Shown one piece after another: positions 1-52,445 of a stretch of 52,445 nucleotides of DNA. A model generated the notes under the pieces. It searched no databases and had not been told where the DNA came from. It saw nothing but the letters and a program-made list of their open reading frames with translations. Position 1 is the stretch's first letter, and every line of letters begins with the position of its first letter. The position numbers and the translations under genes were made by a program. Origin of the DNA: Clostridiales bacterium GWD2_32_19 (GTDB lineage: Bacteria > Bacillota > Clostridia > Lachnospirales > UBA12420); contig MGOU01000013.1 in the NCBI GenBank assembly GCA_001795385.1, positions 1 through 52,445 of the forward strand, read 5' to 3'.

Positions 1-134
1 GCCACCTGCTTTGCTGTGTCACCTTTGTTTATGAATATCGGTATTGCTATCGTTGCTAACGCCGCTAGTATTACTAGCACTGCTAGTAGTTCAAGTAATG
101 TGAAACCTCTTTTTTTATTTTTTCTCATTCTCAA
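1..134 (-). CDS. Type IV prepilin-like protein (5' part only, runs off the left edge)
   Basis: Read on the minus strand, the first codons give a short basic leader (RKNKKR), then GFTLLELLAVLVILAALA and a continuing hydrophobic stretch ending IPIF. That is the class III signal peptide and N-terminal helix of type IV pilins and type II pseudopilins: Gly before the PilD cleavage site, Phe at mature +1 and Glu at +5. A prepilin peptidase would cleave it and the helix would assemble into a pilus-like fibre. AGGAG sits 9 bases before an in-frame TTG (codon at 132-134); an ATG two codons later is the alternative. About 43 codons are visible. Major pilin and pseudopilin cannot be told apart from this fragment. 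No other pilus genes are in the window. Confidence 0.82.
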   Translation of the reverse strand, partial: MRMRKNKKRGFTLLELLAVLVILAALATIAIPIFINKGDTAKQV

Positions 135-159
135 TTTTGCTCACTCCTAGTATTTCATA

Positions 160-1335
160 TCATACATCTATAATAAGTTTTTTCAGTTCTTCCTCAAACT
201 TAATCCTATCTATTTTAAGATAAGTAAACGCTTCTTCATTAAAACAATGTGAATACTTTCCATTAATAATATCCCATGAATATTTATCTGCAATGTGTAC
301 AGCACAGACCAATTCCTTGTCTATTACTCTCTCATCCGTTGGCCTATGATGGAAAAAAGCTGCTTCCACAATTGAATGCGGTAGTTCCCACCATTTTAGT
401 AAGTACCCACCTGCTTCCTCATGTGTAATCCCTAAAATAACTTTTTCGAGTTCAAAAATATCTAGATCTTCTTTTTTTGATTTTCTATCTAAACTTTCAT
501 ATTTTTCTCCAAAACATTTATAAAGGAATATTTTTCCTACATCATGAAGCAAACCTGCTGTATTAGATAATTCACTCAACTTTTTAGATAAAAACCTACT
601 AAATATAAAGTTCACAATTTTATTAGTTACAAATGCATGTTTCCATAAAACATCGCAATTCGTCTTTGACACGCCACTATTGTTAAGTGTATCAATTATA
701 GAAGTTGATACTATAAGGTTATTGATATTTTGAAATCCTAAATAAGAAACGGCCTGTTTCACTGACCCTGTCCTTATACCATAATAGGCTGAATTTGCGA
801 TATGAAGTACCTTTAAAGCTATTGCTTGATCCTTTTCTATTTCATGTGTTATATCATCTATATCTGCATCATTTTGAATAAGTGAGATTATTCTCTGATA
901 ATTAGCATTAATAGTTGGTAACTCCTCAATATTATTTATATGCATTAAGAGGTTGCTATTATTTATAGCATTTTCAGTTTCAAATATTTGTTTTACAACA
1001 TTTAGTAATTCTTCATTATCCCATGGCTTAATTATAAATAGTTTAGCTATATTTTTTTGAATTGCATTAAAGATTAATTTTTCGTCAGCATATCCGCTTA
1101 AAACCACTCTAATTATCTTAGGATATAATTCCTTTACTTTAGATAATAATTCATAACCATCCATAAATGGCATTCTCATATCGCTAATTATTATATCCAT
1201 TTTTTCTATTTTCAATATATCCAATGCTTTTTCACCGTCACTGGCTGTAAACACCTCATATTGAGTTGTTCTAAAAAGTCGTACTATTGATACCAATATT
1301 TGTTCTTCATCATCAACAAAAAGTATTTTTTTCAT
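160..1335 (-). CDS. Response regulator with REC receiver and HDOD output domain
   Basis: Residues 1-120 form a CheY-like receiver: acidic pair in ILFVDDEE, phospho-acceptor Asp52 in IISDMRMP, switch region VVLSGY, and the conserved Lys in FIIKPW. Residues from about 150 form an HDOD domain, with NSAYYG, an HDVGK motif and a later HEEAGGYLLKWW segment followed by HHRP. HDOD domains resemble HD phosphohydrolases but usually signal rather than hydrolyse; REC-HDOD proteins are known in c-di-GMP, motility and stress control. The start is taken at the ATG just before KKILFVDDEE, with GAGGA upstream; an earlier ATG would add 19 residues without receiver character. Closeness to the prepilin gene allows a role in surface motility, but that is inference. 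Confidence 0.88.
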   Translation of the reverse strand: MKKILFVDDEEQILVSIVRLFRTTQYEVFTASDGEKALDILKIEKMDIIISDMRMPFMDGYELLSKVKELYPKIIRVVLSGYADEKLIFNAIQKNIAKLFIIKPWDNEELLNVVKQIFETENAINNSNLLMHINNIEELPTINANYQRIISLIQNDADIDDITHEIEKDQAIALKVLHIANSAYYGIRTGSVKQAVSYLGFQNINNLIVSTSIIDTLNNSGVSKTNCDVLWKHAFVTNKIVNFIFSRFLSKKLSELSNTAGLLHDVGKIFLYKCFGEKYESLDRKSKKEDLDIFELEKVILGITHEEAGGYLLKWWELPHSIVEAAFFHHRPTDERVIDKELVCAVHIADKYSWDIINGKYSHCFNEEAFTYLKIDRIKFEEELKKLIIDV

Positions 1336-1474
1336 ATCAGAAACATTCCTCATTTCAAGATAATTTTTTGTTACTATTAGTCTTATTTTCATAATTTTTA
1401 ATGATATTTAAATTATAATGCTTTTACAAATATTTATCAAGTACTTTTATGAGAAAAATAAATTCGACCATTAT

Positions 1475-2482
1475 TTATTTTAATCTATTACTCAAATCCT
1501 CAAATCTAGCTCGTATGACATCAGCATATATACCTTCTGCCACAATAGGCTGGTAGTTATTCATATTAGGTATAGATGATGTTTTAACAGGGATTATATT
1601 CGAAGTTTCTCCTATTATATTCCGGTTAGTGGCGTCTACACTTAAAATATGTTGGTATATTATAGTTTCGTCATCATAAGTCTTTCTCGAACCTCCAAAA
1701 CAGAAGTTTCCAAGGCTATATACTATAGTTTTACCGTTATATATTTCTTTACCTTGCATGACATGTGGATGATGACCTATAACTAAATCCACTCCATTAT
1801 CTATGGCAAAATGTGCAATACTTACTTGGGTAGAATTTGGTGTATATTTTATCTCATTACCCCAATGAAAGTTAGCTACAATGAATTTTACACCTTGCGC
1901 TCTCATTTCGTATACTTGTCTTATTATTTGTTGTTGCAAACTTTTAGAATTGCTCCAACCGGTATACCCTATGTATCCTATTTTAACACCTTTTATCTCT
2001 TTTATAAAACAAATATCATTATATGTATATACAATATTATTATCATTTAAAATACTCATCGTTTCTCTCAGGCCTTTTATTCCATAATCCATCGAGTGAT
2101 TATTTGCGAGTGATACTCCGTCTACTCCTCCCTCTACTAATACTGCTACATACTGTGGCTTACCCTTGAACACAAAAGTCTTTATAGCCTTTTTAACTTG
2201 ATTCGTGAAGGGGCCCTCTAAATTTACAAATGTAAAATCGTCATTTACAAATATATTTTTTACTTTTTCAAGAAAATATCCTGGATTATTTACTTCTGAA
2301 TATTTTTGTGCAAATGAATTATTTAAGTTAGGGTTATAACCCCCGATGGTACAATCCCCTGCAAAAGATAATGTTATCTTTTCATTTAATGTACTGTTAG
2401 GTGATTCAGAAGCTTTAGAAATTAAATTAACTGAACCCAGTAAAACACATATGCTTACTAAAGCATAAAGAAAAATTTTCAT
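1475..2482 (-). CDS. CapA-family (PGA_cap) exported metallophosphatase-like protein
   Basis: A 335-residue protein with an N-terminal signal peptide (hydrophobic core LYALVSICVLLGSVNLI). The body shows the CapA/PgsA signature: FAGDCTIGG near the start, VNLEGPFT, SLANNHSMDYG, FHWGNE and GHHPHVMQG followed by YSLGNFCFGG. These Asp, Asn and His clusters are the metal-binding pattern of the calcineurin-like PGA_cap fold. In Bacillus, family members take part in poly-gamma-glutamate capsule synthesis or export. No capB/capC partners are nearby, so a true capsule role is not supported; an unassigned cell-surface role is equally likely. GGGGG precedes the ATG. It follows the large repeat protein by 80 bases. 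Confidence 0.85.
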   Translation of the reverse strand: MKIFLYALVSICVLLGSVNLISKASESPNSTLNEKITLSFAGDCTIGGYNPNLNNSFAQKYSEVNNPGYFLEKVKNIFVNDDFTFVNLEGPFTNQVKKAIKTFVFKGKPQYVAVLVEGGVDGVSLANNHSMDYGIKGLRETMSILNDNNIVYTYNDICFIKEIKGVKIGYIGYTGWSNSKSLQQQIIRQVYEMRAQGVKFIVANFHWGNEIKYTPNSTQVSIAHFAIDNGVDLVIGHHPHVMQGKEIYNGKTIVYSLGNFCFGGSRKTYDDETIIYQHILSVDATNRNIIGETSNIIPVKTSSIPNMNNYQPIVAEGIYADVIRARFEDLSNRLK

Positions 2483-2495
2483 AAATCCCCCAATT

Positions 2496-2521
2496 ATTCT
2501 TCTGCGTCAAGCGAGAAGAAT
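2496..2521 (-). other. Small hairpin between the repeat protein and capA-like gene
   Basis: ATTCTTCT at 2496-2503 is complementary to AGAAGAAT at 2514-2521 (8 bp, 10-base loop). It lies downstream of the repeat-protein stop and just upstream of the GGGGG ribosome site of the capA-like gene. There is no T-run after it on the minus strand, so it is not a plain terminator; it may set read-through or translation of the second gene. Confidence 0.4.
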
Positions 2522-2562
2522 TTTAAATTTATCGCTTACCTTTTCTATCTATATAACAGTTA

Positions 2563-5500
2563 TTACGAAGCTGTATTAAATATTTTTGGTGTACGTTTAC
2601 TCTCAAATTTATTAAGACTTGTTACTGATATATATACAGTCCCTGAAGTTGTTCCCAATTGTACTATCGTAACATTTGCTGATGTTTCTCCTACTCCTAC
2701 TGTTGATGTTCCTATTTGTGTTTCTCCTGTTAAGGTACTATATACTTTCACTACATCTCCTTCTGCTAAACCTGCTACTATAACTGCATCATTGACACCA
2801 GTACGGTTATTGATTGCTATAATGTTTGATGCAATTGGTGAAATAGATGTTTCAGATGTATATGTTCTAATTGTACGCTTACTCTCAAGTTTATTTGGAC
2901 TTGTTGCTGATACATACACTGAACCTACTCCAACTCCAATTTGTGCAATTGTAACTGTTGCCGATGTTTCTTCTACACCAACTGTTGCCGTTCCAATTGC
3001 CATTCCACCTTTAGACACATTGTATACCTTTACTATATCTCCTTGTTCTAAACCTGTAACTAATACTGTATCATTAATCGCAGCAACATTATTCATTACC
3101 GTAATTTCTGATGGTGCTGTAGTAGTTGGTTCTGTGGCATAACTTTTAGCTATACGTTTGCTTTCCAATTTGTTTACATTAGTTAATGATACATATATAG
3201 TTCCTGTACCTGTTCCTAATTGTGGAGTTGTCAGAGTTGCTGATGTTGCTCCTACGCCTACAGTGGCTGTTGCTACTGCAGCTCCCCCTGTTATAACACT
3301 ATACATTTTTATTATATCTCCCTCGACTATTCCTGTAACCACTACTGTGTCGTCTGTTCCCGCGTAGTTATTAGTGACAGCAATCGCTGTTACTAACGGT
3401 ATTGTAGAAGTAGGTTCTGTTATGTAAGCTTTGGATATATGTTTGCTCTCTAGTTTATTTTGACTAGTTACTGATACATACAAAGATCCTATACCTGTTC
3501 CTATTTGTGGGATTATTACAGTTGCTGAAGTTGCTCCTAAACCTACTATTGTGGTGCCTGTAGGTACTACTCCGGTTAGTGAACTGTATACTTTTACAGT
3601 GTCTCCCGGAACTAAGCCTGTAACTACTACTGTATCATCTGTTCCTGCGTAGTTATTTGTTACTGTAATAGCAGTTGCCATAGGTGCCGTACTAGTGGGT
3701 TCTATAATATAAGCTTTTGTTGCCCGTTTACTTTCTATTTTATTTAGTTTCGTTACTGATACATAAATAGATCCTGTGCCTGTCCCTATTTGTGCTATTG
3801 TTACTGTTGCTGATGTTAAACCTGTTCCAACTGTCGCAGTTCCTATTGCCACTCCACCAAATGCTACATTATATACTTTTACTATATCTCCTTCTGCTAA
3901 ACCTGTCACTGTCACTGTATCATCAATTCCTGTATAGTTATTTGTTACTGTAATCGCTGTTGCTGCTAGTGAAACTGATATCTCAGAGTCATATGCTTTA
4001 CTTGTACGCTTACTTTCCATTTTACCAGTTGATGTTACCGATACGAATACACTTTTTGCTCCAGTTCCAAGTTGGGTTATAGCAATATTTACTGATGTTT
4101 CACCAGCTCCTACTGTCGCAGTTCCTATTACTCCTCCGCCTGATAAAACACTATATACTTTTACAACATCAGTTTCATCTAAACCAGTTACCTCCACTGT
4201 ATCATTAGTTCCACTTATATTATTTGTTACTGTAATGCTACCGCTTACTGGTTCTGTAGAAATAGGTTCTGATGTATAAGGTTTAGCAGTGCGAGTACTT
4301 TCCAGTTTATTAGGGCTTGTTATTGATATATATAATGTCCCTTTAACCGTTCCTAGTTGTAATAAAGACATATTTACTGATGTTTGGCCTGCTTCAACCG
4401 TTGCTGTTCCTACTGCTGTCTCTGCTTTTGAAGCAGTGTATAATTTCACAATATCTCCTTCACCTAAGCCTGTTACTTCTATTGTATCACTAGTACCGCT
4501 GTAATTATTTGTTACTGTAATGTCTGCTACGAGTGGTGATGTTGATACTAATTCTGCTATGTAAGGCTTTTCCATGCGTGCACTTTCCAGTTCTCTTCTT
4601 GATTTAACAGATACATATATTTTTCCAGCTAATACCCCTAATTGTGGTATATTTATTATTGCTGATGTTGCATCATCTTCAACTGTTGCCGTACCTACGG
4701 CTATTCCACCTTTTGACACAGTGAATACACTTACAACATCTCCCCTATATAATCCATTTACTTCTACTGTATCATTAATTCCATTAATATTATTTGTTAC
4801 TATAATACTTTCCGCAAATGGTGTTGTAGTTGTTGGTTCTCCAAAGAAACTTACCTCTGTACGGCTACTCTCATAGCTTTTGTTATCTTTATATGTTGCA
4901 GTTACATATATTTTACCTGCAGTTACTCCTAATTGATTAACAATAACCACTGCACCTAATTCTTCCATTTCTGCAATGCCTATTGGTGTTGTGCTAGTTG
5001 CAGAGCTGTATACTTTTATTATATCACCTACTGCTATGGAAGCGTCTACAGGTTTTTTTATTGCTACTATATCGGGCCATTCAGTTGGATAGTTTTCTAC
5101 AAAGATAGTACTAATAGCTGGTGGCAGTGCCACAGTCTCTGCCTTTGCACTTACCAAGGTTCTTAAGCTTTCTGTTTTACCCATACTAGTGATTGAAACA
5201 TATAGTTTAGTTCCAAGTTTACCAAGTTGATTTAAATATATTGTTACACTACTATCAAATTCCTCTTCTATTGGAATTAGACCTTCATCTATCTCCACTC
5301 CTTCTTCAATTATACTTTCACCTGATTCAATAATACGCAGGTCATCTATCTCTAAAAACATTCGACTTTTGTCAATATCAGCTGCTACTGCAATTGGACT
5401 TCCACCTGTCTGTGTAGTATATACTTTTATAATACTATACGGACTTAAATTACTTACTATAATTTTATCTGGTTCATATCCGATTCCTGCATATGAAACT

Positions 5501-5610
5501 ATATCTGCCTCCATTGGTGCAGTTGAAACTTCAGCATATACTACTTGATATGTGCAAATGGTAAAAAAAAATATAACATATAAACTTATTATAAACCTCA
5601 TTTTTTTCAT
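2563..5610 (-). CDS. Large secreted protein built of ten tandem ~90-residue beta-type repeats
   Basis: A 1015-residue protein with a signal peptide (IISLYVIFFFTICTYQVVYA). The rest is ten tandem units of about 85-95 residues. The typical unit reads ITVTNNYAGTDDTVVVTGL, then GDxVKVYS, GTATVG, TSATVTI, QLGTGxGxxYVSVTS, NKLESKRT and a Thr/Pro-rich linker. The pattern alternates beta strands with Gly/Asp turns, like an Ig-like or fibronectin-like surface fold, though I recognise no named family. The first two units are degenerate, and unit 1 has an acidic insert (IIEEGVEIDEG, IPIEEEFD). There is no LPxTG, SLH or choline-binding domain and no C-terminal helix, so the attachment mode is unknown. 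AGGAGG lies 6 bases before the ATG. A hairpin element sits 24 bases upstream of the start. Confidence 0.88.
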   Translation of the reverse strand: MKKMRFIISLYVIFFFTICTYQVVYAEVSTAPMEADIVSYAGIGYEPDKIIVSNLSPYSIIKVYTTQTGGSPIAVAADIDKSRMFLEIDDLRIIESGESIIEEGVEIDEGLIPIEEEFDSSVTIYLNQLGKLGTKLYVSITSMGKTESLRTLVSAKAETVALPPAISTIFVENYPTEWPDIVAIKKPVDASIAVGDIIKVYSSATSTTPIGIAEMEELGAVVIVNQLGVTAGKIYVTATYKDNKSYESSRTEVSFFGEPTTTTPFAESIIVTNNINGINDTVEVNGLYRGDVVSVFTVSKGGIAVGTATVEDDATSAIINIPQLGVLAGKIYVSVKSRRELESARMEKPYIAELVSTSPLVADITVTNNYSGTSDTIEVTGLGEGDIVKLYTASKAETAVGTATVEAGQTSVNMSLLQLGTVKGTLYISITSPNKLESTRTAKPYTSEPISTEPVSGSITVTNNISGTNDTVEVTGLDETDVVKVYSVLSGGGVIGTATVGAGETSVNIAITQLGTGAKSVFVSVTSTGKMESKRTSKAYDSEISVSLAATAITVTNNYTGIDDTVTVTGLAEGDIVKVYNVAFGGVAIGTATVGTGLTSATVTIAQIGTGTGSIYVSVTKLNKIESKRATKAYIIEPTSTAPMATAITVTNNYAGTDDTVVVTGLVPGDTVKVYSSLTGVVPTGTTIVGLGATSATVIIPQIGTGIGSLYVSVTSQNKLESKHISKAYITEPTSTIPLVTAIAVTNNYAGTDDTVVVTGIVEGDIIKMYSVITGGAAVATATVGVGATSATLTTPQLGTGTGTIYVSLTNVNKLESKRIAKSYATEPTTTAPSEITVMNNVAAINDTVLVTGLEQGDIVKVYNVSKGGMAIGTATVGVEETSATVTIAQIGVGVGSVYVSATSPNKLESKRTIRTYTSETSISPIASNIIAINNRTGVNDAVIVAGLAEGDVVKVYSTLTGETQIGTSTVGVGETSANVTIVQLGTTSGTVYISVTSLNKFESKRTPKIFNTAS
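2566..5520 (-). repeat. Ten in-frame ~270-bp repeats of the secreted protein
   Basis: The units can be followed by their ITVTNN-like start: two degenerate N-terminal units (one with DIVSYAG, one with STIFVEN), then eight clear ones beginning IIVTNN, ITVTNN (four times), IAVTNN, ITVMNN and IIAINN. Units 6 to 8 are the most alike (YTGIDD, YAGTDD, YAGTDD), which fits recent internal duplication or gene conversion. The array ends almost at the stop codon. Confidence 0.85.
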
Positions 5611-5633
5611 AATTATCCTCCTATGTGAATCTA

Positions 5634-5710
5634 GGTAGTGTAAAATATTTATAGTACTAAATACTACACTATCCCTTTATATTCAATATATTTTATCTGT
5701 ATTATCTTCC
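5634..5710 (-). repeat. GGTAGTG hairpin element, copy A (upstream of the repeat protein)
   Basis: Plus-strand GGTAGTGTA at 5634-5642 is the inverted match of TACACTATCC about 20 bases on. The inner loop is also palindromic (TTTATAGTACTAAATA). A further AT-rich tail runs to TATCTTCCC near 5710. From about 5643 on, the element matches copy C at 31514-31582 with one visible mismatch. Its proximal end lies exactly 23 bases before the ATG at 5610. Read towards that gene it contains TTGAAT-N17-TATTTA, which could act as a weak promoter. Confidence 0.75.
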
Positions 5711-5711
5711 C

Positions 5712-5849
5712 CCTTGTCATTGCGAGCGTCTTTTACGAAGCAATCTCATCTTTCAAAAACGAGATTGCTTCGTCGAAAGAACCTCCTCGCAATGACAAGA
5801 ACGCGGCAAGCCGACGGGGAATTAAACCCAAAGAGATTAAAATTATCAT
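5712..5849. repeat. GCAATGAC/GAAGCAATCTC palindromic repeat (family R1), copy 1
   Basis: Contains GTCATTGCGAGCG, GAAGCAATCTC, a short loop, GAGATTGCTTCG and CTCGCAATGAC, i.e. nested inverted repeats, then CGGCAAGCCGACGGGG and a tail ending AAAGAGATTAAA. About 88 bases from 5754 are identical to copy 2 (from 34801). The left flank GAATCTCCCC of the other copies is missing; here the element is joined to hairpin element A. No coding capacity is credible. The rest of the 5611-5946 gap holds no gene. Confidence 0.85.
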
Positions 5850-5946
5850 TATTATTACTATCGACAATCTTATGGATTAGTTTAACATTTTTCTTTAAAT
5901 AACACAATTTATAATAGAATGAACTTTATAAAACCCATGATAAATT

Positions 5947-6597
5947 TTACTCATATATTAATACCCTTGTCCCCATATTAGTATAATCCCATAGTATTTT
6001 TATATCATCATCTGATAAAGCTATACACCCCCATGTCCAGTCTGTGTCTGCTCCACCTCCATGTATACCTATGGCTCCACCTAATTTGGTATTCCAACTA
6101 GGTGCTTTTTTATCATCAATTGATTTACCTATTTCTTCATACTCACTTTTAGTTATCATATTAGCATCATACCCATTCTCAGCATCTACTTTATTAGGAT
6201 AGCTTAATCCTAAAAATAATGTGTATTTACTTTTATCATTTCGTGTACAGATATAGTACTCACCTTGTGGAGTTTTCTTGTCTCCTTCTTTTTTCTTGTG
6301 TCCAAGTGGGTGTGTACCTAATGCAATTTTAAACACTCCTAATACTTTATCACCCTCATAAAACTTCAGTAATCTATCACTTTTGTATATCTCTATGCTA
6401 GCATCTTTAAGCGTTGCTTCTGGTTTATTAAAAAAATATTTTTCATCTTTTATTTCTGTTTTTTCCTTATGTACCTTTTGATTATTAACATTTTCAATAC
6501 TAACAGTTATATCTTTTCCCTTTTCCAATTTACTGCACCCCATCAAAATCATAGTTATTAAAACTATAAAAACCATTCTAAATTTAAATACATTCAA
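5947..6597 (-). CDS. L,D-transpeptidase (YkuD) lipoprotein
   Basis: A 216-residue protein with a lipoprotein signal (hydrophobic core followed by LMGC), so it is probably anchored outside the membrane. The C-terminal half has the YkuD catalytic signature: PLGHKKKEGDKKTPQGEYYIC, then IGIHGG with His179 and TWGCIALSD with the nucleophile Cys191. Enzymes of this fold form 3-3 cross-links in peptidoglycan or attach proteins to it. The ~70 residues between lipobox and catalytic domain are Lys/Glu-rich with no other domain. GGTGAT precedes the ATG. It follows the flavodoxin gene in the same direction with a gap of about 50 bases. Confidence 0.9.
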   Translation of the reverse strand: MNVFKFRMVFIVLITMILMGCSKLEKGKDITVSIENVNNQKVHKEKTEIKDEKYFFNKPEATLKDASIEIYKSDRLLKFYEGDKVLGVFKIALGTHPLGHKKKEGDKKTPQGEYYICTRNDKSKYTLFLGLSYPNKVDAENGYDANMITKSEYEEIGKSIDDKKAPSWNTKLGGAIGIHGGGADTDWTWGCIALSDDDIKILWDYTNMGTRVLIYE

Positions 6598-6647
6598 CTA
6601 TATCACCATTCCTATATTATATGTATTATTATAATTTCTCAATGCTT

Positions 6648-7169
6648 TCATTCATTACACATCTTTACTATAGGATCTATGTATTTTTTATTTGTCCAGT
6701 CTACAGATTTCACATAGACAGCAAGCATACCTTTTTCATCAGGTGTTGGGTTCTTTTTACTTTTTAGCATCAATCTTAAAATAGACATAAGCAATTTATC
6801 CACAAAACTTAGTCTTTTGTAATCAAATCCCCCTCTTAGCAAAAAGAAGTTTATTTTTTCCTGCTGTTGTTCGGTGAAATTAAGACTTTTAATCTCGCTT
6901 TCAGTATTTTCCTTTATAGGTGATAAACAAGTTGCAAATACAATGAGTTTCTTATCTTTAATCTTTTCATAATTACGTGTCAACAGTTTTACTCCACTAA
7001 TTCCACTAACATATATACCTCCACCATAAACTATGAGGTCATATGATAACAAATGTTCTTCATTTGTTTTATCTTCCTCATAGATATCTGCCCCTATTTC
7101 TTCTGCTATCCACTCGGCATATTTTTTTGTAAACCCTGTTTTTGACTTATAAATTACTACCTTTTTCAT
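6648..7169 (-). CDS. Flavodoxin-domain protein
   Basis: A protein of about 173 residues beginning KKVVIYKSKTGFTKKYAEWIAEE, the FMN phosphate-binding loop of flavodoxins (TGFTKK), followed by YDLIVYGGGIYVSGISG, the second FMN-contact loop. It resembles the flavodoxin family related to HemG-type oxidoreductases and is likely a cytoplasmic FMN redox protein; the partner is unknown. The ATG at 7169 is used. A GTG two codons earlier (7175) is better spaced from GGAG (7 rather than 13 bases) and may be the true start. It lies downstream of the CopZ-like gene. Confidence 0.8.
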   Translation of the reverse strand: MKKVVIYKSKTGFTKKYAEWIAEEIGADIYEEDKTNEEHLLSYDLIVYGGGIYVSGISGVKLLTRNYEKIKDKKLIVFATCLSPIKENTESEIKSLNFTEQQQEKINFFLLRGGFDYKRLSFVDKLLMSILRLMLKSKKNPTPDEKGMLAVYVKSVDWTNKKYIDPIVKMCNE

Positions 7170-7256
7170 AAACACTTCACATCTCCTTTGAGTCTTTAAC
7201 AATATAAGAAAAGTTTGTTTGTATCTTTCTGACAACAAACAAACCCTTCAGCATTC

Positions 7257-7487
7257 CTATTCTTTGTAAGTTCCTTTTTCTTCTATCACATCGTATCCTT
7301 GCTGTAAAATAGCACCTTTTATATCATCATTGGTTACTTTTGTAGAATCATACTCGACTACAACTGTTTTATTAGCAGCACTGGCGCTTACCTCATTTAC
7401 TCCATTTAACCCAGATATTGCCTTAATCACACTATTTTCGCAATGATTACAAGACATACCCTCAACATTTATAACAACCTTATCCAT
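7257..7487 (-). CDS. copZ: CopZ-like heavy-metal-associated (HMA) domain protein
   Basis: A 76-residue single HMA domain. Residues 8-15 read VEGMSCNHC, the GMxCxxC metal site, followed by the typical SVIKAISGLNGVNEVSASAANKTVVVEYD ferredoxin-like pattern split over the whole chain. Proteins of this kind carry Cu(I) to a copper P1B-ATPase. The neighbouring P-type ATPase lacks copper-pump signatures (no CPC, no HMA domain), so the copper partner must be elsewhere. AGGAGG lies 6-7 bases before the ATG. Confidence 0.85.
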   Translation of the reverse strand: MDKVVINVEGMSCNHCENSVIKAISGLNGVNEVSASAANKTVVVEYDSTKVTNDDIKGAILQQGYDVIEEKGTYKE

Positions 7488-7571
7488 TCTTTGACCTCCT
7501 ATTTAATTAATATTTTTTTTTATAATTTTCCCACAATCATGACATTCCAAACACATATATCTAATATTTTT

Positions 7572-10226
7572 TTAATTCTTAACTTTATTTTTGTCTATAC
7601 TTCTTACCACAATCTTTACTATCTCAACTATAGGTATTATTGCAAATGAAGCTAATAATACTATTGACCATTGTTCAAAGTTTAGTGGCACAACTTTAAA
7701 TATTTTTGCTATTGGTGGAACAACAACAACTATAATTTGTAAAAATGCAGTTATGAGTATAGCCCATATCAAATACATATTACTAAATAGGCCTATTTCA
7801 AATATTGATTTTTTATTCGATCTTACATTAATTGAATGCGTAAGCTGTATTAAACCTAAAGTTATAAATGTCATTGTCATTGCAACTTCATGACTATATA
7901 ATTTATCCCCTATATAATATACTGATAATGTAATTAGTCCTTTTGATATACCTTGATATATTATGTTAAATCCTACACCATTTGACCAAAAACTACTATC
8001 TGCCTTTCTTGGCTTTTGTTTCATTACATCTTTTTCTGATTTTTCCACTCCAAGTGCTAAGGCAGGTAGACTATCTGTAACTAAGTTTATCCATAATATG
8101 TGAATAGGAAACAATACTACCCAGTTTAGCATTGTAGCTAAAAACAAAGTCACTACCTCTCCTAAATTAGATGATAGTAAAAATTGAATAGTTTTTGTTA
8201 TATTACTATATATTTTTCTACCTTCTTTTACTGCATAAACGATTGTTGCAAAGTTATCGTCTGCAAGTACCATGTTTGATACACTTTTCGAAACATCAGT
8301 ACCTGTTATACCCATCCCTACACCTATATCTGCAGTCTTAAGAGCTGGTGCATCATTTACACCATCACCTGTCATTGCTACTATCCTGCCATTTTTTTGC
8401 CATGTTTCCACAATTCTAACTTTATGTTCTGGTGAAACCCTTGCATAAACAGAATATTTCGTAACAAGCTTCAAGAAGTCCTTATCTGAAATTTTATCAA
8501 GCTCTGTCCCTGTTATTGCTTCACTTTCGTCTGTTATTATACCTAATTCCTTAGCTATTGCAACTGCTGTATCTTTATGGTCACCTGTTATCATAATCGC
8601 TCTTATGCCTGCAGATTTACACTCCCGAATAGCTTCTTTTGCCTCTTCGCGGGGTGGATCTATCATACCAACTAATCCCACAAAAACCAAGTCATTCTCG
8701 ACTTTCATAGAAGTCATATCTTCTGGCATAATTTCTATCTTGTTATAAGCAAATGCCAAAACCCTGAGTGCCTTACTTGCCATCATCTTATTTGATGAAT
8801 TTATTTCTTTTAAAATATCTTCCGATAAATTTTCAATCTCGCCATTTACTAGAATCTTTGTACATCTTTGTAGTAACACATCTGGCGCACCTTTAGTCAT
8901 TATTTTAAAACTTGCATCATCACCATGAATTGTAGTCATTAGTTTTCTATCTGAATCAAAAGGTATCTCATCAACTCTTTTTGAAATATTATCTAATTCA
9001 TTCTTATTAAAACCCTTTTCATGTGCAAAGCTTATAAGTGCAGTTTCAGTAGGATCTCCTAATAGTTTAATAGTATTTTCTTCAGAATTTACAACCTTTG
9101 AATCATTACATAATGTCATTACATGTATAAATTCTCTCACATGTTCATGATTACCTTCTATGTCTTTTGCCTCAAGCATTTGACGATTTATATAAACCTC
9201 TTTTACTGTCATTTTGTTTTGTGTAAGTGTACCAGTTTTATCAGAACATATTATTTCTGTACTTCCTAGTGTCTCAACAGCTGCTAACTTTCTTATAATT
9301 GCATTTTTCTTTGCCATTTTTTGTACGCCAATTGCAAGCACTATAGTAATAACAGCAGGAAGTCCTTCTGGAATAGCTGCAACTGCTAAGCTCACAGATG
9401 TTAAAAACATTTCAAATGTATCTCTACCATTCAATATTCCTACAACAAATATCAAAGCAGCTATTATAAGTACTGCTATTGATAACATCTTTCCCATTTT
9501 GTCTAAATTCATCTGTAGTGGTGTCTGATTATCCTCTGTATCTGAAATTTTCTTCGCTATCTTACCAACCTCAGTATTCATACCTGTTCCTGTAACTACT
9601 CCTAGCCCTCTACCATATGTTACAATACTACCTGAATATGCCATGTTTATTCTATCTCCAATAACAACATCGGCATTTTCTAATTTACTTACACTTTTTT
9701 CAACTGGTACAGACTCACCTGTGAGAGCCGATTCATCTATCTTTAAATTGGCTATTTCGATTATTCTCATGTCAGCAGGTATAAAATCACCTGCCTCTAC
9801 TAAAACTAGATCTCCAAAAACTAGATTTTCTGTATCAATTTTCTCCACTTCACCATTTCTTTTTACTTTAACTTGTGGAGATGACATCTTCTTTAATGCT
9901 TCTAATGCTTTTTCAGCTTTATTTTCTTGAATAACTCCAAGTACTGCATTTATTATAACAACTACAAGTATTATACCCATATCTGTTAATTCACCTAAAG
10001 CACCTGAAATTACTCCCGCAACTATAAGTACTATAACCATAAAATCCTTAAACTGATCTAAATATTTTCCAAGTAAAGTTTTTCTTTTTCCCTCATCAAG
10101 TTGATTCTTTCCATACTCAACGATCCTACTTTCAGCTTCCATTTGAGTTAATCCATTGGAATTAGAACCTGTTTCTACATAAATATCTTCTACACTCATT
10201 ATGTGGTATGTATTATTTTCCTTCAT
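7572..10226 (-). CDS. Calcium-transporting P-type ATPase (SERCA/PMR1 type, P2A)
   Basis: 884 residues, full length for bacterial P2A ATPases. TGES at about 169-172 is the actuator loop, DKTGT holds the phosphorylated Asp329, and TGDGVNDAP is the hinge. The ion-site residues match SERCA: PEGLP at 286-290 in M4 (Glu), SSNLGEVV in M5 (Asn and Glu), and WINLVTDSLP in M6 (Asn, Thr, Asp). Together these favour Ca2+ export, possibly with Mn2+. The N-terminus is a cation-ATPase N domain and not a metal-binding HMA domain. About ten membrane helices are expected. AGGAGG precedes the ATG. Bacillus YloB is the nearest named relative I can think of. Confidence 0.93.
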   Translation of the reverse strand: MKENNTYHIMSVEDIYVETGSNSNGLTQMEAESRIVEYGKNQLDEGKRKTLLGKYLDQFKDFMVIVLIVAGVISGALGELTDMGIILVVVIINAVLGVIQENKAEKALEALKKMSSPQVKVKRNGEVEKIDTENLVFGDLVLVEAGDFIPADMRIIEIANLKIDESALTGESVPVEKSVSKLENADVVIGDRINMAYSGSIVTYGRGLGVVTGTGMNTEVGKIAKKISDTEDNQTPLQMNLDKMGKMLSIAVLIIAALIFVVGILNGRDTFEMFLTSVSLAVAAIPEGLPAVITIVLAIGVQKMAKKNAIIRKLAAVETLGSTEIICSDKTGTLTQNKMTVKEVYINRQMLEAKDIEGNHEHVREFIHVMTLCNDSKVVNSEENTIKLLGDPTETALISFAHEKGFNKNELDNISKRVDEIPFDSDRKLMTTIHGDDASFKIMTKGAPDVLLQRCTKILVNGEIENLSEDILKEINSSNKMMASKALRVLAFAYNKIEIMPEDMTSMKVENDLVFVGLVGMIDPPREEAKEAIRECKSAGIRAIMITGDHKDTAVAIAKELGIITDESEAITGTELDKISDKDFLKLVTKYSVYARVSPEHKVRIVETWQKNGRIVAMTGDGVNDAPALKTADIGVGMGITGTDVSKSVSNMVLADDNFATIVYAVKEGRKIYSNITKTIQFLLSSNLGEVVTLFLATMLNWVVLFPIHILWINLVTDSLPALALGVEKSEKDVMKQKPRKADSSFWSNGVGFNIIYQGISKGLITLSVYYIGDKLYSHEVAMTMTFITLGLIQLTHSINVRSNKKSIFEIGLFSNMYLIWAILITAFLQIIVVVVPPIAKIFKVVPLNFEQWSIVLLASFAIIPIVEIVKIVVRSIDKNKVKN

Positions 10227-10267
10227 AATTATCCTCCTTTTAGATTCAACCTCATTATATAAAAATT

Positions 10268-11143
10268 CTATATTATATCAATATCTCCTAATATAACATT
10301 TGATACATTTTCTTTCTTATTTTCCATACTAAATTCCATTACTCCATATCCAACTCCAAATGGCCCTTCATACGACAAAAGTTTAGCATTTATATCGTTT
10401 CCATTAATTGCACCTAGTATTATGTAGCATAACTTCAAACCATATTCAGAAACATTTTGAACAATAGAGCTATCTAAATTGAAGATTTCCACTTCATTTC
10501 CTTCTTCTAAAAGACTAATAAGGTTTCTATCAAACTTTTCCCCATCTTCATGATAATTATATTTCCCTTCATCACCTAAACAATGTGAAAAATCCCCACT
10601 ACCAATCAAAACTGCATCGCTTGGTGAATTATTTATTGCTTTTCTTATAATCATACCAAGCTTATATAAATCAAGTTTTGATAAAAGCCCATATGTTATG
10701 TTTACAACTTTATAATCTTTGTATTTTTTATTTATAAAATACAAAGGAACCATACTTCCATAATCAAGCCCAGCAGTTACCCCGTATACTTTAGCAGAAT
10801 TCTTATTTATTTTTATCGTTGATATCTTATTCTGTATTGCATAGTTTGTGATATTCTCAGTTAAAACTTTATCAATCTTACATTCTATTCCTATCTTTTC
10901 ATTACCAAATTCATCAAAATTTCCATATAGTACATCATCTGATGATATAGCTATAGTATCACCTGAAAGAGATCCATGCGGTGTCACTATTATTACGGTA
11001 CCTGGCGCTTTCTCTGCTATACTTGACGCAACTTCATAACAAGCATTAAAAGTATTTTTTACATTTTTTATTTGTCTTTCTCCTATTTCAGGCAATAAAA
11101 TAGGTGCTTGCGGCATTAAATAACAACCCTTAAATTCTCCCAT
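10268..11143 (-). CDS. Stand-alone LigB/MEMO-like protein (class III extradiol dioxygenase fold)
   Basis: About 291 residues. YLMPQAPILLPEIG at the N-terminus is the HPPxxxPEVG-like opening of the AmmeMemoRadiSam B/LigB family, here with Gln for the usual first His. VTPHGS, LDYGSMVPLYF, GSGDFSHCLGDEGKYNYHEDGEKFD and GVGYGVMEF follow, carrying the usual His/Asp/Glu candidates for metal binding. In most Clostridia this domain is fused or linked to AMMECR1 and a radical SAM gene; neither is present here. The biochemical role is unproven. An internal ATG at MPQAP is an alternative start. Confidence 0.75.
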   Translation of the reverse strand: MGEFKGCYLMPQAPILLPEIGERQIKNVKNTFNACYEVASSIAEKAPGTVIIVTPHGSLSGDTIAISSDDVLYGNFDEFGNEKIGIECKIDKVLTENITNYAIQNKISTIKINKNSAKVYGVTAGLDYGSMVPLYFINKKYKDYKVVNITYGLLSKLDLYKLGMIIRKAINNSPSDAVLIGSGDFSHCLGDEGKYNYHEDGEKFDRNLISLLEEGNEVEIFNLDSSIVQNVSEYGLKLCYIILGAINGNDINAKLLSYEGPFGVGYGVMEFSMENKKENVSNVILGDIDII

Positions 11144-11312
11144 AAACACACATCCATTCTAAATAATATTAAGTAAAGATACCCCTACTTTCTCACTAAA
11201 TTATACCATATCATTAAAAAACATACAAGAAAAATTATATTTTAATGCATAATAACTTTAATATTTCAAAAAATATAATAATAATGATTATCAATAAAAA
11301 TTGGAGGCGCTT

Positions 11313-11711
11313 ATGGATAGAGAAGAAAGGAAAAATGCTAATAGATTAGATACTCTTGAAAACATCTTAGAAAAGCATACTAGAACTGAAAGACATTTAG
11401 AGCAACATAGCGATATTGCAAATAAAGACCAAATTAAACATTCAAAAGAAATTCAGGGAGATAGAGAAAATGAAATTAGAACTATAGAAAATAAAATCAT
11501 TTTTGGTGATACTCCCGCTAACACCAACGAATTAGATAGTATTAACAAAAGCTTTGAATATACAAAAAATTACCTAGTAGAGAACGCAAAGGAAATGGAT
11601 GATTTTACCCTTGAAAAAACGATTGAAAAACAACAGAACAGAAAAGAGCAGATGAATAATTTTAAAAAAGGACAAGAAGGCGATGACCAAAACAAAAATG
11701 AGCAAGATTAA
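11313..11711 (+). CDS. Hypothetical small charged, Gln/Lys/Glu-rich protein
   Basis: 132 residues from the ATG at 11313, with GGAGG 5 bases upstream; a TTG four codons earlier overlaps the ribosome site and is not used. The sequence is highly hydrophilic, rich in Glu, Lys, Asn and Gln, with heptad-like helices (ERKNANRLDTLENILEKH and QKNRKEQMNNF-type stretches), no signal peptide and no Cys. I do not recognise a family. It is the only plus-strand gene in this part, convergent with rsmI, and shares a perfect terminator hairpin with it. A spore or stress role is possible but unsupported. Confidence 0.7.
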   Translation: MDREERKNANRLDTLENILEKHTRTERHLEQHSDIANKDQIKHSKEIQGDRENEIRTIENKIIFGDTPANTNELDSINKSFEYTKNYLVENAKEMDDFTLEKTIEKQQNRKEQMNNFKKGQEGDDQNKNEQD

Positions 11712-11726
11712 TTGCTCATTTTTGTT
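11691..11726. terminator. Perfect bidirectional terminator overlapping two stop codons
   Basis: Arms 11691-11705 and 11712-11726 form a perfect 15-bp stem (AACAAAAATGAGCAA and its complement) with the 6-base loop GATTAA. The A-rich foot gives a T-run in both directions. It contains the stop codons of the plus-strand small gene and of rsmI. Confidence 0.9.
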
Positions 11727-12562
11727 TTCAAATTGAGTGATGCTTCATACACTTGATTTTTTGAATAACCGTGTTCGTCAACTACCTTTTTTATGGCTTC
11801 CTTCATTGTACAATCATCTCTCACTATCTTATCGGCTAGCAATGCTTCTACTGATATCTTCACTTCGTCTGTCTTTTCTTCTACCTCTTGATTTTGAAGA
11901 ATTACAACATACTCACCTTTTTCTATGTTTTCATCATTTTTAATTTTTTCTAAAACATCTTTAATATTCCCTCTTATTAGTCTTTCGTGTAGTTTAGTTA
12001 AATCTGAGCAAATACATATTGCTGAGTTTGGAAAAGATTCAGCCAACTTTTCAATTAATTTTACCAGCCTATGTGGTGATTCATATATAACTGAGGTTTT
12101 AATATTTGAATTTCCGATTTCAGCTATCTTTTCCTTTTGTTTACTATCTCTATCTAAAAAACCGTAAAATGCAAACCTGTCAATCTCAAAACCCGATATT
12201 GATAACGCATCTATAACAGCTGAAGGTCCTGGTATGCCTATTACTTCTATATCGTTACTATGCGCAAAAGCAACAATCTCATAACCTGGATCTGATATAC
12301 ATGGAGTTCCTGCGTCAGATACAAGGCACACAGTCAAGTCTTCCGTTTTTATTCGTTCAACTATCTGCTCTGCCTTCCATTTTTCATTAAATTTATGATA
12401 TGATTCCATTCTCTTCTTTATATTAAAATAATTGAGCAACTTTATTGTATGCCTTGTGTCTTCAGCAAGTATTAAGTCACACTCATTAAAAACATCCAAA
12501 GCTCTTTTTGAAATATCCCCTAAATTTCCTATAGGTGTAGCTACTATATACAGTTTTGACAT
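11708..12562 (-). CDS. rsmI: 16S rRNA 2'-O-methyltransferase RsmI (C1402)
   Basis: 284 residues of the tetrapyrrole-methylase fold. Motifs in order: YIVATPIGNLGDIS (residues 5-18), LAEDTRHT, SDAGTPCISDPG and GPSAVIDALSISG, which form the SAM pocket, then FAFYGFLDRDS and YESPHRL. RsmI methylates the ribose of C1402 in the decoding centre of 16S rRNA. A C-terminal extension of about 40 residues ends near the shared terminator. It lies 73 bases downstream of nth with a small palindrome between them. Confidence 0.95.
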   Translation of the reverse strand: MSKLYIVATPIGNLGDISKRALDVFNECDLILAEDTRHTIKLLNYFNIKKRMESYHKFNEKWKAEQIVERIKTEDLTVCLVSDAGTPCISDPGYEIVAFAHSNDIEVIGIPGPSAVIDALSISGFEIDRFAFYGFLDRDSKQKEKIAEIGNSNIKTSVIYESPHRLVKLIEKLAESFPNSAICICSDLTKLHERLIRGNIKDVLEKIKNDENIEKGEYVVILQNQEVEEKTDEVKISVEALLADKIVRDDCTMKEAIKKVVDEHGYSKNQVYEASLNLKTKMSN

Positions 12563-12595
12563 GATTAAACTCCTATTCTGTTTTTATTTTTAAAA

Positions 12596-12624
12596 GGATA
12601 GTTCCTATAAAGAAGGAACCGTCC
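12596..12624. repeat. Short palindrome between nth and rsmI
   Basis: GGA-TA-GTTCCT, a 7-base loop, AGGAAC-CG-TCC: a 6-bp core stem with a further 3 bp outside an internal loop. It lies in the 73-base nth–rsmI gap with no T-run, so it is a processing site or a short palindromic repeat and not a clear terminator. No second copy was noticed in the window. Confidence 0.45.
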
Positions 12625-12635
12625 CCTCTGTTATA

Positions 12636-13262
12636 TCACACAAGTACTTTCTTACAATGATGCTTCAAAAAGCATTCTTCACATTTCGGCTTCGGACCCT
12701 TACATGATGTTCTACCAACCGCCATAATTTGGCTATTGTACCTTGCCCAGTTTTCTTTTGGTAATACTCTCATTAGTTCAAACTCTATTTTAGTTGGGTC
12801 TTTCTCTTTTGTGAGTCCCAACCTATAACTTACTCTTTTGACATGTGTGTCTACAACTATGCTAGGTTGTTTAAATATATGTGTTAGTATAACATTTGCC
12901 GTCTTTCTGCCCACACCAGCAAGCTTTGTCAGTGTTTCTATATCAGTAGGCATTATCTTAGAATAATCTTTAATCAGTTGCCCACATGATTTTTTTATAT
13001 TTTGTGCTTTATTTCTATAAAATCCAGTTTGAAATACATCTTGTTCAAGTTCCGCAAGATTACAATCTGCAAAATCTTCTATTTTGTTGTACTTTACAAA
13101 AAGTTTTTGAGTCACCTTATTTACTCTATCATCTGTACATTGTGCTGCAAGTATTGTTGCCACCATGAGCTCATAGTCTTTAGTATAATCAAGATAGCAA
13201 ATAGCTTCTTTACCATATTGATTATCGAGAAGCTTTAATATTTGATTTATTGTTTTTTCCAT
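12636..13262 (-). CDS. nth: Endonuclease III (DNA glycosylase / AP lyase)
   Basis: 208 residues, standard length. LAGVGRKTANVIL is the helix-hairpin-helix with the catalytic Lys, VDTHVKRVSYRLGL holds the catalytic Asp, and the C-terminus carries the 4Fe-4S pattern C-x6-C-x2-C-x5-C. The enzyme removes oxidised pyrimidines and nicks the abasic site in base-excision repair. GGAGG is 7 bases before the ATG. Upstream, an extended -10 (TGTTATAAT) abuts a hairpin element whose near end is 23 bases from the ATG, so the element probably lies in the 5' leader. Confidence 0.96.
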   Translation of the reverse strand: MEKTINQILKLLDNQYGKEAICYLDYTKDYELMVATILAAQCTDDRVNKVTQKLFVKYNKIEDFADCNLAELEQDVFQTGFYRNKAQNIKKSCGQLIKDYSKIMPTDIETLTKLAGVGRKTANVILTHIFKQPSIVVDTHVKRVSYRLGLTKEKDPTKIEFELMRVLPKENWARYNSQIMAVGRTSCKGPKPKCEECFLKHHCKKVLV

Positions 13263-13285
13263 AAAGTCACCTCCAAATAATATCC

Positions 13286-13333
13286 GGTAGTGTAATTAAA
13301 AGTACAAACTTTTAATGCTTAATTCATTCTACC
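13286..13333 (-). repeat. GGTAGTG hairpin element, copy B (nth leader)
   Basis: Plus-strand GGTAGTG at 13286 pairs with CTACC at 13329-13333. Inside is a perfect 9-bp hairpin, ATTAAAAGT (13295-13303) and ACTTTTAAT (13308-13316), with loop ACAA. It shares the GGTAGTGTA end and the 23-base distance to the start codon with copies A, C and D but has its own interior. Confidence 0.65.
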
Positions 13334-13447
13334 ATTATAACATGTTTTTTTCAATATAAAAATTTACAATAATATTTTTGTTTTTTGTATATTTTTTTCT
13401 ATTTGACAAATAATACAAATGTACATCAAACTTAAGGAGGTTAAATT

Positions 13448-13627
13448 ATGACATCTAAAGAATTAGATTTTTTAAAGGATACTTTAAATCAAGAACAACA
13501 GGCTATTAAGAAATGTCAGACTTATGCTGAACATTCAAATGATCAATCAATCAAAAGTTTATTTGCACAAGCTGCACAAAGACACGAAACACATTATAAA
13601 AAAATCTTAACTCAACTTAATGTATAA
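13448..13627 (+). CDS. Small spore-coat-associated protein (ferritin-like helical, 59 aa)
   Basis: An ORF of 59 codons with AAGGAGG 8 bases before the ATG. The product is all helical, with TLNQEQQAIKKCQTYAEHS and LFAQAAQRHETHYKKIL, resembling half of a ferritin-like four-helix bundle with an E..H-type pair. Short proteins of this kind are found next to CotF-like coat genes in Clostridia, as here (the coat gene follows after 111 bases). It probably takes part in the spore coat, by context. TTGACA at 13403-13408 has no good -10, so a sporulation sigma factor may drive it. Confidence 0.72.
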   Translation: MTSKELDFLKDTLNQEQQAIKKCQTYAEHSNDQSIKSLFAQAAQRHETHYKKILTQLNV

Positions 13628-13738
13628 TCTCAGCAAAGCTGATATAGCTGGTAGTACATGACTAGTGGCTGATAAAACATTTTTATCTACTAACTAAAAT
13701 CTACTATATGCTAACTAAAATTAAAGGAGAGAACAACT

Positions 13739-14074
13739 ATGACAAATACAAATGCAGGTGTAGGTGCAAATGCAGCTACAACTACAGGTGCAGGTTCTAA
13801 TACTAGCTCAGATAAAATGGGTGAAAAAGAATATGTAACTGATTTACTAAATTCAGAGAAATTACTATGTAGTACTTATAATACTGCTATTATTGAGGCC
13901 GCTACTCCTCAAATAAGAGAAGATTTCAAATCAGTATTAATGGATCAATTTGATGTTCAAAATACAATATTTATGGCGATGAATGAAAAAGGCTGGTATC
14001 CAGTAGATCCAGCACAACAAAATAAAATACAACAAGCAAAAGACCAATATCCATCATCAGTATTAAACGCATAA
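13739..14074 (+). CDS. CotF-like spore coat protein
   Basis: 111 residues. A low-complexity N-terminus (Ala, Thr, Gly, Asn; residues 1-25) is followed by a helical Coat_F-type domain: EKEYVTDLLNSEKLLCSTYNTAI, TPQIREDFKSVLMDQF and AMNEKGWYPVDPA. The GWYPV-PA ending is typical of this coat family. It is expected in the developing spore coat. AAAGGAGA precedes the ATG, and a terminator follows the stop. It forms a pair with the 59-residue gene upstream. Confidence 0.83.
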   Translation: MTNTNAGVGANAATTTGAGSNTSSDKMGEKEYVTDLLNSEKLLCSTYNTAIIEAATPQIREDFKSVLMDQFDVQNTIFMAMNEKGWYPVDPAQQNKIQQAKDQYPSSVLNA

Positions 14075-14114
14075 TAAAAATCCACCGTTTGGTGGATTTT
14101 TTGCTGTGCTACTA
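14065..14114. repeat. Duplicated terminator segment, copy 1
   Basis: AAACGCATAATAAAAATCC, the hairpin, ATTTTTTGCTGT and the TACTA around the stop codon of the minus gene recur at 14890-14941. The shared part includes the last codons of the coat gene, so the second copy carries a relic of the coat-gene end. It marks a tandem duplication of terminator plus unknown gene. Confidence 0.75.
14076..14100. terminator. Terminator between the coat gene and the converging unknown gene
   Basis: AAATCCACC and GGTGGATTT flank a 4-base loop with T-runs in both directions, so it can end both the coat gene (plus) and the convergent unknown gene (minus). A worn copy of this hairpin occurs at about 14898-14925. 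Confidence 0.88.
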
Positions 14115-14867
14115 AAATTCGAATGGATCATCTACTGTTTCATTAACTCCACAACCAGTAAACTGCATAATCTCAGCACCTTTTTGATTAGGACCAGACA
14201 TATATATCTCTAAATCAGTGCATCCAACTTCGCCCTCTACATTTACATTCTGCTCTGTTTTTTGATATTCAGACATCAGTACTACATTTGTTCTTTCGGG
14301 TTCACTAACCTCTGCTATATTACTGTTAATTGATGGACACAGATTATTTAACATTCTCTCTGTCCAAAACCTTTGGTATTCTGTTAATTTCTCTGATTCA
14401 TTATGTATTGCTTTAAAATTTTTCTCATCAATCAATTTACCGAATTTCCAACAAATTTCTCTGGCATCCTTTACATATATTCCAAGTCCGGTTATTTTAC
14501 CATCATCATCAAAAATATGTTCAAGATTTTTATATTTAGTTATAAACAAATCATTTCTAACAGAGATATTACGAACCTTTTCATCACATAATCCTAACAA
14601 AGCTCGCATTTTATCATCCAATTTAAAATTTAATGATTGATTTATATTATAACATTTATAATATAAATCCCTATCAGAAGGATTACCACTACCCTTCTGA
14701 TAGCATTGTTCTACTATATAAAAATCAGAGGTAAATTCAAATAACAGTTTTCCTGTTCCATCATATATACAATATCCATACTTATCTTTTACTAAATACT
14801 CATGGTTTTCTTCCTTTACTAAACTCAATTTCGGCTTATAACCTGTTCTTTTTCTATTATTCATCAT
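14112..14867 (-). CDS. Hypothetical protein, likely paralogue of the next gene
   Basis: 251 residues from the ATG at 14867, which has AGGAGAGGG 4 bases upstream. No signal peptide or membrane helix. The N-terminal half is beta-rich, with KDKYGYCIYDGTGKLLFEF resembling WG-type beta repeats; then a helical part with EKLTEYQRFWTERMLNNLCP and a polar tail ending GCGVNETVDDPFEF. Six or more Cys are scattered. I do not recognise a family. The gene lies between coat genes and clpC, and shares leader and terminator sequence with the next gene upstream, so a spore-related role is a guess from context. Confidence 0.6.
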   Translation of the reverse strand: MMNNRKRTGYKPKLSLVKEENHEYLVKDKYGYCIYDGTGKLLFEFTSDFYIVEQCYQKGSGNPSDRDLYYKCYNINQSLNFKLDDKMRALLGLCDEKVRNISVRNDLFITKYKNLEHIFDDDGKITGLGIYVKDAREICWKFGKLIDEKNFKAIHNESEKLTEYQRFWTERMLNNLCPSINSNIAEVSEPERTNVVLMSEYQKTEQNVNVEGEVGCTDLEIYMSGPNQKGAEIMQFTGCGVNETVDDPFEF

Positions 14868-14889
14868 AAACCCTCTCCTCTTATGTAAT

Positions 14890-14941
14890 AAACGCATAAT
14901 AAAAATCCTCCTTCTGGTGAATTTTTTTGCTGTATTACTAG
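14890..14941. repeat. Duplicated terminator segment, copy 2 (degraded)
   Basis: The same AAACGCATAATAAAAATCC start, a damaged hairpin (CCTCC against GGTGA), then ATTTTTTTGCTGT and TTACTAG at the stop of the upstream unknown gene. The stem is too mismatched to terminate well, so the two unknown genes may be co-transcribed. Confidence 0.7.
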
Positions 14942-15681
14942 ACTTGTAGCCCTTCTTTTGAAGTTGATTTAAAACTTTCTAAATATTCTCCAATATTAAT
15001 GCCAGACATATTATTCGCTATTCTTTCTTGTATTTCTTGTATTTCTTGTATTTCTTGTTTTTCTTGTTTTTCTTGTTTTTCTTGTTTTTCTTGTTTTTCT
15101 TGTTTTTCTTGTTTTTCTTGTTTTTCTTGTGATTCTTGTGATTTAGTATCAACGCCTACTTCATCTTCATCTTCTTCTTCATCTTTATTTCTAGTTTGTC
15201 TTAGTATATCTTCTTGTGTATATATTCGAGTATGATCTCCGTCTAATTCATACCATGGTATGAATACTTTCCTATATATATCTATAGGTGTTTCATATTT
15301 CTTAAAAAAATTTATTGTATTTGCATCAACTTTCATAGTATTATTATAACCTATACTTATTAATATAGCATCTTTATTTACCATGAACTCCGATGGATTT
15401 ATACATCTAAAAATCAACCCTCCATATTCATTTAAAATAGAGCATTTATTTTCATACATATTTCCTTTTATATATATCTTAGAATTAACTAAATATGTGC
15501 TGTTAGGTCCTGTTTGTATATCATATATACCAAAATCCTCACCTACAAAATGATTTTTATATATTTTATCAGGAATTTTTGTAACATTTCCATTTTTATC
15601 AACTAAACGATAGTCACCAGTTACCCAATTTCTTTGTATTTCAGCACCTTCATGTCCATCAATTTTTTTCTTCCAAAACAT
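14938..15681 (-). CDS. Hypothetical protein with a Gln-Glu-Lys tandem repeat
   Basis: 247 residues from the ATG at 15681, with AGGAGAGG upstream; an ATG overlapping that site is rejected. Residues 1-150 are beta-rich and polar (WVTGDYRLVDKNGNV, ILNEYGGLIFRC). An acidic linker (EEEDEDE) leads to thirteen three-residue units of QES, QEK (8), QEI (3) and QER, which would form a charged helix. A 30-residue tail follows. No family recognised. It is probably a paralogue of the gene downstream: same leader style, a similar stop-terminator block, and a similar GYG-x-IYDGTGKLLFEF versus NEYGGLIFRC segment. The repeat number may vary between strains. Confidence 0.6.
   Translation of the reverse strand: MFWKKKIDGHEGAEIQRNWVTGDYRLVDKNGNVTKIPDKIYKNHFVGEDFGIYDIQTGPNSTYLVNSKIYIKGNMYENKCSILNEYGGLIFRCINPSEFMVNKDAILISIGYNNTMKVDANTINFFKKYETPIDIYRKVFIPWYELDGDHTRIYTQEDILRQTRNKDEEEDEDEVGVDTKSQESQEKQEKQEKQEKQEKQEKQEKQEKQEIQEIQEIQERIANNMSGINIGEYLESFKSTSKEGLQV
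15024..15140 (-). repeat. 9-bp in-frame tandem repeat (QEK units)
   Basis: On the plus strand the unit is TTTCTTGTT: eight identical copies run from 15051 to 15122, three TTTCTTGTA copies precede them and variants flank both sides. Each 9-mer encodes three residues, so changes in copy number keep the frame. Confidence 0.92.
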
Positions 15682-15767
15682 TATTAATCCTCTCCTCATA
15701 TATCATTAGTTTATATTCATTTTATAATATAGCATTTTTTTACATTTTTGTCAATAGATAGACAAAA

Positions 15768-15790
15768 ACATCAGTATCTATAACTGATGT
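15768..15790 (-). terminator. Terminator overlapping the 3' end of clpC
   Basis: ACATCAGT (15768-15775) and ACTGATGT (15783-15790) form an 8-bp stem with a 7-base loop and a T-run on the minus strand. It overlaps the clpC stop and ends the mcsA–mcsB–clpC operon. Confidence 0.85.
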
Positions 15791-18261
15791 TTTTTTAATT
15801 CAATACTTTTATTCTTAAACTTCAAACTTATTTCATTATCCTTTACTTCCACCGTCACTGTTGCATCTTCTTTCACTTCACCATCGAGCATCATTTCGGC
15901 TAATTTATCTTCTATTTTGGATTGTATCGTTCTTTTTAATGGTCTAGCACCATATTGTTGGTCAAATCCTGATTTTGCTATGTTTTCTATAGCTTCGTCT
16001 GTTATCTTAATGTTTATGTTTACATTATTCTTTATTCTATTTTTCAGCTGTTCAAATAATATTTTCACTATCTCCCTTATGTTCTGATCTGTAAGAGAGT
16101 GAAATACTATTACTTCATCTATACGGTTAAGAAACTCTGGTTTGAATACCTTTTTCACTTCTTCCATAACCATCTTCTTCATTGCTGTATAATCTTTATT
16201 TTCATCTTTCTCATAAACAAATCCCATTTTCTTTGGTGAGATTATATTAGCTGCACCTATATTTGATGTCATAATGATTACTGCATTTTTGAAGTCTACC
16301 TTTCTTCCTTGTGAGTCTGTTATGTGTCCATCATCTAATACTTGTAAAAGAATATTAAACACATCGGGATGAGCTTTCTCTATCTCATCTAGTAGTATAA
16401 CCGAATAAGGTTTTCTTCTTATTTTTTCTGTTACATGCCCACCTTCATCGTGTCCTACATATCCTGGTGGGGAACCTATGAGCTTAGATACACTGTGTTT
16501 TTCCATATATTCAGACATATCTATTCTTATGAGTGCATTTTCATCGCCAAATATTACTTCACTAAGAGCTTTAGATAATTCAGTTTTACCAACACCTGTG
16601 GGTCCAAGAAAAACGAATGAACCAACTGGTCTCTTAGGATCTTTAAGTCCTACTCTTCCTCTTCTAATTGCTTTTGAGACAGCTTTTACAGCTTCATCTT
16701 GTCCCACCACTCTCGTGTGAAGTATTTCTTCCATATTCATAAGCCTTTTACTTTCTTCTTTTTCTAGTCTTTTAACAGGTATTCCAGTCCAACTTGCAAT
16801 AATATCAGATATTTCATTTTCTGTAACTATTTGAGTTGTTTTAGTATTTTCAGTTTTCCATTCATCATTTAGTTTTTGCAACTTTTGTCTTAGTTTTTGT
16901 TGTCTTTCTTTTACTTCTCCTGCTTTTTCATATTGTTCTGTCTTAATCGCTGATTCTTTTTCCTTATCTAAATCTTTTATTTTTTGTTCCATTTCTTTTA
17001 TTTCTTCTGGAGGTGTAAATGTCCTGAGTCTCACTTTTGATGATGCCTCATCTATTACATCTATAGCTTTATCAGGTAAAAATCTATCTGTTATATATCT
17101 GCTTGATAAGCGTACAGCTGCGTTAATTGCCTCATCTGTTATTTGCACCTCATGATGAGCTTCATATTTGTCTTTTAGTCCCTTCAATATTAATATAGCA
17201 TCCTCTTCACTTGGTTCCTCAACCTTCACTGGTTGGAATCTTCGTTCAAGTGCTGAATCTTTTTCTATATGTTTTCTATATTCCTCATAGGTTGTTGCCC
17301 CTATAACTTGAAGTTCTCCACGCGCTAAAGATGGTTTTAAAATATTAGCCGCATCTAGTGAACCCTCAGCAGCACCTGCACCTATTATAGTGTGTATTTC
17401 ATCTATAAATAAAATAACATTTCCTGCTAGTCTTACTTCCTCTATACATTTCTTTATTCTTCCTTCAAACTCTCCCCTGTATTTTGAGCCTGCTACCATT
17501 GATGAAATGTCTAGTGTAACCACTCTCTTACCTTTTAATGTCTCAGGTATGTCCCCTTTTACTATTTGTTGCGCAAGAGCCTCTATCACAGCTGTCTTTC
17601 CTACACCAGGTTCACCAATAAGACAAGGGTTGTTTTTGGTTCTTCTACTCAAAATCTGTATTACACGCTCTATCTCTTTTCCCCTACCGATTACAGGATC
17701 AAGTTTTTGATCTGTAGCCTGTGAGGTCAAGTCTCGACTAAATTTATCCAATGTAGGTGTAGACTTTTGCCTATTACCCACCATTTTAGGATTACCCATT
17801 ATCATGCCATCTTCTGATTCCATCATCCCGCCGGATAACATATTTATTATATCATCATAAAGTTTTTGCATATTAACATCTAATGTAGCAAGTATCTTAA
17901 CTGCAACACAATTTACTTCTTCGAGTAGTGCTAAAAGAATATGCTCAGTTCCAATATAACCTGTGCTCATATTTAATGCTTGCTTCAAGCTCATTTCAAG
18001 TATTTTTTTTGTTCTAGGTGTGAATTCTTGTATCTTTACCTTACCTGTATCTCCAACGCCCAATAATTCTTCTATTTTTTTAATTATATCATCTTCTGCC
18101 ACTCCATAGTTTTCTAGTGCTTTACCTGCAACGCCTTCTTTTTGTCTAACTAGTCCCAACAAAAGATGTTCCGTTCCCACATAACTATGCCCTAGTTCTA
18201 TCGCACTCTCTTGTGCTAGCCTTATGGATTCTTGTGCCCCTTCTGTAAATTTACCAAACAT
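15778..18261 (-). CDS. clpC: ClpC ATPase of the Clp protease / arginine-phosphate degradation system
   Basis: 827 residues from the ATG at 18261 (GGGAGG 7 bases upstream). Two Clp-N repeats (residues 1-145), first AAA module with GEPGVGKTA near 216 and ILFIDEIHT, a UVR-bearing coiled middle domain (EKESAIKTEQYEKAGEVKERQQ), and second module with GPTGVGKTEL, VILLDEIEKAHPDVFN and a C-terminal D2-small domain. ClpC unfolds substrates into ClpP, and in Firmicutes it recognises McsB-made phosphoarginine through the N domain. It is the last gene of an operon with mcsA and mcsB, starting 4 bases after mcsB. Confidence 0.97.
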   Translation of the reverse strand: MFGKFTEGAQESIRLAQESAIELGHSYVGTEHLLLGLVRQKEGVAGKALENYGVAEDDIIKKIEELLGVGDTGKVKIQEFTPRTKKILEMSLKQALNMSTGYIGTEHILLALLEEVNCVAVKILATLDVNMQKLYDDIINMLSGGMMESEDGMIMGNPKMVGNRQKSTPTLDKFSRDLTSQATDQKLDPVIGRGKEIERVIQILSRRTKNNPCLIGEPGVGKTAVIEALAQQIVKGDIPETLKGKRVVTLDISSMVAGSKYRGEFEGRIKKCIEEVRLAGNVILFIDEIHTIIGAGAAEGSLDAANILKPSLARGELQVIGATTYEEYRKHIEKDSALERRFQPVKVEEPSEEDAILILKGLKDKYEAHHEVQITDEAINAAVRLSSRYITDRFLPDKAIDVIDEASSKVRLRTFTPPEEIKEMEQKIKDLDKEKESAIKTEQYEKAGEVKERQQKLRQKLQKLNDEWKTENTKTTQIVTENEISDIIASWTGIPVKRLEKEESKRLMNMEEILHTRVVGQDEAVKAVSKAIRRGRVGLKDPKRPVGSFVFLGPTGVGKTELSKALSEVIFGDENALIRIDMSEYMEKHSVSKLIGSPPGYVGHDEGGHVTEKIRRKPYSVILLDEIEKAHPDVFNILLQVLDDGHITDSQGRKVDFKNAVIIMTSNIGAANIISPKKMGFVYEKDENKDYTAMKKMVMEEVKKVFKPEFLNRIDEVIVFHSLTDQNIREIVKILFEQLKNRIKNNVNINIKITDEAIENIAKSGFDQQYGARPLKRTIQSKIEDKLAEMMLDGEVKEDATVTVEVKDNEISLKFKNKSIELKKHQL

Positions 18262-18265
18262 GTGT

Positions 18266-19267
18266 TTACCTCCCAAAATCAGATAACAGCTTTGATTGTA
18301 TTATTTTTGCTCTCTCTTCATCTCTTTCTGTAGCCTGCAATTTTCTTTCTGCTTGTTTTTCAATATTTGATTTTTGTATTTTTATCATTAGGTCAAAAAT
18401 ATCAACTTCATTTACAAATGTCTTATCGATTAGTTGCATATCCATTCCTAATTTTACATATGAAAGTAAAAGCATACCTTCCTTGATATTCATTAACTTA
18501 GCATTAGTTAATATACCATACGCTCTGTATATTTCATCAACTAATTTTATTTTTTGTTCACTATATAATTTATTTCTAATTTTAATTTCTTGATTAATTA
18601 TTTGCGTTACAACATCATTAAGCCTCTCTATTGTTTCTGCTTCGCTTTGCCCAAGTGTTATCTGATTCGATACTTGATATAAACTTCCCTTTGCTTCAGT
18701 CCCCTCGCCGTACATTCCTCTAACCGCTATTCCTAATTTTCCGAGAAAGCTTATAGCATTTTTTATTTGATTAGTAACCTCTAGCATAGGTAAATGTATC
18801 ATGAATGACGCTCTCATTGCAGTTCCTACATTTGTTGGACAGGCAGTTAAGTATCCATATTCACTATTAAATGCATACATAAGCTTTTTATCTAATTTAT
18901 CATCAATTTCACTTGTATACTTAAAAGCCGCTTCCATGTTATCGCCTTTAACAATAGATTGAATTCTTATATGATCTTCTTCATTTACCATTATACTTGC
19001 TTCTGTGCTTTTTTCTAAAAAAACAGCTCTATCTATCTCACCTTTCAACATTTCGGCACTTATAATATGGTTCTCAACCAACACTAGATTATCAAGTCTA
19101 GAATTGTTTTTTATATCAATATACGTATATTTCTTCTCTGAAAGAATACCTCTTATATCTTTTACAATTTGCCCAGCCTCTTCATTTTTTAATCTGTTTG
19201 GGAAAGGATGTTTTGCAATATTTCTAGCTAGTCTAACCCTGCTAGAAACGATTATATCTTTTCTCAT
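18266..19267 (-). CDS. mcsB: Protein arginine kinase McsB
   Basis: 333 residues, similar to phosphagen kinases but bacterial. IIVSSRVRLARNI at the N-terminus, then a CPTNVGTAMRASFMIHLP segment (nucleotide and catalytic Cys loop) and RGMYGEGTEAKGSLYQVSNQITLG. McsB phosphorylates arginine on damaged proteins, marking them for ClpC. The start overlaps the mcsA stop by 4 bases (ATGA), which fits translational coupling with its activator McsA. Confidence 0.96.
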   Translation of the reverse strand: MRKDIIVSSRVRLARNIAKHPFPNRLKNEEAGQIVKDIRGILSEKKYTYIDIKNNSRLDNLVLVENHIISAEMLKGEIDRAVFLEKSTEASIMVNEEDHIRIQSIVKGDNMEAAFKYTSEIDDKLDKKLMYAFNSEYGYLTACPTNVGTAMRASFMIHLPMLEVTNQIKNAISFLGKLGIAVRGMYGEGTEAKGSLYQVSNQITLGQSEAETIERLNDVVTQIINQEIKIRNKLYSEQKIKLVDEIYRAYGILTNAKLMNIKEGMLLLSYVKLGMDMQLIDKTFVNEVDIFDLMIKIQKSNIEKQAERKLQATERDEERAKIIQSKLLSDFGR

Positions 19268-19788
19268 ATTTTTGCTCCTTTTTGCATTTCCTTTATCTTA
19301 TCTCTTAAATAAGCAGCTTTTTCAAATTCTTCTTCCAAAATCGCTATTTGTAGGTCTTGCTTAAGGTCATTTATGCCCTTTTCCTTAATCATATTTTTTT
19401 CTATCCTTGTAGGTACTTTCCCATTATGTTTAGTATGTCCATGAAGCTTATTAAATACTATAGGAAGTTGTTTTTTAAATGTTTGATAACATTGTGCACA
19501 TCCAAGTTTTCCACTCATCTTAAAATCTGCGTAAGTCATTTCACATTTTTCGCACTTAATTGTTTTCGCTTTTTGACTTTCTTTTTGTTCTTCAAAGGTT
19601 GCATCATTTACTGTTAAATCCATTAGTCCAACTAAAAAATCCTGAAAAGAAATAGGTATGTTTATTATTTCATTTTCTTTAGTTTCTTTAGCACATTGAT
19701 CACACAAATGTATCTCAGTAGATTTACCTTTTATTGTTTTTTTTATATGAATGCTTGCTTCATTTTCATTGCATCTATCACAAAGCAC
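19264..19788 (-). CDS. mcsA: McsA, zinc-binding activator of McsB
   Basis: About 174 residues. The first two CxxC pairs (CDRC near the N-terminus, CDQC) and a second set (CEKC, CAQC) form two zinc sites; the C-terminus has a UVR motif (LQIAILEEEFEKAAYLRDKI). McsA activates McsB and joins stress complexes with ClpC. The start is placed at GTG 19788, where VLCDRC lines up with the usual MxCxxC opening and GGTGG lies upstream; a TTG five codons earlier is the alternative. Confidence 0.93.
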   Translation of the reverse strand: MLCDRCNENEASIHIKKTIKGKSTEIHLCDQCAKETKENEIINIPISFQDFLVGLMDLTVNDATFEEQKESQKAKTIKCEKCEMTYADFKMSGKLGCAQCYQTFKKQLPIVFNKLHGHTKHNGKVPTRIEKNMIKEKGINDLKQDLQIAILEEEFEKAAYLRDKIKEMQKGAKI

Positions 19789-19827
19789 TTTTACCACCAC
19801 CAACTATTTTATTCACTTTCCATGTGG

Positions 19828-20283
19828 TTATATCTTTTTTCCACAACTCTTGCATGTATCGCATGTAGGTTCATTTCCAGTATTACACTCTGAACAAAAC
19901 TTAAAAACACCTATGTTTTGACTATTTTCAGGATGTTTTATAAACTCAGGTATCTCATTTGTATATTTTACTGGTGTTTCTATCGTTGGATCTTCGGAAT
20001 TTATTAACTCTATCTGTCTTTCAAGATTCTTTATATAATCCTTTTTCATATTTATTTGTTTACAAATAGCATCAAGATCGCCAAAATCTTCACTACCATT
20101 ATTCTTTACAGTATAAATTTTAATTCCTAAATCCTTATATATTTTATCTATCTCATTTTTTACTTTTCCTATCTCAAATTCTAATTTTTTAATACTTATA
20201 AACTTATTAACCTTTTCTCCTACATTATTTACTGTGTTTCCTATATTTGTTTTCAAATTTTTGATAAATTGTTTTTTATCCAT
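19828..20283 (-). CDS. Coiled-coil protein with C-terminal zinc ribbon, first gene of the stress operon
   Basis: 151 residues from an ATG with GGGGAG 8 bases upstream. Residues 20-95 are predicted coiled coil (VNKFISIKKLEFEIGKVKNEIDKIYKDLG, MKKDYIKNLERQIE). The last 25 residues hold CSECNTGNEPTCDTCKSCGKK, a zinc ribbon with four CxxC-type Cys. No enzyme signature. It occupies the place where ctsR stands in other Firmicutes but has no helix-turn-helix visible and is not a CtsR homologue. It is co-directional, 39 bases before the mcsA start, and likely co-transcribed from the promoter at 20343-20371. Confidence 0.75.
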   Translation of the reverse strand: MDKKQFIKNLKTNIGNTVNNVGEKVNKFISIKKLEFEIGKVKNEIDKIYKDLGIKIYTVKNNGSEDFGDLDAICKQINMKKDYIKNLERQIELINSEDPTIETPVKYTNEIPEFIKHPENSQNIGVFKFCSECNTGNEPTCDTCKSCGKKI

Positions 20284-20342
20284 TTTCAAATCTCCCCTTT
20301 ATATTATACTTAAGTAAATTTATAATATTTATAACTATGTAA

Positions 20343-20371
20343 ATTTTAACATATTATTTTTTTAAAGTCAA
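20343..20371 (-). promoter_or_regulatory. SigA-type promoter of the zinc-ribbon–mcsA–mcsB–clpC operon
   Basis: On the minus strand, TTGACT (20366-20371), 17 bases, then TAAAAT (20343-20348); transcription would start near 20335, about 50 bases before the first ATG. I see no GGTCAAA direct repeat (CtsR box) and no CIRCE element here. Confidence 0.75.
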
Positions 20372-20485
20372 CTTTTTTATAATTTACCAGCAGTAAAGGC
20401 AAACTTTTTCATACATTTATTTTATGAAACCTTATACTACTAATGCTTATATTTAACAATATCTCTTTTACTTTATAACTATTCG

Positions 20486-23400
20486 TTAATACTCAACCCT
20501 ATTCCTTCCATTTTCTTTAGCTTTATACATACACTCATCCGCTCTTTTTAGTAACATTATCCTATCTTCGCCTTCTCTTAATTCTGCCACACCTATACTT
20601 ACAGTTACTTTAAGTTTTTGAATTTCTCCATTTTCCTTAATGTTCTCAATCGTATTATCTTCTATACTCTTTCTTATTCTTTCAGCAGCAACAACAGCAC
20701 CCTCAAGTCCAGTTTCAGAGAAAATCACTACAAATTCTTCTCCACCGTATCTTGCAGTAAAATCTGCTTTTCTTTTTTCGTATTTTAAATTTGATTCTAT
20801 TTTTCTTACTGTTCCTTCCGTTTTACTAGCTACTTCTTTCAAGACCATATCTCCAACTTGATGTCCATAGGTATCATTAAATATCTTAAAATGGTCAATA
20901 TCCATCATTAGAATGCTTAATTTTTTATTATCTCTTAAGGTTTCTTGCACACTCTTTAACATAATATTATCTAGGAATGCCCTATTAAATATACCAGTTA
21001 AACTGTCTATAGTGGCTTTCTTGAAGAGTTTCGCATTTTCTATAGATACGCCTGCTTGACTTGAAAGTAGACTAATTACATCAAGTTCATCTTCTTTAAA
21101 AAGTCCCCCAACTAATCTATTATCAAGATATAGTATTCCTAAAATAGAATCTTTACTTATTACAGGAACACATATTATAGATTTAATTTCCGTCTTTTTA
21201 TTTTTCAGTTCATGAATAGTTTCAAGATCATCTAAATTTGCCAATAATAATTGTTTCTTATCATTTTCAACTTTTTTTATGATATCATTACTTATCTCAA
21301 AATCTTTTGAAGTCAATTCTTCTTCGCTAATATTTCTTTTTACTTCTGCGTACAGAGCATTATCAATATCAGATTTTATCAATAACAGTCCTCTTTCCGC
21401 TCCTGATAGTTCAATTGCTTTATCTAGTATTCTTTTAAGCAACTCATTTAAATCAAGAATTGAACTTAAAAGTCTGCTTGTATCTAAAACAGTGGTCATT
21501 TTTCTTTCTGTGCTTAGCCTATCAACAGATGTTAATTGTTCAAATGCATTATCTCTTTTTAATTTTAGCTTTTCTTCCAATATATTTAAATATTTTTGTA
21601 TTGCTAATTTTTTAAAAATGTAATATGCCTCTAATAATCTTCCTTTTGCGTCTAAACTTCTTCCTGTATTCTCTAAAAATAACCCATATTCAAAATAACC
21701 TTTTGCTAATTCAATTTTTCTGTTAATCTTTTTAGTTTGATTTATACTTTTTATAAAGTATTTCTCTGCTTTTTTATTTTTGTTAATTAGTGCATAGAAT
21801 TTACCGGCAATTCTTAATGCATGGCCATAATGATTAGGCCATCTTTTTGTTTTTGATAGAGATTTTTTTATTAAATTCTCTAATTCAAATAATGAGATTT
21901 TTATATTTCCTTCAGCTCTATAGAGTTCTATATACGATTCTGAAAGTAGTGAATATAAAAATACAATATATTCAACTAAAAAGTTACTTTTTTCATATAA
22001 TGCTTTTGCTTCACTAAGATGCGAGATTGCACTTTCGTAATTTGATTTTTCCATTTCGAGAATTCCATAATCTGCTGTTGCACAACAATAAATAAAACTA
22101 ATTTTGTTCTTTTTGCTGATTTCTAAAGAACTAGTTACATATTTTTCTGCTTCACTAATTAAACCTTTTTTTGACAGACATCTTGATATATCTTCTTCAC
22201 ATGAAGATATATTATAATTATCTCCTACTTCTTTACATAGGTCTAATCTCATGTGAAAATATTTTAACGCTGAATCATACATGCCGTAATATTCGTATAT
22301 GTACCCATACCCCTGATAAACAACACACAACTCCCATAAATCACCAATTGTTTTATATATTTCCTCCGCTTTTTTAAAATATTCCATGCTCTTTTCATAT
22401 TCGCCTTTCCATGAGTAACAATAACCAAGAAATTGATAACTTTGCGCTTTTCCTTGCTCATCATGAAATTCATCTCTAATCTTTAAAGATCTTTTATAAA
22501 TATTGATAGCTGTACCAAAAAAAGACATTGACATAAACATAGAGGCATAACCACTTAAAGAAATAGAATACTCTTTTGATTTTCCTATCTTTGTTTCAGA
22601 TAAATTAATCATTCTAAGTATATTACAAACAAATTTTTTGGTATCATTCAGTGCATACATCCAATTTAACATAATATAGATATTTATTATCTCCAAATAT
22701 TTATTTTCTATATGTTTCTTTTCTTTTATTTCTCTATTCGCACTTAACCCTAAAATTATCCTTAAAATCAATTCTTTTAATGTTTTAATTGTCAAATCTA
22801 ATTTATTTAACGGAATTTCTTCACCTAATAACTTCAAAGCGTTATTAAGATTTTCTTCGCAAAGATTAAAATCACCTTTTTTCAAATATGCAATACCTAA
22901 TTTTCTATAAATCATTGCTTTCTCTAACTTTGTTTCTTTAAATTCCAATATATTTCCGCAAATAGTTATTGTCTCATCAATTTTACCTATAGTCAAGTAT
23001 ATTTCTGAAAGGTTTTCGCTTGAATCTAACCATTCTTTACTTTCACCCAAATTCTTTTTATATAATAATTTCAAACCTATTTCATAATACTTTATTGCAT
23101 CTTCATTAGAATAAGATTCTTTTGCTTTTTTTGCTGCTAAAAATATATATTTTAATACATTGTCATCATTTTGAGCTTCAACATAATGATGAAGTAAGTC
23201 AAATATAAAACTTTCCGTATCATATCTTTCTAATATCTTCGCAATTTTATTATGCGTTTCCTTCTTTTCATCTTCATCAATTAAGATAAAAAAAGCATCC
23301 CTCACTCTATCATGTACAAACAATAAATTACCGTTACTTTTATTTTCTTCGACAAGTCCTATTTCTATTAACTGATCTAAAATTTTAATTATCTCTTCTT

Positions 23401-25291
23401 GTTTTAAATCTTTTACAAGTTCATAGATCGTACTTTTATTAAATTCTCGACCAATTACAGATGCAATACACATTAACTTTTTTTGCTCATTAGTTATTTT
23501 TTCAATCCTCTTCAAAACCATATCAACGAGTGTATCTGACACATTTAAACTTTTTATCATTCCCCAGTTTTTTATCCATGAACCTTTTTCAAATACTATG
23601 GCTTTCTCACTTACCAAATCATGCAAAATATTTATTGCAAAATAAGGGTTTCCATCTGATTTATCATATATATATATTGCTAGTTCTTTTAAGTTTTCTT
23701 CTCTTTCTCCGAGGGTATTTGAAATTAGCTTTCTTATCTTATCTACATTTAACTTCTTTAGTTCAATCGTTATTAATGAGTATTTGTTATCCACAGCTTC
23801 GCTTTTTATCTTTTCAAGTAAATGTCCTTCTTTTATTTCATTATCCCTATATGTACCTAATATTAATAAATTACTATATTTTATTTTATACAGTATTTCT
23901 CTAAGTAAGTTAAGTGTTGCATCATCTGCCCATTGGAGATCGTCTAAATATATTAAACACAACCTATTCTCTCCTACTAACTTAGAAAAAAAGTCTGCTG
24001 CCACCATCATGAATCTTTTATTTTCTTTATCTTTATCAAGTTCGATTAAAGGTTTTTGCTCACCAATTATTTTCTTTATCTCAGGATTAATTTTAACTAT
24101 AATTTCTCCAAGATCTCCTATATTTTCTTTTATCCTCATAACTTCTTTCTGATGTTCATCATCGTTTAGTTTTTCAAATTTTTTTACATATTCGTCAATT
24201 GCGAGTTTAAATGGGTAGTATGGTTCTTTGTTTTCTTTATTTACGCACCTACCAGATATAAATAGTCCTTCATTTGCATGAACATAATTCTTAACTTCTT
24301 CAACGAATCTACTCTTCCCAACGCCAGCTTCACCTGCAATAAGACAAATGTTTCCTTGCCCATTTTGTGCATATTTTGCCAGAGCTCTTATTTTATCAAA
24401 TTCATCTTCACGCCCAATCATCCTCGTTTTATATGAAATCTTAAGTTTTGGGTCATTCTCTCCAACTACAAATTCTTTTTCTCCATTTTCATATCTTTCC
24501 AAATCATAAAGAAGTCCCTTAGCACTTTGATACCTCAAATCTGGATCTTTCTCTAAAAGTTTTGATATTATTTCATCTATTTCTATTGGAATGTTTTTAT
24601 TAATACCCATTGGTCTTACTGGTATTGTTGCTACTTGTTGATGTAATATCTTTGATATATTTTCGCCATTAAACGATAGTACCTTTGTTAATAGCTCATA
24701 TGCCACAACTCCCAAAGAATATAAATCACTTCTTTCATCTATGTTTCGGTTTAATACGCCTGTACTTTCTGGAGACATATATGAAAATGTACCTATTATT
24801 GCTTCTTTCTCTGTAATTTTTTTAAGTTCAACTAAATGTGAAACTCCAGCATCAAAAATTTTTATGGTTCCATCTTTTAAATTCAGAATACTTGATGAAT
24901 TTATAGATTTATGTATAGCCCCGTTATCATGTAGATGTTTAATTCCATATAATATTTGTTTGATTATCTTTATTATATCATTAATTGAAGAAATACTAAT
25001 CATATTCAATGTTTTCCCATTACTTTTTTCCATCACAATAAAAAGCACATTATCAGCTTCGCCATATTCTATAACATCTAGAAGATTCTCATGCTTTATG
25101 GTTTTAAGTTTTTCTTGTTCTCTTCTAAATCTTATTAAATCTTCTTCATAAACCGTAAGGATATTAGCATTAATAATCTTAAGTGTAACTTCTCTATCTG
25201 TTTCTATATTTGTGGCACTATATAAAACTCCAGAAGTGTTTTTACATATTATCTTTTCAATTTTATATTTACTCATAATCTTTCCAATCAT
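20486..25291 (-). CDS. Multidomain signalling protein: pseudokinase–AAA ATPase–TPR–GAF–diguanylate cyclase
   Basis: 1601 residues, start with GGAGG 6 bases upstream. Residues 1-265 form a Ser/Thr-kinase fold: Lys38 in VTLKI is kept, but the catalytic loop reads IHKSINSSSIL (residues 126-136), so the HRD Asp is Ser129 and the following Lys/Asn are also lost; the metal loop is DAG (147-149). Residues ~290-600 hold an AAA/STAND-type ATPase with GEAGVGKS (320-327) and LIYLDDLQWAD. Then TPR-like helices to ~1220, GAF near 1260-1400, and GGDEF with GGEEF at 1516-1520 and RxxD (1507-1510) 5 residues before, the inhibitory c-di-GMP site. No membrane helix. Probable cytoplasmic c-di-GMP synthase controlled by bound ligand or partner. 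Confidence 0.93.
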   Translation of the reverse strand: MIGKIMSKYKIEKIICKNTSGVLYSATNIETDREVTLKIINANILTVYEEDLIRFRREQEKLKTIKHENLLDVIEYGEADNVLFIVMEKSNGKTLNMISISSINDIIKIIKQILYGIKHLHDNGAIHKSINSSSILNLKDGTIKIFDAGVSHLVELKKITEKEAIIGTFSYMSPESTGVLNRNIDERSDLYSLGVVAYELLTKVLSFNGENISKILHQQVATIPVRPMGINKNIPIEIDEIISKLLEKDPDLRYQSAKGLLYDLERYENGEKEFVVGENDPKLKISYKTRMIGREDEFDKIRALAKYAQNGQGNICLIAGEAGVGKSRFVEEVKNYVHANEGLFISGRCVNKENKEPYYPFKLAIDEYVKKFEKLNDDEHQKEVMRIKENIGDLGEIIVKINPEIKKIIGEQKPLIELDKDKENKRFMMVAADFFSKLVGENRLCLIYLDDLQWADDATLNLLREILYKIKYSNLLILGTYRDNEIKEGHLLEKIKSEAVDNKYSLITIELKKLNVDKIRKLISNTLGEREENLKELAIYIYDKSDGNPYFAINILHDLVSEKAIVFEKGSWIKNWGMIKSLNVSDTLVDMVLKRIEKITNEQKKLMCIASVIGREFNKSTIYELVKDLKQEEIIKILDQLIEIGLVEENKSNGNLLFVHDRVRDAFFILIDEDEKKETHNKIAKILERYDTESFIFDLLHHYVEAQNDDNVLKYIFLAAKKAKESYSNEDAIKYYEIGLKLLYKKNLGESKEWLDSSENLSEIYLTIGKIDETITICGNILEFKETKLEKAMIYRKLGIAYLKKGDFNLCEENLNNALKLLGEEIPLNKLDLTIKTLKELILRIILGLSANREIKEKKHIENKYLEIINIYIMLNWMYALNDTKKFVCNILRMINLSETKIGKSKEYSISLSGYASMFMSMSFFGTAINIYKRSLKIRDEFHDEQGKAQSYQFLGYCYSWKGEYEKSMEYFKKAEEIYKTIGDLWELCVVYQGYGYIYEYYGMYDSALKYFHMRLDLCKEVGDNYNISSCEEDISRCLSKKGLISEAEKYVTSSLEISKKNKISFIYCCATADYGILEMEKSNYESAISHLSEAKALYEKSNFLVEYIVFLYSLLSESYIELYRAEGNIKISLFELENLIKKSLSKTKRWPNHYGHALRIAGKFYALINKNKKAEKYFIKSINQTKKINRKIELAKGYFEYGLFLENTGRSLDAKGRLLEAYYIFKKLAIQKYLNILEEKLKLKRDNAFEQLTSVDRLSTERKMTTVLDTSRLLSSILDLNELLKRILDKAIELSGAERGLLLIKSDIDNALYAEVKRNISEEELTSKDFEISNDIIKKVENDKKQLLLANLDDLETIHELKNKKTEIKSIICVPVISKDSILGILYLDNRLVGGLFKEDELDVISLLSSQAGVSIENAKLFKKATIDSLTGIFNRAFLDNIMLKSVQETLRDNKKLSILMMDIDHFKIFNDTYGHQVGDMVLKEVASKTEGTVRKIESNLKYEKRKADFTARYGGEEFVVIFSETGLEGAVVAAERIRKSIEDNTIENIKENGEIQKLKVTVSIGVAELREGEDRIMLLKRADECMYKAKENGRNRVEY

Positions 25292-25326
25292 ATGTAACCT
25301 CCAAAGTGTTTAGTTACTTTATCTAA

Positions 25327-26667
25327 CTATTTCTTTTTAAGTCTAGCAATAAAAAATCCGTCTGTATTATAGATATGTGGCAACAGCTCTATATATCCTT
25401 GCTTTGCTGTATGACATTTTAAGCTATTTGGCAAAAACTCAGTCATATCGCACATTTCAAAATCAAAGTTTTCTATAAACCAATTAACATTATCGATATT
25501 TTCACATTTTGATAATGTACATGTACTATAGATTAATATTCCACCTGATTTTAGGTAGTTTGAAGCAGTTTTTAGTATATCCCTTTGTAATTTAATCAGT
25601 TCTTCTATGTCTTTAGGTGTCCTGTTAAATTTTATGTCTGGTTTTTTTCTAACTATCCCTAACCCTGAACAAGGAGCATCGACTATAATCTTGTCAAATT
25701 TTTCTTGCATTTCTTCGTCTATTATAGTCGCATCCTGTATAATTGGTTTTATTATACTAAGTCCAAGTCTATCTGCTCCATCTTTTATCATATTAAGTTT
25801 ATGGTCATATATATCTCCTGAAATTATTTCACCTTGATTTTTCATCTTTATTGCAGCAAAAAAACTTTTCCCTCCTGGTGCTGCACATATATCAAGTATA
25901 TGCTCACCTTCTTTAGGGGAAAGCACTTCTATAGCAATCATTGAACTTTCATCTTGCACATGAAAATAACCCTTTTTATATTCCTCCAAGACAGTAATAT
26001 TCGCTGTACCAGTAAGTCTTAAATTATTTTCTACATATTTACCTCTTTTCACAGTAATGTGGTTGCTTTCAAGTAAATCTACCAAATCATCAACACTTAT
26101 TTTCGTAGTATTTACACATATATTTACTTCTGGGTCACTATTTAAAAATTGGCATATACTGAGAACTGTATCATAATCATACTCGTTAGTCCACATATCA
26201 ATAATCCATTTAGGATAAGAGTACATTATCTCGAGGTATTCATTTGTGTTACTTTGTGGAAACTCAATTTTACCTTTACTTCTTACTATATTTCGTAGAA
26301 CACCATTTATAAATCCCTGTACATATTTAGGTGCTAAATTTTTACTTACATTAACAGCCTCGTTACAAACCGCACTTTCTGGTACTCTATCCATAAAGTA
26401 AAGCTGATATACTCCACTTCTCAATATGTTCAGAGGGTCCTTTTCCATTTTATTTAATTTTATTTTACTAAATTTACTTATTATATAATCTATAAACCTC
26501 ATATTTTTAATAGTTCCATTTACAATTTGTGTAATAAAGGCTTTATCAAGACTAGATAAATCGTCATATTCATCCAAACTACGCCTAAGTACTACATTAT
26601 TGTACCCACCCTCACTTAAAATTTCAGTAAGTATGCATACCGCTACTTCTCTCGGATTTATCTTCAT
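25327..26667 (-). CDS. rsmB: 16S rRNA m5C967 methyltransferase RsmB
   Basis: 446 residues from the ATG at 26667 (GAGAGGGG 7 bases upstream); an earlier ATG would add 21 hydrophobic residues and is rejected. The N-terminal 130 residues form a NusB-like RNA-binding domain. The catalytic part has DICAAPGGKSFF (SAM loop), VDAPCSGLGIVRKKPD and YSTCTLSKCEN with the two catalytic cysteines. It methylates C967 of 16S rRNA. It is preceded by a 15-bp inverted repeat and follows the pspC-like gene. Confidence 0.95.
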   Translation of the reverse strand: MKINPREVAVCILTEILSEGGYNNVVLRRSLDEYDDLSSLDKAFITQIVNGTIKNMRFIDYIISKFSKIKLNKMEKDPLNILRSGVYQLYFMDRVPESAVCNEAVNVSKNLAPKYVQGFINGVLRNIVRSKGKIEFPQSNTNEYLEIMYSYPKWIIDMWTNEYDYDTVLSICQFLNSDPEVNICVNTTKISVDDLVDLLESNHITVKRGKYVENNLRLTGTANITVLEEYKKGYFHVQDESSMIAIEVLSPKEGEHILDICAAPGGKSFFAAIKMKNQGEIISGDIYDHKLNMIKDGADRLGLSIIKPIIQDATIIDEEMQEKFDKIIVDAPCSGLGIVRKKPDIKFNRTPKDIEELIKLQRDILKTASNYLKSGGILIYSTCTLSKCENIDNVNWFIENFDFEMCDMTEFLPNSLKCHTAKQGYIELLPHIYNTDGFFIARLKKK

Positions 26668-26712
26668 TGGTTTACCCCTCTCTATTATTACTAACTCTAA
26701 AATTAATTTGAT

Positions 26713-26768
26713 GTACCCGCATATAGTCATTGAAAAGGTTAATCTTCTCGATAACTATATGCGGGTAC
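26713..26768. repeat. 15-bp perfect inverted repeat between pspC-like gene and rsmB
   Basis: GTACCCGCATATAGT (26713-26727) and ACTATATGCGGGTAC (26754-26768) with a 26-base spacer. No T-run follows on either strand. It could be an operator, an RNA processing hairpin or a miniature element; it lies between the pspC-like stop and the rsmB ribosome site. Confidence 0.7.
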
Positions 26769-26783
26769 AAGTGTTCTTTTTAA

Positions 26784-26978
26784 TTATATGTTACCATTGT
26801 CCTTTGGCATAATTGCCCAAGCTATTAAGTAAAAGATAATACCTGCGCCACCCGCTAAAGTAAACAATATAACACCAAGTCTCACCAAGGTAGCATCAAT
26901 CCCAAAGTACTCCGCCAACCCTCCACATACACCAGCAATTTTCACATCTGTTTTTGATAAACTAAGTTTTTTATTCAT
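26784..26978 (-). CDS. PspC-domain membrane protein
   Basis: 64 residues, almost exactly one PspC domain: [16 protein letters not shown] with the hydrophobic helix [28 protein letters not shown]. Single-helix proteins of this type (PspC N-terminal module, YvlC-like) sit in the inner membrane and take part in envelope-stress responses. No PspA or other phage-shock partner is near. GGAG precedes the ATG and TATAAT at 27070-27075 (minus strand) is a candidate -10. Confidence 0.9.
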
Positions 26979-27093
26979 AATATTGTTCTCCTCTCTATAT
27001 ATATTTTTGTTATCTGACTTTCAATTCACAATCTTTTTCTACTCTTAATTATCTATCTTGCTTTAAATGATTATATCGTTAACAACTTCCTCT

Positions 27094-27304
27094 AATTAGT
27101 ACATTACAGGGGTTGTCCACTTCTTCTACAACTGCATTTAGGCAGTAGTACATGCCATATATCATATATACATACGCATGTCCTACTCACTAAGATTTTC
27201 ACTTTTATCAGTATTATAAATGTATAAACTAAAGCACCTCAAAAGCTAAGATTTAGTACTAATTGTGTTTTGGGTCCTCCCTTAGTATAGGGGATAGACC
27301 CCAA
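27094..27304 (-). ncRNA. Structured intergenic region, candidate RNA or leader
   Basis: The 331-base gap between dacF and the pspC-like gene holds several inverted repeats: AATTAGTAC (27094-27102) with GTACTAATT (27256-27264); ACTGC (27131-27135) with GCAGT; GTAG-TA-CATGC with GCATG-TC-CTAC (27147-27184); and TTGGGTC (27270-27276) with GACCCCAA (27297-27304). The helices are GC-richer than the surroundings. No T-run ends them. No ORF of note. The strand is chosen only because both flanking genes are minus. I cannot match it to a known riboswitch or to 6S RNA by eye. Confidence 0.35.
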
Positions 27305-27309
27305 GCACC

Positions 27310-28470
27310 TTAGTTTACTACCCAACTATATTCACTAATTATCTTATCAAAATTACTAGACATTGTATTCTCTTCTACATATTTGTTGGCTAGTAAAGCG
27401 CCTTCGCATATATAATCCTCATCTATATAAATCCTTGCAACTCCTATCTCCACACCTTTTTCTATAGGTGCTTCGATTTGTTCAGGATAATATATTTCTA
27501 CTCTAAGTTTTTCCTTCTCTGAATCTTTTATCGGCAATATTATATCATTTCTTAAATATAATTCTATACTTTGTTTTTTACTCTTTTTTACTTCCACATT
27601 TTTTGCTAAAATATCATCCTTATTATAAATTACTTCATATTTAAAATTATCAAATCCATAATTCAAAACTTTTTTTGTGTCTGTCCATTTGGCTTGTTTG
27701 CCTGCATTGCCCCATCCGCTTGCAAGAACAACTGAGATAAGTTGCATCCCATTATTTTCTGCGCTTCCGACAAAACATTGTCCTGCAGCATTTGTAAACC
27801 CGGTTTTCACTCCGTTTCCGCCTGGATAGTCAGTCAGTAATTTGTTATGATTTGTCAAACTAAAACTTCTATACTTTCCACGACTAACAGGTGTATATAC
27901 ATTTCTAGTACTAATTATATCTTTAAATTTTTTATTACCAAGTGCATATCTAGTTATCAATGCCATATCGTAGGCAGTCGAGTGATGGTCTTCTTTATCT
28001 AATCCATTTGGTGTTTTAAATACCGTATCTTTTGCACCTATTTCTTTTGCTTTCTCCGTCATCTGCATGCAGAAATTTTCTACACTTCCACTTACATGTT
28101 CCGCTATTGCAACAGCAGCATCATTTGCAGATACTAACATAAGTGCATAAAGCAAATCTTCCAACCTCTGTTTTTCACCTTTTCTTAGATATATCTTAAC
28201 CTTTGGGGCAAGTGCCGCTCTCTGACTAACTACAACAATATCATCAATCTTCGAGTTTTCAAGGGCTAATATACAAGTCATAATTTTAGTAGTACTCGCC
28301 ATTGATCTAGGCTTGTATATGTTCTTACCCCATAATACTCTGCCTGTTTTATAATCCATAAGAATAGAACTATCAGCTGCAACGATAGGCTCCTTCGTTT
28401 GCGCAGCTAAAGCGACATCCAAAAACAACATGTTCAGTATCATAATTATTATTATAATCTTCTTTTTCAA
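27310..28470 (-). CDS. dacF: D-alanyl-D-alanine carboxypeptidase (PBP5/DacF type)
   Basis: 386 residues from TTG at 28470, 8 bases after GGAGG; an earlier TTG overlaps the ribosome site. A signal peptide rich in Ile and Leu is followed by the three penicillin-binding motifs: SMASTTK (SxxK), VSANDAA (SxN) and KTGFTNAAG (KTG). The C-terminal ~110 residues are the PBP5-type beta domain. Such enzymes trim the terminal D-Ala from peptidoglycan outside the membrane; DacF in Bacillus acts in the forespore cortex, so the name is by similarity. No C-terminal amphipathic anchor is obvious. Confidence 0.9.
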   Translation of the reverse strand: MKKKIIIIIMILNMLFLDVALAAQTKEPIVAADSSILMDYKTGRVLWGKNIYKPRSMASTTKIMTCILALENSKIDDIVVVSQRAALAPKVKIYLRKGEKQRLEDLLYALMLVSANDAAVAIAEHVSGSVENFCMQMTEKAKEIGAKDTVFKTPNGLDKEDHHSTAYDMALITRYALGNKKFKDIISTRNVYTPVSRGKYRSFSLTNHNKLLTDYPGGNGVKTGFTNAAGQCFVGSAENNGMQLISVVLASGWGNAGKQAKWTDTKKVLNYGFDNFKYEVIYNKDDILAKNVEVKKSKKQSIELYLRNDIILPIKDSEKEKLRVEIYYPEQIEAPIEKGVEIGVARIYIDEDYICEGALLANKYVEENTMSSNFDKIISEYSWVVN

Positions 28471-28566
28471 TTTTCCATCCTCCAAATATAAATATATACT
28501 TTATTTATATTTGAAAGATACAGACTTTATGAATTTTAGTATTTGTTTTGTAATTTGATACATTTA

Positions 28567-29166
28567 TTATTTTGCTAGTTCCTTCAGTGCTGATTTTACT
28601 ATATCTGCTAAGTTAGTATTATCTTTATCCTTTGTTACTTTTGTCACTATATCATCCGCTACTTTTTTACTATAACCTAAACATTGTAATGCCTCAATTG
28701 CCTCACAATTTATTGATGTGCAAAAATTATTTGTTAAATTGCATACTTGTTGTATAACTTGATAATTCTTAAATTTATCCTTTAACTCTAATATTACCTT
28801 TTGTGCTGTTTTTTTGCCTATACCTGGACATTTACTAAGTGCATCTGCATCTTCTTCGATAATAGCTTTTACGATATTTTCAAAATACATAGCCGAAAGC
28901 ATACCAATAGCCACCTTTGGACCTATTCCTGAAACAGATATAAGCATTTCAAAAATATTCATAGTCTTTTTTTCTAGTGACCCATAAAGTTTCATAATAT
29001 CCTCTTTTACATACAGATATGTATGTATTTTGACTTCTTCGTTTATTTGTGGCAAATTACTATAATCAAGTACAGGGATATAAACTCTATACCCTACTCC
29101 ACCAACATCAACAATCGCATAATTTATCTCTTTTTCAGTCAATATTCCTCGTACATATGAAATCAT
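28567..29166 (-). CDS. ruvA: Holliday junction DNA helicase subunit RuvA
   Basis: 199 residues. N-terminal OB fold (ISYVRGILTEKEINYAIVDVGGVGYRVYIP), two helix-hairpin-helix motifs (ISVSGIGPKVAIGML and LSKCPGIGKKTAQKVILELKDK) and a C-terminal domain III that binds RuvB (residues 150-199). RuvA holds four-way junctions for branch migration. ruvB usually follows; here dacF follows and ruvB is not in the window. GGAG precedes the ATG. Confidence 0.95.
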   Translation of the reverse strand: MISYVRGILTEKEINYAIVDVGGVGYRVYIPVLDYSNLPQINEEVKIHTYLYVKEDIMKLYGSLEKKTMNIFEMLISVSGIGPKVAIGMLSAMYFENIVKAIIEEDADALSKCPGIGKKTAQKVILELKDKFKNYQVIQQVCNLTNNFCTSINCEAIEALQCLGYSKKVADDIVTKVTKDKDNTNLADIVKSALKELAK

Positions 29167-29203
29167 ATTTTTCTCCTTTTAGTAGATGGTTAGAGTTGAA
29201 AGT

Positions 29204-29566
29204 CTATTCTTTATTTTTATCTTTCTTCAACAATTTATCAAGACCGAGTTGTGCAAGTACTCCTGGAACCATATCTATTATTTTCCCCCAACTTTCTTGG
29301 TTTTGTATATTGATTATTTGTGGTTTTCCATCTTTTATAATTAATAACGAGTTAGGAGAAATTTTGGCTCCCATCCCTCCACCAACAGACTCCTTATCAC
29401 CTTTAGCTTGTACAGCCCCAGCAGCTATTCCTAGACTTATATCAATGAGTGGAACTATTATTATTCCATCTATTATTATAGGCTCCCCTACTACAGTTTT
29501 TGTTGTCAAAACATCCTCCAAATTTTTAAACATTTCCTTCAAATTTTTTGATACATTAGATTCCAT
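29204..29566 (-). CDS. gerW: GerW (YtfJ) family sporulation/germination protein
   Basis: 120 residues beginning with a helix (SKNLKEMFKNLEDVL), then TVVGEPIIIDGIIIVPLIDISLGIAAG and the Gly-rich GGGMGAKISPNSLLII, ending with a helix. This is the YtfJ/GerW family, made in sporulating cells and needed for full germination in Bacillus. It overlaps the ytfI-like gene upstream by 11 bases. AAGGAAGG precedes the ATG. Confidence 0.92.
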   Translation of the reverse strand: MESNVSKNLKEMFKNLEDVLTTKTVVGEPIIIDGIIIVPLIDISLGIAAGAVQAKGDKESVGGGMGAKISPNSLLIIKDGKPQIINIQNQESWGKIIDMVPGVLAQLGLDKLLKKDKNKE

Positions 29567-30266
29567 AAGATCCTTCCTTTCTAAAAATTAGTTTTAGTAC
29601 TGTGCCCAGCACAGGTTTTGAAACTAGAAATAATAATGAATATAGCAAACACGCTGCTGGAATTACATGACTTTTAATTAAAAAATTAAACTTTAAATCA
29701 TTTTCACCAATTGCTGTCAATACTTTTATATCCTTAGGCAATATCGGTAGAAATAAAGCTGCTACTGCTGAAGTAACACCATATTTATAGGGATCACTAA
29801 TAAAGATTTCATAGGTACCTTTTGCCGTTTTAAATTTAGTGATAGAAATAATCCTTCTTATAAGTTCAATAACCTCTTGCCTTAGCTCTTTCTTATACTT
29901 ATAGCTTTTCATGCTATTATATTTTTTAAGCAAATTTTTCTTTTCAGGTTTATTTTCTTCTTTTTCATTTTCAACATTTCCACTATCTTGAGTCACTTCT
30001 TCTTTACTGGCCTGATTATTTATTTTAATTTCCTTACCTAAAACCTTAAATGCTGACTCAATCTCGGATTCCTTTATTTTGCTAGTAAATCTAACCAACC
30101 CAAAAAGCAATACAATATCAGCATGTCCATTTATTTTAATTTCTCGTACCAACTCTACCTCAAATGCTACTGGTACACAAATGAGAGCAAATATCAACAC
30201 AATTACAACTAATATAAATACCCATAGAATTTTGAGTATCATTAAAATTATTGTTATAAAGTCCAT
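29556..30266 (-). CDS. DUF2953 (YtfI-like) membrane protein
   Basis: About 236 residues from the second ATG, with AAGGAAG 8 bases upstream. One N-terminal membrane helix (LMILKILWVFILVVIVLIFALICVPV is part of it), a polar Lys/Glu linker and hydrophobic C-terminal segments. DUF2953 genes stand next to gerW/ytfJ in many spore formers, as here. The molecular role is unknown. Confidence 0.82.
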   Translation of the reverse strand: MDFITIILMILKILWVFILVVIVLIFALICVPVAFEVELVREIKINGHADIVLLFGLVRFTSKIKESEIESAFKVLGKEIKINNQASKEEVTQDSGNVENEKEENKPEKKNLLKKYNSMKSYKYKKELRQEVIELIRRIISITKFKTAKGTYEIFISDPYKYGVTSAVAALFLPILPKDIKVLTAIGENDLKFNFLIKSHVIPAACLLYSLLFLVSKPVLGTVLKLIFRKEGSYGI

Positions 30267-30280
30267 TTGCATCTTCCTTT

Positions 30281-30631
30281 TTATGAATTACTTTTCTTAA
30301 GTTGAGTGTATAGCATCTTCGCTATCCCTATCCCACCATTTTCAGTAGCCTCTTTTGAGTACTGTGAATCTCTCATTTCTGTAAACATGGTCTCCCCTTT
30401 TCCTTTAGGAATCAAAGCATCTTCTTCATCTTTACTTAATGTATTTCTCATTTCCTTCATCATTTGTTCAATAAAATAATTCTCAAATTGTTTACACGCC
30501 TCTTGAAGCGCCTTATCATCTTTTGCCTTTACAGCTTCATCAACATTGCCTTTCAAACTACTTGTTTTTATACTATTACCTTGGCTTGTTGCCATATCTA
30601 CCATACTGTTTATGCTTCCATCAATTTTCAT
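30281..30631 (-). CDS. FlgJ-like rod-binding domain protein
   Basis: 116 residues from the ATG after GGAG (9-base gap). The core DDKALQEACKQFENYFIEQMMKEMRNTL with MFTEMRDSQYSKEATENGGIGIAKMLYTQL is the rod-binding domain found at the N-terminus of FlgJ, a scaffold for flagellar rod assembly. The muramidase half of FlgJ is absent, as in many Firmicutes. No flagellar gene is nearby, so it is an orphan; it could serve a rod elsewhere or be a relic. Confidence 0.87.
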   Translation of the reverse strand: MKIDGSINSMVDMATSQGNSIKTSSLKGNVDEAVKAKDDKALQEACKQFENYFIEQMMKEMRNTLSKDEEDALIPKGKGETMFTEMRDSQYSKEATENGGIGIAKMLYTQLKKSNS

Positions 30632-30655
30632 AAATTCCAACTCCTTTTTATATTT

Positions 30656-31480
30656 TCATATTTCTCCCTCAAATACAGTTACTGCAGGTCCACTCATAAA
30701 TACATGATTATTATCCATCCACTCAAGATTTAGAGTTCCTCCTAATAGTTTTACTTTTATTTCTCTATTTGTCTTATTGTTTAACACACTCGCGACGATG
30801 CTCGCACAAGCAGCTGTTCCACAGGCTAAGGTTTCCCCTACTCCTCTTTCCCAAACTCTAACATTTATCTTATTAACTGAACTAACTTCCAGAAATTCAA
30901 CATTTGTTCTATTCGGAAATAGTTTATGATTTTCTATCATTCTACCTATTTTCTCTACATCTATTTTATCGGCATTTTCCACGAAAATTATAGCATGTGG
31001 ATTGCCCATAGATACTGCTGTTATTTTGTAAGTATTACCATCTATAATAAATTCCTCATCAACAACCATGTCTTTGTTGAAAATAATAGGAATACTTTCC
31101 GATTTAAGTATTGGCTCACCCATATCAACTCTCACATTTGACACTATATCATTTTCTACAATAAGTTCAAGCTTTTTTATACCGCCTAGAGTTTCTATAT
31201 CAACCTCTTTTTTATTAGTCATTTTATTATCAAAAATATATTTCCCTACGCATCTTATACCATTACCACACATTTCAGCTTCTGACCCATCCGCATTAAA
31301 TATTCTCATCCGAAAATCAGCTATATTTGATTCACATATTAAAATCAAACCATCTGCGCCTATCCCAAAATGCCTATCACACAGCTTTATAGCAAGCTGA
31401 CTCGGTTTATCTATTTTTTCATTTATATTATTTATAATAATAAAATCATTACCCAAACCCTGCATTTTAGTAAATTTCAT
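30656..31480 (-). CDS. dapF: Diaminopimelate epimerase
   Basis: 274 residues, standard length. MQGLGNDFIIINN opens the fold; ADGSEAEMCGNGIRCVGKY carries the first catalytic Cys and ETLACGTAACASI the second. It converts LL- to meso-diaminopimelate for lysine and peptidoglycan. GGAGGG lies 6 bases before the ATG, and a hairpin element has its near end 23 bases before it. It precedes the rod-binding gene by 24 bases and may be co-transcribed with it. Confidence 0.97.
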   Translation of the reverse strand: MKFTKMQGLGNDFIIINNINEKIDKPSQLAIKLCDRHFGIGADGLILICESNIADFRMRIFNADGSEAEMCGNGIRCVGKYIFDNKMTNKKEVDIETLGGIKKLELIVENDIVSNVRVDMGEPILKSESIPIIFNKDMVVDEEFIIDGNTYKITAVSMGNPHAIIFVENADKIDVEKIGRMIENHKLFPNRTNVEFLEVSSVNKINVRVWERGVGETLACGTAACASIVASVLNNKTNREIKVKLLGGTLNLEWMDNNHVFMSGPAVTVFEGEI

Positions 31481-31503
31481 AAAGACCCTCCTTACTACAG
31501 TAG

Positions 31504-31636
31504 GGTAGTGTCAAATATTTATAGTACTAAATACTACACTATCCCTTTATATTCAATATATTTTATCAGTATTATCTTCCCTCTCGCAATGACAAATTTG
31601 AGGTTTTCATTTTTTCTTAAAACTTTTGACACTATC
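31504..31636 (-). repeat. GGTAGTG hairpin element, copy C (dapF leader), with terminal inverted repeats
   Basis: Ends are GGTAGTGTCAAA (31504-31515) and TTTGACACTATC (31625-31636), a 12-bp terminal inverted repeat with one mismatch. The first ~78 bases match copy A almost exactly. The next bases, CTCGCAATGACAA (31583-31595), are a fragment of the right arm of repeat family R1. Flanking octamers TACAGTAG and TACATAGT are similar but not identical target-site copies. The pattern suggests a miniature transposable element of about 133 bp. The near end is 23 bases from the dapF ATG. Confidence 0.75.
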
Positions 31637-31701
31637 TACATAGTATCGTAGTTATTACTATCTATGTTATGTATTCTAATTTTACCCTTAAACAATAAAA
31701 A

Positions 31702-31724
31702 AAGCAAGACTTTTTTTCTTGCTT
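31702..31724 (-). terminator. Terminator downstream of rluB
   Basis: AAGCAAGA (31702-31709) and TCTTGCTT (31717-31724), 8 bp, followed on the minus strand by a run of T (complement of 31695-31701). It ends the pyrimidine-salvage/rluB operon. Confidence 0.82.
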
Positions 31725-31743
31725 ATGGAAATCTTTGGATTTA

Positions 31744-32466
31744 TTAAGTTAACTTTTGTTTTAAATATTCTAGTTCTCTCGGAGTGAGCATCCTATACTC
31801 TCCAACTGGAAGCTCTCCTAGTTTCAAGTTACCTATAGATATTCTTTCAAGTTTAATTACCTCATGTCCAATTTTCTCACACATTTTTCTTACTTGTCTA
31901 TTTCTACCTTCATGTATTGTTATCATTAGTTCGCAATTTTTATCAAACATTTTATTCACGCTTACCTTTGCAGGTTGCGTTTTTTTACCATCTATACTTA
32001 CGCCTTTTCTCATTTGCTCTAATTTTTCTTCAGTGGGTATGTCCTTCACTTTTGCTAGATAAGTCTTTGCTATTTCCTTACTTGGGTGAGTTAGTTTGTA
32101 TGTCAAATCTCCATCGTTGGTAATCAAAAGCAGCCCTGTTGTATCATAGTCTAGCCTACCTACTGGATATACCCTTTGTTTTACTTTCTTTAGCAAGCTA
32201 AGTACACTCGGTCTGTCAAATTGATCTTTTGCTGTTGTTACATATTTTGCTGGTTTGTTCATGATTATATATATATTTGCCGTTGCCTTTTTTACTGGTT
32301 TTCCTTCACAAGTAACCTCGACTTGTTCAGGGTCTACCTTAGTCCCCAGCTCAGTAATTTTCTTACCATTCACTATAACCTTGCCTGCAAGTATCAACTC
32401 TTCAGCTTTCCTACGAGATGCCACTCCTGCATCAGCCAAAAATTTTTGCAACCTTTCTTCACTCAT
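31744..32466 (-). CDS. rluB: 23S rRNA pseudouridine synthase, RluB family
   Basis: 240 residues. Residues 1-60 are an S4 RNA-binding domain (EERLQKFLADAGVASRRKAEELI). The catalytic part has VGRLDYDTTGLLLITNDG with the catalytic Asp, and KTYLAKV and GRNRQVRKM motifs. RsuA/RluB enzymes make pseudouridine in rRNA (Psi2605 in E. coli 23S for RluB). The ATG overlaps the cdd stop (ATGA), so the genes are coupled. Confidence 0.93.
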   Translation of the reverse strand: MSEERLQKFLADAGVASRRKAEELILAGKVIVNGKKITELGTKVDPEQVEVTCEGKPVKKATANIYIIMNKPAKYVTTAKDQFDRPSVLSLLKKVKQRVYPVGRLDYDTTGLLLITNDGDLTYKLTHPSKEIAKTYLAKVKDIPTEEKLEQMRKGVSIDGKKTQPAKVSVNKMFDKNCELMITIHEGRNRQVRKMCEKIGHEVIKLERISIGNLKLGELPVGEYRMLTPRELEYLKQKLT

Positions 32467-32861
32467 AACATTTCTCCTCTAAACGCATTTGGTAATATAT
32501 CATTAATATTTTCTATTAGTATATTGCCCTCTTTATTTTCTAATATTACTTCTCCATCTAACATGAATTCTGCAATGACTTGCCTGCAAATTCCACATGG
32601 ATATGTGTACTCATTACTACTTGATACAATTGCTATAGCTTTTATTTTTCTTTCTCCTTCTGAAACAGCCTTAAATATTGCAGTTCTTTCTGCACAATTT
32701 GTAGCACCATATGATGCATTTTCCACATTACATCCTGTATATATTTTACCACTTTCAGTTAAAAGTGCAGATCCTACTTTGAAATTTGAATATGGAGAAT
32801 ATGAATTTTTCATTACTTCTTTTGCAGCTTCAATAAGTTTTCTTCTCATTTCATCATTCAT
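32463..32861 (-). CDS. cdd: Cytidine deaminase
   Basis: 132 residues, the tetrameric short form. CNVENASYGATNCAERTA holds the zinc Cys and catalytic Glu, PCGICRQVIAEF the other two zinc Cys. It deaminates cytidine and deoxycytidine in pyrimidine salvage. Directly upstream is a nucleoside/thymidylate-kinase-like gene (3 bases apart), which fits the same pathway. Confidence 0.96.
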   Translation of the reverse strand: MNDEMRRKLIEAAKEVMKNSYSPYSNFKVGSALLTESGKIYTGCNVENASYGATNCAERTAIFKAVSEGERKIKAIAIVSSSNEYTYPCGICRQVIAEFMLDGEVILENKEGNILIENINDILPNAFRGEML

Positions 32862-32864
32862 ATC

Positions 32865-33446
32865 TTATACCCCTTCTATCCCAAGTATTCTTGTCAATTC
32901 AGCTTTTGCCACATCGAAGTCATCTGTATAGATATCTATTACTTTTATATTTTCGGTTAAAGATTTTATTTCATTCATTACTTCATTATAAATATCCTGT
33001 TGTTTTGTACTATTCTCTATGTTAAATTTTAATGCATGATGGCTTGGTTTATCTCTATCCATTCTTTCTCCAAAAATATTTACATCCTTAATTTTTAAAT
33101 TAAAAACATATATATCAAAATCCGCCAAGTCTATCTTAGTAATTAGATTTTTAAAAATCTTACTATAGTCATAACTTCTATATCCAAGCTTACAATAAAC
33201 ATATTCTGTTATAAATATTCTATCAAATAATAAGTTAACACCACAATCTTCCATCATTGCTATGTAATTTACAAGATTCTTATACATTATTTCTGAGCGT
33301 TTTCTCGCCTCTTCCTCAGTTTTATATTTACTACCTGTAAGTCTATAAAGATTAGTATAAACTATTTTTTCCCTCAACCAATTTGTAAGTCCTGTTTTAC
33401 CCACTCCTTGTGGTCCTTCTAAAATTATTAATTTTTCCTTTGACAC
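32865..33446 (-). CDS. Thymidylate/deoxynucleoside kinase-like P-loop protein
   Basis: 193 residues, GTG start with GGGAGG 7 bases upstream. IILEGPQGVGKTGLT is a Walker A loop; NLLFDRIFITEYVYC matches the DR(S/F)xxSxxVY region of the dNK/Tmk group. The lid and LID Arg pattern are weak (ERMDRDKPS). A nucleoside or nucleotide kinase in pyrimidine salvage fits the cdd neighbour; the substrate is unknown. It could also be a phage-type kinase relative. Confidence 0.72.
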   Translation of the reverse strand: MSKEKLIILEGPQGVGKTGLTNWLREKIVYTNLYRLTGSKYKTEEEARKRSEIMYKNLVNYIAMMEDCGVNLLFDRIFITEYVYCKLGYRSYDYSKIFKNLITKIDLADFDIYVFNLKIKDVNIFGERMDRDKPSHHALKFNIENSTKQQDIYNEVMNEIKSLTENIKVIDIYTDDFDVAKAELTRILGIEGV

Positions 33447-33528
33447 AATAAAGCCTCCCTCTTATAATGTACTATTTTAGTTTAATCTTTTGTTTTTAGA
33501 CATTTCTGTTTACATTTAACTTACTTCC

Positions 33529-34665
33529 TTATTCCTTAACTATCTTCATCTCAATCGGCACTATACTAATCCATGTTTTACCTTTGTTTAATACAAGTGC
33601 CTTACCATCCTCATATGTGTAGCTTGCTTCAGCTTTATGGGTTGATTTTGACCATTTTATAGGTGTAATCTTTCCATTCGTTAGATATAAAGCCTTTCCA
33701 CTAGATACTGTATCTATATTTTTTCTTCCATATGAGTCATTTTTTATCGGGCTAACATTTGCATATTGTATTATTACATTTGTAAACTCTAATTGTTTAC
33801 CTGTCACTACATCTATGTGCGGTGCGTCAAACTGGAAACGTTTATATGTATTAGAACTTTCATTATATTCAAAAACTGATTTTTGATAATATGAGTATGG
33901 TATAGTCACCTTTATACACGATTCCCAATCATCTGTATTTAACTTTTTATCACTAAACGAAAACATTGGTTCATAATCTTCATCATTTTGCACTTCATAT
34001 TTTGCTAGCTTCCACGCAGCTTTTATCTTTTCCCCATTTGTATATGCACTGTGTTCTAGCCCTCTGGATTTTTGTCTTTCCTTATCTCTCCAAGTCATCG
34101 TAGACTCATATTTAGGATTGATTCCATCAAGGCTTGGTACATCTAAATCTGCTATCGCCTCTGTCGCTTGGTCACTATGTCCAAAATGAACATAAATCGC
34201 ATTGTTGTCAAATGCATAGTCCATGAAATAATGCCTTGCACTTCTTATGGGACCTATCTTGTCCACATTCAAGTCTTGAAAAACAGCCATAAGCCTCACA
34301 AACTCTCCCTCTACAGGTACTTCATATATTATATCTGCTTTTGAAATACCACTTTGTGGTGTTGCCTTTTTATGATTATTTATCATAACTGCAACCGCGC
34401 GTTTTTCAAGTTCCTTTTTATCTATAGGGAGTCCCGAAAGTGGGTTTATGCTCATATCTTTATTATCATTCTCACTTTTATTATTTGTATCCTCGTTTAC
34501 AATTCCTGACTTTTTATCTAAATTTACGAATGCAGGTTTTGCATCAAACTGACTTACTACCAACCAACCTATTCCAAAAATAGCTAGCAAAAATATTACT
34601 AGTTTCTTATAATTAACTTTAGCCTTTCCTTTGCTATGACTCGTTTTCTGTATTTTTCTTTTCAT
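33529..34665 (-). CDS. DUF3048 (YerB-like) membrane-anchored protein
   Basis: About 378 residues from the ATG at 34665, after GGAGGG; an earlier ATG overlaps the ribosome site. A basic N-terminus precedes one membrane helix (VIFLLAIFGIGWLVV). The body shows the YerB pattern: NPLSGLPIDKKELEKRAVAVMINNH, ADIIYEVPVEG, RLMAVFQD, KIGPIRSARHYFMDYA and HFGHSDQA. It lacks the lipobox of Bacillus YerB. It is extracellular and envelope-associated with unknown activity. Confidence 0.88.
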   Translation of the reverse strand: MKRKIQKTSHSKGKAKVNYKKLVIFLLAIFGIGWLVVSQFDAKPAFVNLDKKSGIVNEDTNNKSENDNKDMSINPLSGLPIDKKELEKRAVAVMINNHKKATPQSGISKADIIYEVPVEGEFVRLMAVFQDLNVDKIGPIRSARHYFMDYAFDNNAIYVHFGHSDQATEAIADLDVPSLDGINPKYESTMTWRDKERQKSRGLEHSAYTNGEKIKAAWKLAKYEVQNDEDYEPMFSFSDKKLNTDDWESCIKVTIPYSYYQKSVFEYNESSNTYKRFQFDAPHIDVVTGKQLEFTNVIIQYANVSPIKNDSYGRKNIDTVSSGKALYLTNGKITPIKWSKSTHKAEASYTYEDGKALVLNKGKTWISIVPIEMKIVKE

Positions 34666-34722
34666 TTTACCCTCCATAAATCTCAGTTAGATTATTTAAT
34701 TCCTTAATGATAGCAATTTTAT

Positions 34723-34888
34723 TAATGAATCTCCCCGTGGCAAGCCGACGGGGTATCATGTTGTCATTGCGAGCGTTTTTTGCGAAGCAATCTCATCGTT
34801 CAAAAACGAGATTGCTTCGTCGAAAGAACCTCCTCGCAATGACAAGAACGCGGCAAGCCGACGGGGAATTAAACCCAAAGAGATTAAA
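34723..34888. repeat. Palindromic repeat family R1, copy 2 (full length)
   Basis: Starts AATGAATCTCCCC, has GGCAAGCCGACGGGG, GTCATTGCGAGCG, GCGAAGCAATCTC, loop, GAGATTGCTTCG, CTCGCAATGAC, a second CGGCAAGCCGACGGGG, and ends CAAAGAGATTAAA. The ends form a worn terminal inverted repeat (GAATCTC with GAGATT). It sits between the YerB-like gene and the stop of the dgkA–PAP2 gene. Confidence 0.85.
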
Positions 34889-34903
34889 CACTGCCACCCT
34901 TTC

Positions 34904-35611
34904 TCAGCTAAATAACTGAAATATAAGTATTGTAACTAATGTACCTAGTGATGCCCCAGCAATAACTTGAAGTATACTGTGTATTTTTCCTTCCACTCTA
35001 CTCTGTGCAACTAAAAAAGCTAGAAAATATACTAAACTTATAACTAAGATACTTCTCCCTTTATCTACAAAGCATATTGCAGTAGCAATTGCAAATGATA
35101 TGGAACTATGTCCACTCGGCATTCCACCACGCAAGAATCTTGTGTATCCTGTAAATGCTTTTATACCTACAGTTAATACTAAAACAATAAGTATTGAGAT
35201 TAAGGTTATATAATAAGGCATCTGTCTTATTTTTTCAAATAAATTTATAGAGTTCTTAGCTATTTTTGTATAAAATAATACATATCCAACTAATACTGCA
35301 CATAAGGTAGCTATGAATACTGCCCCCGCCGCTACATCTTTCGCCTTTTTAGCTAGCGGATGCCTACTTTTACCGCAAACCAAATCCACAACACACTCAA
35401 TAGAAGTATTTACAAGCTCCATGCAAATCACTAATGCCAAAGTAAATATAAGTATCAAAAGCTCTGTAGTAGAAAAATTAAAAAACAGGGCAAGTACAAG
35501 TACAATTAGAGATGAAATTAAATGTATTCTTAGGTTTCTTTCTGTCCTTATGGCCCTTATAACACCAAGCATTGCATTGTTAAAGCTATCAAACAAACTT
35601 TTATTTTTCAT
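34904..35611 (-). CDS. DgkA-type undecaprenol/diacylglycerol kinase fused to a PAP2 phosphatase
   Basis: 235 residues, many membrane helices. Residues 1-115: DgkA/UndpK module, with ELVNTSIECVVDLV and HPLAKKAKDVAAGAV (the kinase Glu and Asn sites). Residues 125-235: PAP2 module with KAFTGYTRF, GGMPSGHSS and SRVEGKIH. In the third PAP2 motif SR-x5-H-x3-D the Asp position is Gln. In Gram-positives the kinase half phosphorylates undecaprenol; the phosphatase half would act on lipid phosphates, so both reactions may meet at one site. Its start overlaps ybeY by 4 bases. Confidence 0.9.
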   Translation of the reverse strand: MKNKSLFDSFNNAMLGVIRAIRTERNLRIHLISSLIVLVLALFFNFSTTELLILIFTLALVICMELVNTSIECVVDLVCGKSRHPLAKKAKDVAAGAVFIATLCAVLVGYVLFYTKIAKNSINLFEKIRQMPYYITLISILIVLVLTVGIKAFTGYTRFLRGGMPSGHSSISFAIATAICFVDKGRSILVISLVYFLAFLVAQSRVEGKIHSILQVIAGASLGTLVTILIFQLFS

Positions 35612-36054
35612 CTATTTAAACCTACTCTCCCTAAAATATCTTCTTGCTTTGCAAACATTACCTCTTCATCTTCTTTGTTTTCGTGGTCATAACCTAAAAG
35701 ATGTAACATGCTGTGTACAGTAAGAAAACCTATCTCTCTTTTGAACTCATGTCCGTACTCATTTGCTTGTTCCTCTGCTCTATCAAGAGATATTACAATG
35801 TCTCCAAGCATGATTTCATTTGTTTCTGGGTTCTCATCACCCAAAGGAAATGACAGCACATCAGTAATCTTATCTATCTCTCTATATTGCTTATTTAGCA
35901 TCTTTATTTCATCATTAGTTACAAAAGATAGGCTTATCTCCACATTTTCAGTATAATCCTCAAACTTTAGCGTTTCATCTATAACTTTTTTTATAATACT
36001 TTTTATATCATCACCAATTTCACAGCTCGTTCTATTATCATAAAAAATAGTCAA
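35608..36054 (-). CDS. ybeY: Endoribonuclease YbeY (16S rRNA 3' processing)
   Basis: 148 residues. The zinc motif HSMLHLLGYDH (H-x3-H-x5-H) lies near residue 115, followed by a Glu/Asp-rich stretch (ENKEDEEVM). YbeY acts in 16S rRNA maturation and ribosome quality control. The start is TTG, with GGGAG 11 bases upstream. Unlike the usual Firmicutes order, phoH and yqfF are not between yqfD and ybeY. Confidence 0.95.
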   Translation of the reverse strand: MTIFYDNRTSCEIGDDIKSIIKKVIDETLKFEDYTENVEISLSFVTNDEIKMLNKQYREIDKITDVLSFPLGDENPETNEIMLGDIVISLDRAEEQANEYGHEFKREIGFLTVHSMLHLLGYDHENKEDEEVMFAKQEDILGRVGLNR

Positions 36055-36165
36055 ATCGATTCACACTCCCTAAATAACAGTTAATAATATATTTGTTTTA
36101 TTATAGCAAAAAAACAAGACATCTGCAAGTACAAATACCTTATTTTTCATTTTATTAAATTATAA

Positions 36166-37416
36166 TTATGGTGTAACATGTATTTCAGGGTTTTCAGGGT
36201 TTTCAGGGTTTTCAGGGTTTTCAGGGTTTTCTGTATTTTCAATCATTTTATTTTGACCTATTTTTCTAATTAGTATTGCAATTCCATTTGCTATTATTCT
36301 CTTTTCCTTAAAGCCATAATCAAATCTAACATCAATTATTCTAGTATCATCTGATATTTTCTCAGATATGTTTTCATATATCCTTTTCTTCAACCTTTTT
36401 TTAGCCTCATCTATCGTATATGTTACTTTATCAAATTTATATTCCTCATATTCAGTTAATATAAATCCAAATTTATTTTCTTTAATAAATGGGTCTAGAG
36501 ATATGTATTTTTCCTTTTTATCAAAAAAACTATCTTTTGGCCTTGTTTTTATAAAATCGAACTTTCCAAAATGCAAATTTAATTGCAATTCCCTATACAC
36601 CTCTCCTGTATATGTCTTTTTAGAAAATTCAAGTTCCTGTTCTTCTTTTATAAATAAATAATCTTTCCCTTCTATCTTTGCATTTGCATGTACATATTTC
36701 TTTAGTATTTCCCCATCTTTTTCTACATCTATTTCTCCACTAACTAATACATCGCCTTCGTTTACAACATCCTTTGCCTTTACCTTCGGTACACCACTTA
36801 ATGTTACTATATCATATATCACAGCTTTCTTGTCTGCTACTATATTGCACGGAGTATTCTCAAGTGATCCTGAGGTTTTGACAACTGTCTCAACAACATC
36901 AATATTCACACTGGTCCCTTTCTGATATATATTTAGCCATGCGATATCCTCGACTTCTTTATAAAGCGAGTTGGCTACATTATCATAATTTATCATGAAT
37001 TTAGGCTTACCCTTACTCAGTCCTGCAGTTTTTACCACTGCCAAAATTTTTCGAGCATCTATTCTTTCAGTGCCGTACACATTAATATCAAGCACTATGC
37101 TTGACAAAATGGTCAATACTATAAGTGTTAAAAATATTCCGATAACAAAAAATTTCCTACCTTTATACTTATGTAGTAAAAAAGGTAGCCCATATTTTTT
37201 TATCACTTTGACCTTAGTATATGTACCTCTTAAAATGCTTTGTATTCTCCAAAAATCCGTAAGAGAAATGTTCATTTCTATGTAGTTACTTTTTAATACT
37301 ATCTTCCATAATAAGATAGAGTTGTTTGCAAATCTATTAATAATTTTTTCTTTTTGAAACCCGAATATTCTTATTCTAACATACCCTCTAAAGAACTTTG
37401 GCATATTTCCAAACAT
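36166..37416 (-). CDS. yqfD: Sporulation protein YqfD, with a C-terminal Glu-Asn-Pro repeat
   Basis: 416 residues. One membrane helix near residue 85-110 (FFVIGIFLTLIVLTILSSIVLDI), then a POTRA-like region with YGTERIDARKILAVVKTAGL, YEVEDIAWLNIYQKGTSVNI and an all-beta C-terminal part. YqfD is made under mother-cell control in Bacillus and needed for spore formation; the exact role is not settled. The last 20 residues are five ENP units followed by EIHVTP, encoded by a 9-bp tandem repeat. It follows yqfC by 12 bases. Confidence 0.93.
   Translation of the reverse strand: MFGNMPKFFRGYVRIRIFGFQKEKIINRFANNSILLWKIVLKSNYIEMNISLTDFWRIQSILRGTYTKVKVIKKYGLPFLLHKYKGRKFFVIGIFLTLIVLTILSSIVLDINVYGTERIDARKILAVVKTAGLSKGKPKFMINYDNVANSLYKEVEDIAWLNIYQKGTSVNIDVVETVVKTSGSLENTPCNIVADKKAVIYDIVTLSGVPKVKAKDVVNEGDVLVSGEIDVEKDGEILKKYVHANAKIEGKDYLFIKEEQELEFSKKTYTGEVYRELQLNLHFGKFDFIKTRPKDSFFDKKEKYISLDPFIKENKFGFILTEYEEYKFDKVTYTIDEAKKRLKKRIYENISEKISDDTRIIDVRFDYGFKEKRIIANGIAILIRKIGQNKMIENTENPENPENPENPENPEIHVTP
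36184..36232 (-). repeat. 9-bp in-frame tandem repeat at the yqfD 3' end
   Basis: Five copies of plus-strand TTCAGGGTT encode ENP units. Copy-number changes keep the frame and change only the tail length. Confidence 0.92.
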
Positions 37417-37428
37417 ATATGTACACCT

Positions 37429-37695
37429 CTAACTTCCATATTGTATATTTTTTATGACTCCCGTAATGAATATTTCATCTTTTCTTATGTACTTAATATT
37501 CATGTTTTTACCACTTATATTTACCTGACCTATTTTAGTATTTATCCTTATTGATTCAGGCTTGTAATCTATTACCGCCTTATAATTTTCTATAACAATC
37601 TCTTCATTTCCAACAATGGTAGCAAGAGGAATGTTAAGAAAGGTCTCTTTTGGTATATCAACAACACCATATATTTTTTTCTTAAAACTTTCCAT
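37429..37695 (-). CDS. yqfC: Sporulation protein YqfC
   Basis: 88 residues from the ATG after GGAGGG (6-base gap). The YabP/YqfC family pattern is clear: KKIYGVVDIPKETFLNIPLATIVGNEEIVIENYKAVIDY, then TKIGQVNISGKNMNIKYI and FITG. Made in the mother cell of spore formers. It is followed by yqfD as in other genomes. Confidence 0.93.
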   Translation of the reverse strand: MESFKKKIYGVVDIPKETFLNIPLATIVGNEEIVIENYKAVIDYKPESIRINTKIGQVNISGKNMNIKYIRKDEIFITGVIKNIQYGS

Positions 37696-37772
37696 GTTTA
37701 TCCCTCCGAGCACATATCAGTAAAAGATTTTTCTACTTACTATATTAAGTTTATTCCAGTAAAGCAAAAAAA

Positions 37773-37793
37773 TGCAAGTAAACCGCACTTGCA
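37773..37793 (-). terminator. Terminator downstream of sigG
   Basis: TGCAAGT (37773-37779) and ACTTGCA (37787-37793), 7 bp, with the complement of 37765-37771 giving a T-run on the minus strand. Isolates sigG from yqfC. Confidence 0.82.
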
Positions 37794-37824
37794 CTTTATA
37801 AATTGTTTTTCTGCTAACATATAT

Positions 37825-38598
37825 TCAACTTATATTCCTTTTTATCTTATCCAAAGCATTTTTCTCAAGCCTTGATACTTGAGCCTGTGATATTCCTATT
37901 TCATCTGCGACTTCCATCTGAGTTTTACCCTTGAAAAATCTTAGAGTTATTATGTTCTTCTCTCTTCCTTTTAATTTTTTAATACTTTCCCTTAATGCAA
38001 GAGAGTCTATCCAATTCTCGGCTAGATTTTTTTCGTCTTTCACTTGATCTACGACATATATGGCATCACCACCATCATTATATATAGGTTCATACAACGA
38101 AACTGTATCTTGTATAGACTCTAAAGCAAACACGACTTCTTCCTTTGCAACACCTATCTCCTTTGCTATATATTCTATGGTCGGCTCTTCCATATTTTTA
38201 TTTATAAACTCCTCCTTTATCTTATATGTTTTATAAGCAATATCCTTCAGTGACCTGCTTACTCTTATCGAACTATTATCCCTTAGATATCTCTTAATCT
38301 CCCCTATTATCATAGGTACTGCATAAGTAGAGAACTTAACATCTTGGGATAAGTCAAAGTTATCAATAGCCTTTATAAGACCGATACAACCAACTTGAAA
38401 TAAATCATCAAGATTTTCGCCCCTGTTATTGAATCTTTTAACAACACTTAGAACCAATTTCAAATTTCCTTTTATATATTTTTCCCTTGCAAAAATATTA
38501 CCCTCTTTTGCTCTAACTAATAAATCATATTTTTCATTTTTCTTTAATACTTCTAATTCAGAGGTGTTAATGCCACAAATTTCTACCTTTCTTATCAT
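37825..38598 (-). CDS. sigG: Forespore sigma factor SigG
   Basis: 257 residues from the ATG at 38598 (GGTGG upstream). Regions 1.2-2.4: LDDLFQVGCIGLIKAIDNFDL, KFSTYAVPMIIGEIKRYLRDN; region 4.2: KTQMEVADEIGISQAQVSRLEKNAL. The N-terminus matches SigG (RKVEICGINTSELEVL) and not SigF. It drives late forespore genes such as the SASP found at 47.9 kb. An in-frame N-terminal extension inside the palindrome upstream is not expected to be translated. It follows sigE as in Bacillus. Confidence 0.96.
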   Translation of the reverse strand: MIRKVEICGINTSELEVLKKNEKYDLLVRAKEGNIFAREKYIKGNLKLVLSVVKRFNNRGENLDDLFQVGCIGLIKAIDNFDLSQDVKFSTYAVPMIIGEIKRYLRDNSSIRVSRSLKDIAYKTYKIKEEFINKNMEEPTIEYIAKEIGVAKEEVVFALESIQDTVSLYEPIYNDGGDAIYVVDQVKDEKNLAENWIDSLALRESIKKLKGREKNIITLRFFKGKTQMEVADEIGISQAQVSRLEKNALDKIKRNIS

Positions 38599-38610
38599 CC
38601 TATCACCACC

Positions 38611-38749
38611 CGGCATGAAATACAAAGTACAGAGTTCAAAGTTCAAAATACAAAGTAAAAAATTATTTAGTAAACCATCTTATTTGTTAATTTTATTTGT
38701 TATTTGTACTTTGTTCTTTGAACTTTGTACTTTGTTTTAATTATTGCCG
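38611..38749. repeat. Palindromic repeat between sigE and sigG
   Basis: CGGCA at 38611 pairs with TGCCG at 38745-38749. Inside, ACAAAGTACAGAGTTCAAAG (38622-38641) is matched by the complement of the CTTTGAACTTTGTACTTTG segment near 38717-38735 with one mismatch. It contains no promoter or terminator signature that I can defend. Confidence 0.75.
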
Positions 38750-38761
38750 AGTGACTTATAT

Positions 38762-39496
38762 TTAATACAACTTTGCCATTTCTTTCTTAAGCTTTTTTAT
38801 TATCTTTTTCTCAAGTCTTGATATGTATGATTGAGATATTCCTAGTTCATCAGCTACCTCCTTTTGTGTTAATTCATCTCCTTCATTATAAATCCCATAG
38901 CGGAGTTCAATTATTTTCTTTTCCCTTATATTAAGCCTTTCAACACACTTTTTTAAAATCTTTGAGTCGATTTCTTCCTCTATTTTTTTAGATACATTTG
39001 ACTCCTCACTACCAATAACATCAGCAAGTAGAAGCTCATTTCCATCCCAATCTACATTAAGTGGTTCATCGATTGAAACCTCAAACTTCGTTTTATTATT
39101 TTTTCTTACAAACATAAGAATTTCATTTTCTATACATTTAGATGCATATGTCGCAAGCTTTATGTTTTTACTAGCCTCAAACGTATTTATCGCCTTAATG
39201 AGCCCTATGTTTCCTATCGATACTAGATCCTCTAGCCCTATTCCCACATTTTCAAACTTCTTTGCAAGGTACACAACAAGCCTCAAATTTCTCTCTATAA
39301 GTTCACGTTTTACTTTATTCCTATCCACAGTATTCAGTTTATTTATCAATATTTTTTCCTCTTCCGGTTTTAAAGGCTCTGGAAGCACCTCATTATTATT
39401 TATATAATGTAGCCCTTCGCTTAAATCAGAATTAAACTTTCTTATAATATTAATCCAAAAAGATTTTACCTTTAGCATAAATTGTTTTAAATTCAT
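38762..39496 (-). CDS. sigE: Mother-cell sigma factor SigE (with pro-sequence)
   Basis: 244 residues with an N-terminal amphipathic pro-sequence (NLKQFMLKVKSFWINIIRKF) and a likely cleavage region near EGLHYINNNEVLPEPL; SpoIIGA removes the leader in Bacillus. Region 2: LEDLVSIGNIGLIKAINTF, IKLATYASKCIENEILM; region 4: ELTQKEVADELGISQSYISRLEKKI. It lies downstream of spoIIGA, the usual spoIIG pairing. Confidence 0.96.
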   Translation of the reverse strand: MNLKQFMLKVKSFWINIIRKFNSDLSEGLHYINNNEVLPEPLKPEEEKILINKLNTVDRNKVKRELIERNLRLVVYLAKKFENVGIGLEDLVSIGNIGLIKAINTFEASKNIKLATYASKCIENEILMFVRKNNKTKFEVSIDEPLNVDWDGNELLLADVIGSEESNVSKKIEEEIDSKILKKCVERLNIREKKIIELRYGIYNEGDELTQKEVADELGISQSYISRLEKKIIKKLKKEMAKLY

Positions 39497-39551
39497 ACAT
39501 ATCCTCCTTTTATCATACCATTATCAAATTATTGGTTATGTTTTTTATTTT

Positions 39552-39580
39552 CCCCTCTCCCTTTGTTGTAGGGAGAGGGG
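39552..39580. repeat. GC-rich hairpin between spoIIGA and sigE (family R3)
   Basis: CCCCTCTCCCT, loop TTGTTGT, AGGGAGAGGGG: a perfect 11-bp stem. Similar to the motif at 49115-49155 (CCCTTTGTTACAGGG in reverse). It has no T-run, so it is a repeat more than a terminator. It lies in a 135-base gap with sigE downstream. Confidence 0.7.
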
Positions 39581-39631
39581 AACCAATTTCTAGTATTCGC
39601 GTATCTCTCGTATTAGCTGTCCCCCTTATCA

Positions 39632-40477
39632 TCACCCTAAAATCCTAGGATGTATTAGCATGTTGTACTCATCGTTATTTGTGAATTTTCCTTTGTATAT
39701 TGCAATTATTTGATTTTCTAAAACCAAATCTCCTAATTTATTATTAAAAATTATTACCTTATCAAACATTACTCCTATAAGCTTTCCGTTAGCCTCTCCA
39801 ACACTCTTATATGGTATATTATAAGTGTCTTCCCTATCAGCAAAATCTTCATGTAGAATCTCTTTTAATTTATCATACTCAGATACCAAAACAGGCTTAA
39901 AACTTTTGGGGTCATACAGACTGTTTCCAGTATCTATAATCCCTTTGAGAGTGACAATATTTTTGTTTTTTAAAATCTGAACTATGTAAATTTTACTTTT
40001 TGCAAAATACTGATTTAAAATCACACTCGAAGCTTTAATTAACAAATAGCTAAATATTACTGAAAAAACAAGGAGTCTTATCGTAATTTTATTTGTTGCG
40101 ACATAAATAAAATTTTGTATATATGAATTAGTATTTATGTAATACATTGTTGCAAATGTTACTCCTCCAACGAATGTCGAAACAATATAAACCGATATTA
40201 TTATCTTGAATGATTCCACAATACTTTTAGGTCTAAAACCCACAATTATAGGGACTATAAATATTAATCCAGTTAGAATAATTTTATTAAAAGTGTTAAA
40301 TTCAAAATATACGATAGCTACACAATAAGTTATCGATGCAATGATTGATGCTACAAGCATTCGAATACATGTGGTATTTAATCTTAATAACTTTTTTGTT
40401 GCAAAAAATATTATGAAATTCATAACAAAATTTACAGCAAAGATTACATCTATATATAAATTTACTTCCAGCAGCAT
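39632..40477 (-). CDS. spoIIGA: Pro-SigE processing peptidase SpoIIGA
   Basis: About 281 residues. Five membrane helices in the first 150 residues, then a soluble aspartic-protease-like part with GIIDTGNSLYDP (catalytic Asp in DTGN) and VLVSEYD. SpoIIGA cleaves pro-SigE at the septum in response to the forespore signal SpoIIR. ATG at 40477 lies only 3 bases from AAGGAG; a TTG one codon earlier or CTG codons just after are other options. TATAAT (40513-40518, minus) is a candidate -10. Confidence 0.93.
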   Translation of the reverse strand: MLLEVNLYIDVIFAVNFVMNFIIFFATKKLLRLNTTCIRMLVASIIASITYCVAIVYFEFNTFNKIILTGLIFIVPIIVGFRPKSIVESFKIIISVYIVSTFVGGVTFATMYYINTNSYIQNFIYVATNKITIRLLVFSVIFSYLLIKASSVILNQYFAKSKIYIVQILKNKNIVTLKGIIDTGNSLYDPKSFKPVLVSEYDKLKEILHEDFADREDTYNIPYKSVGEANGKLIGVMFDKVIIFNNKLGDLVLENQIIAIYKGKFTNNDEYNMLIHPRILG

Positions 40478-40533
40478 CAACTCCTTAAATACACAGTTCA
40501 GCTTATATCTGAATTATATCTCTTGTATATGTA

Positions 40534-40586
40534 AAAAAATGTAAAAAGAGTGAACTCAAATTAAGTTCACTCTTTTTACATTTTTT
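40534..40586 (-). terminator. Perfect 23-bp terminator downstream of the permease gene
   Basis: Arms 40534-40556 and 40564-40586 are perfectly complementary (core GAGTGAACT / AGTTCACTC) with a 7-base loop and A/T-rich feet. It can end transcription both ways and separates the permease gene from spoIIGA. Confidence 0.92.
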
Positions 40587-40632
40587 ATTTATCATTCCCA
40601 TGTTGTATTTTATTATATTTAACAAAACACTA

Positions 40633-41850
40633 TTATGCTTTATTCTCTATCTTTCTCTTCTTCGCTGCAACTATTTTTAGTATCACAAGTCTTAACACTC
40701 CTGCAGTTGGTACTGCGAGTATCATCCCTACAAGTCCGAATTGCGCTCCAGTAATTACTGCTAGCAGTATAAATACTGGGTGTAGTCCAACACTCTGTCC
40801 TACTATTCTTGGTGCCATTATGTTTCCATCTAATTGTTGTATTATTCCTAATACTATAAGTGCATATAATGCAGTTATAGGTTCTGTACTAAGTAGTCCT
40901 ATAATAACAGCTGGTATAACTCCTATAATAGGTCCAAAGTATGGTATGATGTTTGATAGTCCTACAAAAAGTCCTACAAAAAATGCATAATCAAGTCCAA
41001 CTAGACTTAAAGCTATTATACTTACACCTGCTATTATAGAACAATCGAGGAGCTGTCCACGTATAAATTTTGAAACTACTCCATCTACTTCACTCAAAAA
41101 TTTATTGATTCTATCACAATGCTTTTTAGGCAATATGAGCCTCTGTCCTTCTTTATAAATCTTCTCAAAGAACTCTAGGTCAACCATTATATAAAATGCA
41201 ATGACTAATGCAAGTAAGAAGCTTAGTAAATTATCCATTATTCCAGTAAATAAGTTTATTATAAAATCAAAAATCACCTGACCTATATTTCCAATTCCCT
41301 GTACAAATTCTGTCACCTTATCTTTCAAATCACTAGATAATAGATGACTTGCATCAAGTCTGGCTTTTAGATTTGATTCTAAAAATATTCTAGTTTCATC
41401 CATATAATTCTTAGTTCCGCTAATTAGTGAATCTAGATTTGTAGTTTCTAGTTTCCCTTTTATCATTACAAATCCCATAATAATTACAGCAGTAATTATA
41501 GATAAAATTAATATATAAGTCACGAAAACACTTATAAGCGTTTTAAACTTTTCATTTTTCTTAATATTTTCTACTTTTTGTGTTTTTTTGTGAGGCCTTT
41601 TTATAATTTCTTTAAACAACATTTTTTTAATCCAAACAGATACCGGATACAATAAATACGCAATTATAAGAGCAATCCAAAGTGGTTTTAATATTCCTAA
41701 TACATATAAAATTGTATTTAATATTACCATCAAAAAATCAGGAATTACATTTACTATACTACTCAATATGTATATTATCGTAAATGATAAAACAACATAA
41801 ATACTTACCTTTATTGCTATCCTATCAATATTATCAAAATGATATTTCAT
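40633..41850 (-). CDS. AI-2E family transporter (PerM-like membrane protein)
   Basis: 405 residues with about eight membrane helices. VVSKFIRGQLLDCSIIAGVSIIALSLVGLDYAFFVGLFVGLSNIIPYFGPIIG and GNIMAPRIVGQSVGLHPVFILLAVI in the C-terminal half are the family signature. Members are proposed exporters; some act in osmotic or Na+ stress. The substrate is unknown here. GGGGAGG precedes the ATG and a minimal hairpin element ends 23 bases before the ATG. Confidence 0.93.
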   Translation of the reverse strand: MKYHFDNIDRIAIKVSIYVVLSFTIIYILSSIVNVIPDFLMVILNTILYVLGILKPLWIALIIAYLLYPVSVWIKKMLFKEIIKRPHKKTQKVENIKKNEKFKTLISVFVTYILILSIITAVIIMGFVMIKGKLETTNLDSLISGTKNYMDETRIFLESNLKARLDASHLLSSDLKDKVTEFVQGIGNIGQVIFDFIINLFTGIMDNLLSFLLALVIAFYIMVDLEFFEKIYKEGQRLILPKKHCDRINKFLSEVDGVVSKFIRGQLLDCSIIAGVSIIALSLVGLDYAFFVGLFVGLSNIIPYFGPIIGVIPAVIIGLLSTEPITALYALIVLGIIQQLDGNIMAPRIVGQSVGLHPVFILLAVITGAQFGLVGMILAVPTAGVLRLVILKIVAAKKRKIENKA

Positions 41851-41873
41851 ACTTTAATCCTCCCCTTATATTA

Positions 41874-41894
41874 GGTAGTGTAAAATACACTATC
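41874..41894 (-). repeat. GGTAGTG hairpin element, copy D (minimal, between mutL and the permease)
   Basis: GGTAGTGTA (41874-41882), AAA, TACACTATC (41886-41894): both ends of the element with no interior. It directly abuts the mutL stop codon. 23 bases separate it from the permease ATG. It looks like a collapsed or minimal form of copies A and C. Confidence 0.75.
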
Positions 41895-43697
41895 TTATAT
41901 TACCCGTTTAAACTTTTTTTCTATCTCATATCTATCCATTGCAATTATTACAGGTCTTCCGTGCGGGCAATGAAATGGATTGTCTAATTTTATAAGATCA
42001 TCAATCATTTTCTTGCTCTCTTCAAAGCTCATTTTATCATTTGCCTTTACTGCTGCTTTGCAAGCAATACTTGCAATCTCTTGTTCTTTATTTTGATATG
42101 CGCTATTCACATCTCTTACTAGCATCTGGTCAATAATATCAAGAAAAAACTTTGCATTGCTTGGTTTATTTAATATAATAGGTACTTCCCTTATCGCAAA
42201 AGAATTTATACCAAACTCTTCTATTTCAAAACCAAACTTTTTCAATAATTCAATGTTCTTTAAAATGATTTCTTTTTCTTTAATCGAAACTTCTATTACC
42301 ATTGGTTGCAATAATTGTTGAGATATTATATTCTCTGACTTAAACTCATTCATAAATTTCTCGTATAACACCTTTTCATGTGCTGCATGTTGGTCTATTA
42401 TGTACATATTTTTTTCATGCTCTAGAATCCAATAAGTGTTAAATATTTGTCCAACTATCTTATAGTTTTTTAATATTTCTTTTCTTTCTATTATTTCCTT
42501 TTTATTCTCGTTTTCATGTACTATATTTTGCTTTATAAAATCAGGTTGATAATAGGTTTCATTAACTTTCACTGGTTTTTCTACTAAAGTGTCCCTATTA
42601 TTTTCCTTTATCAAGTAATTTTCAACTTCAAATGCATCTTTAATACAAGTTTTATTAATTTCTACTTTTAGTTCTTTTTCTTCATTTAGAGGAACATCTA
42701 CTATAAATGATACATTTTCTAATACTCTCTTTATCGCTTGATATACAGCAATGCACACCTTCTTTTCTTCTTTAAATCTGACTTCTATCTTAGTTGGATG
42801 AACATTTACATCAACCTCATCGGGCAGCATATTTATTTTCAATACGCAGAATGGGAATCTTTTTATCATCATGTAAGGCTTAAATGCATCTTCTACATAG
42901 TTTTCTATTGCTGTACTTTTTATGTATCTCCCATTTATAAAAAAGTTTTCATACATCCTATTTGCTCTATTCACCTCAGGTTTTCCAACAAACCCCTCTA
43001 CTCTTATATTATTCTCATAGTCATTTATTTCTAGCAATTTTTTAGTTATATCTCGTCCATATATATTAAATATGACATTATTCAAATCATTATTTCCTGA
43101 AGTATAAAAAACTACATTACTATTATTTATAAATTTAAATGATATTTCTGGATGTCCAAGTGCCATCTTACTCAAAATTTCTTCTATATAAGCTGCTTCT
43201 GTCATTTCTGTTTTTAAAAATTTTCTTCTTACTGGCGTATTATAAAATATGTTTTTCACTACCATTGTAGTTCCTTCTGGACAACCAACTTCACCTTCTT
43301 CTGTAACTATTCCCCCATCAATCTGCATTCTAACACCCGTAAGTTCATTATGCTCTTTTGTTATTATCTCTACCTGGGATATTGCTGCTATACTTGCAAG
43401 AGCCTCTCCCCTAAACCCCATAGACAATATATTACTTAAATCACTCTCATCCTTAATTTTGCTCGTTGCGTGCCGAATAAAAGCAATTTTTACATCCTTC
43501 TTTGATATTCCAAATCCGTTATCGGTCACACGAAGAAGAGATATTCCACCATTTTTTATCTCAACCGTTACCGCAGTAGCCTTTGCATCAATAGAATTTT
43601 CTACAAGTTCTTTTACTATAGACGCCGGTCTTTCAACCACTTCTCCAGCAGCTATTTTATTAATAGTTTTATTATCTAGAATGCTTATTTCATGCAA
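41895..43697 (-). CDS. mutL: DNA mismatch repair protein MutL
   Basis: About 600 residues from TTG at 43697, 8 bases after GGAGG; a GTG three codons earlier overlaps the ribosome site. GHKL ATPase: IAAGEVVERPASIVKELVENSIDA, DNGFGI and GFRGEALASI. The C-terminal half has the endonuclease signature IIDQHAAHEKVLYEKF, plus AAVKANDK and CPHGRPVI (zinc/beta-clamp endonuclease). MutL nicks the new strand in mismatch repair. No mutS is in the window. Confidence 0.96.
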   Translation of the reverse strand: MHEISILDNKTINKIAAGEVVERPASIVKELVENSIDAKATAVTVEIKNGGISLLRVTDNGFGISKKDVKIAFIRHATSKIKDESDLSNILSMGFRGEALASIAAISQVEIITKEHNELTGVRMQIDGGIVTEEGEVGCPEGTTMVVKNIFYNTPVRRKFLKTEMTEAAYIEEILSKMALGHPEISFKFINNSNVVFYTSGNNDLNNVIFNIYGRDITKKLLEINDYENNIRVEGFVGKPEVNRANRMYENFFINGRYIKSTAIENYVEDAFKPYMMIKRFPFCVLKINMLPDEVDVNVHPTKIEVRFKEEKKVCIAVYQAIKRVLENVSFIVDVPLNEEKELKVEINKTCIKDAFEVENYLIKENNRDTLVEKPVKVNETYYQPDFIKQNIVHENENKKEIIERKEILKNYKIVGQIFNTYWILEHEKNMYIIDQHAAHEKVLYEKFMNEFKSENIISQQLLQPMVIEVSIKEKEIILKNIELLKKFGFEIEEFGINSFAIREVPIILNKPSNAKFFLDIIDQMLVRDVNSAYQNKEQEIASIACKAAVKANDKMSFEESKKMIDDLIKLDNPFHCPHGRPVIIAMDRYEIEKKFKRVI

Positions 43698-43717
43698 GTT
43701 ATTCACCTCCTAAACCC

Positions 43718-44230
43718 CTATCTGCGTTTTTCCTTATATCTTTTCAGTATCGACAAATCTCTTTCCACTATATATCTAGCAACTTTTTCATCACCACTAT
43801 CACCAAAATAACCTTCTTTGATTTCCTCTTCTAATTTATTAATTGCATCATCTAAACTCACCCAATTTAAAGAAAACTCTAATCTCTGCTCCCTTAATGT
43901 ATATTTTGGCTCTTTCAATTCTCCATTAGTCTTTGAAAAATAGATATATGATAGTTGCATTAGTTTAAATTCATTTCTGTATTCCATAGTATATCCCACA
44001 TCACTTATAACATCAATATCTGCTCCCACCTCTTCTAATATTTCTCGTCTTAATGCTTCCAACTCATTTTCATCACTTTCTATCTTTCCACCAGGAAGTT
44101 TATGATAATTGAGTTTCCCCACATATAGCATAGCAATTTCATCTTTTTCATTCTGTAAAATAGTCATCACAGCTGTTCTTTTTTTATATTTTAGTTCTTG
44201 TCTATTTCCAATTTCTCTTATTAGCTCCAT
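43718..44230 (-). CDS. NUDIX hydrolase
   Basis: 170 residues. The Nudix box [24 protein letters not shown] is complete (G-x5-E-x7-REUxEExGU) near residue 45-68. The substrate is unknown; it could be a housecleaning nucleotide hydrolase. Its start overlaps the end of the ygiQ-like gene by 29 bases; GGAAG precedes the ATG. Its stop lies about 20 bases before the mutL start. Confidence 0.9.
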
Positions 44231-46079
44231 GTCGTTCTTCCTTTCTTTTGTCTTGTAATTTATAACTAATTCTTTTCACTTTATTTTCTTCCTTTATAAG
44301 ACATTTTTTTTCATTTCCAATTAAATCTGTTCTACAAGCTCTAGTCAGTGCTTCATGTACTAAATTATAATTTGAAGGCCGTGTATATTGCAGTAAAGCT
44401 CGTTGCATAGCCTTATCATGCATTGTTTTTGGAACATATATTTCCTTCATAGTTTGAGGATCAATCTCTGTATAATACATACATGTAGACATTGTTCCTG
44501 GAGTCGGGTAAAAATCCTGTACTTGTTCAGGAATATAACCCATATTGTCTCTCACATATTCTGCAAGCTTTATCGCATCATTTAATGTACTACCTGGATG
44601 ACTTGAAATAAAGTATGGCACTAAAAATTGTCCCTTACCTAACTTTTTATTTATATCATTATATTTTTTTACAAATTTTTCGTATACTTCATTTCTCGGT
44701 TTACCCATTTTTTCTAGAACATTATTAGACACATGCTCAGGTGCTACCTTTAATTGTCCACTTATATGATGTTCGCAAAGTTCATTAAAAAATGTATCGT
44801 CTTTATCATTAATCAAATAATCAAAACGTATCCCTGATCTTACAAAAACCTTTTTTATTCCTTTTAGTTCTCTTAATTTTCTAAGGAGTTTTAAGTAATC
44901 CTCATGATCTATTTTCATATTTTTACATGGTTCGGGAAATAAACACTGCTTACTTATGCAGACTCCAGATTTTTTTTGTTTATCACAAGCAAGGTTCCTA
45001 AAATTCGCAGTAGGGCCTCCAACATCATGAATATACCCTTTAAACTCTGGATCTTTAATTAATTCTTTTGCCTCATCTACAATAGCATTTCTACTTCTAG
45101 ATGTTACCATTCTACCTTGATGAAAATTAAGTGCACAAAAATTGCAACCTCCAAAACATCCTCTACTACTTAAAAGACTAAACTTCACCTCTTTTATTGC
45201 CGATATTCCTCCTAATTTCTCATATATTGGATGATACGTCCGCATATAAGTCAATGAATAAACATCATCTAGCTCCTTTGTTCCGAGTGGGTCACTAGGC
45301 TGATTTTGAACTATAAAAAAATCTTGATATGGCTCAATTAGAACCTTACTTGAAATAGAATCTGTATTTTTATGCTGAATATTAAAGCTTTCAGCATACT
45401 TTAATTTATCTTTTAATATCTCTTTAAAATTAGGTAAAATAGTATAATCATATAGTCCGTCTAAACTTTTTGCTTTAAAAACAGTCCCTTTAATATAATT
45501 AATATCGTGTATATCTATTCCTGCATCTAAATTATCCGCAATTTCTACTATTTGATGTTCTCCCATGCCAAATGTGAGAAGGTCAGCCTGTGAATCTACA
45601 ATAATACTCTTACGCACTTTATCATCCCAGTAATCATAATGCCCGAACCTTCGTAAACTTGCTTCAAGTCCACCTATAATTATAGGTACATCACCAAAAG
45701 CTTCTCTCACTTTATTACAATAAACAATTACGGCTCTATCAGGTCTAGATCCTACCTTATCTCCCGGAGAGTATACATCAACTTTTCTCTTCTTTTTTGC
45801 TGCTGTATAATTATTTACCATAGAATCTATGTTGCCACTACTTATAAGAAAAGCTAGTCTTGGTCTACCTAGTTCTTTAAAATCTTCAAGATTCTTCACA
45901 TCCGGTTGTGCGATAATACCTACCTTATATCCATGTGCTTCCAACACCCTTGATATTATAGCGGTACCAAAAGAAGGGTGATCTATATAAGCATCACCTG
46001 TAATGAAAATGAAATCACACTCATCCCAACCTCTATTATCCATGTCAATTTTTGATATCGGTAAAAAATCATTTATCAT
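44202..46079 (-). CDS. YgiQ-family radical SAM protein
   Basis: About 625 residues from the ATG at 46079 (GGAG, 7-base gap). [20 protein letters not shown] gives the radical SAM CxxxCxxC cluster near residue 310. A B12-type N-terminal region ([20 protein letters not shown]) and a C-terminal extension (Cys-rich) are typical. The reaction is unknown. It lies directly after zapA. Confidence 0.93.
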
Positions 46080-46098
46080 TATAATTCTCCATTCATAA

Positions 46099-46431
46099 TT
46101 ATTTTCTATTTTTTCTATTCCTAAGTAACTCACTCGATAGTTTTTCTAACTTATCTTTTAAAATGATATTTTCTTTCATCAATTCACTTATTTTCAAATC
46201 ATAATCCCTGTTTTTAAGAATCTCTTTAAAATAGTCATCAGTAACATTTACACTCGCGATTATAGATATATTTTGGATGCTCATTCCTTTTGAAAAATCC
46301 ATGCTACGAATGTCACTATATTTTTTATCAATATAGGCAGCAACCTTTTGCATATACTCAACACTTTCTACGCCTACTAGAGTATTTGATATTCCATCTA
46401 TTACAACATTGATTTTATTCTTCTCGCTCAT
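46099..46431 (-). CDS. zapA: Cell division protein ZapA
   Basis: About 110 residues from the second ATG (GGAGG 7 bases upstream). [37 protein letters not shown] is the ZapA globular head and the C-terminal ~45 residues form a coiled coil ([20 protein letters not shown]). It cross-links FtsZ at the Z ring. It is upstream of and close to the ygiQ gene. Confidence 0.9.
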
Positions 46432-46531
46432 AAGCATACCTCCGAGATAGTATATTTTAGTATTGGTTACTTGATATCATTTTATATTATTCTACTACAC
46501 TTTCCCATTTTTTTCAATAACTTTAATAAAA

Positions 46532-46559
46532 AAGATATGTAACTTATGCTACATATCTT
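46532..46559 (-). terminator. Terminator overlapping the tetR 3' end
   Basis: AAGATATGTA (46532-46541) and TACATATCTT (46550-46559), 10 bp, 8-base loop; the minus strand continues with TTTTTTATT. The tetR-like stop codon lies in the hairpin. Confidence 0.85.
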
Positions 46560-47146
46560 GATTTTAAACCATTAAGTAATGAACTTACCGATTGTATGTA
46601 GGCTTCTACATCTTCTTCCTTATTATTCGCAAAATATGTAAGTAATCCTTCTACCATAGAATACAATATAACCGACATGATTTTTTCTGAAACTTCTTCA
46701 ATTTCTTTGTTTCTTTTTGCTTCTTCAAACAAATTTTCGAATATTTCTTTTATTTTAACAGAATACATATCTAAAACATTATATTGTTCTTTCGTATTAT
46801 CATTATCTTGCATCCATGTTTCAACTAAAGTCAACAATATACTAGTGTATTTATGTCTTTTCAAAAGTTCAGTAACTATTGCTGTAACCTTATCGTAAAA
46901 TGAAACACTCTTATCATTAATAATATCTTTTATTCTACCATGCACCCTATTTATGACAAAATCTACTGCTGATTTAAAAAGGTGCTCCTTGTCCTTGAAA
47001 TATTGATATACTGTAGTCCTAGAAACATTTGCCTCTTCTGATATATCAGATATCCTTGTTTTTTCATAACCTTTTGTGTTAAATACTTTAATTGCTGCCT
47101 GCATTATTTCCTTACGCTTCTGTTCGTGATCCACTATTTTTGGCAT
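46544..47146 (-). CDS. TetR-family transcriptional regulator
   Basis: 200 residues. The N-terminal helix-turn-helix is clear: GYEKTRISDISEEANVSRTTVYQYFKDKEHLFKSAV. The C-terminal ligand/dimer domain is all helical with no recognisable ligand class. It stands alone, so its target may be the upstream secreted gene or itself. GGAGGAG precedes the ATG. Confidence 0.92.
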   Translation of the reverse strand: MPKIVDHEQKRKEIMQAAIKVFNTKGYEKTRISDISEEANVSRTTVYQYFKDKEHLFKSAVDFVINRVHGRIKDIINDKSVSFYDKVTAIVTELLKRHKYTSILLTLVETWMQDNDNTKEQYNVLDMYSVKIKEIFENLFEEAKRNKEIEEVSEKIMSVILYSMVEGLLTYFANNKEEDVEAYIQSVSSLLNGLKSRYVA

Positions 47147-47214
47147 GCCTACTCCTCCTATTATTTTTAGTATAATTATATATTTCTAACATATTTTTTA
47201 TTTTTGAAAATATA

Positions 47215-47242
47215 TTGCATATATAGCAAATCATGCTGTCAA
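47215..47242 (-). promoter_or_regulatory. Possible tetR promoter with operator-like palindrome
   Basis: On the minus strand TTGACA (47237-47242) is followed by the imperfect palindrome TTGC-N7-GCAA (47215-47229), where a -10 would lie. TetR-type autoregulation through such a site is common. The -10 itself is weak, and another TATAAT lies closer to the gene. Confidence 0.35.
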
Positions 47243-47335
47243 TATTACCATTTTTGTCTAATTTTGTCAACCTATTTTTACAAAATATTTTTAAAGAGTC
47301 AATAAAAACCGTTTTAGTATAACTGAAACTTTGTG

Positions 47336-47782
47336 TTATTCTGGTTGCACCACATATTCAACACTATCTGTTTTTACATCATCTTCTTTTATACATATAG
47401 TTTCCTTGTCTATACCTTCAAAAATTGTTATTTTATCAGCAAATTTAGCATCATTTGAGGGTATAATATCCCCAACACATTTCAAATTTAAAATTTCTTT
47501 CACTTCACCGCTTTGATGATATATAACAGCATAAGTCTGAGATTCATTATAAAACTTTGGAGGATTTAAATATTGATTTATATCATTTATATTACCATCA
47601 TCTTCATAACTTAGTTTTACTTCATGTCCTCTAATATCGGACTCGTTTGTACCGCAAGGAACGCCGTTAAGCCACTGGTCTACTCGTTTTACAGCACTCG
47701 TCTGCAAACCTGCAAATATTGTTAATCCTAATAATGCAGTTGCACAAATTTTTTTGAACCTATTTGGATTTGCTAAATACAT
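47336..47782 (-). CDS. Hypothetical secreted protein
   Basis: 148 residues. A signal peptide (KKICATALLGLTIFAGLQTSA) is followed by a mature part of about 120 residues, beta-rich and acidic, with four Cys (VPCG, LKCVG, ETICI). No known domain is visible. It lies upstream of the tetR gene in the same direction with a 189-base gap. The role is unknown. Confidence 0.7.
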   Translation of the reverse strand: MYLANPNRFKKICATALLGLTIFAGLQTSAVKRVDQWLNGVPCGTNESDIRGHEVKLSYEDDGNINDINQYLNPPKFYNESQTYAVIYHQSGEVKEILNLKCVGDIIPSNDAKFADKITIFEGIDKETICIKEDDVKTDSVEYVVQPE

Positions 47783-47884
47783 AATATCTCCCCCTTTTAT
47801 TTACTTCCGATTTCATAACTTTTTTTATTATACATTAATTCCCATTTTTTGTCAACCATATTTTGTAAATATTTAGTGTGTTGT

Positions 47885-47913
47885 GTATATTTATTAGTTA
47901 TTGTGGCAAAATA
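47885..47913 (+). promoter_or_regulatory. SigG-like promoter of the SASP gene
   Basis: GTATA at 47885-47889 fits the SigG -35 (GHATR); 17 bases later CAAAATA (47907-47913) is close to the -10 CATWMTA. It lies just ahead of the SASP ribosome site. Confidence 0.6.
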
Positions 47914-47930
47914 TAACCGAGGTGTTTGCT

Positions 47931-48113
47931 ATGGATAATGATATATTTCCAATTAATATACGACTTAAATATGAAGTTGCCGAAGAACTCGGTCTTCTTG
48001 ACAAGCTCAAAGAACATGGTTTTAAAGGATTATCAGCTAGTGAGACTGGTAAAATTGGGGCTATGGTTAAGAAAAGACTTAATGAATATAAAAAAAGTAA
48101 TTCGGGGGATTGA
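47931..48113 (+). CDS. Divergent alpha/beta-type small acid-soluble spore protein (SASP)
   Basis: 60 residues from the ATG at 47931 (GAGG, 8 bases upstream). LKYEVAEELGLLDKLKEHG and GLSASETGKIGAMVKKRL match the two conserved SASP blocks: the KYEVAEELG block with the GPR protease site E-(V/I)A, and the GxxGxxMVKRL block. SASPs coat and protect spore DNA and are degraded at germination. It has a 7-residue insert before the second block and Ala in place of one of the Gly. A SigG-like promoter precedes it. Confidence 0.82.
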   Translation: MDNDIFPINIRLKYEVAEELGLLDKLKEHGFKGLSASETGKIGAMVKKRLNEYKKSNSGD

Positions 48114-48165
48114 AAATATTAAAAATTTACTGTATAATCATTTAAAAAACTAAGGAGTTGTTTTC

Positions 48166-49056
48166 ATGAGCGATTATATATTACGCGCAGCTGCAAAAGA
48201 CGAACAAGTTCGCGCTTTCATTTCATATAATAAAGATACAGTACAAAAAGCAAGAGAAATACACGATACTTCTCCAGTTGCATCAGCTGCACTTGGCCGA
48301 ACTCTTATTGTCGCTTCACTCATGAGTGCTATGCTCAAGAATGATTCTGATTTGATAACTATACAAATAAAAGGTGACGGACCTATACGTGGTATCGTCG
48401 TTGTTGCTGATAATAAAAGTAACGTAAAAGGATATGTATACAATCCCGATGTCTCTCTTCCATTAAATTCACTGGGAAAACTTGATGTCGGAGGTGCTAT
48501 TGGAAAAGGCTCTCTCACTGTTATTAAAGACTTAGGACTTAAAACCCCGTACTTAGGTCAAACAGAGCTTGTTACTAGCGAAATAGCAGAGGATTTTACA
48601 TATTATTTCACTACTTCTGAGCAAATTCCTTCTGCTGTAGCATTGGGTGTTCTTGTAGATACAGATACTAGTATCAAACATGCTGGCGGTTTTATTATAC
48701 AGGTTATGCCGGGATGTGAAGAAATTACTCTCTCTACACTTGAGCGCAATATTTCAAAAATGAAATCTATTACAACACTTTTTGATGAAGGTAATACACC
48801 AGAAGATATTTTGAAAACTATCTTTGATAGTATTCCGTATACTATATATGAAACCCAAAAAACAGATTTCAGATGCAATTGTTCTAAAGAACGTGTTGAA
48901 AAAGCATTTATAAGCATAGGAATAAAAGATTTACAAGACATTTTAGAAAAAGATAAAAAAGCTGAATTAAATTGCCACTTTTGTAATAAAAATTATGTGT
49001 TTGATGAAGAACATATAAAGAAGTTAATATCTGATGTTGGATGTGAATTGAGGTAG
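48166..49056 (+). CDS. hslO: Redox-regulated chaperone Hsp33
   Basis: 296 residues. The N-terminal substrate domain has the GKGSLTVIKDLGLKTPYLGQ pattern. The C-terminus has the redox zinc site in CNCSKERVEKAF and CHFCNKNY (CxC and CxxC). Hsp33 is activated by disulfide formation under oxidative stress plus heat. AGGAG is upstream. It lies 52 bases after the SASP gene. Confidence 0.96.
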   Translation: MSDYILRAAAKDEQVRAFISYNKDTVQKAREIHDTSPVASAALGRTLIVASLMSAMLKNDSDLITIQIKGDGPIRGIVVVADNKSNVKGYVYNPDVSLPLNSLGKLDVGGAIGKGSLTVIKDLGLKTPYLGQTELVTSEIAEDFTYYFTTSEQIPSAVALGVLVDTDTSIKHAGGFIIQVMPGCEEITLSTLERNISKMKSITTLFDEGNTPEDILKTIFDSIPYTIYETQKTDFRCNCSKERVEKAFISIGIKDLQDILEKDKKAELNCHFCNKNYVFDEEHIKKLISDVGCELR

Positions 49057-49114
49057 TAATTTAAAAAAATAATGAACCTAATAAAAGAAAAACTATAAGT
49101 TAAGGACAAAACTG

Positions 49115-49155
49115 CTACCCTCACCCCGAATCGCCCTGTAACAAAGGGAGATGGG
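49115..49155. repeat. GC-rich palindromic repeat (family R3), copy 2
   Basis: CTACCCTCACCCC, CGCCCTGTAACAAAGGGAG and ATGGG. The reverse strand reads CCCATCTCCCTTTGTTACAGGG, close to the stem at 39552-39580. It lies between hslO and the NUDIX gene. Confidence 0.6.
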
Positions 49156-49210
49156 AAAAGTAAAAAGCTATAATACTTTTGACACAACAACATTTAAAGG
49201 AGGTTTATTC

Positions 49211-49639
49211 ATGATTACAAGAAATTTTTCTTTGGCTATAAAAGCTGTTGTTGTTAAAGATAATCAATATCTACTTCTGCATAAATCAGTTAGCGAAATG
49301 GAAAAAACAAAGATAAACAGTCATAATCCATGGGATTTGCCTGGAGGTTCTATTCAGTTTTTCGAAAAAAATGTTGATGGACTCCTACGCGAAGTAAAAG
49401 AGGAAACAGGGCTCAATGTGAAAGTCATTAAACCACTTTATGTATACGATGCTATACGCCCTCACTTACATATGACTATAATTACATACCTTTGTAAATA
49501 CACCTCAGGTATACTTAGTTTAAGTAATGAACATGATTCTTATAAATGGATTACCCATGAAGAATTAGACAGTCTTGATATGCCTGAATGGCTGAAAAAC
49601 TACTTTTATATGGCAATTGAGGAATATGAAAATTTATAA
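49211..49639 (+). CDS. NUDIX hydrolase
   Basis: 142 residues from the ATG at 49211 (AGGAGG, 7-base gap). GGSIQFFEKNVDGLLREVKEETGL is a complete Nudix box near residue 45-70. The substrate is unknown. It is the second NUDIX protein of the window and is not similar to the one at 43.7 kb outside the box. Confidence 0.9.
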   Translation: MITRNFSLAIKAVVVKDNQYLLLHKSVSEMEKTKINSHNPWDLPGGSIQFFEKNVDGLLREVKEETGLNVKVIKPLYVYDAIRPHLHMTIITYLCKYTSGILSLSNEHDSYKWITHEELDSLDMPEWLKNYFYMAIEEYENL

Positions 49640-49656
49640 GAATTTATAAATTTCTA

Positions 49657-49686
49657 TTGACAATCAGGGTATATTAAGAATATAAT
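49657..49686 (+). promoter_or_regulatory. SigA promoter of the thrS leader
   Basis: TTGACA (49657-49662), 18 bases, TATAAT (49681-49686): a near-consensus vegetative promoter. Confidence 0.88.
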
Positions 49687-49689
49687 ATA

Positions 49690-49970
49690 TAAAAATCGTA
49701 AAAGGTAATGATGAGGCGAGTAAGTTAAAAACATTTTTAAGAGAGAGAATATCGTGGCTGTAAGTATTCTCAAACATGATTAACTGAAAACTACCTCTAA
49801 ACTACAATCGAAAGAATAGTCGTTCTCCTGCGTTAAAGGAAGTTAAGAAAATGGAAAACAGAAAATTAAGACCAACTTTTAATTTTCAACTTTCTATTTA
49901 AATAAGGGTGGAACCACGAGAAATCTCGTCCCGTATAATACTTAAGTATTATATGAGACGAGATTTTTTT
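49690..49970 (+). promoter_or_regulatory. T-box leader (threonine) upstream of thrS
   Basis: GTGGCTGTAAGTATTCT near 49754 is the usual Stem I apical loop sequence. The specifier region GAAAACTACC offers ACU at 49790-49792 (or ACC just after), a threonine codon. The T-box AAGGGTGGAACCACG lies at 49904-49918. Terminator arms AAATCTCGTC (49921-49930) and GACGAGATTT (49957-49966) precede a long T-run, with a palindromic hairpin (ATAATACTTAAGTATTAT) between them. Uncharged tRNA-Thr would stabilise the antiterminator and let thrS be made. Confidence 0.9.
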
Positions 49971-50000
49971 TGTTTTCTACTTTATCAAGATGTATTTAGC

Positions 50001-50160
50001 AATGAATCTCCCCTCAGCAAGCTGACGGGGTATCTCTCTGTCATTGCGAGCATCTTTTCGCGAAGCAATCTCGTTCTTAGGCTAAAAGAGAGATTGCTTC
50101 GTTCCTCGCAATGACACATACGCCGCAAGCGGACGGGGAATTAGACCCGAAGAGATTAAA
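50001..50160 (+). repeat. Palindromic repeat family R1, copy 3 (in the thrS leader)
   Basis: Starts AATGAATCTCCCC, has GTCATTGCGAGC, GCGAAGCAATCTCG, GAGATTGCTTCG, CTCGCAATGAC, GACGGGGAATTAGACCC and ends AAGAGATTAAA. It differs from copies 1 and 2 by several bases. It sits between the T-box terminator and the thrS ribosome site; its end lies 23-24 bases before the ATG. Confidence 0.85.
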
Positions 50161-50184
50161 CATATTATAAAAGGAGGTATTACA

Positions 50185-52095
50185 ATGATTAAAATTACTT
50201 TTAAAGACGGTTCTATACGTGAGTTTGAAAAAGGGATATCAGTTTTAGATGTTGCAACTAAGTTATCTGAAGGATTAGCAAGAATTTCTTTAGGTGCATT
50301 AGTTAATGGTGAACTTTCTGATTTACGTAAGCAATTGACAGAAGACTCAAAACTTACAATCTTGACTTTTGATGATGATGAAGGAAAAGATGTTTTTTGG
50401 CATTCATCAAGCCATGTATTAGCACAAGCTATCAAAAGACTTTATCCAAATGTTAAACTTGCAATAGGTCCCGCGATAACAAATGGGTTCTATTATGATA
50501 TTGATGTAGAGGGTTCTTTCACTGAAGGTGATATAGCGAAACTTGAAGCTGAGATGCAAAAAATAGTTAAAGAGGAGTTAAACATAGAATACTTTGAGCT
50601 TTCACGTACAGACGCAATAAAACTTATGGAGGAAAGAAACGAACCATACAAGGTAGAGTTAATAAGCGATTTGCCAGAAGATGTAGTTATTTCTTTCTAC
50701 AAACAAGGTGAGTTTGTAGATTTATGTGCAGGTCCTCATGTGATGAATACAAAAATTATTAAAGCTATTAAAATACTTAATGTTGCTGGTGCATACTGGA
50801 GAGGTAGCGAAAAAAATAAAATGCTAACAAGAATATATGCTACTTCTTTCCCTAAAAAATCTCTACTTGACGAATATATTGTTATGCTTGAAGAAGCTAA
50901 AAGACGTGATCATAAAAAAATTGGTAGGGAACTTAATTTATTTACTTTCCACCCAGAAGCTCCCGGTGCTTGTTTTTGGCATCCTAGAGGACTTATATTG
51001 TGGCAACAACTTGAAAATTTTTGGAGAGAAATGCATAAAAGTTATGGATATACAGAAGTACAAACTCCTGGTCTTGCTAAAAAAATTCTTTGGGAAACAT
51101 CTGGGCACTGGGATCATTATCAGGATGATATGTATCACTTTGATGCTGATGAAGGCGAAACTTTATGCTTAAAACCAATGGATTGTCCGTTTGACATCCT
51201 TATATATAACACTACACAACATTCTTATAAAGACTTACCTGTACGTTTTAACGAGCTTGGTAGAATATTTAGAAATGAAAAATCTGGTCAATTAAATGGT
51301 TTATTTAGGGTTAGACAGATTACTCAAGATGATGCTCACATCATGTGTACCGAAGAACAAGTTTTAGAAGAGATTAGTTCTATTATTAAAATGCAACAAA
51401 TGTTTTATAAAACTTTCGACTTGAAAATTAGTTATTTCTTATCTACTCGTCCTGATGACTACTTAGGAGAAATAGAAGTTTGGGATAAAGCTGAAGATGA
51501 TTTAAGAAATGCGCTTAAACTAAACGGTATCACTGAATATGGCATAAAAGACAAAGATGGTGCTTTCTATGGTCCTAAGATCGATGTACAGGCAAAAGAT
51601 GCCCTCGGTAGAACTTGGCAGCTCGCTACTATCCAACTTGACTTCCAGCTTCCAGGTAGATTTAATATGAACTATACTGATAAAAGTGGAGAAAAGAAAA
51701 CTCCTGTTATGATACACAGAGCTGTATTTGGTTCTTTTGAAAGATTTATAGGCATAATAACAGAACAATTCGAAGGAGCCTTCCCTACTTGGCTTTCACC
51801 TGTACAAGTAAAAGTTCTACCTATATCTGATAAATTCAATGATTATGCTAAAACAATAGTAGAAAAATTAATAAATAATAATGTTAGAGCTGAGTTTGAT
51901 GCACGTGCAGAAAAAATAGGATTCAAAATCCGTGAAGCACAACTTGAAAAGACACCATACATGCTAGTTGTAGGAGAGAATGAGCAAACTACTGCTACTG
52001 TTTCTGTAAGAAAACGTGGCGAAGGTGATATAGGAGTTTTACCAATCGATGAGTTTTTGAAGAATATCTTAGCTGAAATAAAAGATAAAAAATAA
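50185..52095 (+). CDS. thrS: Threonyl-tRNA synthetase
   Basis: 636 residues, full length. N-terminal TGS domain (residues 1-60), then the editing domain with HSSSHVLAQAIKRL and a later H-x-C zinc/editing motif (LCAGPHV). The class II core has MDCPFDI (with the zinc Cys) and the RIFRNEKSGQLNGLFRVRQITQDDAH motif 2, then an anticodon-binding domain (VKVLPISDKFNDYAKTIVEKL). It charges tRNA-Thr. AAAGGAGG is upstream. It is controlled by the T-box. Confidence 0.97.
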   Translation: MIKITFKDGSIREFEKGISVLDVATKLSEGLARISLGALVNGELSDLRKQLTEDSKLTILTFDDDEGKDVFWHSSSHVLAQAIKRLYPNVKLAIGPAITNGFYYDIDVEGSFTEGDIAKLEAEMQKIVKEELNIEYFELSRTDAIKLMEERNEPYKVELISDLPEDVVISFYKQGEFVDLCAGPHVMNTKIIKAIKILNVAGAYWRGSEKNKMLTRIYATSFPKKSLLDEYIVMLEEAKRRDHKKIGRELNLFTFHPEAPGACFWHPRGLILWQQLENFWREMHKSYGYTEVQTPGLAKKILWETSGHWDHYQDDMYHFDADEGETLCLKPMDCPFDILIYNTTQHSYKDLPVRFNELGRIFRNEKSGQLNGLFRVRQITQDDAHIMCTEEQVLEEISSIIKMQQMFYKTFDLKISYFLSTRPDDYLGEIEVWDKAEDDLRNALKLNGITEYGIKDKDGAFYGPKIDVQAKDALGRTWQLATIQLDFQLPGRFNMNYTDKSGEKKTPVMIHRAVFGSFERFIGIITEQFEGAFPTWLSPVQVKVLPISDKFNDYAKTIVEKLINNNVRAEFDARAEKIGFKIREAQLEKTPYMLVVGENEQTTATVSVRKRGEGDIGVLPIDEFLKNILAEIKDKK

Positions 52096-52132
52096 ACTCT
52101 GAAAGTTTTTTGTAAATTTTTAGTTTTATCCA

Positions 52133-52161
52133 TTGACAGTTTAAGGTAATTATGGTAATAT
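52133..52161 (+). promoter_or_regulatory. SigA promoter of the infC leader
   Basis: TTGACA (52133-52138), 17 bases, TAATAT (52156-52161). Transcription would start near 52168. Confidence 0.85.
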
Positions 52162-52164
52162 GTA

Positions 52165-52330
52165 AAAGCAATTTAATATTGACGAGTGCTATGCACTTAT
52201 AAGTAGAAGTCCTCTTCTCACCTTAAAACCTTTACTGTGTTAATAAGGTTATATATTTAAAACATTATTTTAACAAGAATTTTTTAATGTTTATATATAT
52301 GGTGGACTATGCTTGTCCACTTTTTTATTG
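52165..52330 (+). promoter_or_regulatory. L20-type autoregulatory leader with attenuator, upstream of infC
   Basis: GAGTGCTATGCACTT and AAGTAGAAGTCCTCTTCTCACC resemble the known infC–rpmI–rplT leader of Firmicutes, where ribosomal protein L20 binds. AACCTT and AAGGTT form a further stem. GTGGAC (52302-52307) and GTCCAC (52315-52320) followed by TTTTTTATT are the attenuator terminator. Confidence 0.82.
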
Positions 52331-52382
52331 CATTATTATTAATTGTTCATTGTGAACTGTATTTTTAAAAGGGGGTAATTTT

Positions 52383-52445
52383 ATAAAAGAATTACTAATA
52401 AACGAGCAAATAAAAGCCAAAGAAGTTAGACTTTTTGATCAAAAT
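52383..52445 (+). CDS. infC: Translation initiation factor IF-3 (5' part, runs off the right edge)
   Basis: 21 codons are visible, giving KELLINEQIKAKEVRLFDQN, the IF-3 N-terminal motif (NEQI-A-EVRL). GGGGG lies 7 bases before the ATA at 52383-52385, with no ATG, GTG or TTG in frame between the ribosome site and the motif. infC genes often use rare start codons as a self-control device: IF-3 rejects them. Here ATA seems to be used. Confidence 0.88.
   Translation, partial: MKELLINEQIKAKEVRLFDQN

Follow-up and report, generated by a model that had tools for sequence, protein, structure and literature searches.

Transposition confined to safe sites defined by a landmark is known from Tn7, which uses attTn7, and from Ty3 and the Dictyostelium TRE elements, which use tRNA genes. 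To our knowledge, few transposons insert at a fixed distance from a landmark, and among bacteria the nearest parallel measures from promoters. TnGBS, ISLre2 and ISKra4 constitute p-MULT 3 and 4 of Guerillot et al. 2014 (PMC3942029), and the available excerpts of that article describe oriented targeting by TnGBS and ISLre2 at a fixed distance ahead of -35 boxes. The putative element described here shares landmark-defined safe sites with Tn7, Ty3 and TRE, but its landmark would be the translation starts of many unrelated genes rather than one gene (Tn7) or Pol III units (Ty3, TRE). As far as the excerpts describe TnGBS and ISLre2, it differs from them both in landmark, a Shine-Dalgarno (SD) sequence plus start codon instead of a -35 box in sigmaA promoters, 15-17 bases away, and in transposase, IS6/IS240-like DDE instead of Mutator-type. 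The literature searched contained no description of a transposon that targets translation starts.

The window, by which we mean the whole stretch of 52,445 nucleotides analyzed, contains GGTAGTG ten times against 2.66 expected, a number attained by 0 of 100 shuffled sequences. The initial annotation had placed four of these, at 5634, 13286, 31504 and 41874 on the plus strand, in hairpins preceding four minus-strand ATGs; all eight positions were confirmed, with a gap of 23 nt. Its statement that the target genes are unrelated is right for the three that have a clear Pfam family. The inverted partner it assigned to every site is genuine at 5634, 31504 and 41874 and doubtful at 13286, and of its element lengths 21 and 133 bp were borne out.

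The smallest copy, GATAGTGTATTTTACACTACC (21 bp, 41874..41894, minus strand), consists of two terminal repeats set nearly back to back. It lies between mutL (41895-43706, assigned by Pfam) and a gene for an AI-2E family transporter (PF01594), whose ATG is at 41848..41850 (minus strand); GGAGG occupies indices 10-14 past the element end. The copy is flanked by an 8-bp target-site duplication (TSD), TAATATAA, whose right copy (41866..41873, minus strand) and left copy (41895..41902, minus strand, including the mutL stop codon) have 0 mismatches. The 133-bp copy upstream of dapF (31504..31636, minus strand) also has both ends, TTTGACACTACC on the right at 31504 and GATAGTGTCAAAAGTTTT on the left at 31619-31636, and contains an internal TTGTCATTGCGAG repeat; its flanks are absent from the TSD set (flank comparison, at most one mismatch). 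The dapF gene (30656-31480) starts with the ATG at 31478..31480 (minus strand). Its copy includes a 40-bp right core, GATAGTGT...ACACTACC (31504..31543, minus strand), which occurs alone and with TSDs in L014, L024 and L113. The same core (5634..5673, minus strand) precedes a 1015-aa ORF (2563-5610; ATG at 5608..5610, minus strand), where similarity to other copies extends to about 5710 and a search for a left end found none.

The fourth site is doubtful as an insertion. Here ACACTACC (13286..13293, minus strand) lies 23 nt before the ATG (13260..13262, minus strand) of nth (12636-13262), and both a left end and a TSD were looked for and not found. The inverted partner GGTAGAAT proposed for this site is present as sequence but unpaired in the predicted fold, and it also occurs in a genome of the same genus where ACACTACC is missing. 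The nth site is perhaps a decayed right end and not a clear insertion.

Judged from their sequences, most of the hairpins are very probably copies or remnants of a non-autonomous transposon (a MITE) that would land in one orientation about 23 nt before starts. Its inverted ends are GATAGTGTCAAAA.../...TTTKACACTACC, and the 21-133 bp copies are too small for a transposase; copies vary in length (21-133 bp and more), seemingly because internal sequence between the ends has been deleted. An 8-bp TSD with at most one mismatch flanks 16 of 63 sites in the own genome and is absent from 47, against a mean of 0.64 and a maximum of 3 in 200 shuffles of the flanks (L028 and L073 were left out of this count and of those for spacing variance and start-codon type). 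For 14 genes, 25 orthologous leaders from two congeneric genomes were compared, and none had the core or the right end within 200 nt; orthologues were also identified for pyrH, rimO and mnmE, which stand outside this count, and that of L025 was not found. An element targeting translation-start regions was one of the readings offered initially, and it finds strong support in the TSDs, the empty orthologous sites, a parent insertion sequence (IS) with the same ends and the like placement of copies selected through their transposase.

Constant placement relative to the start would also suit a structured RNA operator that defines a regulon and is recognized in the mRNA at a set spacing from the ribosome. 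Two of the four sites fold, with the expected stem, better than most shuffles (z -2.0 and -2.2). We nevertheless find the earlier suggestion of such an operator scarcely credible. The hairpin is kept in 0 of the 25 leaders, TSDs are present, target functions are mixed, and the fold gives no support at nth, where the stem is not predicted, or at 41874, where it is at shuffled level. No Rfam family matches at the hairpins, the only Rfam match in the window being a T-box at 49699-49936. With a transposon, the inverted repeat is there because these are its ends. The proposal of a promoter-leader cassette is likewise unsupported, as the 21-28 bp copies leave no room and a promoter scan of one leader (dapF) gave the shuffled level. 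Inserted copies may have a secondary regulatory effect.

The genome-wide plot of distances to the start, put forward in the initial annotation as a test, has a peak. The pattern ACACTACC-N{15,32}-ATG has 60 matches in the own genome, whereas its reversed form has 5 and 4, and exactly 23 nt separate motif and ATG in 36 of the 60. A right-end-core pattern blind to downstream sequence retrieved 53 copies in the own genome and 0 in the control. All 53 lie, in a single orientation, just ahead of a start or of a site resembling one: 50 are followed by an ORF of at least 50 codons, and L027, L047 and L079 by short or broken frames. With the start nearest 23 nt taken where several were possible, the spacers of the 50 copies are 21 (one copy), 22 (four), 23 (36), 24 (seven), 25 (one) and 26 nt (one). 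In ten of the 53 the ends are mutated; these copies, unseen when the rule was formulated, gave 23, 23, 23, 21, 24, 24, 23, 23, 23 and 23 nt. In two of them, L113 and L114, an extra in-frame ATG lies further upstream, at 2 and 5 nt.

This distribution bears on the idea of random transposition followed by selection, with survivors only at this distance. The own-genome targets include many core-looking genes (PGK, PFK, tRNA synthetases), for which other insertions would be costly. Selection, however, predicts a one-sided spread and not a nearly single-base peak, should leave orientation free, and should tolerate sites farther upstream or between convergent genes, where 0 of the 53 copies lie. We regard it as very unlikely.

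The ends of the MITE match those of an apparent parent type, a 1.75-2.03 kb IS family of Bacillota, mainly Clostridia, which encodes one DDE transposase of ~490 aa (483-502 aa) with an N-terminal zinc-ribbon region. Five elements of 1870-2034 bp (L179, L216, L217, L220 and L234), each having a left end and bounded by a perfectly matching 8-bp TSD, come from loci matching TTKACACTACC-N11-GGRGG-N7-ATG; the transposase ORF has 485-502 aa in four of them and 373 aa in L217. TSD length is 8 bp in MITE and parent IS alike. The MITE and the IS of L220 and others have in common the left end GATAGTGTCAAA...TATGAAAAA and the right end TTKACACTACC, and the IS left end GATAGTGTCAAATGAYYTATGAAAAA (L179, L220) resembles that of the MITE. 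In L117, a contig-end sequence lies beside the left end and has one further occurrence among the loci compared, in L005. The MITE core gave 0 hits in a broad contig database search, from which own-genome records were possibly excluded, and the IS ends are widespread, so the MITE family looks local. The own assembly, a draft of 47 contigs, contains no autonomous copy, its sole trace being part of a transposase gene, 36% identical and interrupted by a stop, and we therefore infer the helper from other species.

The parent transposase appears distantly related to IS6/IS240. PF13610, the IS6-type DDE domain, matched 3/3 proteins at 34.4-48 bits (cut-off 27), and the NCBI IS6 family model NF033587 remained below its cut-off of 125 in 3/3 (67.9-82.5 bits). 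Pfam assigned IS240, IS66 and rve-type domains to the three parent transposases and no Mutator domain. The 8-bp TSD is that of IS6/IS26; the size (483-502 aa, 1755-2034 bp) lies outside strict IS6/IS26 (about 213-254 aa, about 800 bp). The cysteine pairs C98/C101, C121/C124 and C144/C147 are invariant in 8 sequences, and 97 residues stand ahead of the first in L220.

Long clostridial IS6-like ISs with a zinc finger (ISCpe7, ISTet2, ISHahy6 and ISHco2) have been placed in clades VII/VIII (PMC6807381), the same group being clades h/i in Varani et al. 2021 (PMC7986276). As described in the available excerpts, these clades share with the parent IS the occurrence in Clostridia, the 8-bp TSD, the DDE domain and a CxxC zinc-finger region, and clade VIII/i also shares a further N-terminal extension beyond the zinc finger. 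Clade VIII members have 453-454 aa and 1713-1761 bp (Harmer and Hall 2019, PMC6807381; Varani PMC7986276), and the parent IS, compared by description only, is larger (about 483-502 aa, 1755-2034 bp). Two MITEs are noted for IS6 (PMC6807381, PMC7986276), Harmer and Hall 2019 state that they located no experimental data on longer ISs from bacteria (PMC6807381), and the phrase 'start codon' is absent from the available texts of PMC6807381 and PMC7986276.

An IS256 origin, suggested by 8-bp repeats and G...C ends, was rejected, PF00872 being absent from the own genome. PF06782 (ISLre2) had 0 matches in three congeneric genomes, in a search whose control had no match anywhere either. The predicted structure of the transposase (8 sequences) had a mean pLDDT of 45.8 and a pTM of 0.29, a PDB sequence search returned nothing meaningful, and phage records contained no such transposase at E <= 1e-20.

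Placement before starts extends beyond the own genome. The pattern TTKACACTACC-N11-GGRGG-N7-ATG occurs in at least 113 stretches against about 7 by a rough chance estimate, mostly in Clostridia among the 80 titles listed. A right-end 12-mer was searched with no target condition in 15 genomes picked for holding a pattern hit; an ATG stands at offset exactly 23 in 54 of the 94 sites listed, over a background mean of 1.8 ATG per offset outside 22-25, and sites with C at the position of the trailing D were missed. CTTG-form ends in G057 and G059, which we infer to be left ends, follow the ATG rule in 0/8 and 0/6. Copies selected by transposase have a recognized right end in 27 of 36 distinct loci, with the duplicates L327 (= L318) and L336 (= L322) removed beforehand and L308 and L311 accepted despite 2 mismatches; five of the nine other loci end before the N-terminal end of the gene. 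An ATG is faced by 25 of the 27, at 20 (one), 22 (three), 23 (14) and 24 nt (seven), the exceptions being L322 and L329, which abuts another copy. For Bacilli plasmids (6 of 11 records), three of the six have 23, 24 and 23 nt between the end and the start codon as deposited; the rule is absent in L340 and L341, which have no recognizable end, and in L342, with 18 nt to a deposited TTG. Across 56 genomes (53 outside the genus), a few, for example G039 and G040, had more ACACTACC-type matches than the reversed control. G001 and G002 together have 26 matches; the spacer is 23 nt in two of these, and at one of the two, L083, an SD is correctly positioned.

A DDE lineage extending from Clostridia to Bacilli plasmids probably homes on a translation-initiation signal, either through a DNA-reading module or through the initiating ribosome. 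If true, this would be the first class of transposons to take translation starts for a landmark, able to set a new 5' leader before almost any gene with near single-base precision and with the gene untouched. Such a rule would explain how an IS can multiply in compact genomes and leave their genes unbroken, would put new leaders (a hairpin, possibly a promoter or terminator) before core genes, and would mark true start codons in a genome almost to the nucleotide. It might also be put to use in an integration tool directed to ribosome-binding sites.

The target motif is TSD(8)-N3-GGRGG-N7-ATG, that is, SD and start codon. Of 40 targets, 35 have a perfect GGRGG at index 11, compared with 35 of 200 background genes, whose mechanically chosen starts make this set, like that used for spacing variance, noisy and inflate a 32% share of non-ATG starts, which we disregard. 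In a separate count of SD and start positions, chance occurrences of ACACTACC (L003, L026, L028 and L078) were excluded beforehand, and the start distance of L027, L047 and L079 was assigned by hand. Without the 15 pattern hits, 20 of 25 targets retain GGRGG at index 11. Neither SD alone nor ATG alone as the ruler fits the target data. Most likely the transposase complex itself reads this bipartite SD and ATG motif in DNA, as the arrangement of the sites suggests. The right end (TTTKACACTACC) faces the gene, and insertion is oriented and measured and duplicates 8 bp, so that TSD, N3, GGRGG, N7 and ATG put 23 nt (24 in one lineage) between end and start. The benefit would be a safe landing, with coding sequence, SD and start codon left intact.

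The same element could instead take its measure from a ribosome that is translating, or an initiation complex, on the mRNA as it emerges. The transposase would then be brought to the border of the 30S footprint, and the 8-bp target would fall just upstream of it. Whether the translation signal is read in DNA by the transposase or via the ribosome becomes a testable question; we consider the ribosome an unlikely ruler. It would accord with a start at least as tightly placed as the SD in the own genome (sd 0.69 against 0.88 for the SD index, n=59, the 63 sites without L001, L027, L047 and L079, which have no ORF of at least 50 codons where expected; natural SD-start spacing has sd 1.65, n=70). 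It would also accord with some weak or shifted SDs that leave the ATG at 23, so that the start codon may outweigh the SD, and with GTG or TTG starts at 5 of the 59 targets, which indicate that ATG is not strictly required. Against it, SD and ATG are both fixed, as GGRGG at index 11 attests, beyond what translation needs, and the DNA motif by itself locates gene starts: of 10 occurrences of GGRGG-N7-ATG in the window 9 are gene starts, as are 137 of 170 in named loci. The IS of G253 has a spacer of 24 nt (4/4 copies before a start) and that of G331 one of 23 nt (5/5). This difference, noted post hoc between two ISs, is consistent with a spacer set by the transposase.

The four sites in the window, at 5634, 13286, 31504 and 41874, lie exactly 23 nt before a start codon, as we verified on the sequence. 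They face, respectively, a 1015-aa ORF with no family above cut-off, nth, dapF and the gene for an AI-2E family transporter. The initial annotation had proposed plotting this distance genome-wide, and the check, set beforehand, revealed the peak: 36 of the 60 ACACTACC-N{15,32}-ATG matches in the 1,974,274 bases (47 contigs) of the genome have a 23-nt spacer, and the reversed control gave 5 and 4 matches. Without further condition, ACACTACC occurs 80 times, versus 37 for its reversed control. A longer pattern of the right-end core, blind to downstream sequence, identified 53 copies (control 0), all with the same end facing the gene. Fifty precede an ORF of 50 codons or more, with spacers of 21 (1 copy), 22 (4), 23 (36), 24 (7), 25 (1) and 26 nt (1), the start nearest 23 being chosen wherever several were possible. 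In a blind test, ten unseen core copies with mutated ends gave 23, 23, 23, 21, 24, 24, 23, 23, 23 and 23 nt. Short or broken frames follow the other three copies (L027, L047 and L079). L079 has its Shine-Dalgarno sequence (SD) where expected, yet none of ATG, GTG and TTG occurs at 22–24 nt and the gene downstream seems broken; its start codon has perhaps been lost.

Comparison of copies defined a right end, ...AAATATTTKACACTACC. Some copies also carry a left end, GATAGTGTCAAAAGTTTT, and the two ends are mutually inverted; the left end occurs 27 times in the genome with up to two mismatches. The eight flanking bases are identical or differ by one mismatch at 16 of 63 sites; 200 flank shuffles averaged 0.64 such sites and never exceeded 3. 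In two congeneric genomes, 25 leaders of orthologues of 14 targeted genes lack both the core and the right end within 200 nt. Given these target-site duplications (TSDs) and empty leaders, the elements are insertions rather than conserved leaders, which supports the earlier suggestion of an element that targets translation-start regions. Three copies with perfect TSDs, L021, L030 and L044, measure 21, 26 and 28 bp, barely more than the two terminal repeats, and may have moved at their present size or shrunk later. By eye, left ends lacking the usual right end were also seen a short distance before an SD-like stretch and a start codon (L118, L119, L122, L123 and L124; L121 is less clear), where deletions probably removed the right terminus; at L119 the flanks agree at 7 of 8 bases and GGAGG stands at the expected index, counted in bases after the element end. 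One congeneric genome contains a single ACACTACC-N23-ATG (L083, G001:C2:19780) with the SD in place and no recognisable left end, possibly an old remnant.

Scanning one genome per species for TTKACACTACC-N11-GGRGG-N7-ATG returned at least 113 stretches, against about 7 by chance on a rough estimate, mostly from Clostridia among the 80 matches listed. The locus ends within 250 bases into the element side at 91 of 114 sites, as would be expected if assemblies broke inside a multi-copy insertion sequence. Several loci with a continuing contig contain a transposase ORF of about 483–502 aa directed away from the target gene. Five elements of 1870–2034 bp combine a left end G(A/G)TAGTGT with an identical 8-bp TSD: L179, L216 (in a record titled Acetivibrio alkalicellulosi and flagged UNVERIFIED_CONTAM), L217 (Mordavella massiliensis; longest ORF 373 aa), L220 (Hungatella hathewayi) and L234. 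Short derivatives with related ends occur in other species, two with identical TSDs (L242, 246 bp; L266, 110 bp) and one with a single TSD mismatch (L243, 264 bp). The IS240/IS6 DDE domain scored above the Pfam cut-off in all three transposases scanned, which fell short of the NCBI IS6 cut-off (67.9–82.5 versus 125 bits); CxxC pairs are invariant across eight sequences. As far as the accessible texts go, the nearest protein architecture is that of the long zinc-finger clostridial members placed under IS6, in clades VII/VIII or h/i (PMC6807381, PMC7986276), and the term "start codon" is absent from those texts. The sole transposase match in the own genome, L298 (G000:C32:11359-11634), shows 36% identity over 90 residues and contains one stop.

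Targeting was also assessed without a target condition. The 12-base right end YTTGACACTACC, with a trailing non-C 40 bases on, was searched in 15 genomes reached via named loci, all chosen for at least one TTKACACTACC-N11-GGRGG-N7-ATG match; two gave no YTTGACACTACC match. Among the 94 matches listed, 54 have an ATG at offset exactly 23, with an average of 1.8 at offsets outside 22–25, and 56 have an ATG at 21–25 together with an SD-like stretch (53 at 23, 3 at 24). Many remaining sites are probably left ends, which read alike outward. Divided by form, the counts were 0/8 (genome G057) and 0/6 (G059) for CTTG, and 11/12 and 6/6 for TTTG; in G070 the CTTG form gave 5/9. A transposase-only search of 291 genomes of the class (21 positive), with further copies from three genomes added, yielded 36 distinct loci. 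A right end could be recognised at 27 of these. In 25 of the 27 it faces an ATG, at a distance of 20 (1), 22 (3), 23 (14) or 24 nt (7); L322 does not fit, nor does L329, a copy that abuts another one. Five of the nine loci with an unrecognised right end are cut before the gene's N-terminal end. Fifteen distinct copies have a TSD with at most one mismatch. Since transposase identity to the query falls to 36–37% (L314, L315), the targeting rule looks old. Relatives with 32–40% identity over most of the protein occur in eleven plasmid records; in three of the six examined, the distance between the end and the deposited start codon is 23, 24 and 23 nt, and the rule is not apparent in the other three.

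The insertions are positioned relative to both SD and start codon. G occupies indices 11, 12, 14 and 15 at 41–44 of 52 own-genome sites, and the start codon lies at 23 in 44 of 59; at the 56 sites in other genomes noted above, the figures are 48–53 for G and 53 for ATG at 23. Of 40 targets, 35 carry a perfect GGRGG at index 11, versus 35 of 200 background genes; the proportion is 20 of 25 once 15 hits are removed to correct for genome choice. SD and start codon are therefore both fixed, exceeding what either alone predicts. With a ruler set on the SD only, the start would vary as much as natural SD–start spacing does (s.d. 1.65, 70 genes); the observed value is 0.69 (59 own-genome sites). The distance is 24 nt in all four start-facing copies of genome G253 (L302, L320, L328 and L330) and 23 nt in all five of G331 (post-hoc Fisher p 0.008), so spacer length may belong to the transposase, perhaps as a lineage-specific ruler. 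The SD block of the G253 copies still falls within indices 10–16 despite the 24-nt distance. Of the GGRGG-N7-ATG occurrences, 9 of 10 in the window and 137 of 170 in named loci are gene starts, so a protein reading this motif would need no ribosome. This favours a model in which the transposase complex reads GGRGG-N7-ATG in DNA over its main rival, targeting guided by the ribosome.

The targets are genes of differing families, many of them core genes, in agreement with the initial description of unrelated genes; ten scanned targets include tRNA synthetase, PGK, PFK, ribulose-phosphate epimerase, ACP synthase III, DHH/DHHA2, AP endonuclease 2-type and GTP-binding families. No part of the coding sequence, SD or start codon is damaged by insertion, which would suit a safe-harbour strategy. 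Judged from the sequence, the TTGACA that the right end reads outward cannot serve in a usual promoter at this target, since the -10 box would fall on the SD. The nearest behaviour, in the portion of the source available, is that of TnGBS, ISLre2 and ISKra4; TnGBS and related insertion sequences insert in one orientation, 15–17 bases before -35 boxes (PMC3942029). Our literature search, whose scope excluded most subscription papers, preprints and ISfinder notes, found no report of a translation-start-targeting transposon.

Within the window, the 21-bp copy (41874-41894) is flanked on both sides by TAATATAA, and the dapF copy (31504-31636) retains its left and right ends, with no clear TSD around them. 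At 5634 the left end is missing. The nth site (13286) is weak, with neither left end nor TSD; the inverted partner ascribed to it, GGTAGAAT, is present but also occurs in a relative without ACACTACC, and the site could represent a decayed end or a chance match. The window also holds a second repeat family, TTGTCATTGCGAG and its inverted partner, at 5714-5798, 31583-31595, 34761-34845 and 50038-50117 (7 window matches versus 0.02 expected). It is found upstream of the right core in many of the transposase-less copies, within the element where a left end exists. A T-box leader (RF00230, 97.9 bits) occupies 49699-49936 on the plus strand.

Follow-up and report, generated by a model that had tools for sequence, protein, structure and literature searches.

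A large clostridial protein with a predicted pseudokinase and an apparently competent diguanylate cyclase in one chain

The window, a stretch of 52,445 nucleotides from Clostridiales bacterium GWD2_32_19 (contig MGOU01000013.1), encodes a 1601-residue protein which is probably a cytosolic multi-domain switch producing c-di-GMP. It would belong to the kinase–COG3899-like (STAND ATPase) family, with an N-terminal kinase turned pseudokinase. The original prediction, in which a pseudokinase is fused to a seemingly functional diguanylate cyclase, agrees with the sequence, and in a parallel genus (genomes G023, G057 and G154) a dead kinase is kept with GGDEF under strong constraint. Most bacterial pseudokinases have no assigned function, and a dead kinase that shares a chain with an output enzyme of measurable activity offers a direct test of the role of the domain.

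The gene is a single intact open reading frame which covers exactly 20486-25291 on the minus strand (read from 25291 to 20486), a strand left unstated in the original prediction. A strong GGAGG lies 6 bases upstream of the ATG, and the stop codon of rsmB is found 35 bases ahead of this start. The features of the gene and of its product are as follows:

20486..25291 (-): whole gene, 1601 residues, predicted pseudokinase–AAA_16/STAND ATPase–TPR–GAF–GGDEF (open reading frame and Pfam)
25298..25302 (-): ribosome-binding site GGAGG upstream of the ATG at 25291 (sequence)
20379..25313 (-): segment present in the window and absent from the sister species G001 (breakpoints to alignment precision)
24524..25267 (-): kinase-like domain PF00069, residues 9-256 (Pfam, 121.9 bits; AlphaFold2 mean pLDDT 91.9; top PDB matches PknB/Stk1)
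25229..25246 (-): position of the glycine-rich loop, CKNTSG, degenerate (motif and alignment)
25178..25180 (-): K38, the retained VAIK lysine (motif and family scoring)
24890..24913 (-): catalytic loop H127-K-S-I-N-S-S-S134, with Asp, Lys, Pro and Asn lost (motif, alignment and codons)
24845..24853 (-): D147-A-G149 in place of DFG, metal-binding Asp retained (motif and family scoring)
23861..24421 (-): AAA_16 (STAND-type) ATPase domain, residues 291-477 (Pfam)
24311..24334 (-): Walker A, GEAGVGKS, 320-327 (motif)
23930..23953 (-): Walker B, IYLDDLQW, 447-454 (motif)
22352..22561 (-): best TPR stretch, TPR_12, residues 911-980 (Pfam)
21038..21457 (-): GAF domain, residues 1279-1418 (Pfam)
20498..21016 (-): GGDEF diguanylate cyclase domain, residues 1426-1598 (Pfam)
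20762..20773 (-): I-site RxxD, RKAD, 1507-1510 (motif)
20732..20746 (-): active-site GGEEF, 1516-1520 (motif)

The kinase domain scores far above its Pfam cut-off of 31.7 bits, and AAA_16 (81.6 bits), TPR_12 (83.6), GAF (40.9) and GGDEF (PF00990, 138.8) also exceed theirs. The Walker A motif at 320 and the Walker B motif at 447 identify a STAND/AAA_16 ATPase. In the cyclase domain, the translation contains MMDIDHFKIFND, with the metal-site Asp residues, and the inhibitory RKAD is placed five residues ahead of the GGEEF. With both its active site and its I-site intact, this domain appears to be competent; the earlier reading of the Walker motifs, TPR, GAF and GGEEF with RxxD as intact is thus upheld. 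No transmembrane region was detected, the maximum 19-residue hydropathy being 1.67, over the GAF domain.

A kinase-like domain was scored as a pseudokinase when at least one residue among the VAIK Lys, the HRD Asp and the DFG Asp was lost, and in the 1601-residue protein the HRD Asp is replaced by Ser129 (HKS, 127-129). K38 and D147 are kept, and so is E58, the Glu of alpha-C. The residue numbers of the original prediction (Lys38, HKS at 127-129, DAG at 147-149) are right and the loss of the HRD Asp is real, but the damage was understated. The catalytic loop HKSINSSS departs from HRDxKPxN at four positions, so that the Lys, Pro and Asn are lost along with the catalytic Asp (HKSINSSSIL versus H.DI.P.NI in the family), and the glycine-rich loop GxGxxS has degenerated to CKNTSG. 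The columns of P132 and N134, both changed here, show conservation of at least 90% across 45 family members. Twelve invariant family columns (APE, D189, Y191 and others) are intact and the C-lobe is complete. The DAG motif had been correctly read but is by itself weak evidence, because the metal-binding Asp is kept and DFx variants (DFD, DFS, DFY) are common in the family. Since several catalytic-loop residues and the glycine loop have been lost together, the N-terminal kinase is predicted to be a pseudokinase and not the product of a point error.

An AlphaFold2 model of residues 1-275, computed from 45 aligned sequences, that of the window protein and those from the loci of its relatives, has a mean pLDDT of 91.9 and a pTM of 0.90. 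Its top Foldseek matches are PknB from M. tuberculosis and Stk1 from S. aureus (E about 1e-22), in agreement with the sequence search. The model shows that these residues are predicted to adopt a kinase fold and is silent on activity.

Relatives were collected with the ATPase-TPR part (residues 280-1270) as query, and were found in 9 of 392 genomes of the order, 27 of 391 in the class sample and 31 of 299 in the phylum sample. A scan of genome contigs and a plasmid tblastn returned mostly GGDEF-only matches and distant cyanobacterial or proteobacterial relatives. The active sites of 74 kinase-AAA proteins were scored, one of which was truncated and left out, leaving 73 for the counts. Of these 73, 40 lack one or more of the canonical trio of catalytic residues. 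Dead kinases are thus frequent among proteins built on this plan, as a 2025 review (PMC12599244) reports for CP1 kinases. Degraded kinases make up 7 of the 20 members with GGDEF output (13 keep the K38/D129/D147 set) and 33 of the 53 without it (20 keep the set), the latter count being inflated by members which have no N-lobe in frame at all. In several loci (L208, L210, L212, L213, L226, L229, L257 and others), apparently only the kinase C-lobe is present at the N-terminus of the frame, the N-lobe being missing or unrecognisable. The pairing of a pseudokinase with GGDEF, which had been called uncommon, is indeed scarce, but it is recurrent. Conservation of Ser at position 129 in GGDEF-output homologues, raised as a check in the original prediction, was not found: Ser occurs in 1 of 20 and Asp in 14 of 20.

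The nearest clade comprises 16 proteins and has full support in a careful tree which includes the GAF domain. The closest relatives are 30–42% identical to the window protein and mostly combine an intact kinase (HRD) with a histidine-kinase output. The members with this output, 9 of the 16, form a supported group (98/99) in which all nine kinases are intact; six of them were assigned by Pfam (HisKA_3 in 6/6, HATPase in 5/6) and the other three (L239, L263, L264) from their C-termini. The remaining 7 have GGDEF, and their kinase is degraded in 6, the exception being G021. The losses differ: G707 and G767 lack K38 and D147 (HRD is kept in G707), the G023 genus lacks HRD and DFG and keeps K38, and the window protein lacks D129, N134 and the Gly loop and keeps K38 and D147. 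Kinase loss among the GGDEF-output members of the clade thus took at least three mutually exclusive forms, which leaves no single degraded ancestor without reversal, among too few independent cases for formal statistics. As a predictor of kinase loss, GGDEF output holds within the clade (6/7 versus 0/9 for histidine-kinase output) and fails family-wide (7/20 versus 33/53).

A single GGDEF clade is not rejected in the careful tree (p-AU 0.333). A quick tree placed the window protein among the histidine-kinase members and suggested a swap from histidine kinase to GGDEF, which the careful tree does not uphold. The GGDEF-type relative in G707 is itself broken into two frames (L240:4875-6269): some 1.4 kb of additional sequence, which holds small ORFs and a masked N run and has no Rfam match, interrupts it.

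The orthologues of the G023 genus (L278 in G023, L277 in G057, L279 in G154) are 1580-residue proteins with GGDEF, whose kinase-like domain is strongly degraded yet highly conserved (MYLVNPKN, no DFG); in the two that were scanned, AAA_16 is not recognised by Pfam at E 1e-5. Between species, the dead kinase is 76–80% identical, close to the GGDEF domain (82–83%) and above the middle part (60–66%); its dN is 0.14–0.18, with dS saturated. Because its conservation is close to that of the cyclase, the dead kinase is kept by selection in this genus, which supports a non-catalytic role. A pseudokinase–cyclase is therefore better tested in the G023 genus than with the window protein.

The kinase of the window protein has evolved differently. 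Its kinase/AAA distance ratio is 1.08, versus 0.53–0.84 between intact relatives, and the excess lies mostly in the N-lobe, whose terminal branch measures 1.40 versus 0.09–0.68 in intact relatives with histidine-kinase output. The rate of the C-lobe is only moderately raised. This fast evolution may reflect adaptation or relaxed constraint.

The gene is not found in the sister species. In G001 (L287), rsmB is directly followed by a zinc-ribbon gene, and positions 20378 and 25314 of the window join within 16 bases, which makes a clean presence/absence difference of 4.9 kb. The family's two other genomes, which come from the same genus, are both without a relative of the ATPase-TPR part. The composition of the gene does not point to a recent foreign origin, its GC3 of 0.189 not deviating from that of its neighbours (0.221 +/- 0.030). 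The zinc-ribbon gene that flanks the segment adjoins mcsA-mcsB-clpC in this comparison.

The unusually fast evolution of the kinase makes decay a live rival to the switch. The domain would then be a relic without specific task at the N-terminus of a diguanylate cyclase controlled by the STAND and GAF domains, a reading to which we give a real but minority chance. It accounts for the acceleration, especially that of the ATP-binding N-lobe, and for a distance ratio beyond the range of intact pairs; residues have been lost that most degraded relatives retain (N134 is kept in 55 of 74 kinase-AAA relatives), and the gene is accessory. However, the 4.8-kb frame is intact behind a strong ribosome-binding site, the twelve invariant columns remain together with K38, E58 and D147, the C-lobe has accelerated only moderately, and the G023 genus strongly conserves a like pseudokinase. 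The retention of these same three residues could also mean that the domain is still an enzyme with an unusual mechanism, either weak Asp-free phosphotransfer or the transfer of a nucleotidyl or acyl group on the pattern of SelO or SidJ, in which case "pseudokinase" would be a misnomer. We consider this unlikely: the domain has lost its glycine loop as well as the catalytic Asp and the metal-binding Asn, and among the structures listed neither SelO nor SidJ was matched, by sequence or by fold.

A recent strain-specific mutation or a sequencing error in an otherwise active kinase is very improbable. A single genome is available per species and the nearest relatives mostly read HRD, so that the Asp is, as the original prediction had envisaged for this case, present in most of them. 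These relatives are distant, however, and both sister species are without the gene. Four catalytic-loop positions and the glycine loop are altered, and the Ser129 codon, TCT, is at least two base changes away from any Asp codon, which makes an error at this position unlikely. With relatives this distant, no copy of the gene in the sister species and more than one residue changed at a time, the loss of the kinase is better described as specific to the lineage than as a point mutation in a strain.

The c-di-GMP switch is supported by the architecture and its motifs, the PknB/Stk1-like fold, the joint loss of catalytic residues with K38, E58 and D147 kept, the incompatible kinase losses among GGDEF members of the clade next to nine intact histidine-kinase members, the constraint in the G023 genus, and the PilZ gene of the genome. 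Against it stand a kinase that evolves faster than its own ATPase part, the lack of an orthologue in the two sister species, and the intact kinase of most GGDEF-output members of the wider family, so that GGDEF output alone does not predict a pseudokinase. The kinase-like domain is inferred to serve as a sensor or docking module. Deprived of phosphotransfer, it could act as a lid that binds a nucleotide or a partner, or as a docking surface, on the STAND ATPase. Binding of a partner or ligand to the pseudokinase, the TPR or the GAF domain, together with ATP binding by the AAA domain, would alter the oligomeric state; the GGDEF domains would thereby be brought together and make c-di-GMP, which may inhibit the cyclase at the RxxD site. 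More tentatively, pseudokinase–diguanylate cyclase fusions could be a recurrent, selected design, in which kinases of the clade repeatedly abandon phosphotransfer under GGDEF output and become allosteric sensors of nucleotides or partners that set c-di-GMP synthesis; we regard this as doubtful.

The best NCBIfam match over the ATPase region is the TOMM kinase/cyclase fusion TIGR03903, which has the same kinase–ATPase–cyclase logic. The score of 204.2 bits is far below the cut-off of 705.75, and the window protein was not assigned to this family. The cyclase domain of the TOMM fusion belongs to a different family from GGDEF.

The closest described kind is that of the CP1 pseudokinases linked to COG3899, about 40% of which have degraded motifs according to a 2025 review (PMC12599244); the likeness is judged from their description. 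Like them, the window protein has an N-terminal Ser/Thr-kinase-like domain, a predicted ATPase and a GAF (FhlA-like) domain, and no transmembrane segment (PMC12599244). The AAA_16 and TPR domains come after the kinase, as judged from Pfam; CP1 kinases are linked to a COG3899 ATPase, to which this part may correspond. A CP1 member from Leptospira, Q8F1M0, also reads HKS (PMC12599244). As partner domains the review lists FhlA/GAF and PAS, with no mention of GGDEF, which is the output here. The CP1 proteins described come mainly from cyanobacteria and proteobacteria, and the window protein also lacks the Asn. The review also presents EssB/YukC, a bacterial pseudokinase that serves as a non-catalytic scaffold, comparable by analogy only, since it is a membrane protein of type VII secretion with another architecture (PMC12599244).

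An 1826-residue protein from Clostridium thermocellum, described in 2005 (PMC1262709), joins a kinase, six TPR and GGDEF in a single large clostridial chain like that of the window, and the same study proposed that Ser/Thr kinases share c-di-GMP output. By its description, this protein should keep the catalytic Asp, unlike the window protein, because sequences without it were set aside (PMC1262709). The nearest relatives (G879, G764, G707 and others) share the plan of the HstK-type Ser/Thr kinase–histidine kinases, as far as HstK is described in PMC1262709: intact kinase–AAA_16–TPR–GAF–HisKA_3/HATPase. The window protein differs from that description by GGDEF instead of the histidine kinase and by its dead kinase. 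In the literature searched, we found no description of a pseudokinase with GGDEF output in the kinase-AAA family, recurring in several lineages, nor of a bacterial pseudokinase acting as an allosteric sensor that sets c-di-GMP synthesis. The window protein is a member of a known, almost unstudied kind and is not unique.

The genome of the window species contains at least one PilZ gene, other GGDEF proteins and two more kinases, both of which have the catalytic Asp. One 550-residue protein of this genome (L005, G000:C33:16588-17361) is a second kinase with YKD replacing HRD, followed in the same chain by a P-loop ATPase-like region. Elsewhere in the window, a T-box leader (RF00230, 97.9 bits) lies at 49699-49936 on the plus strand.
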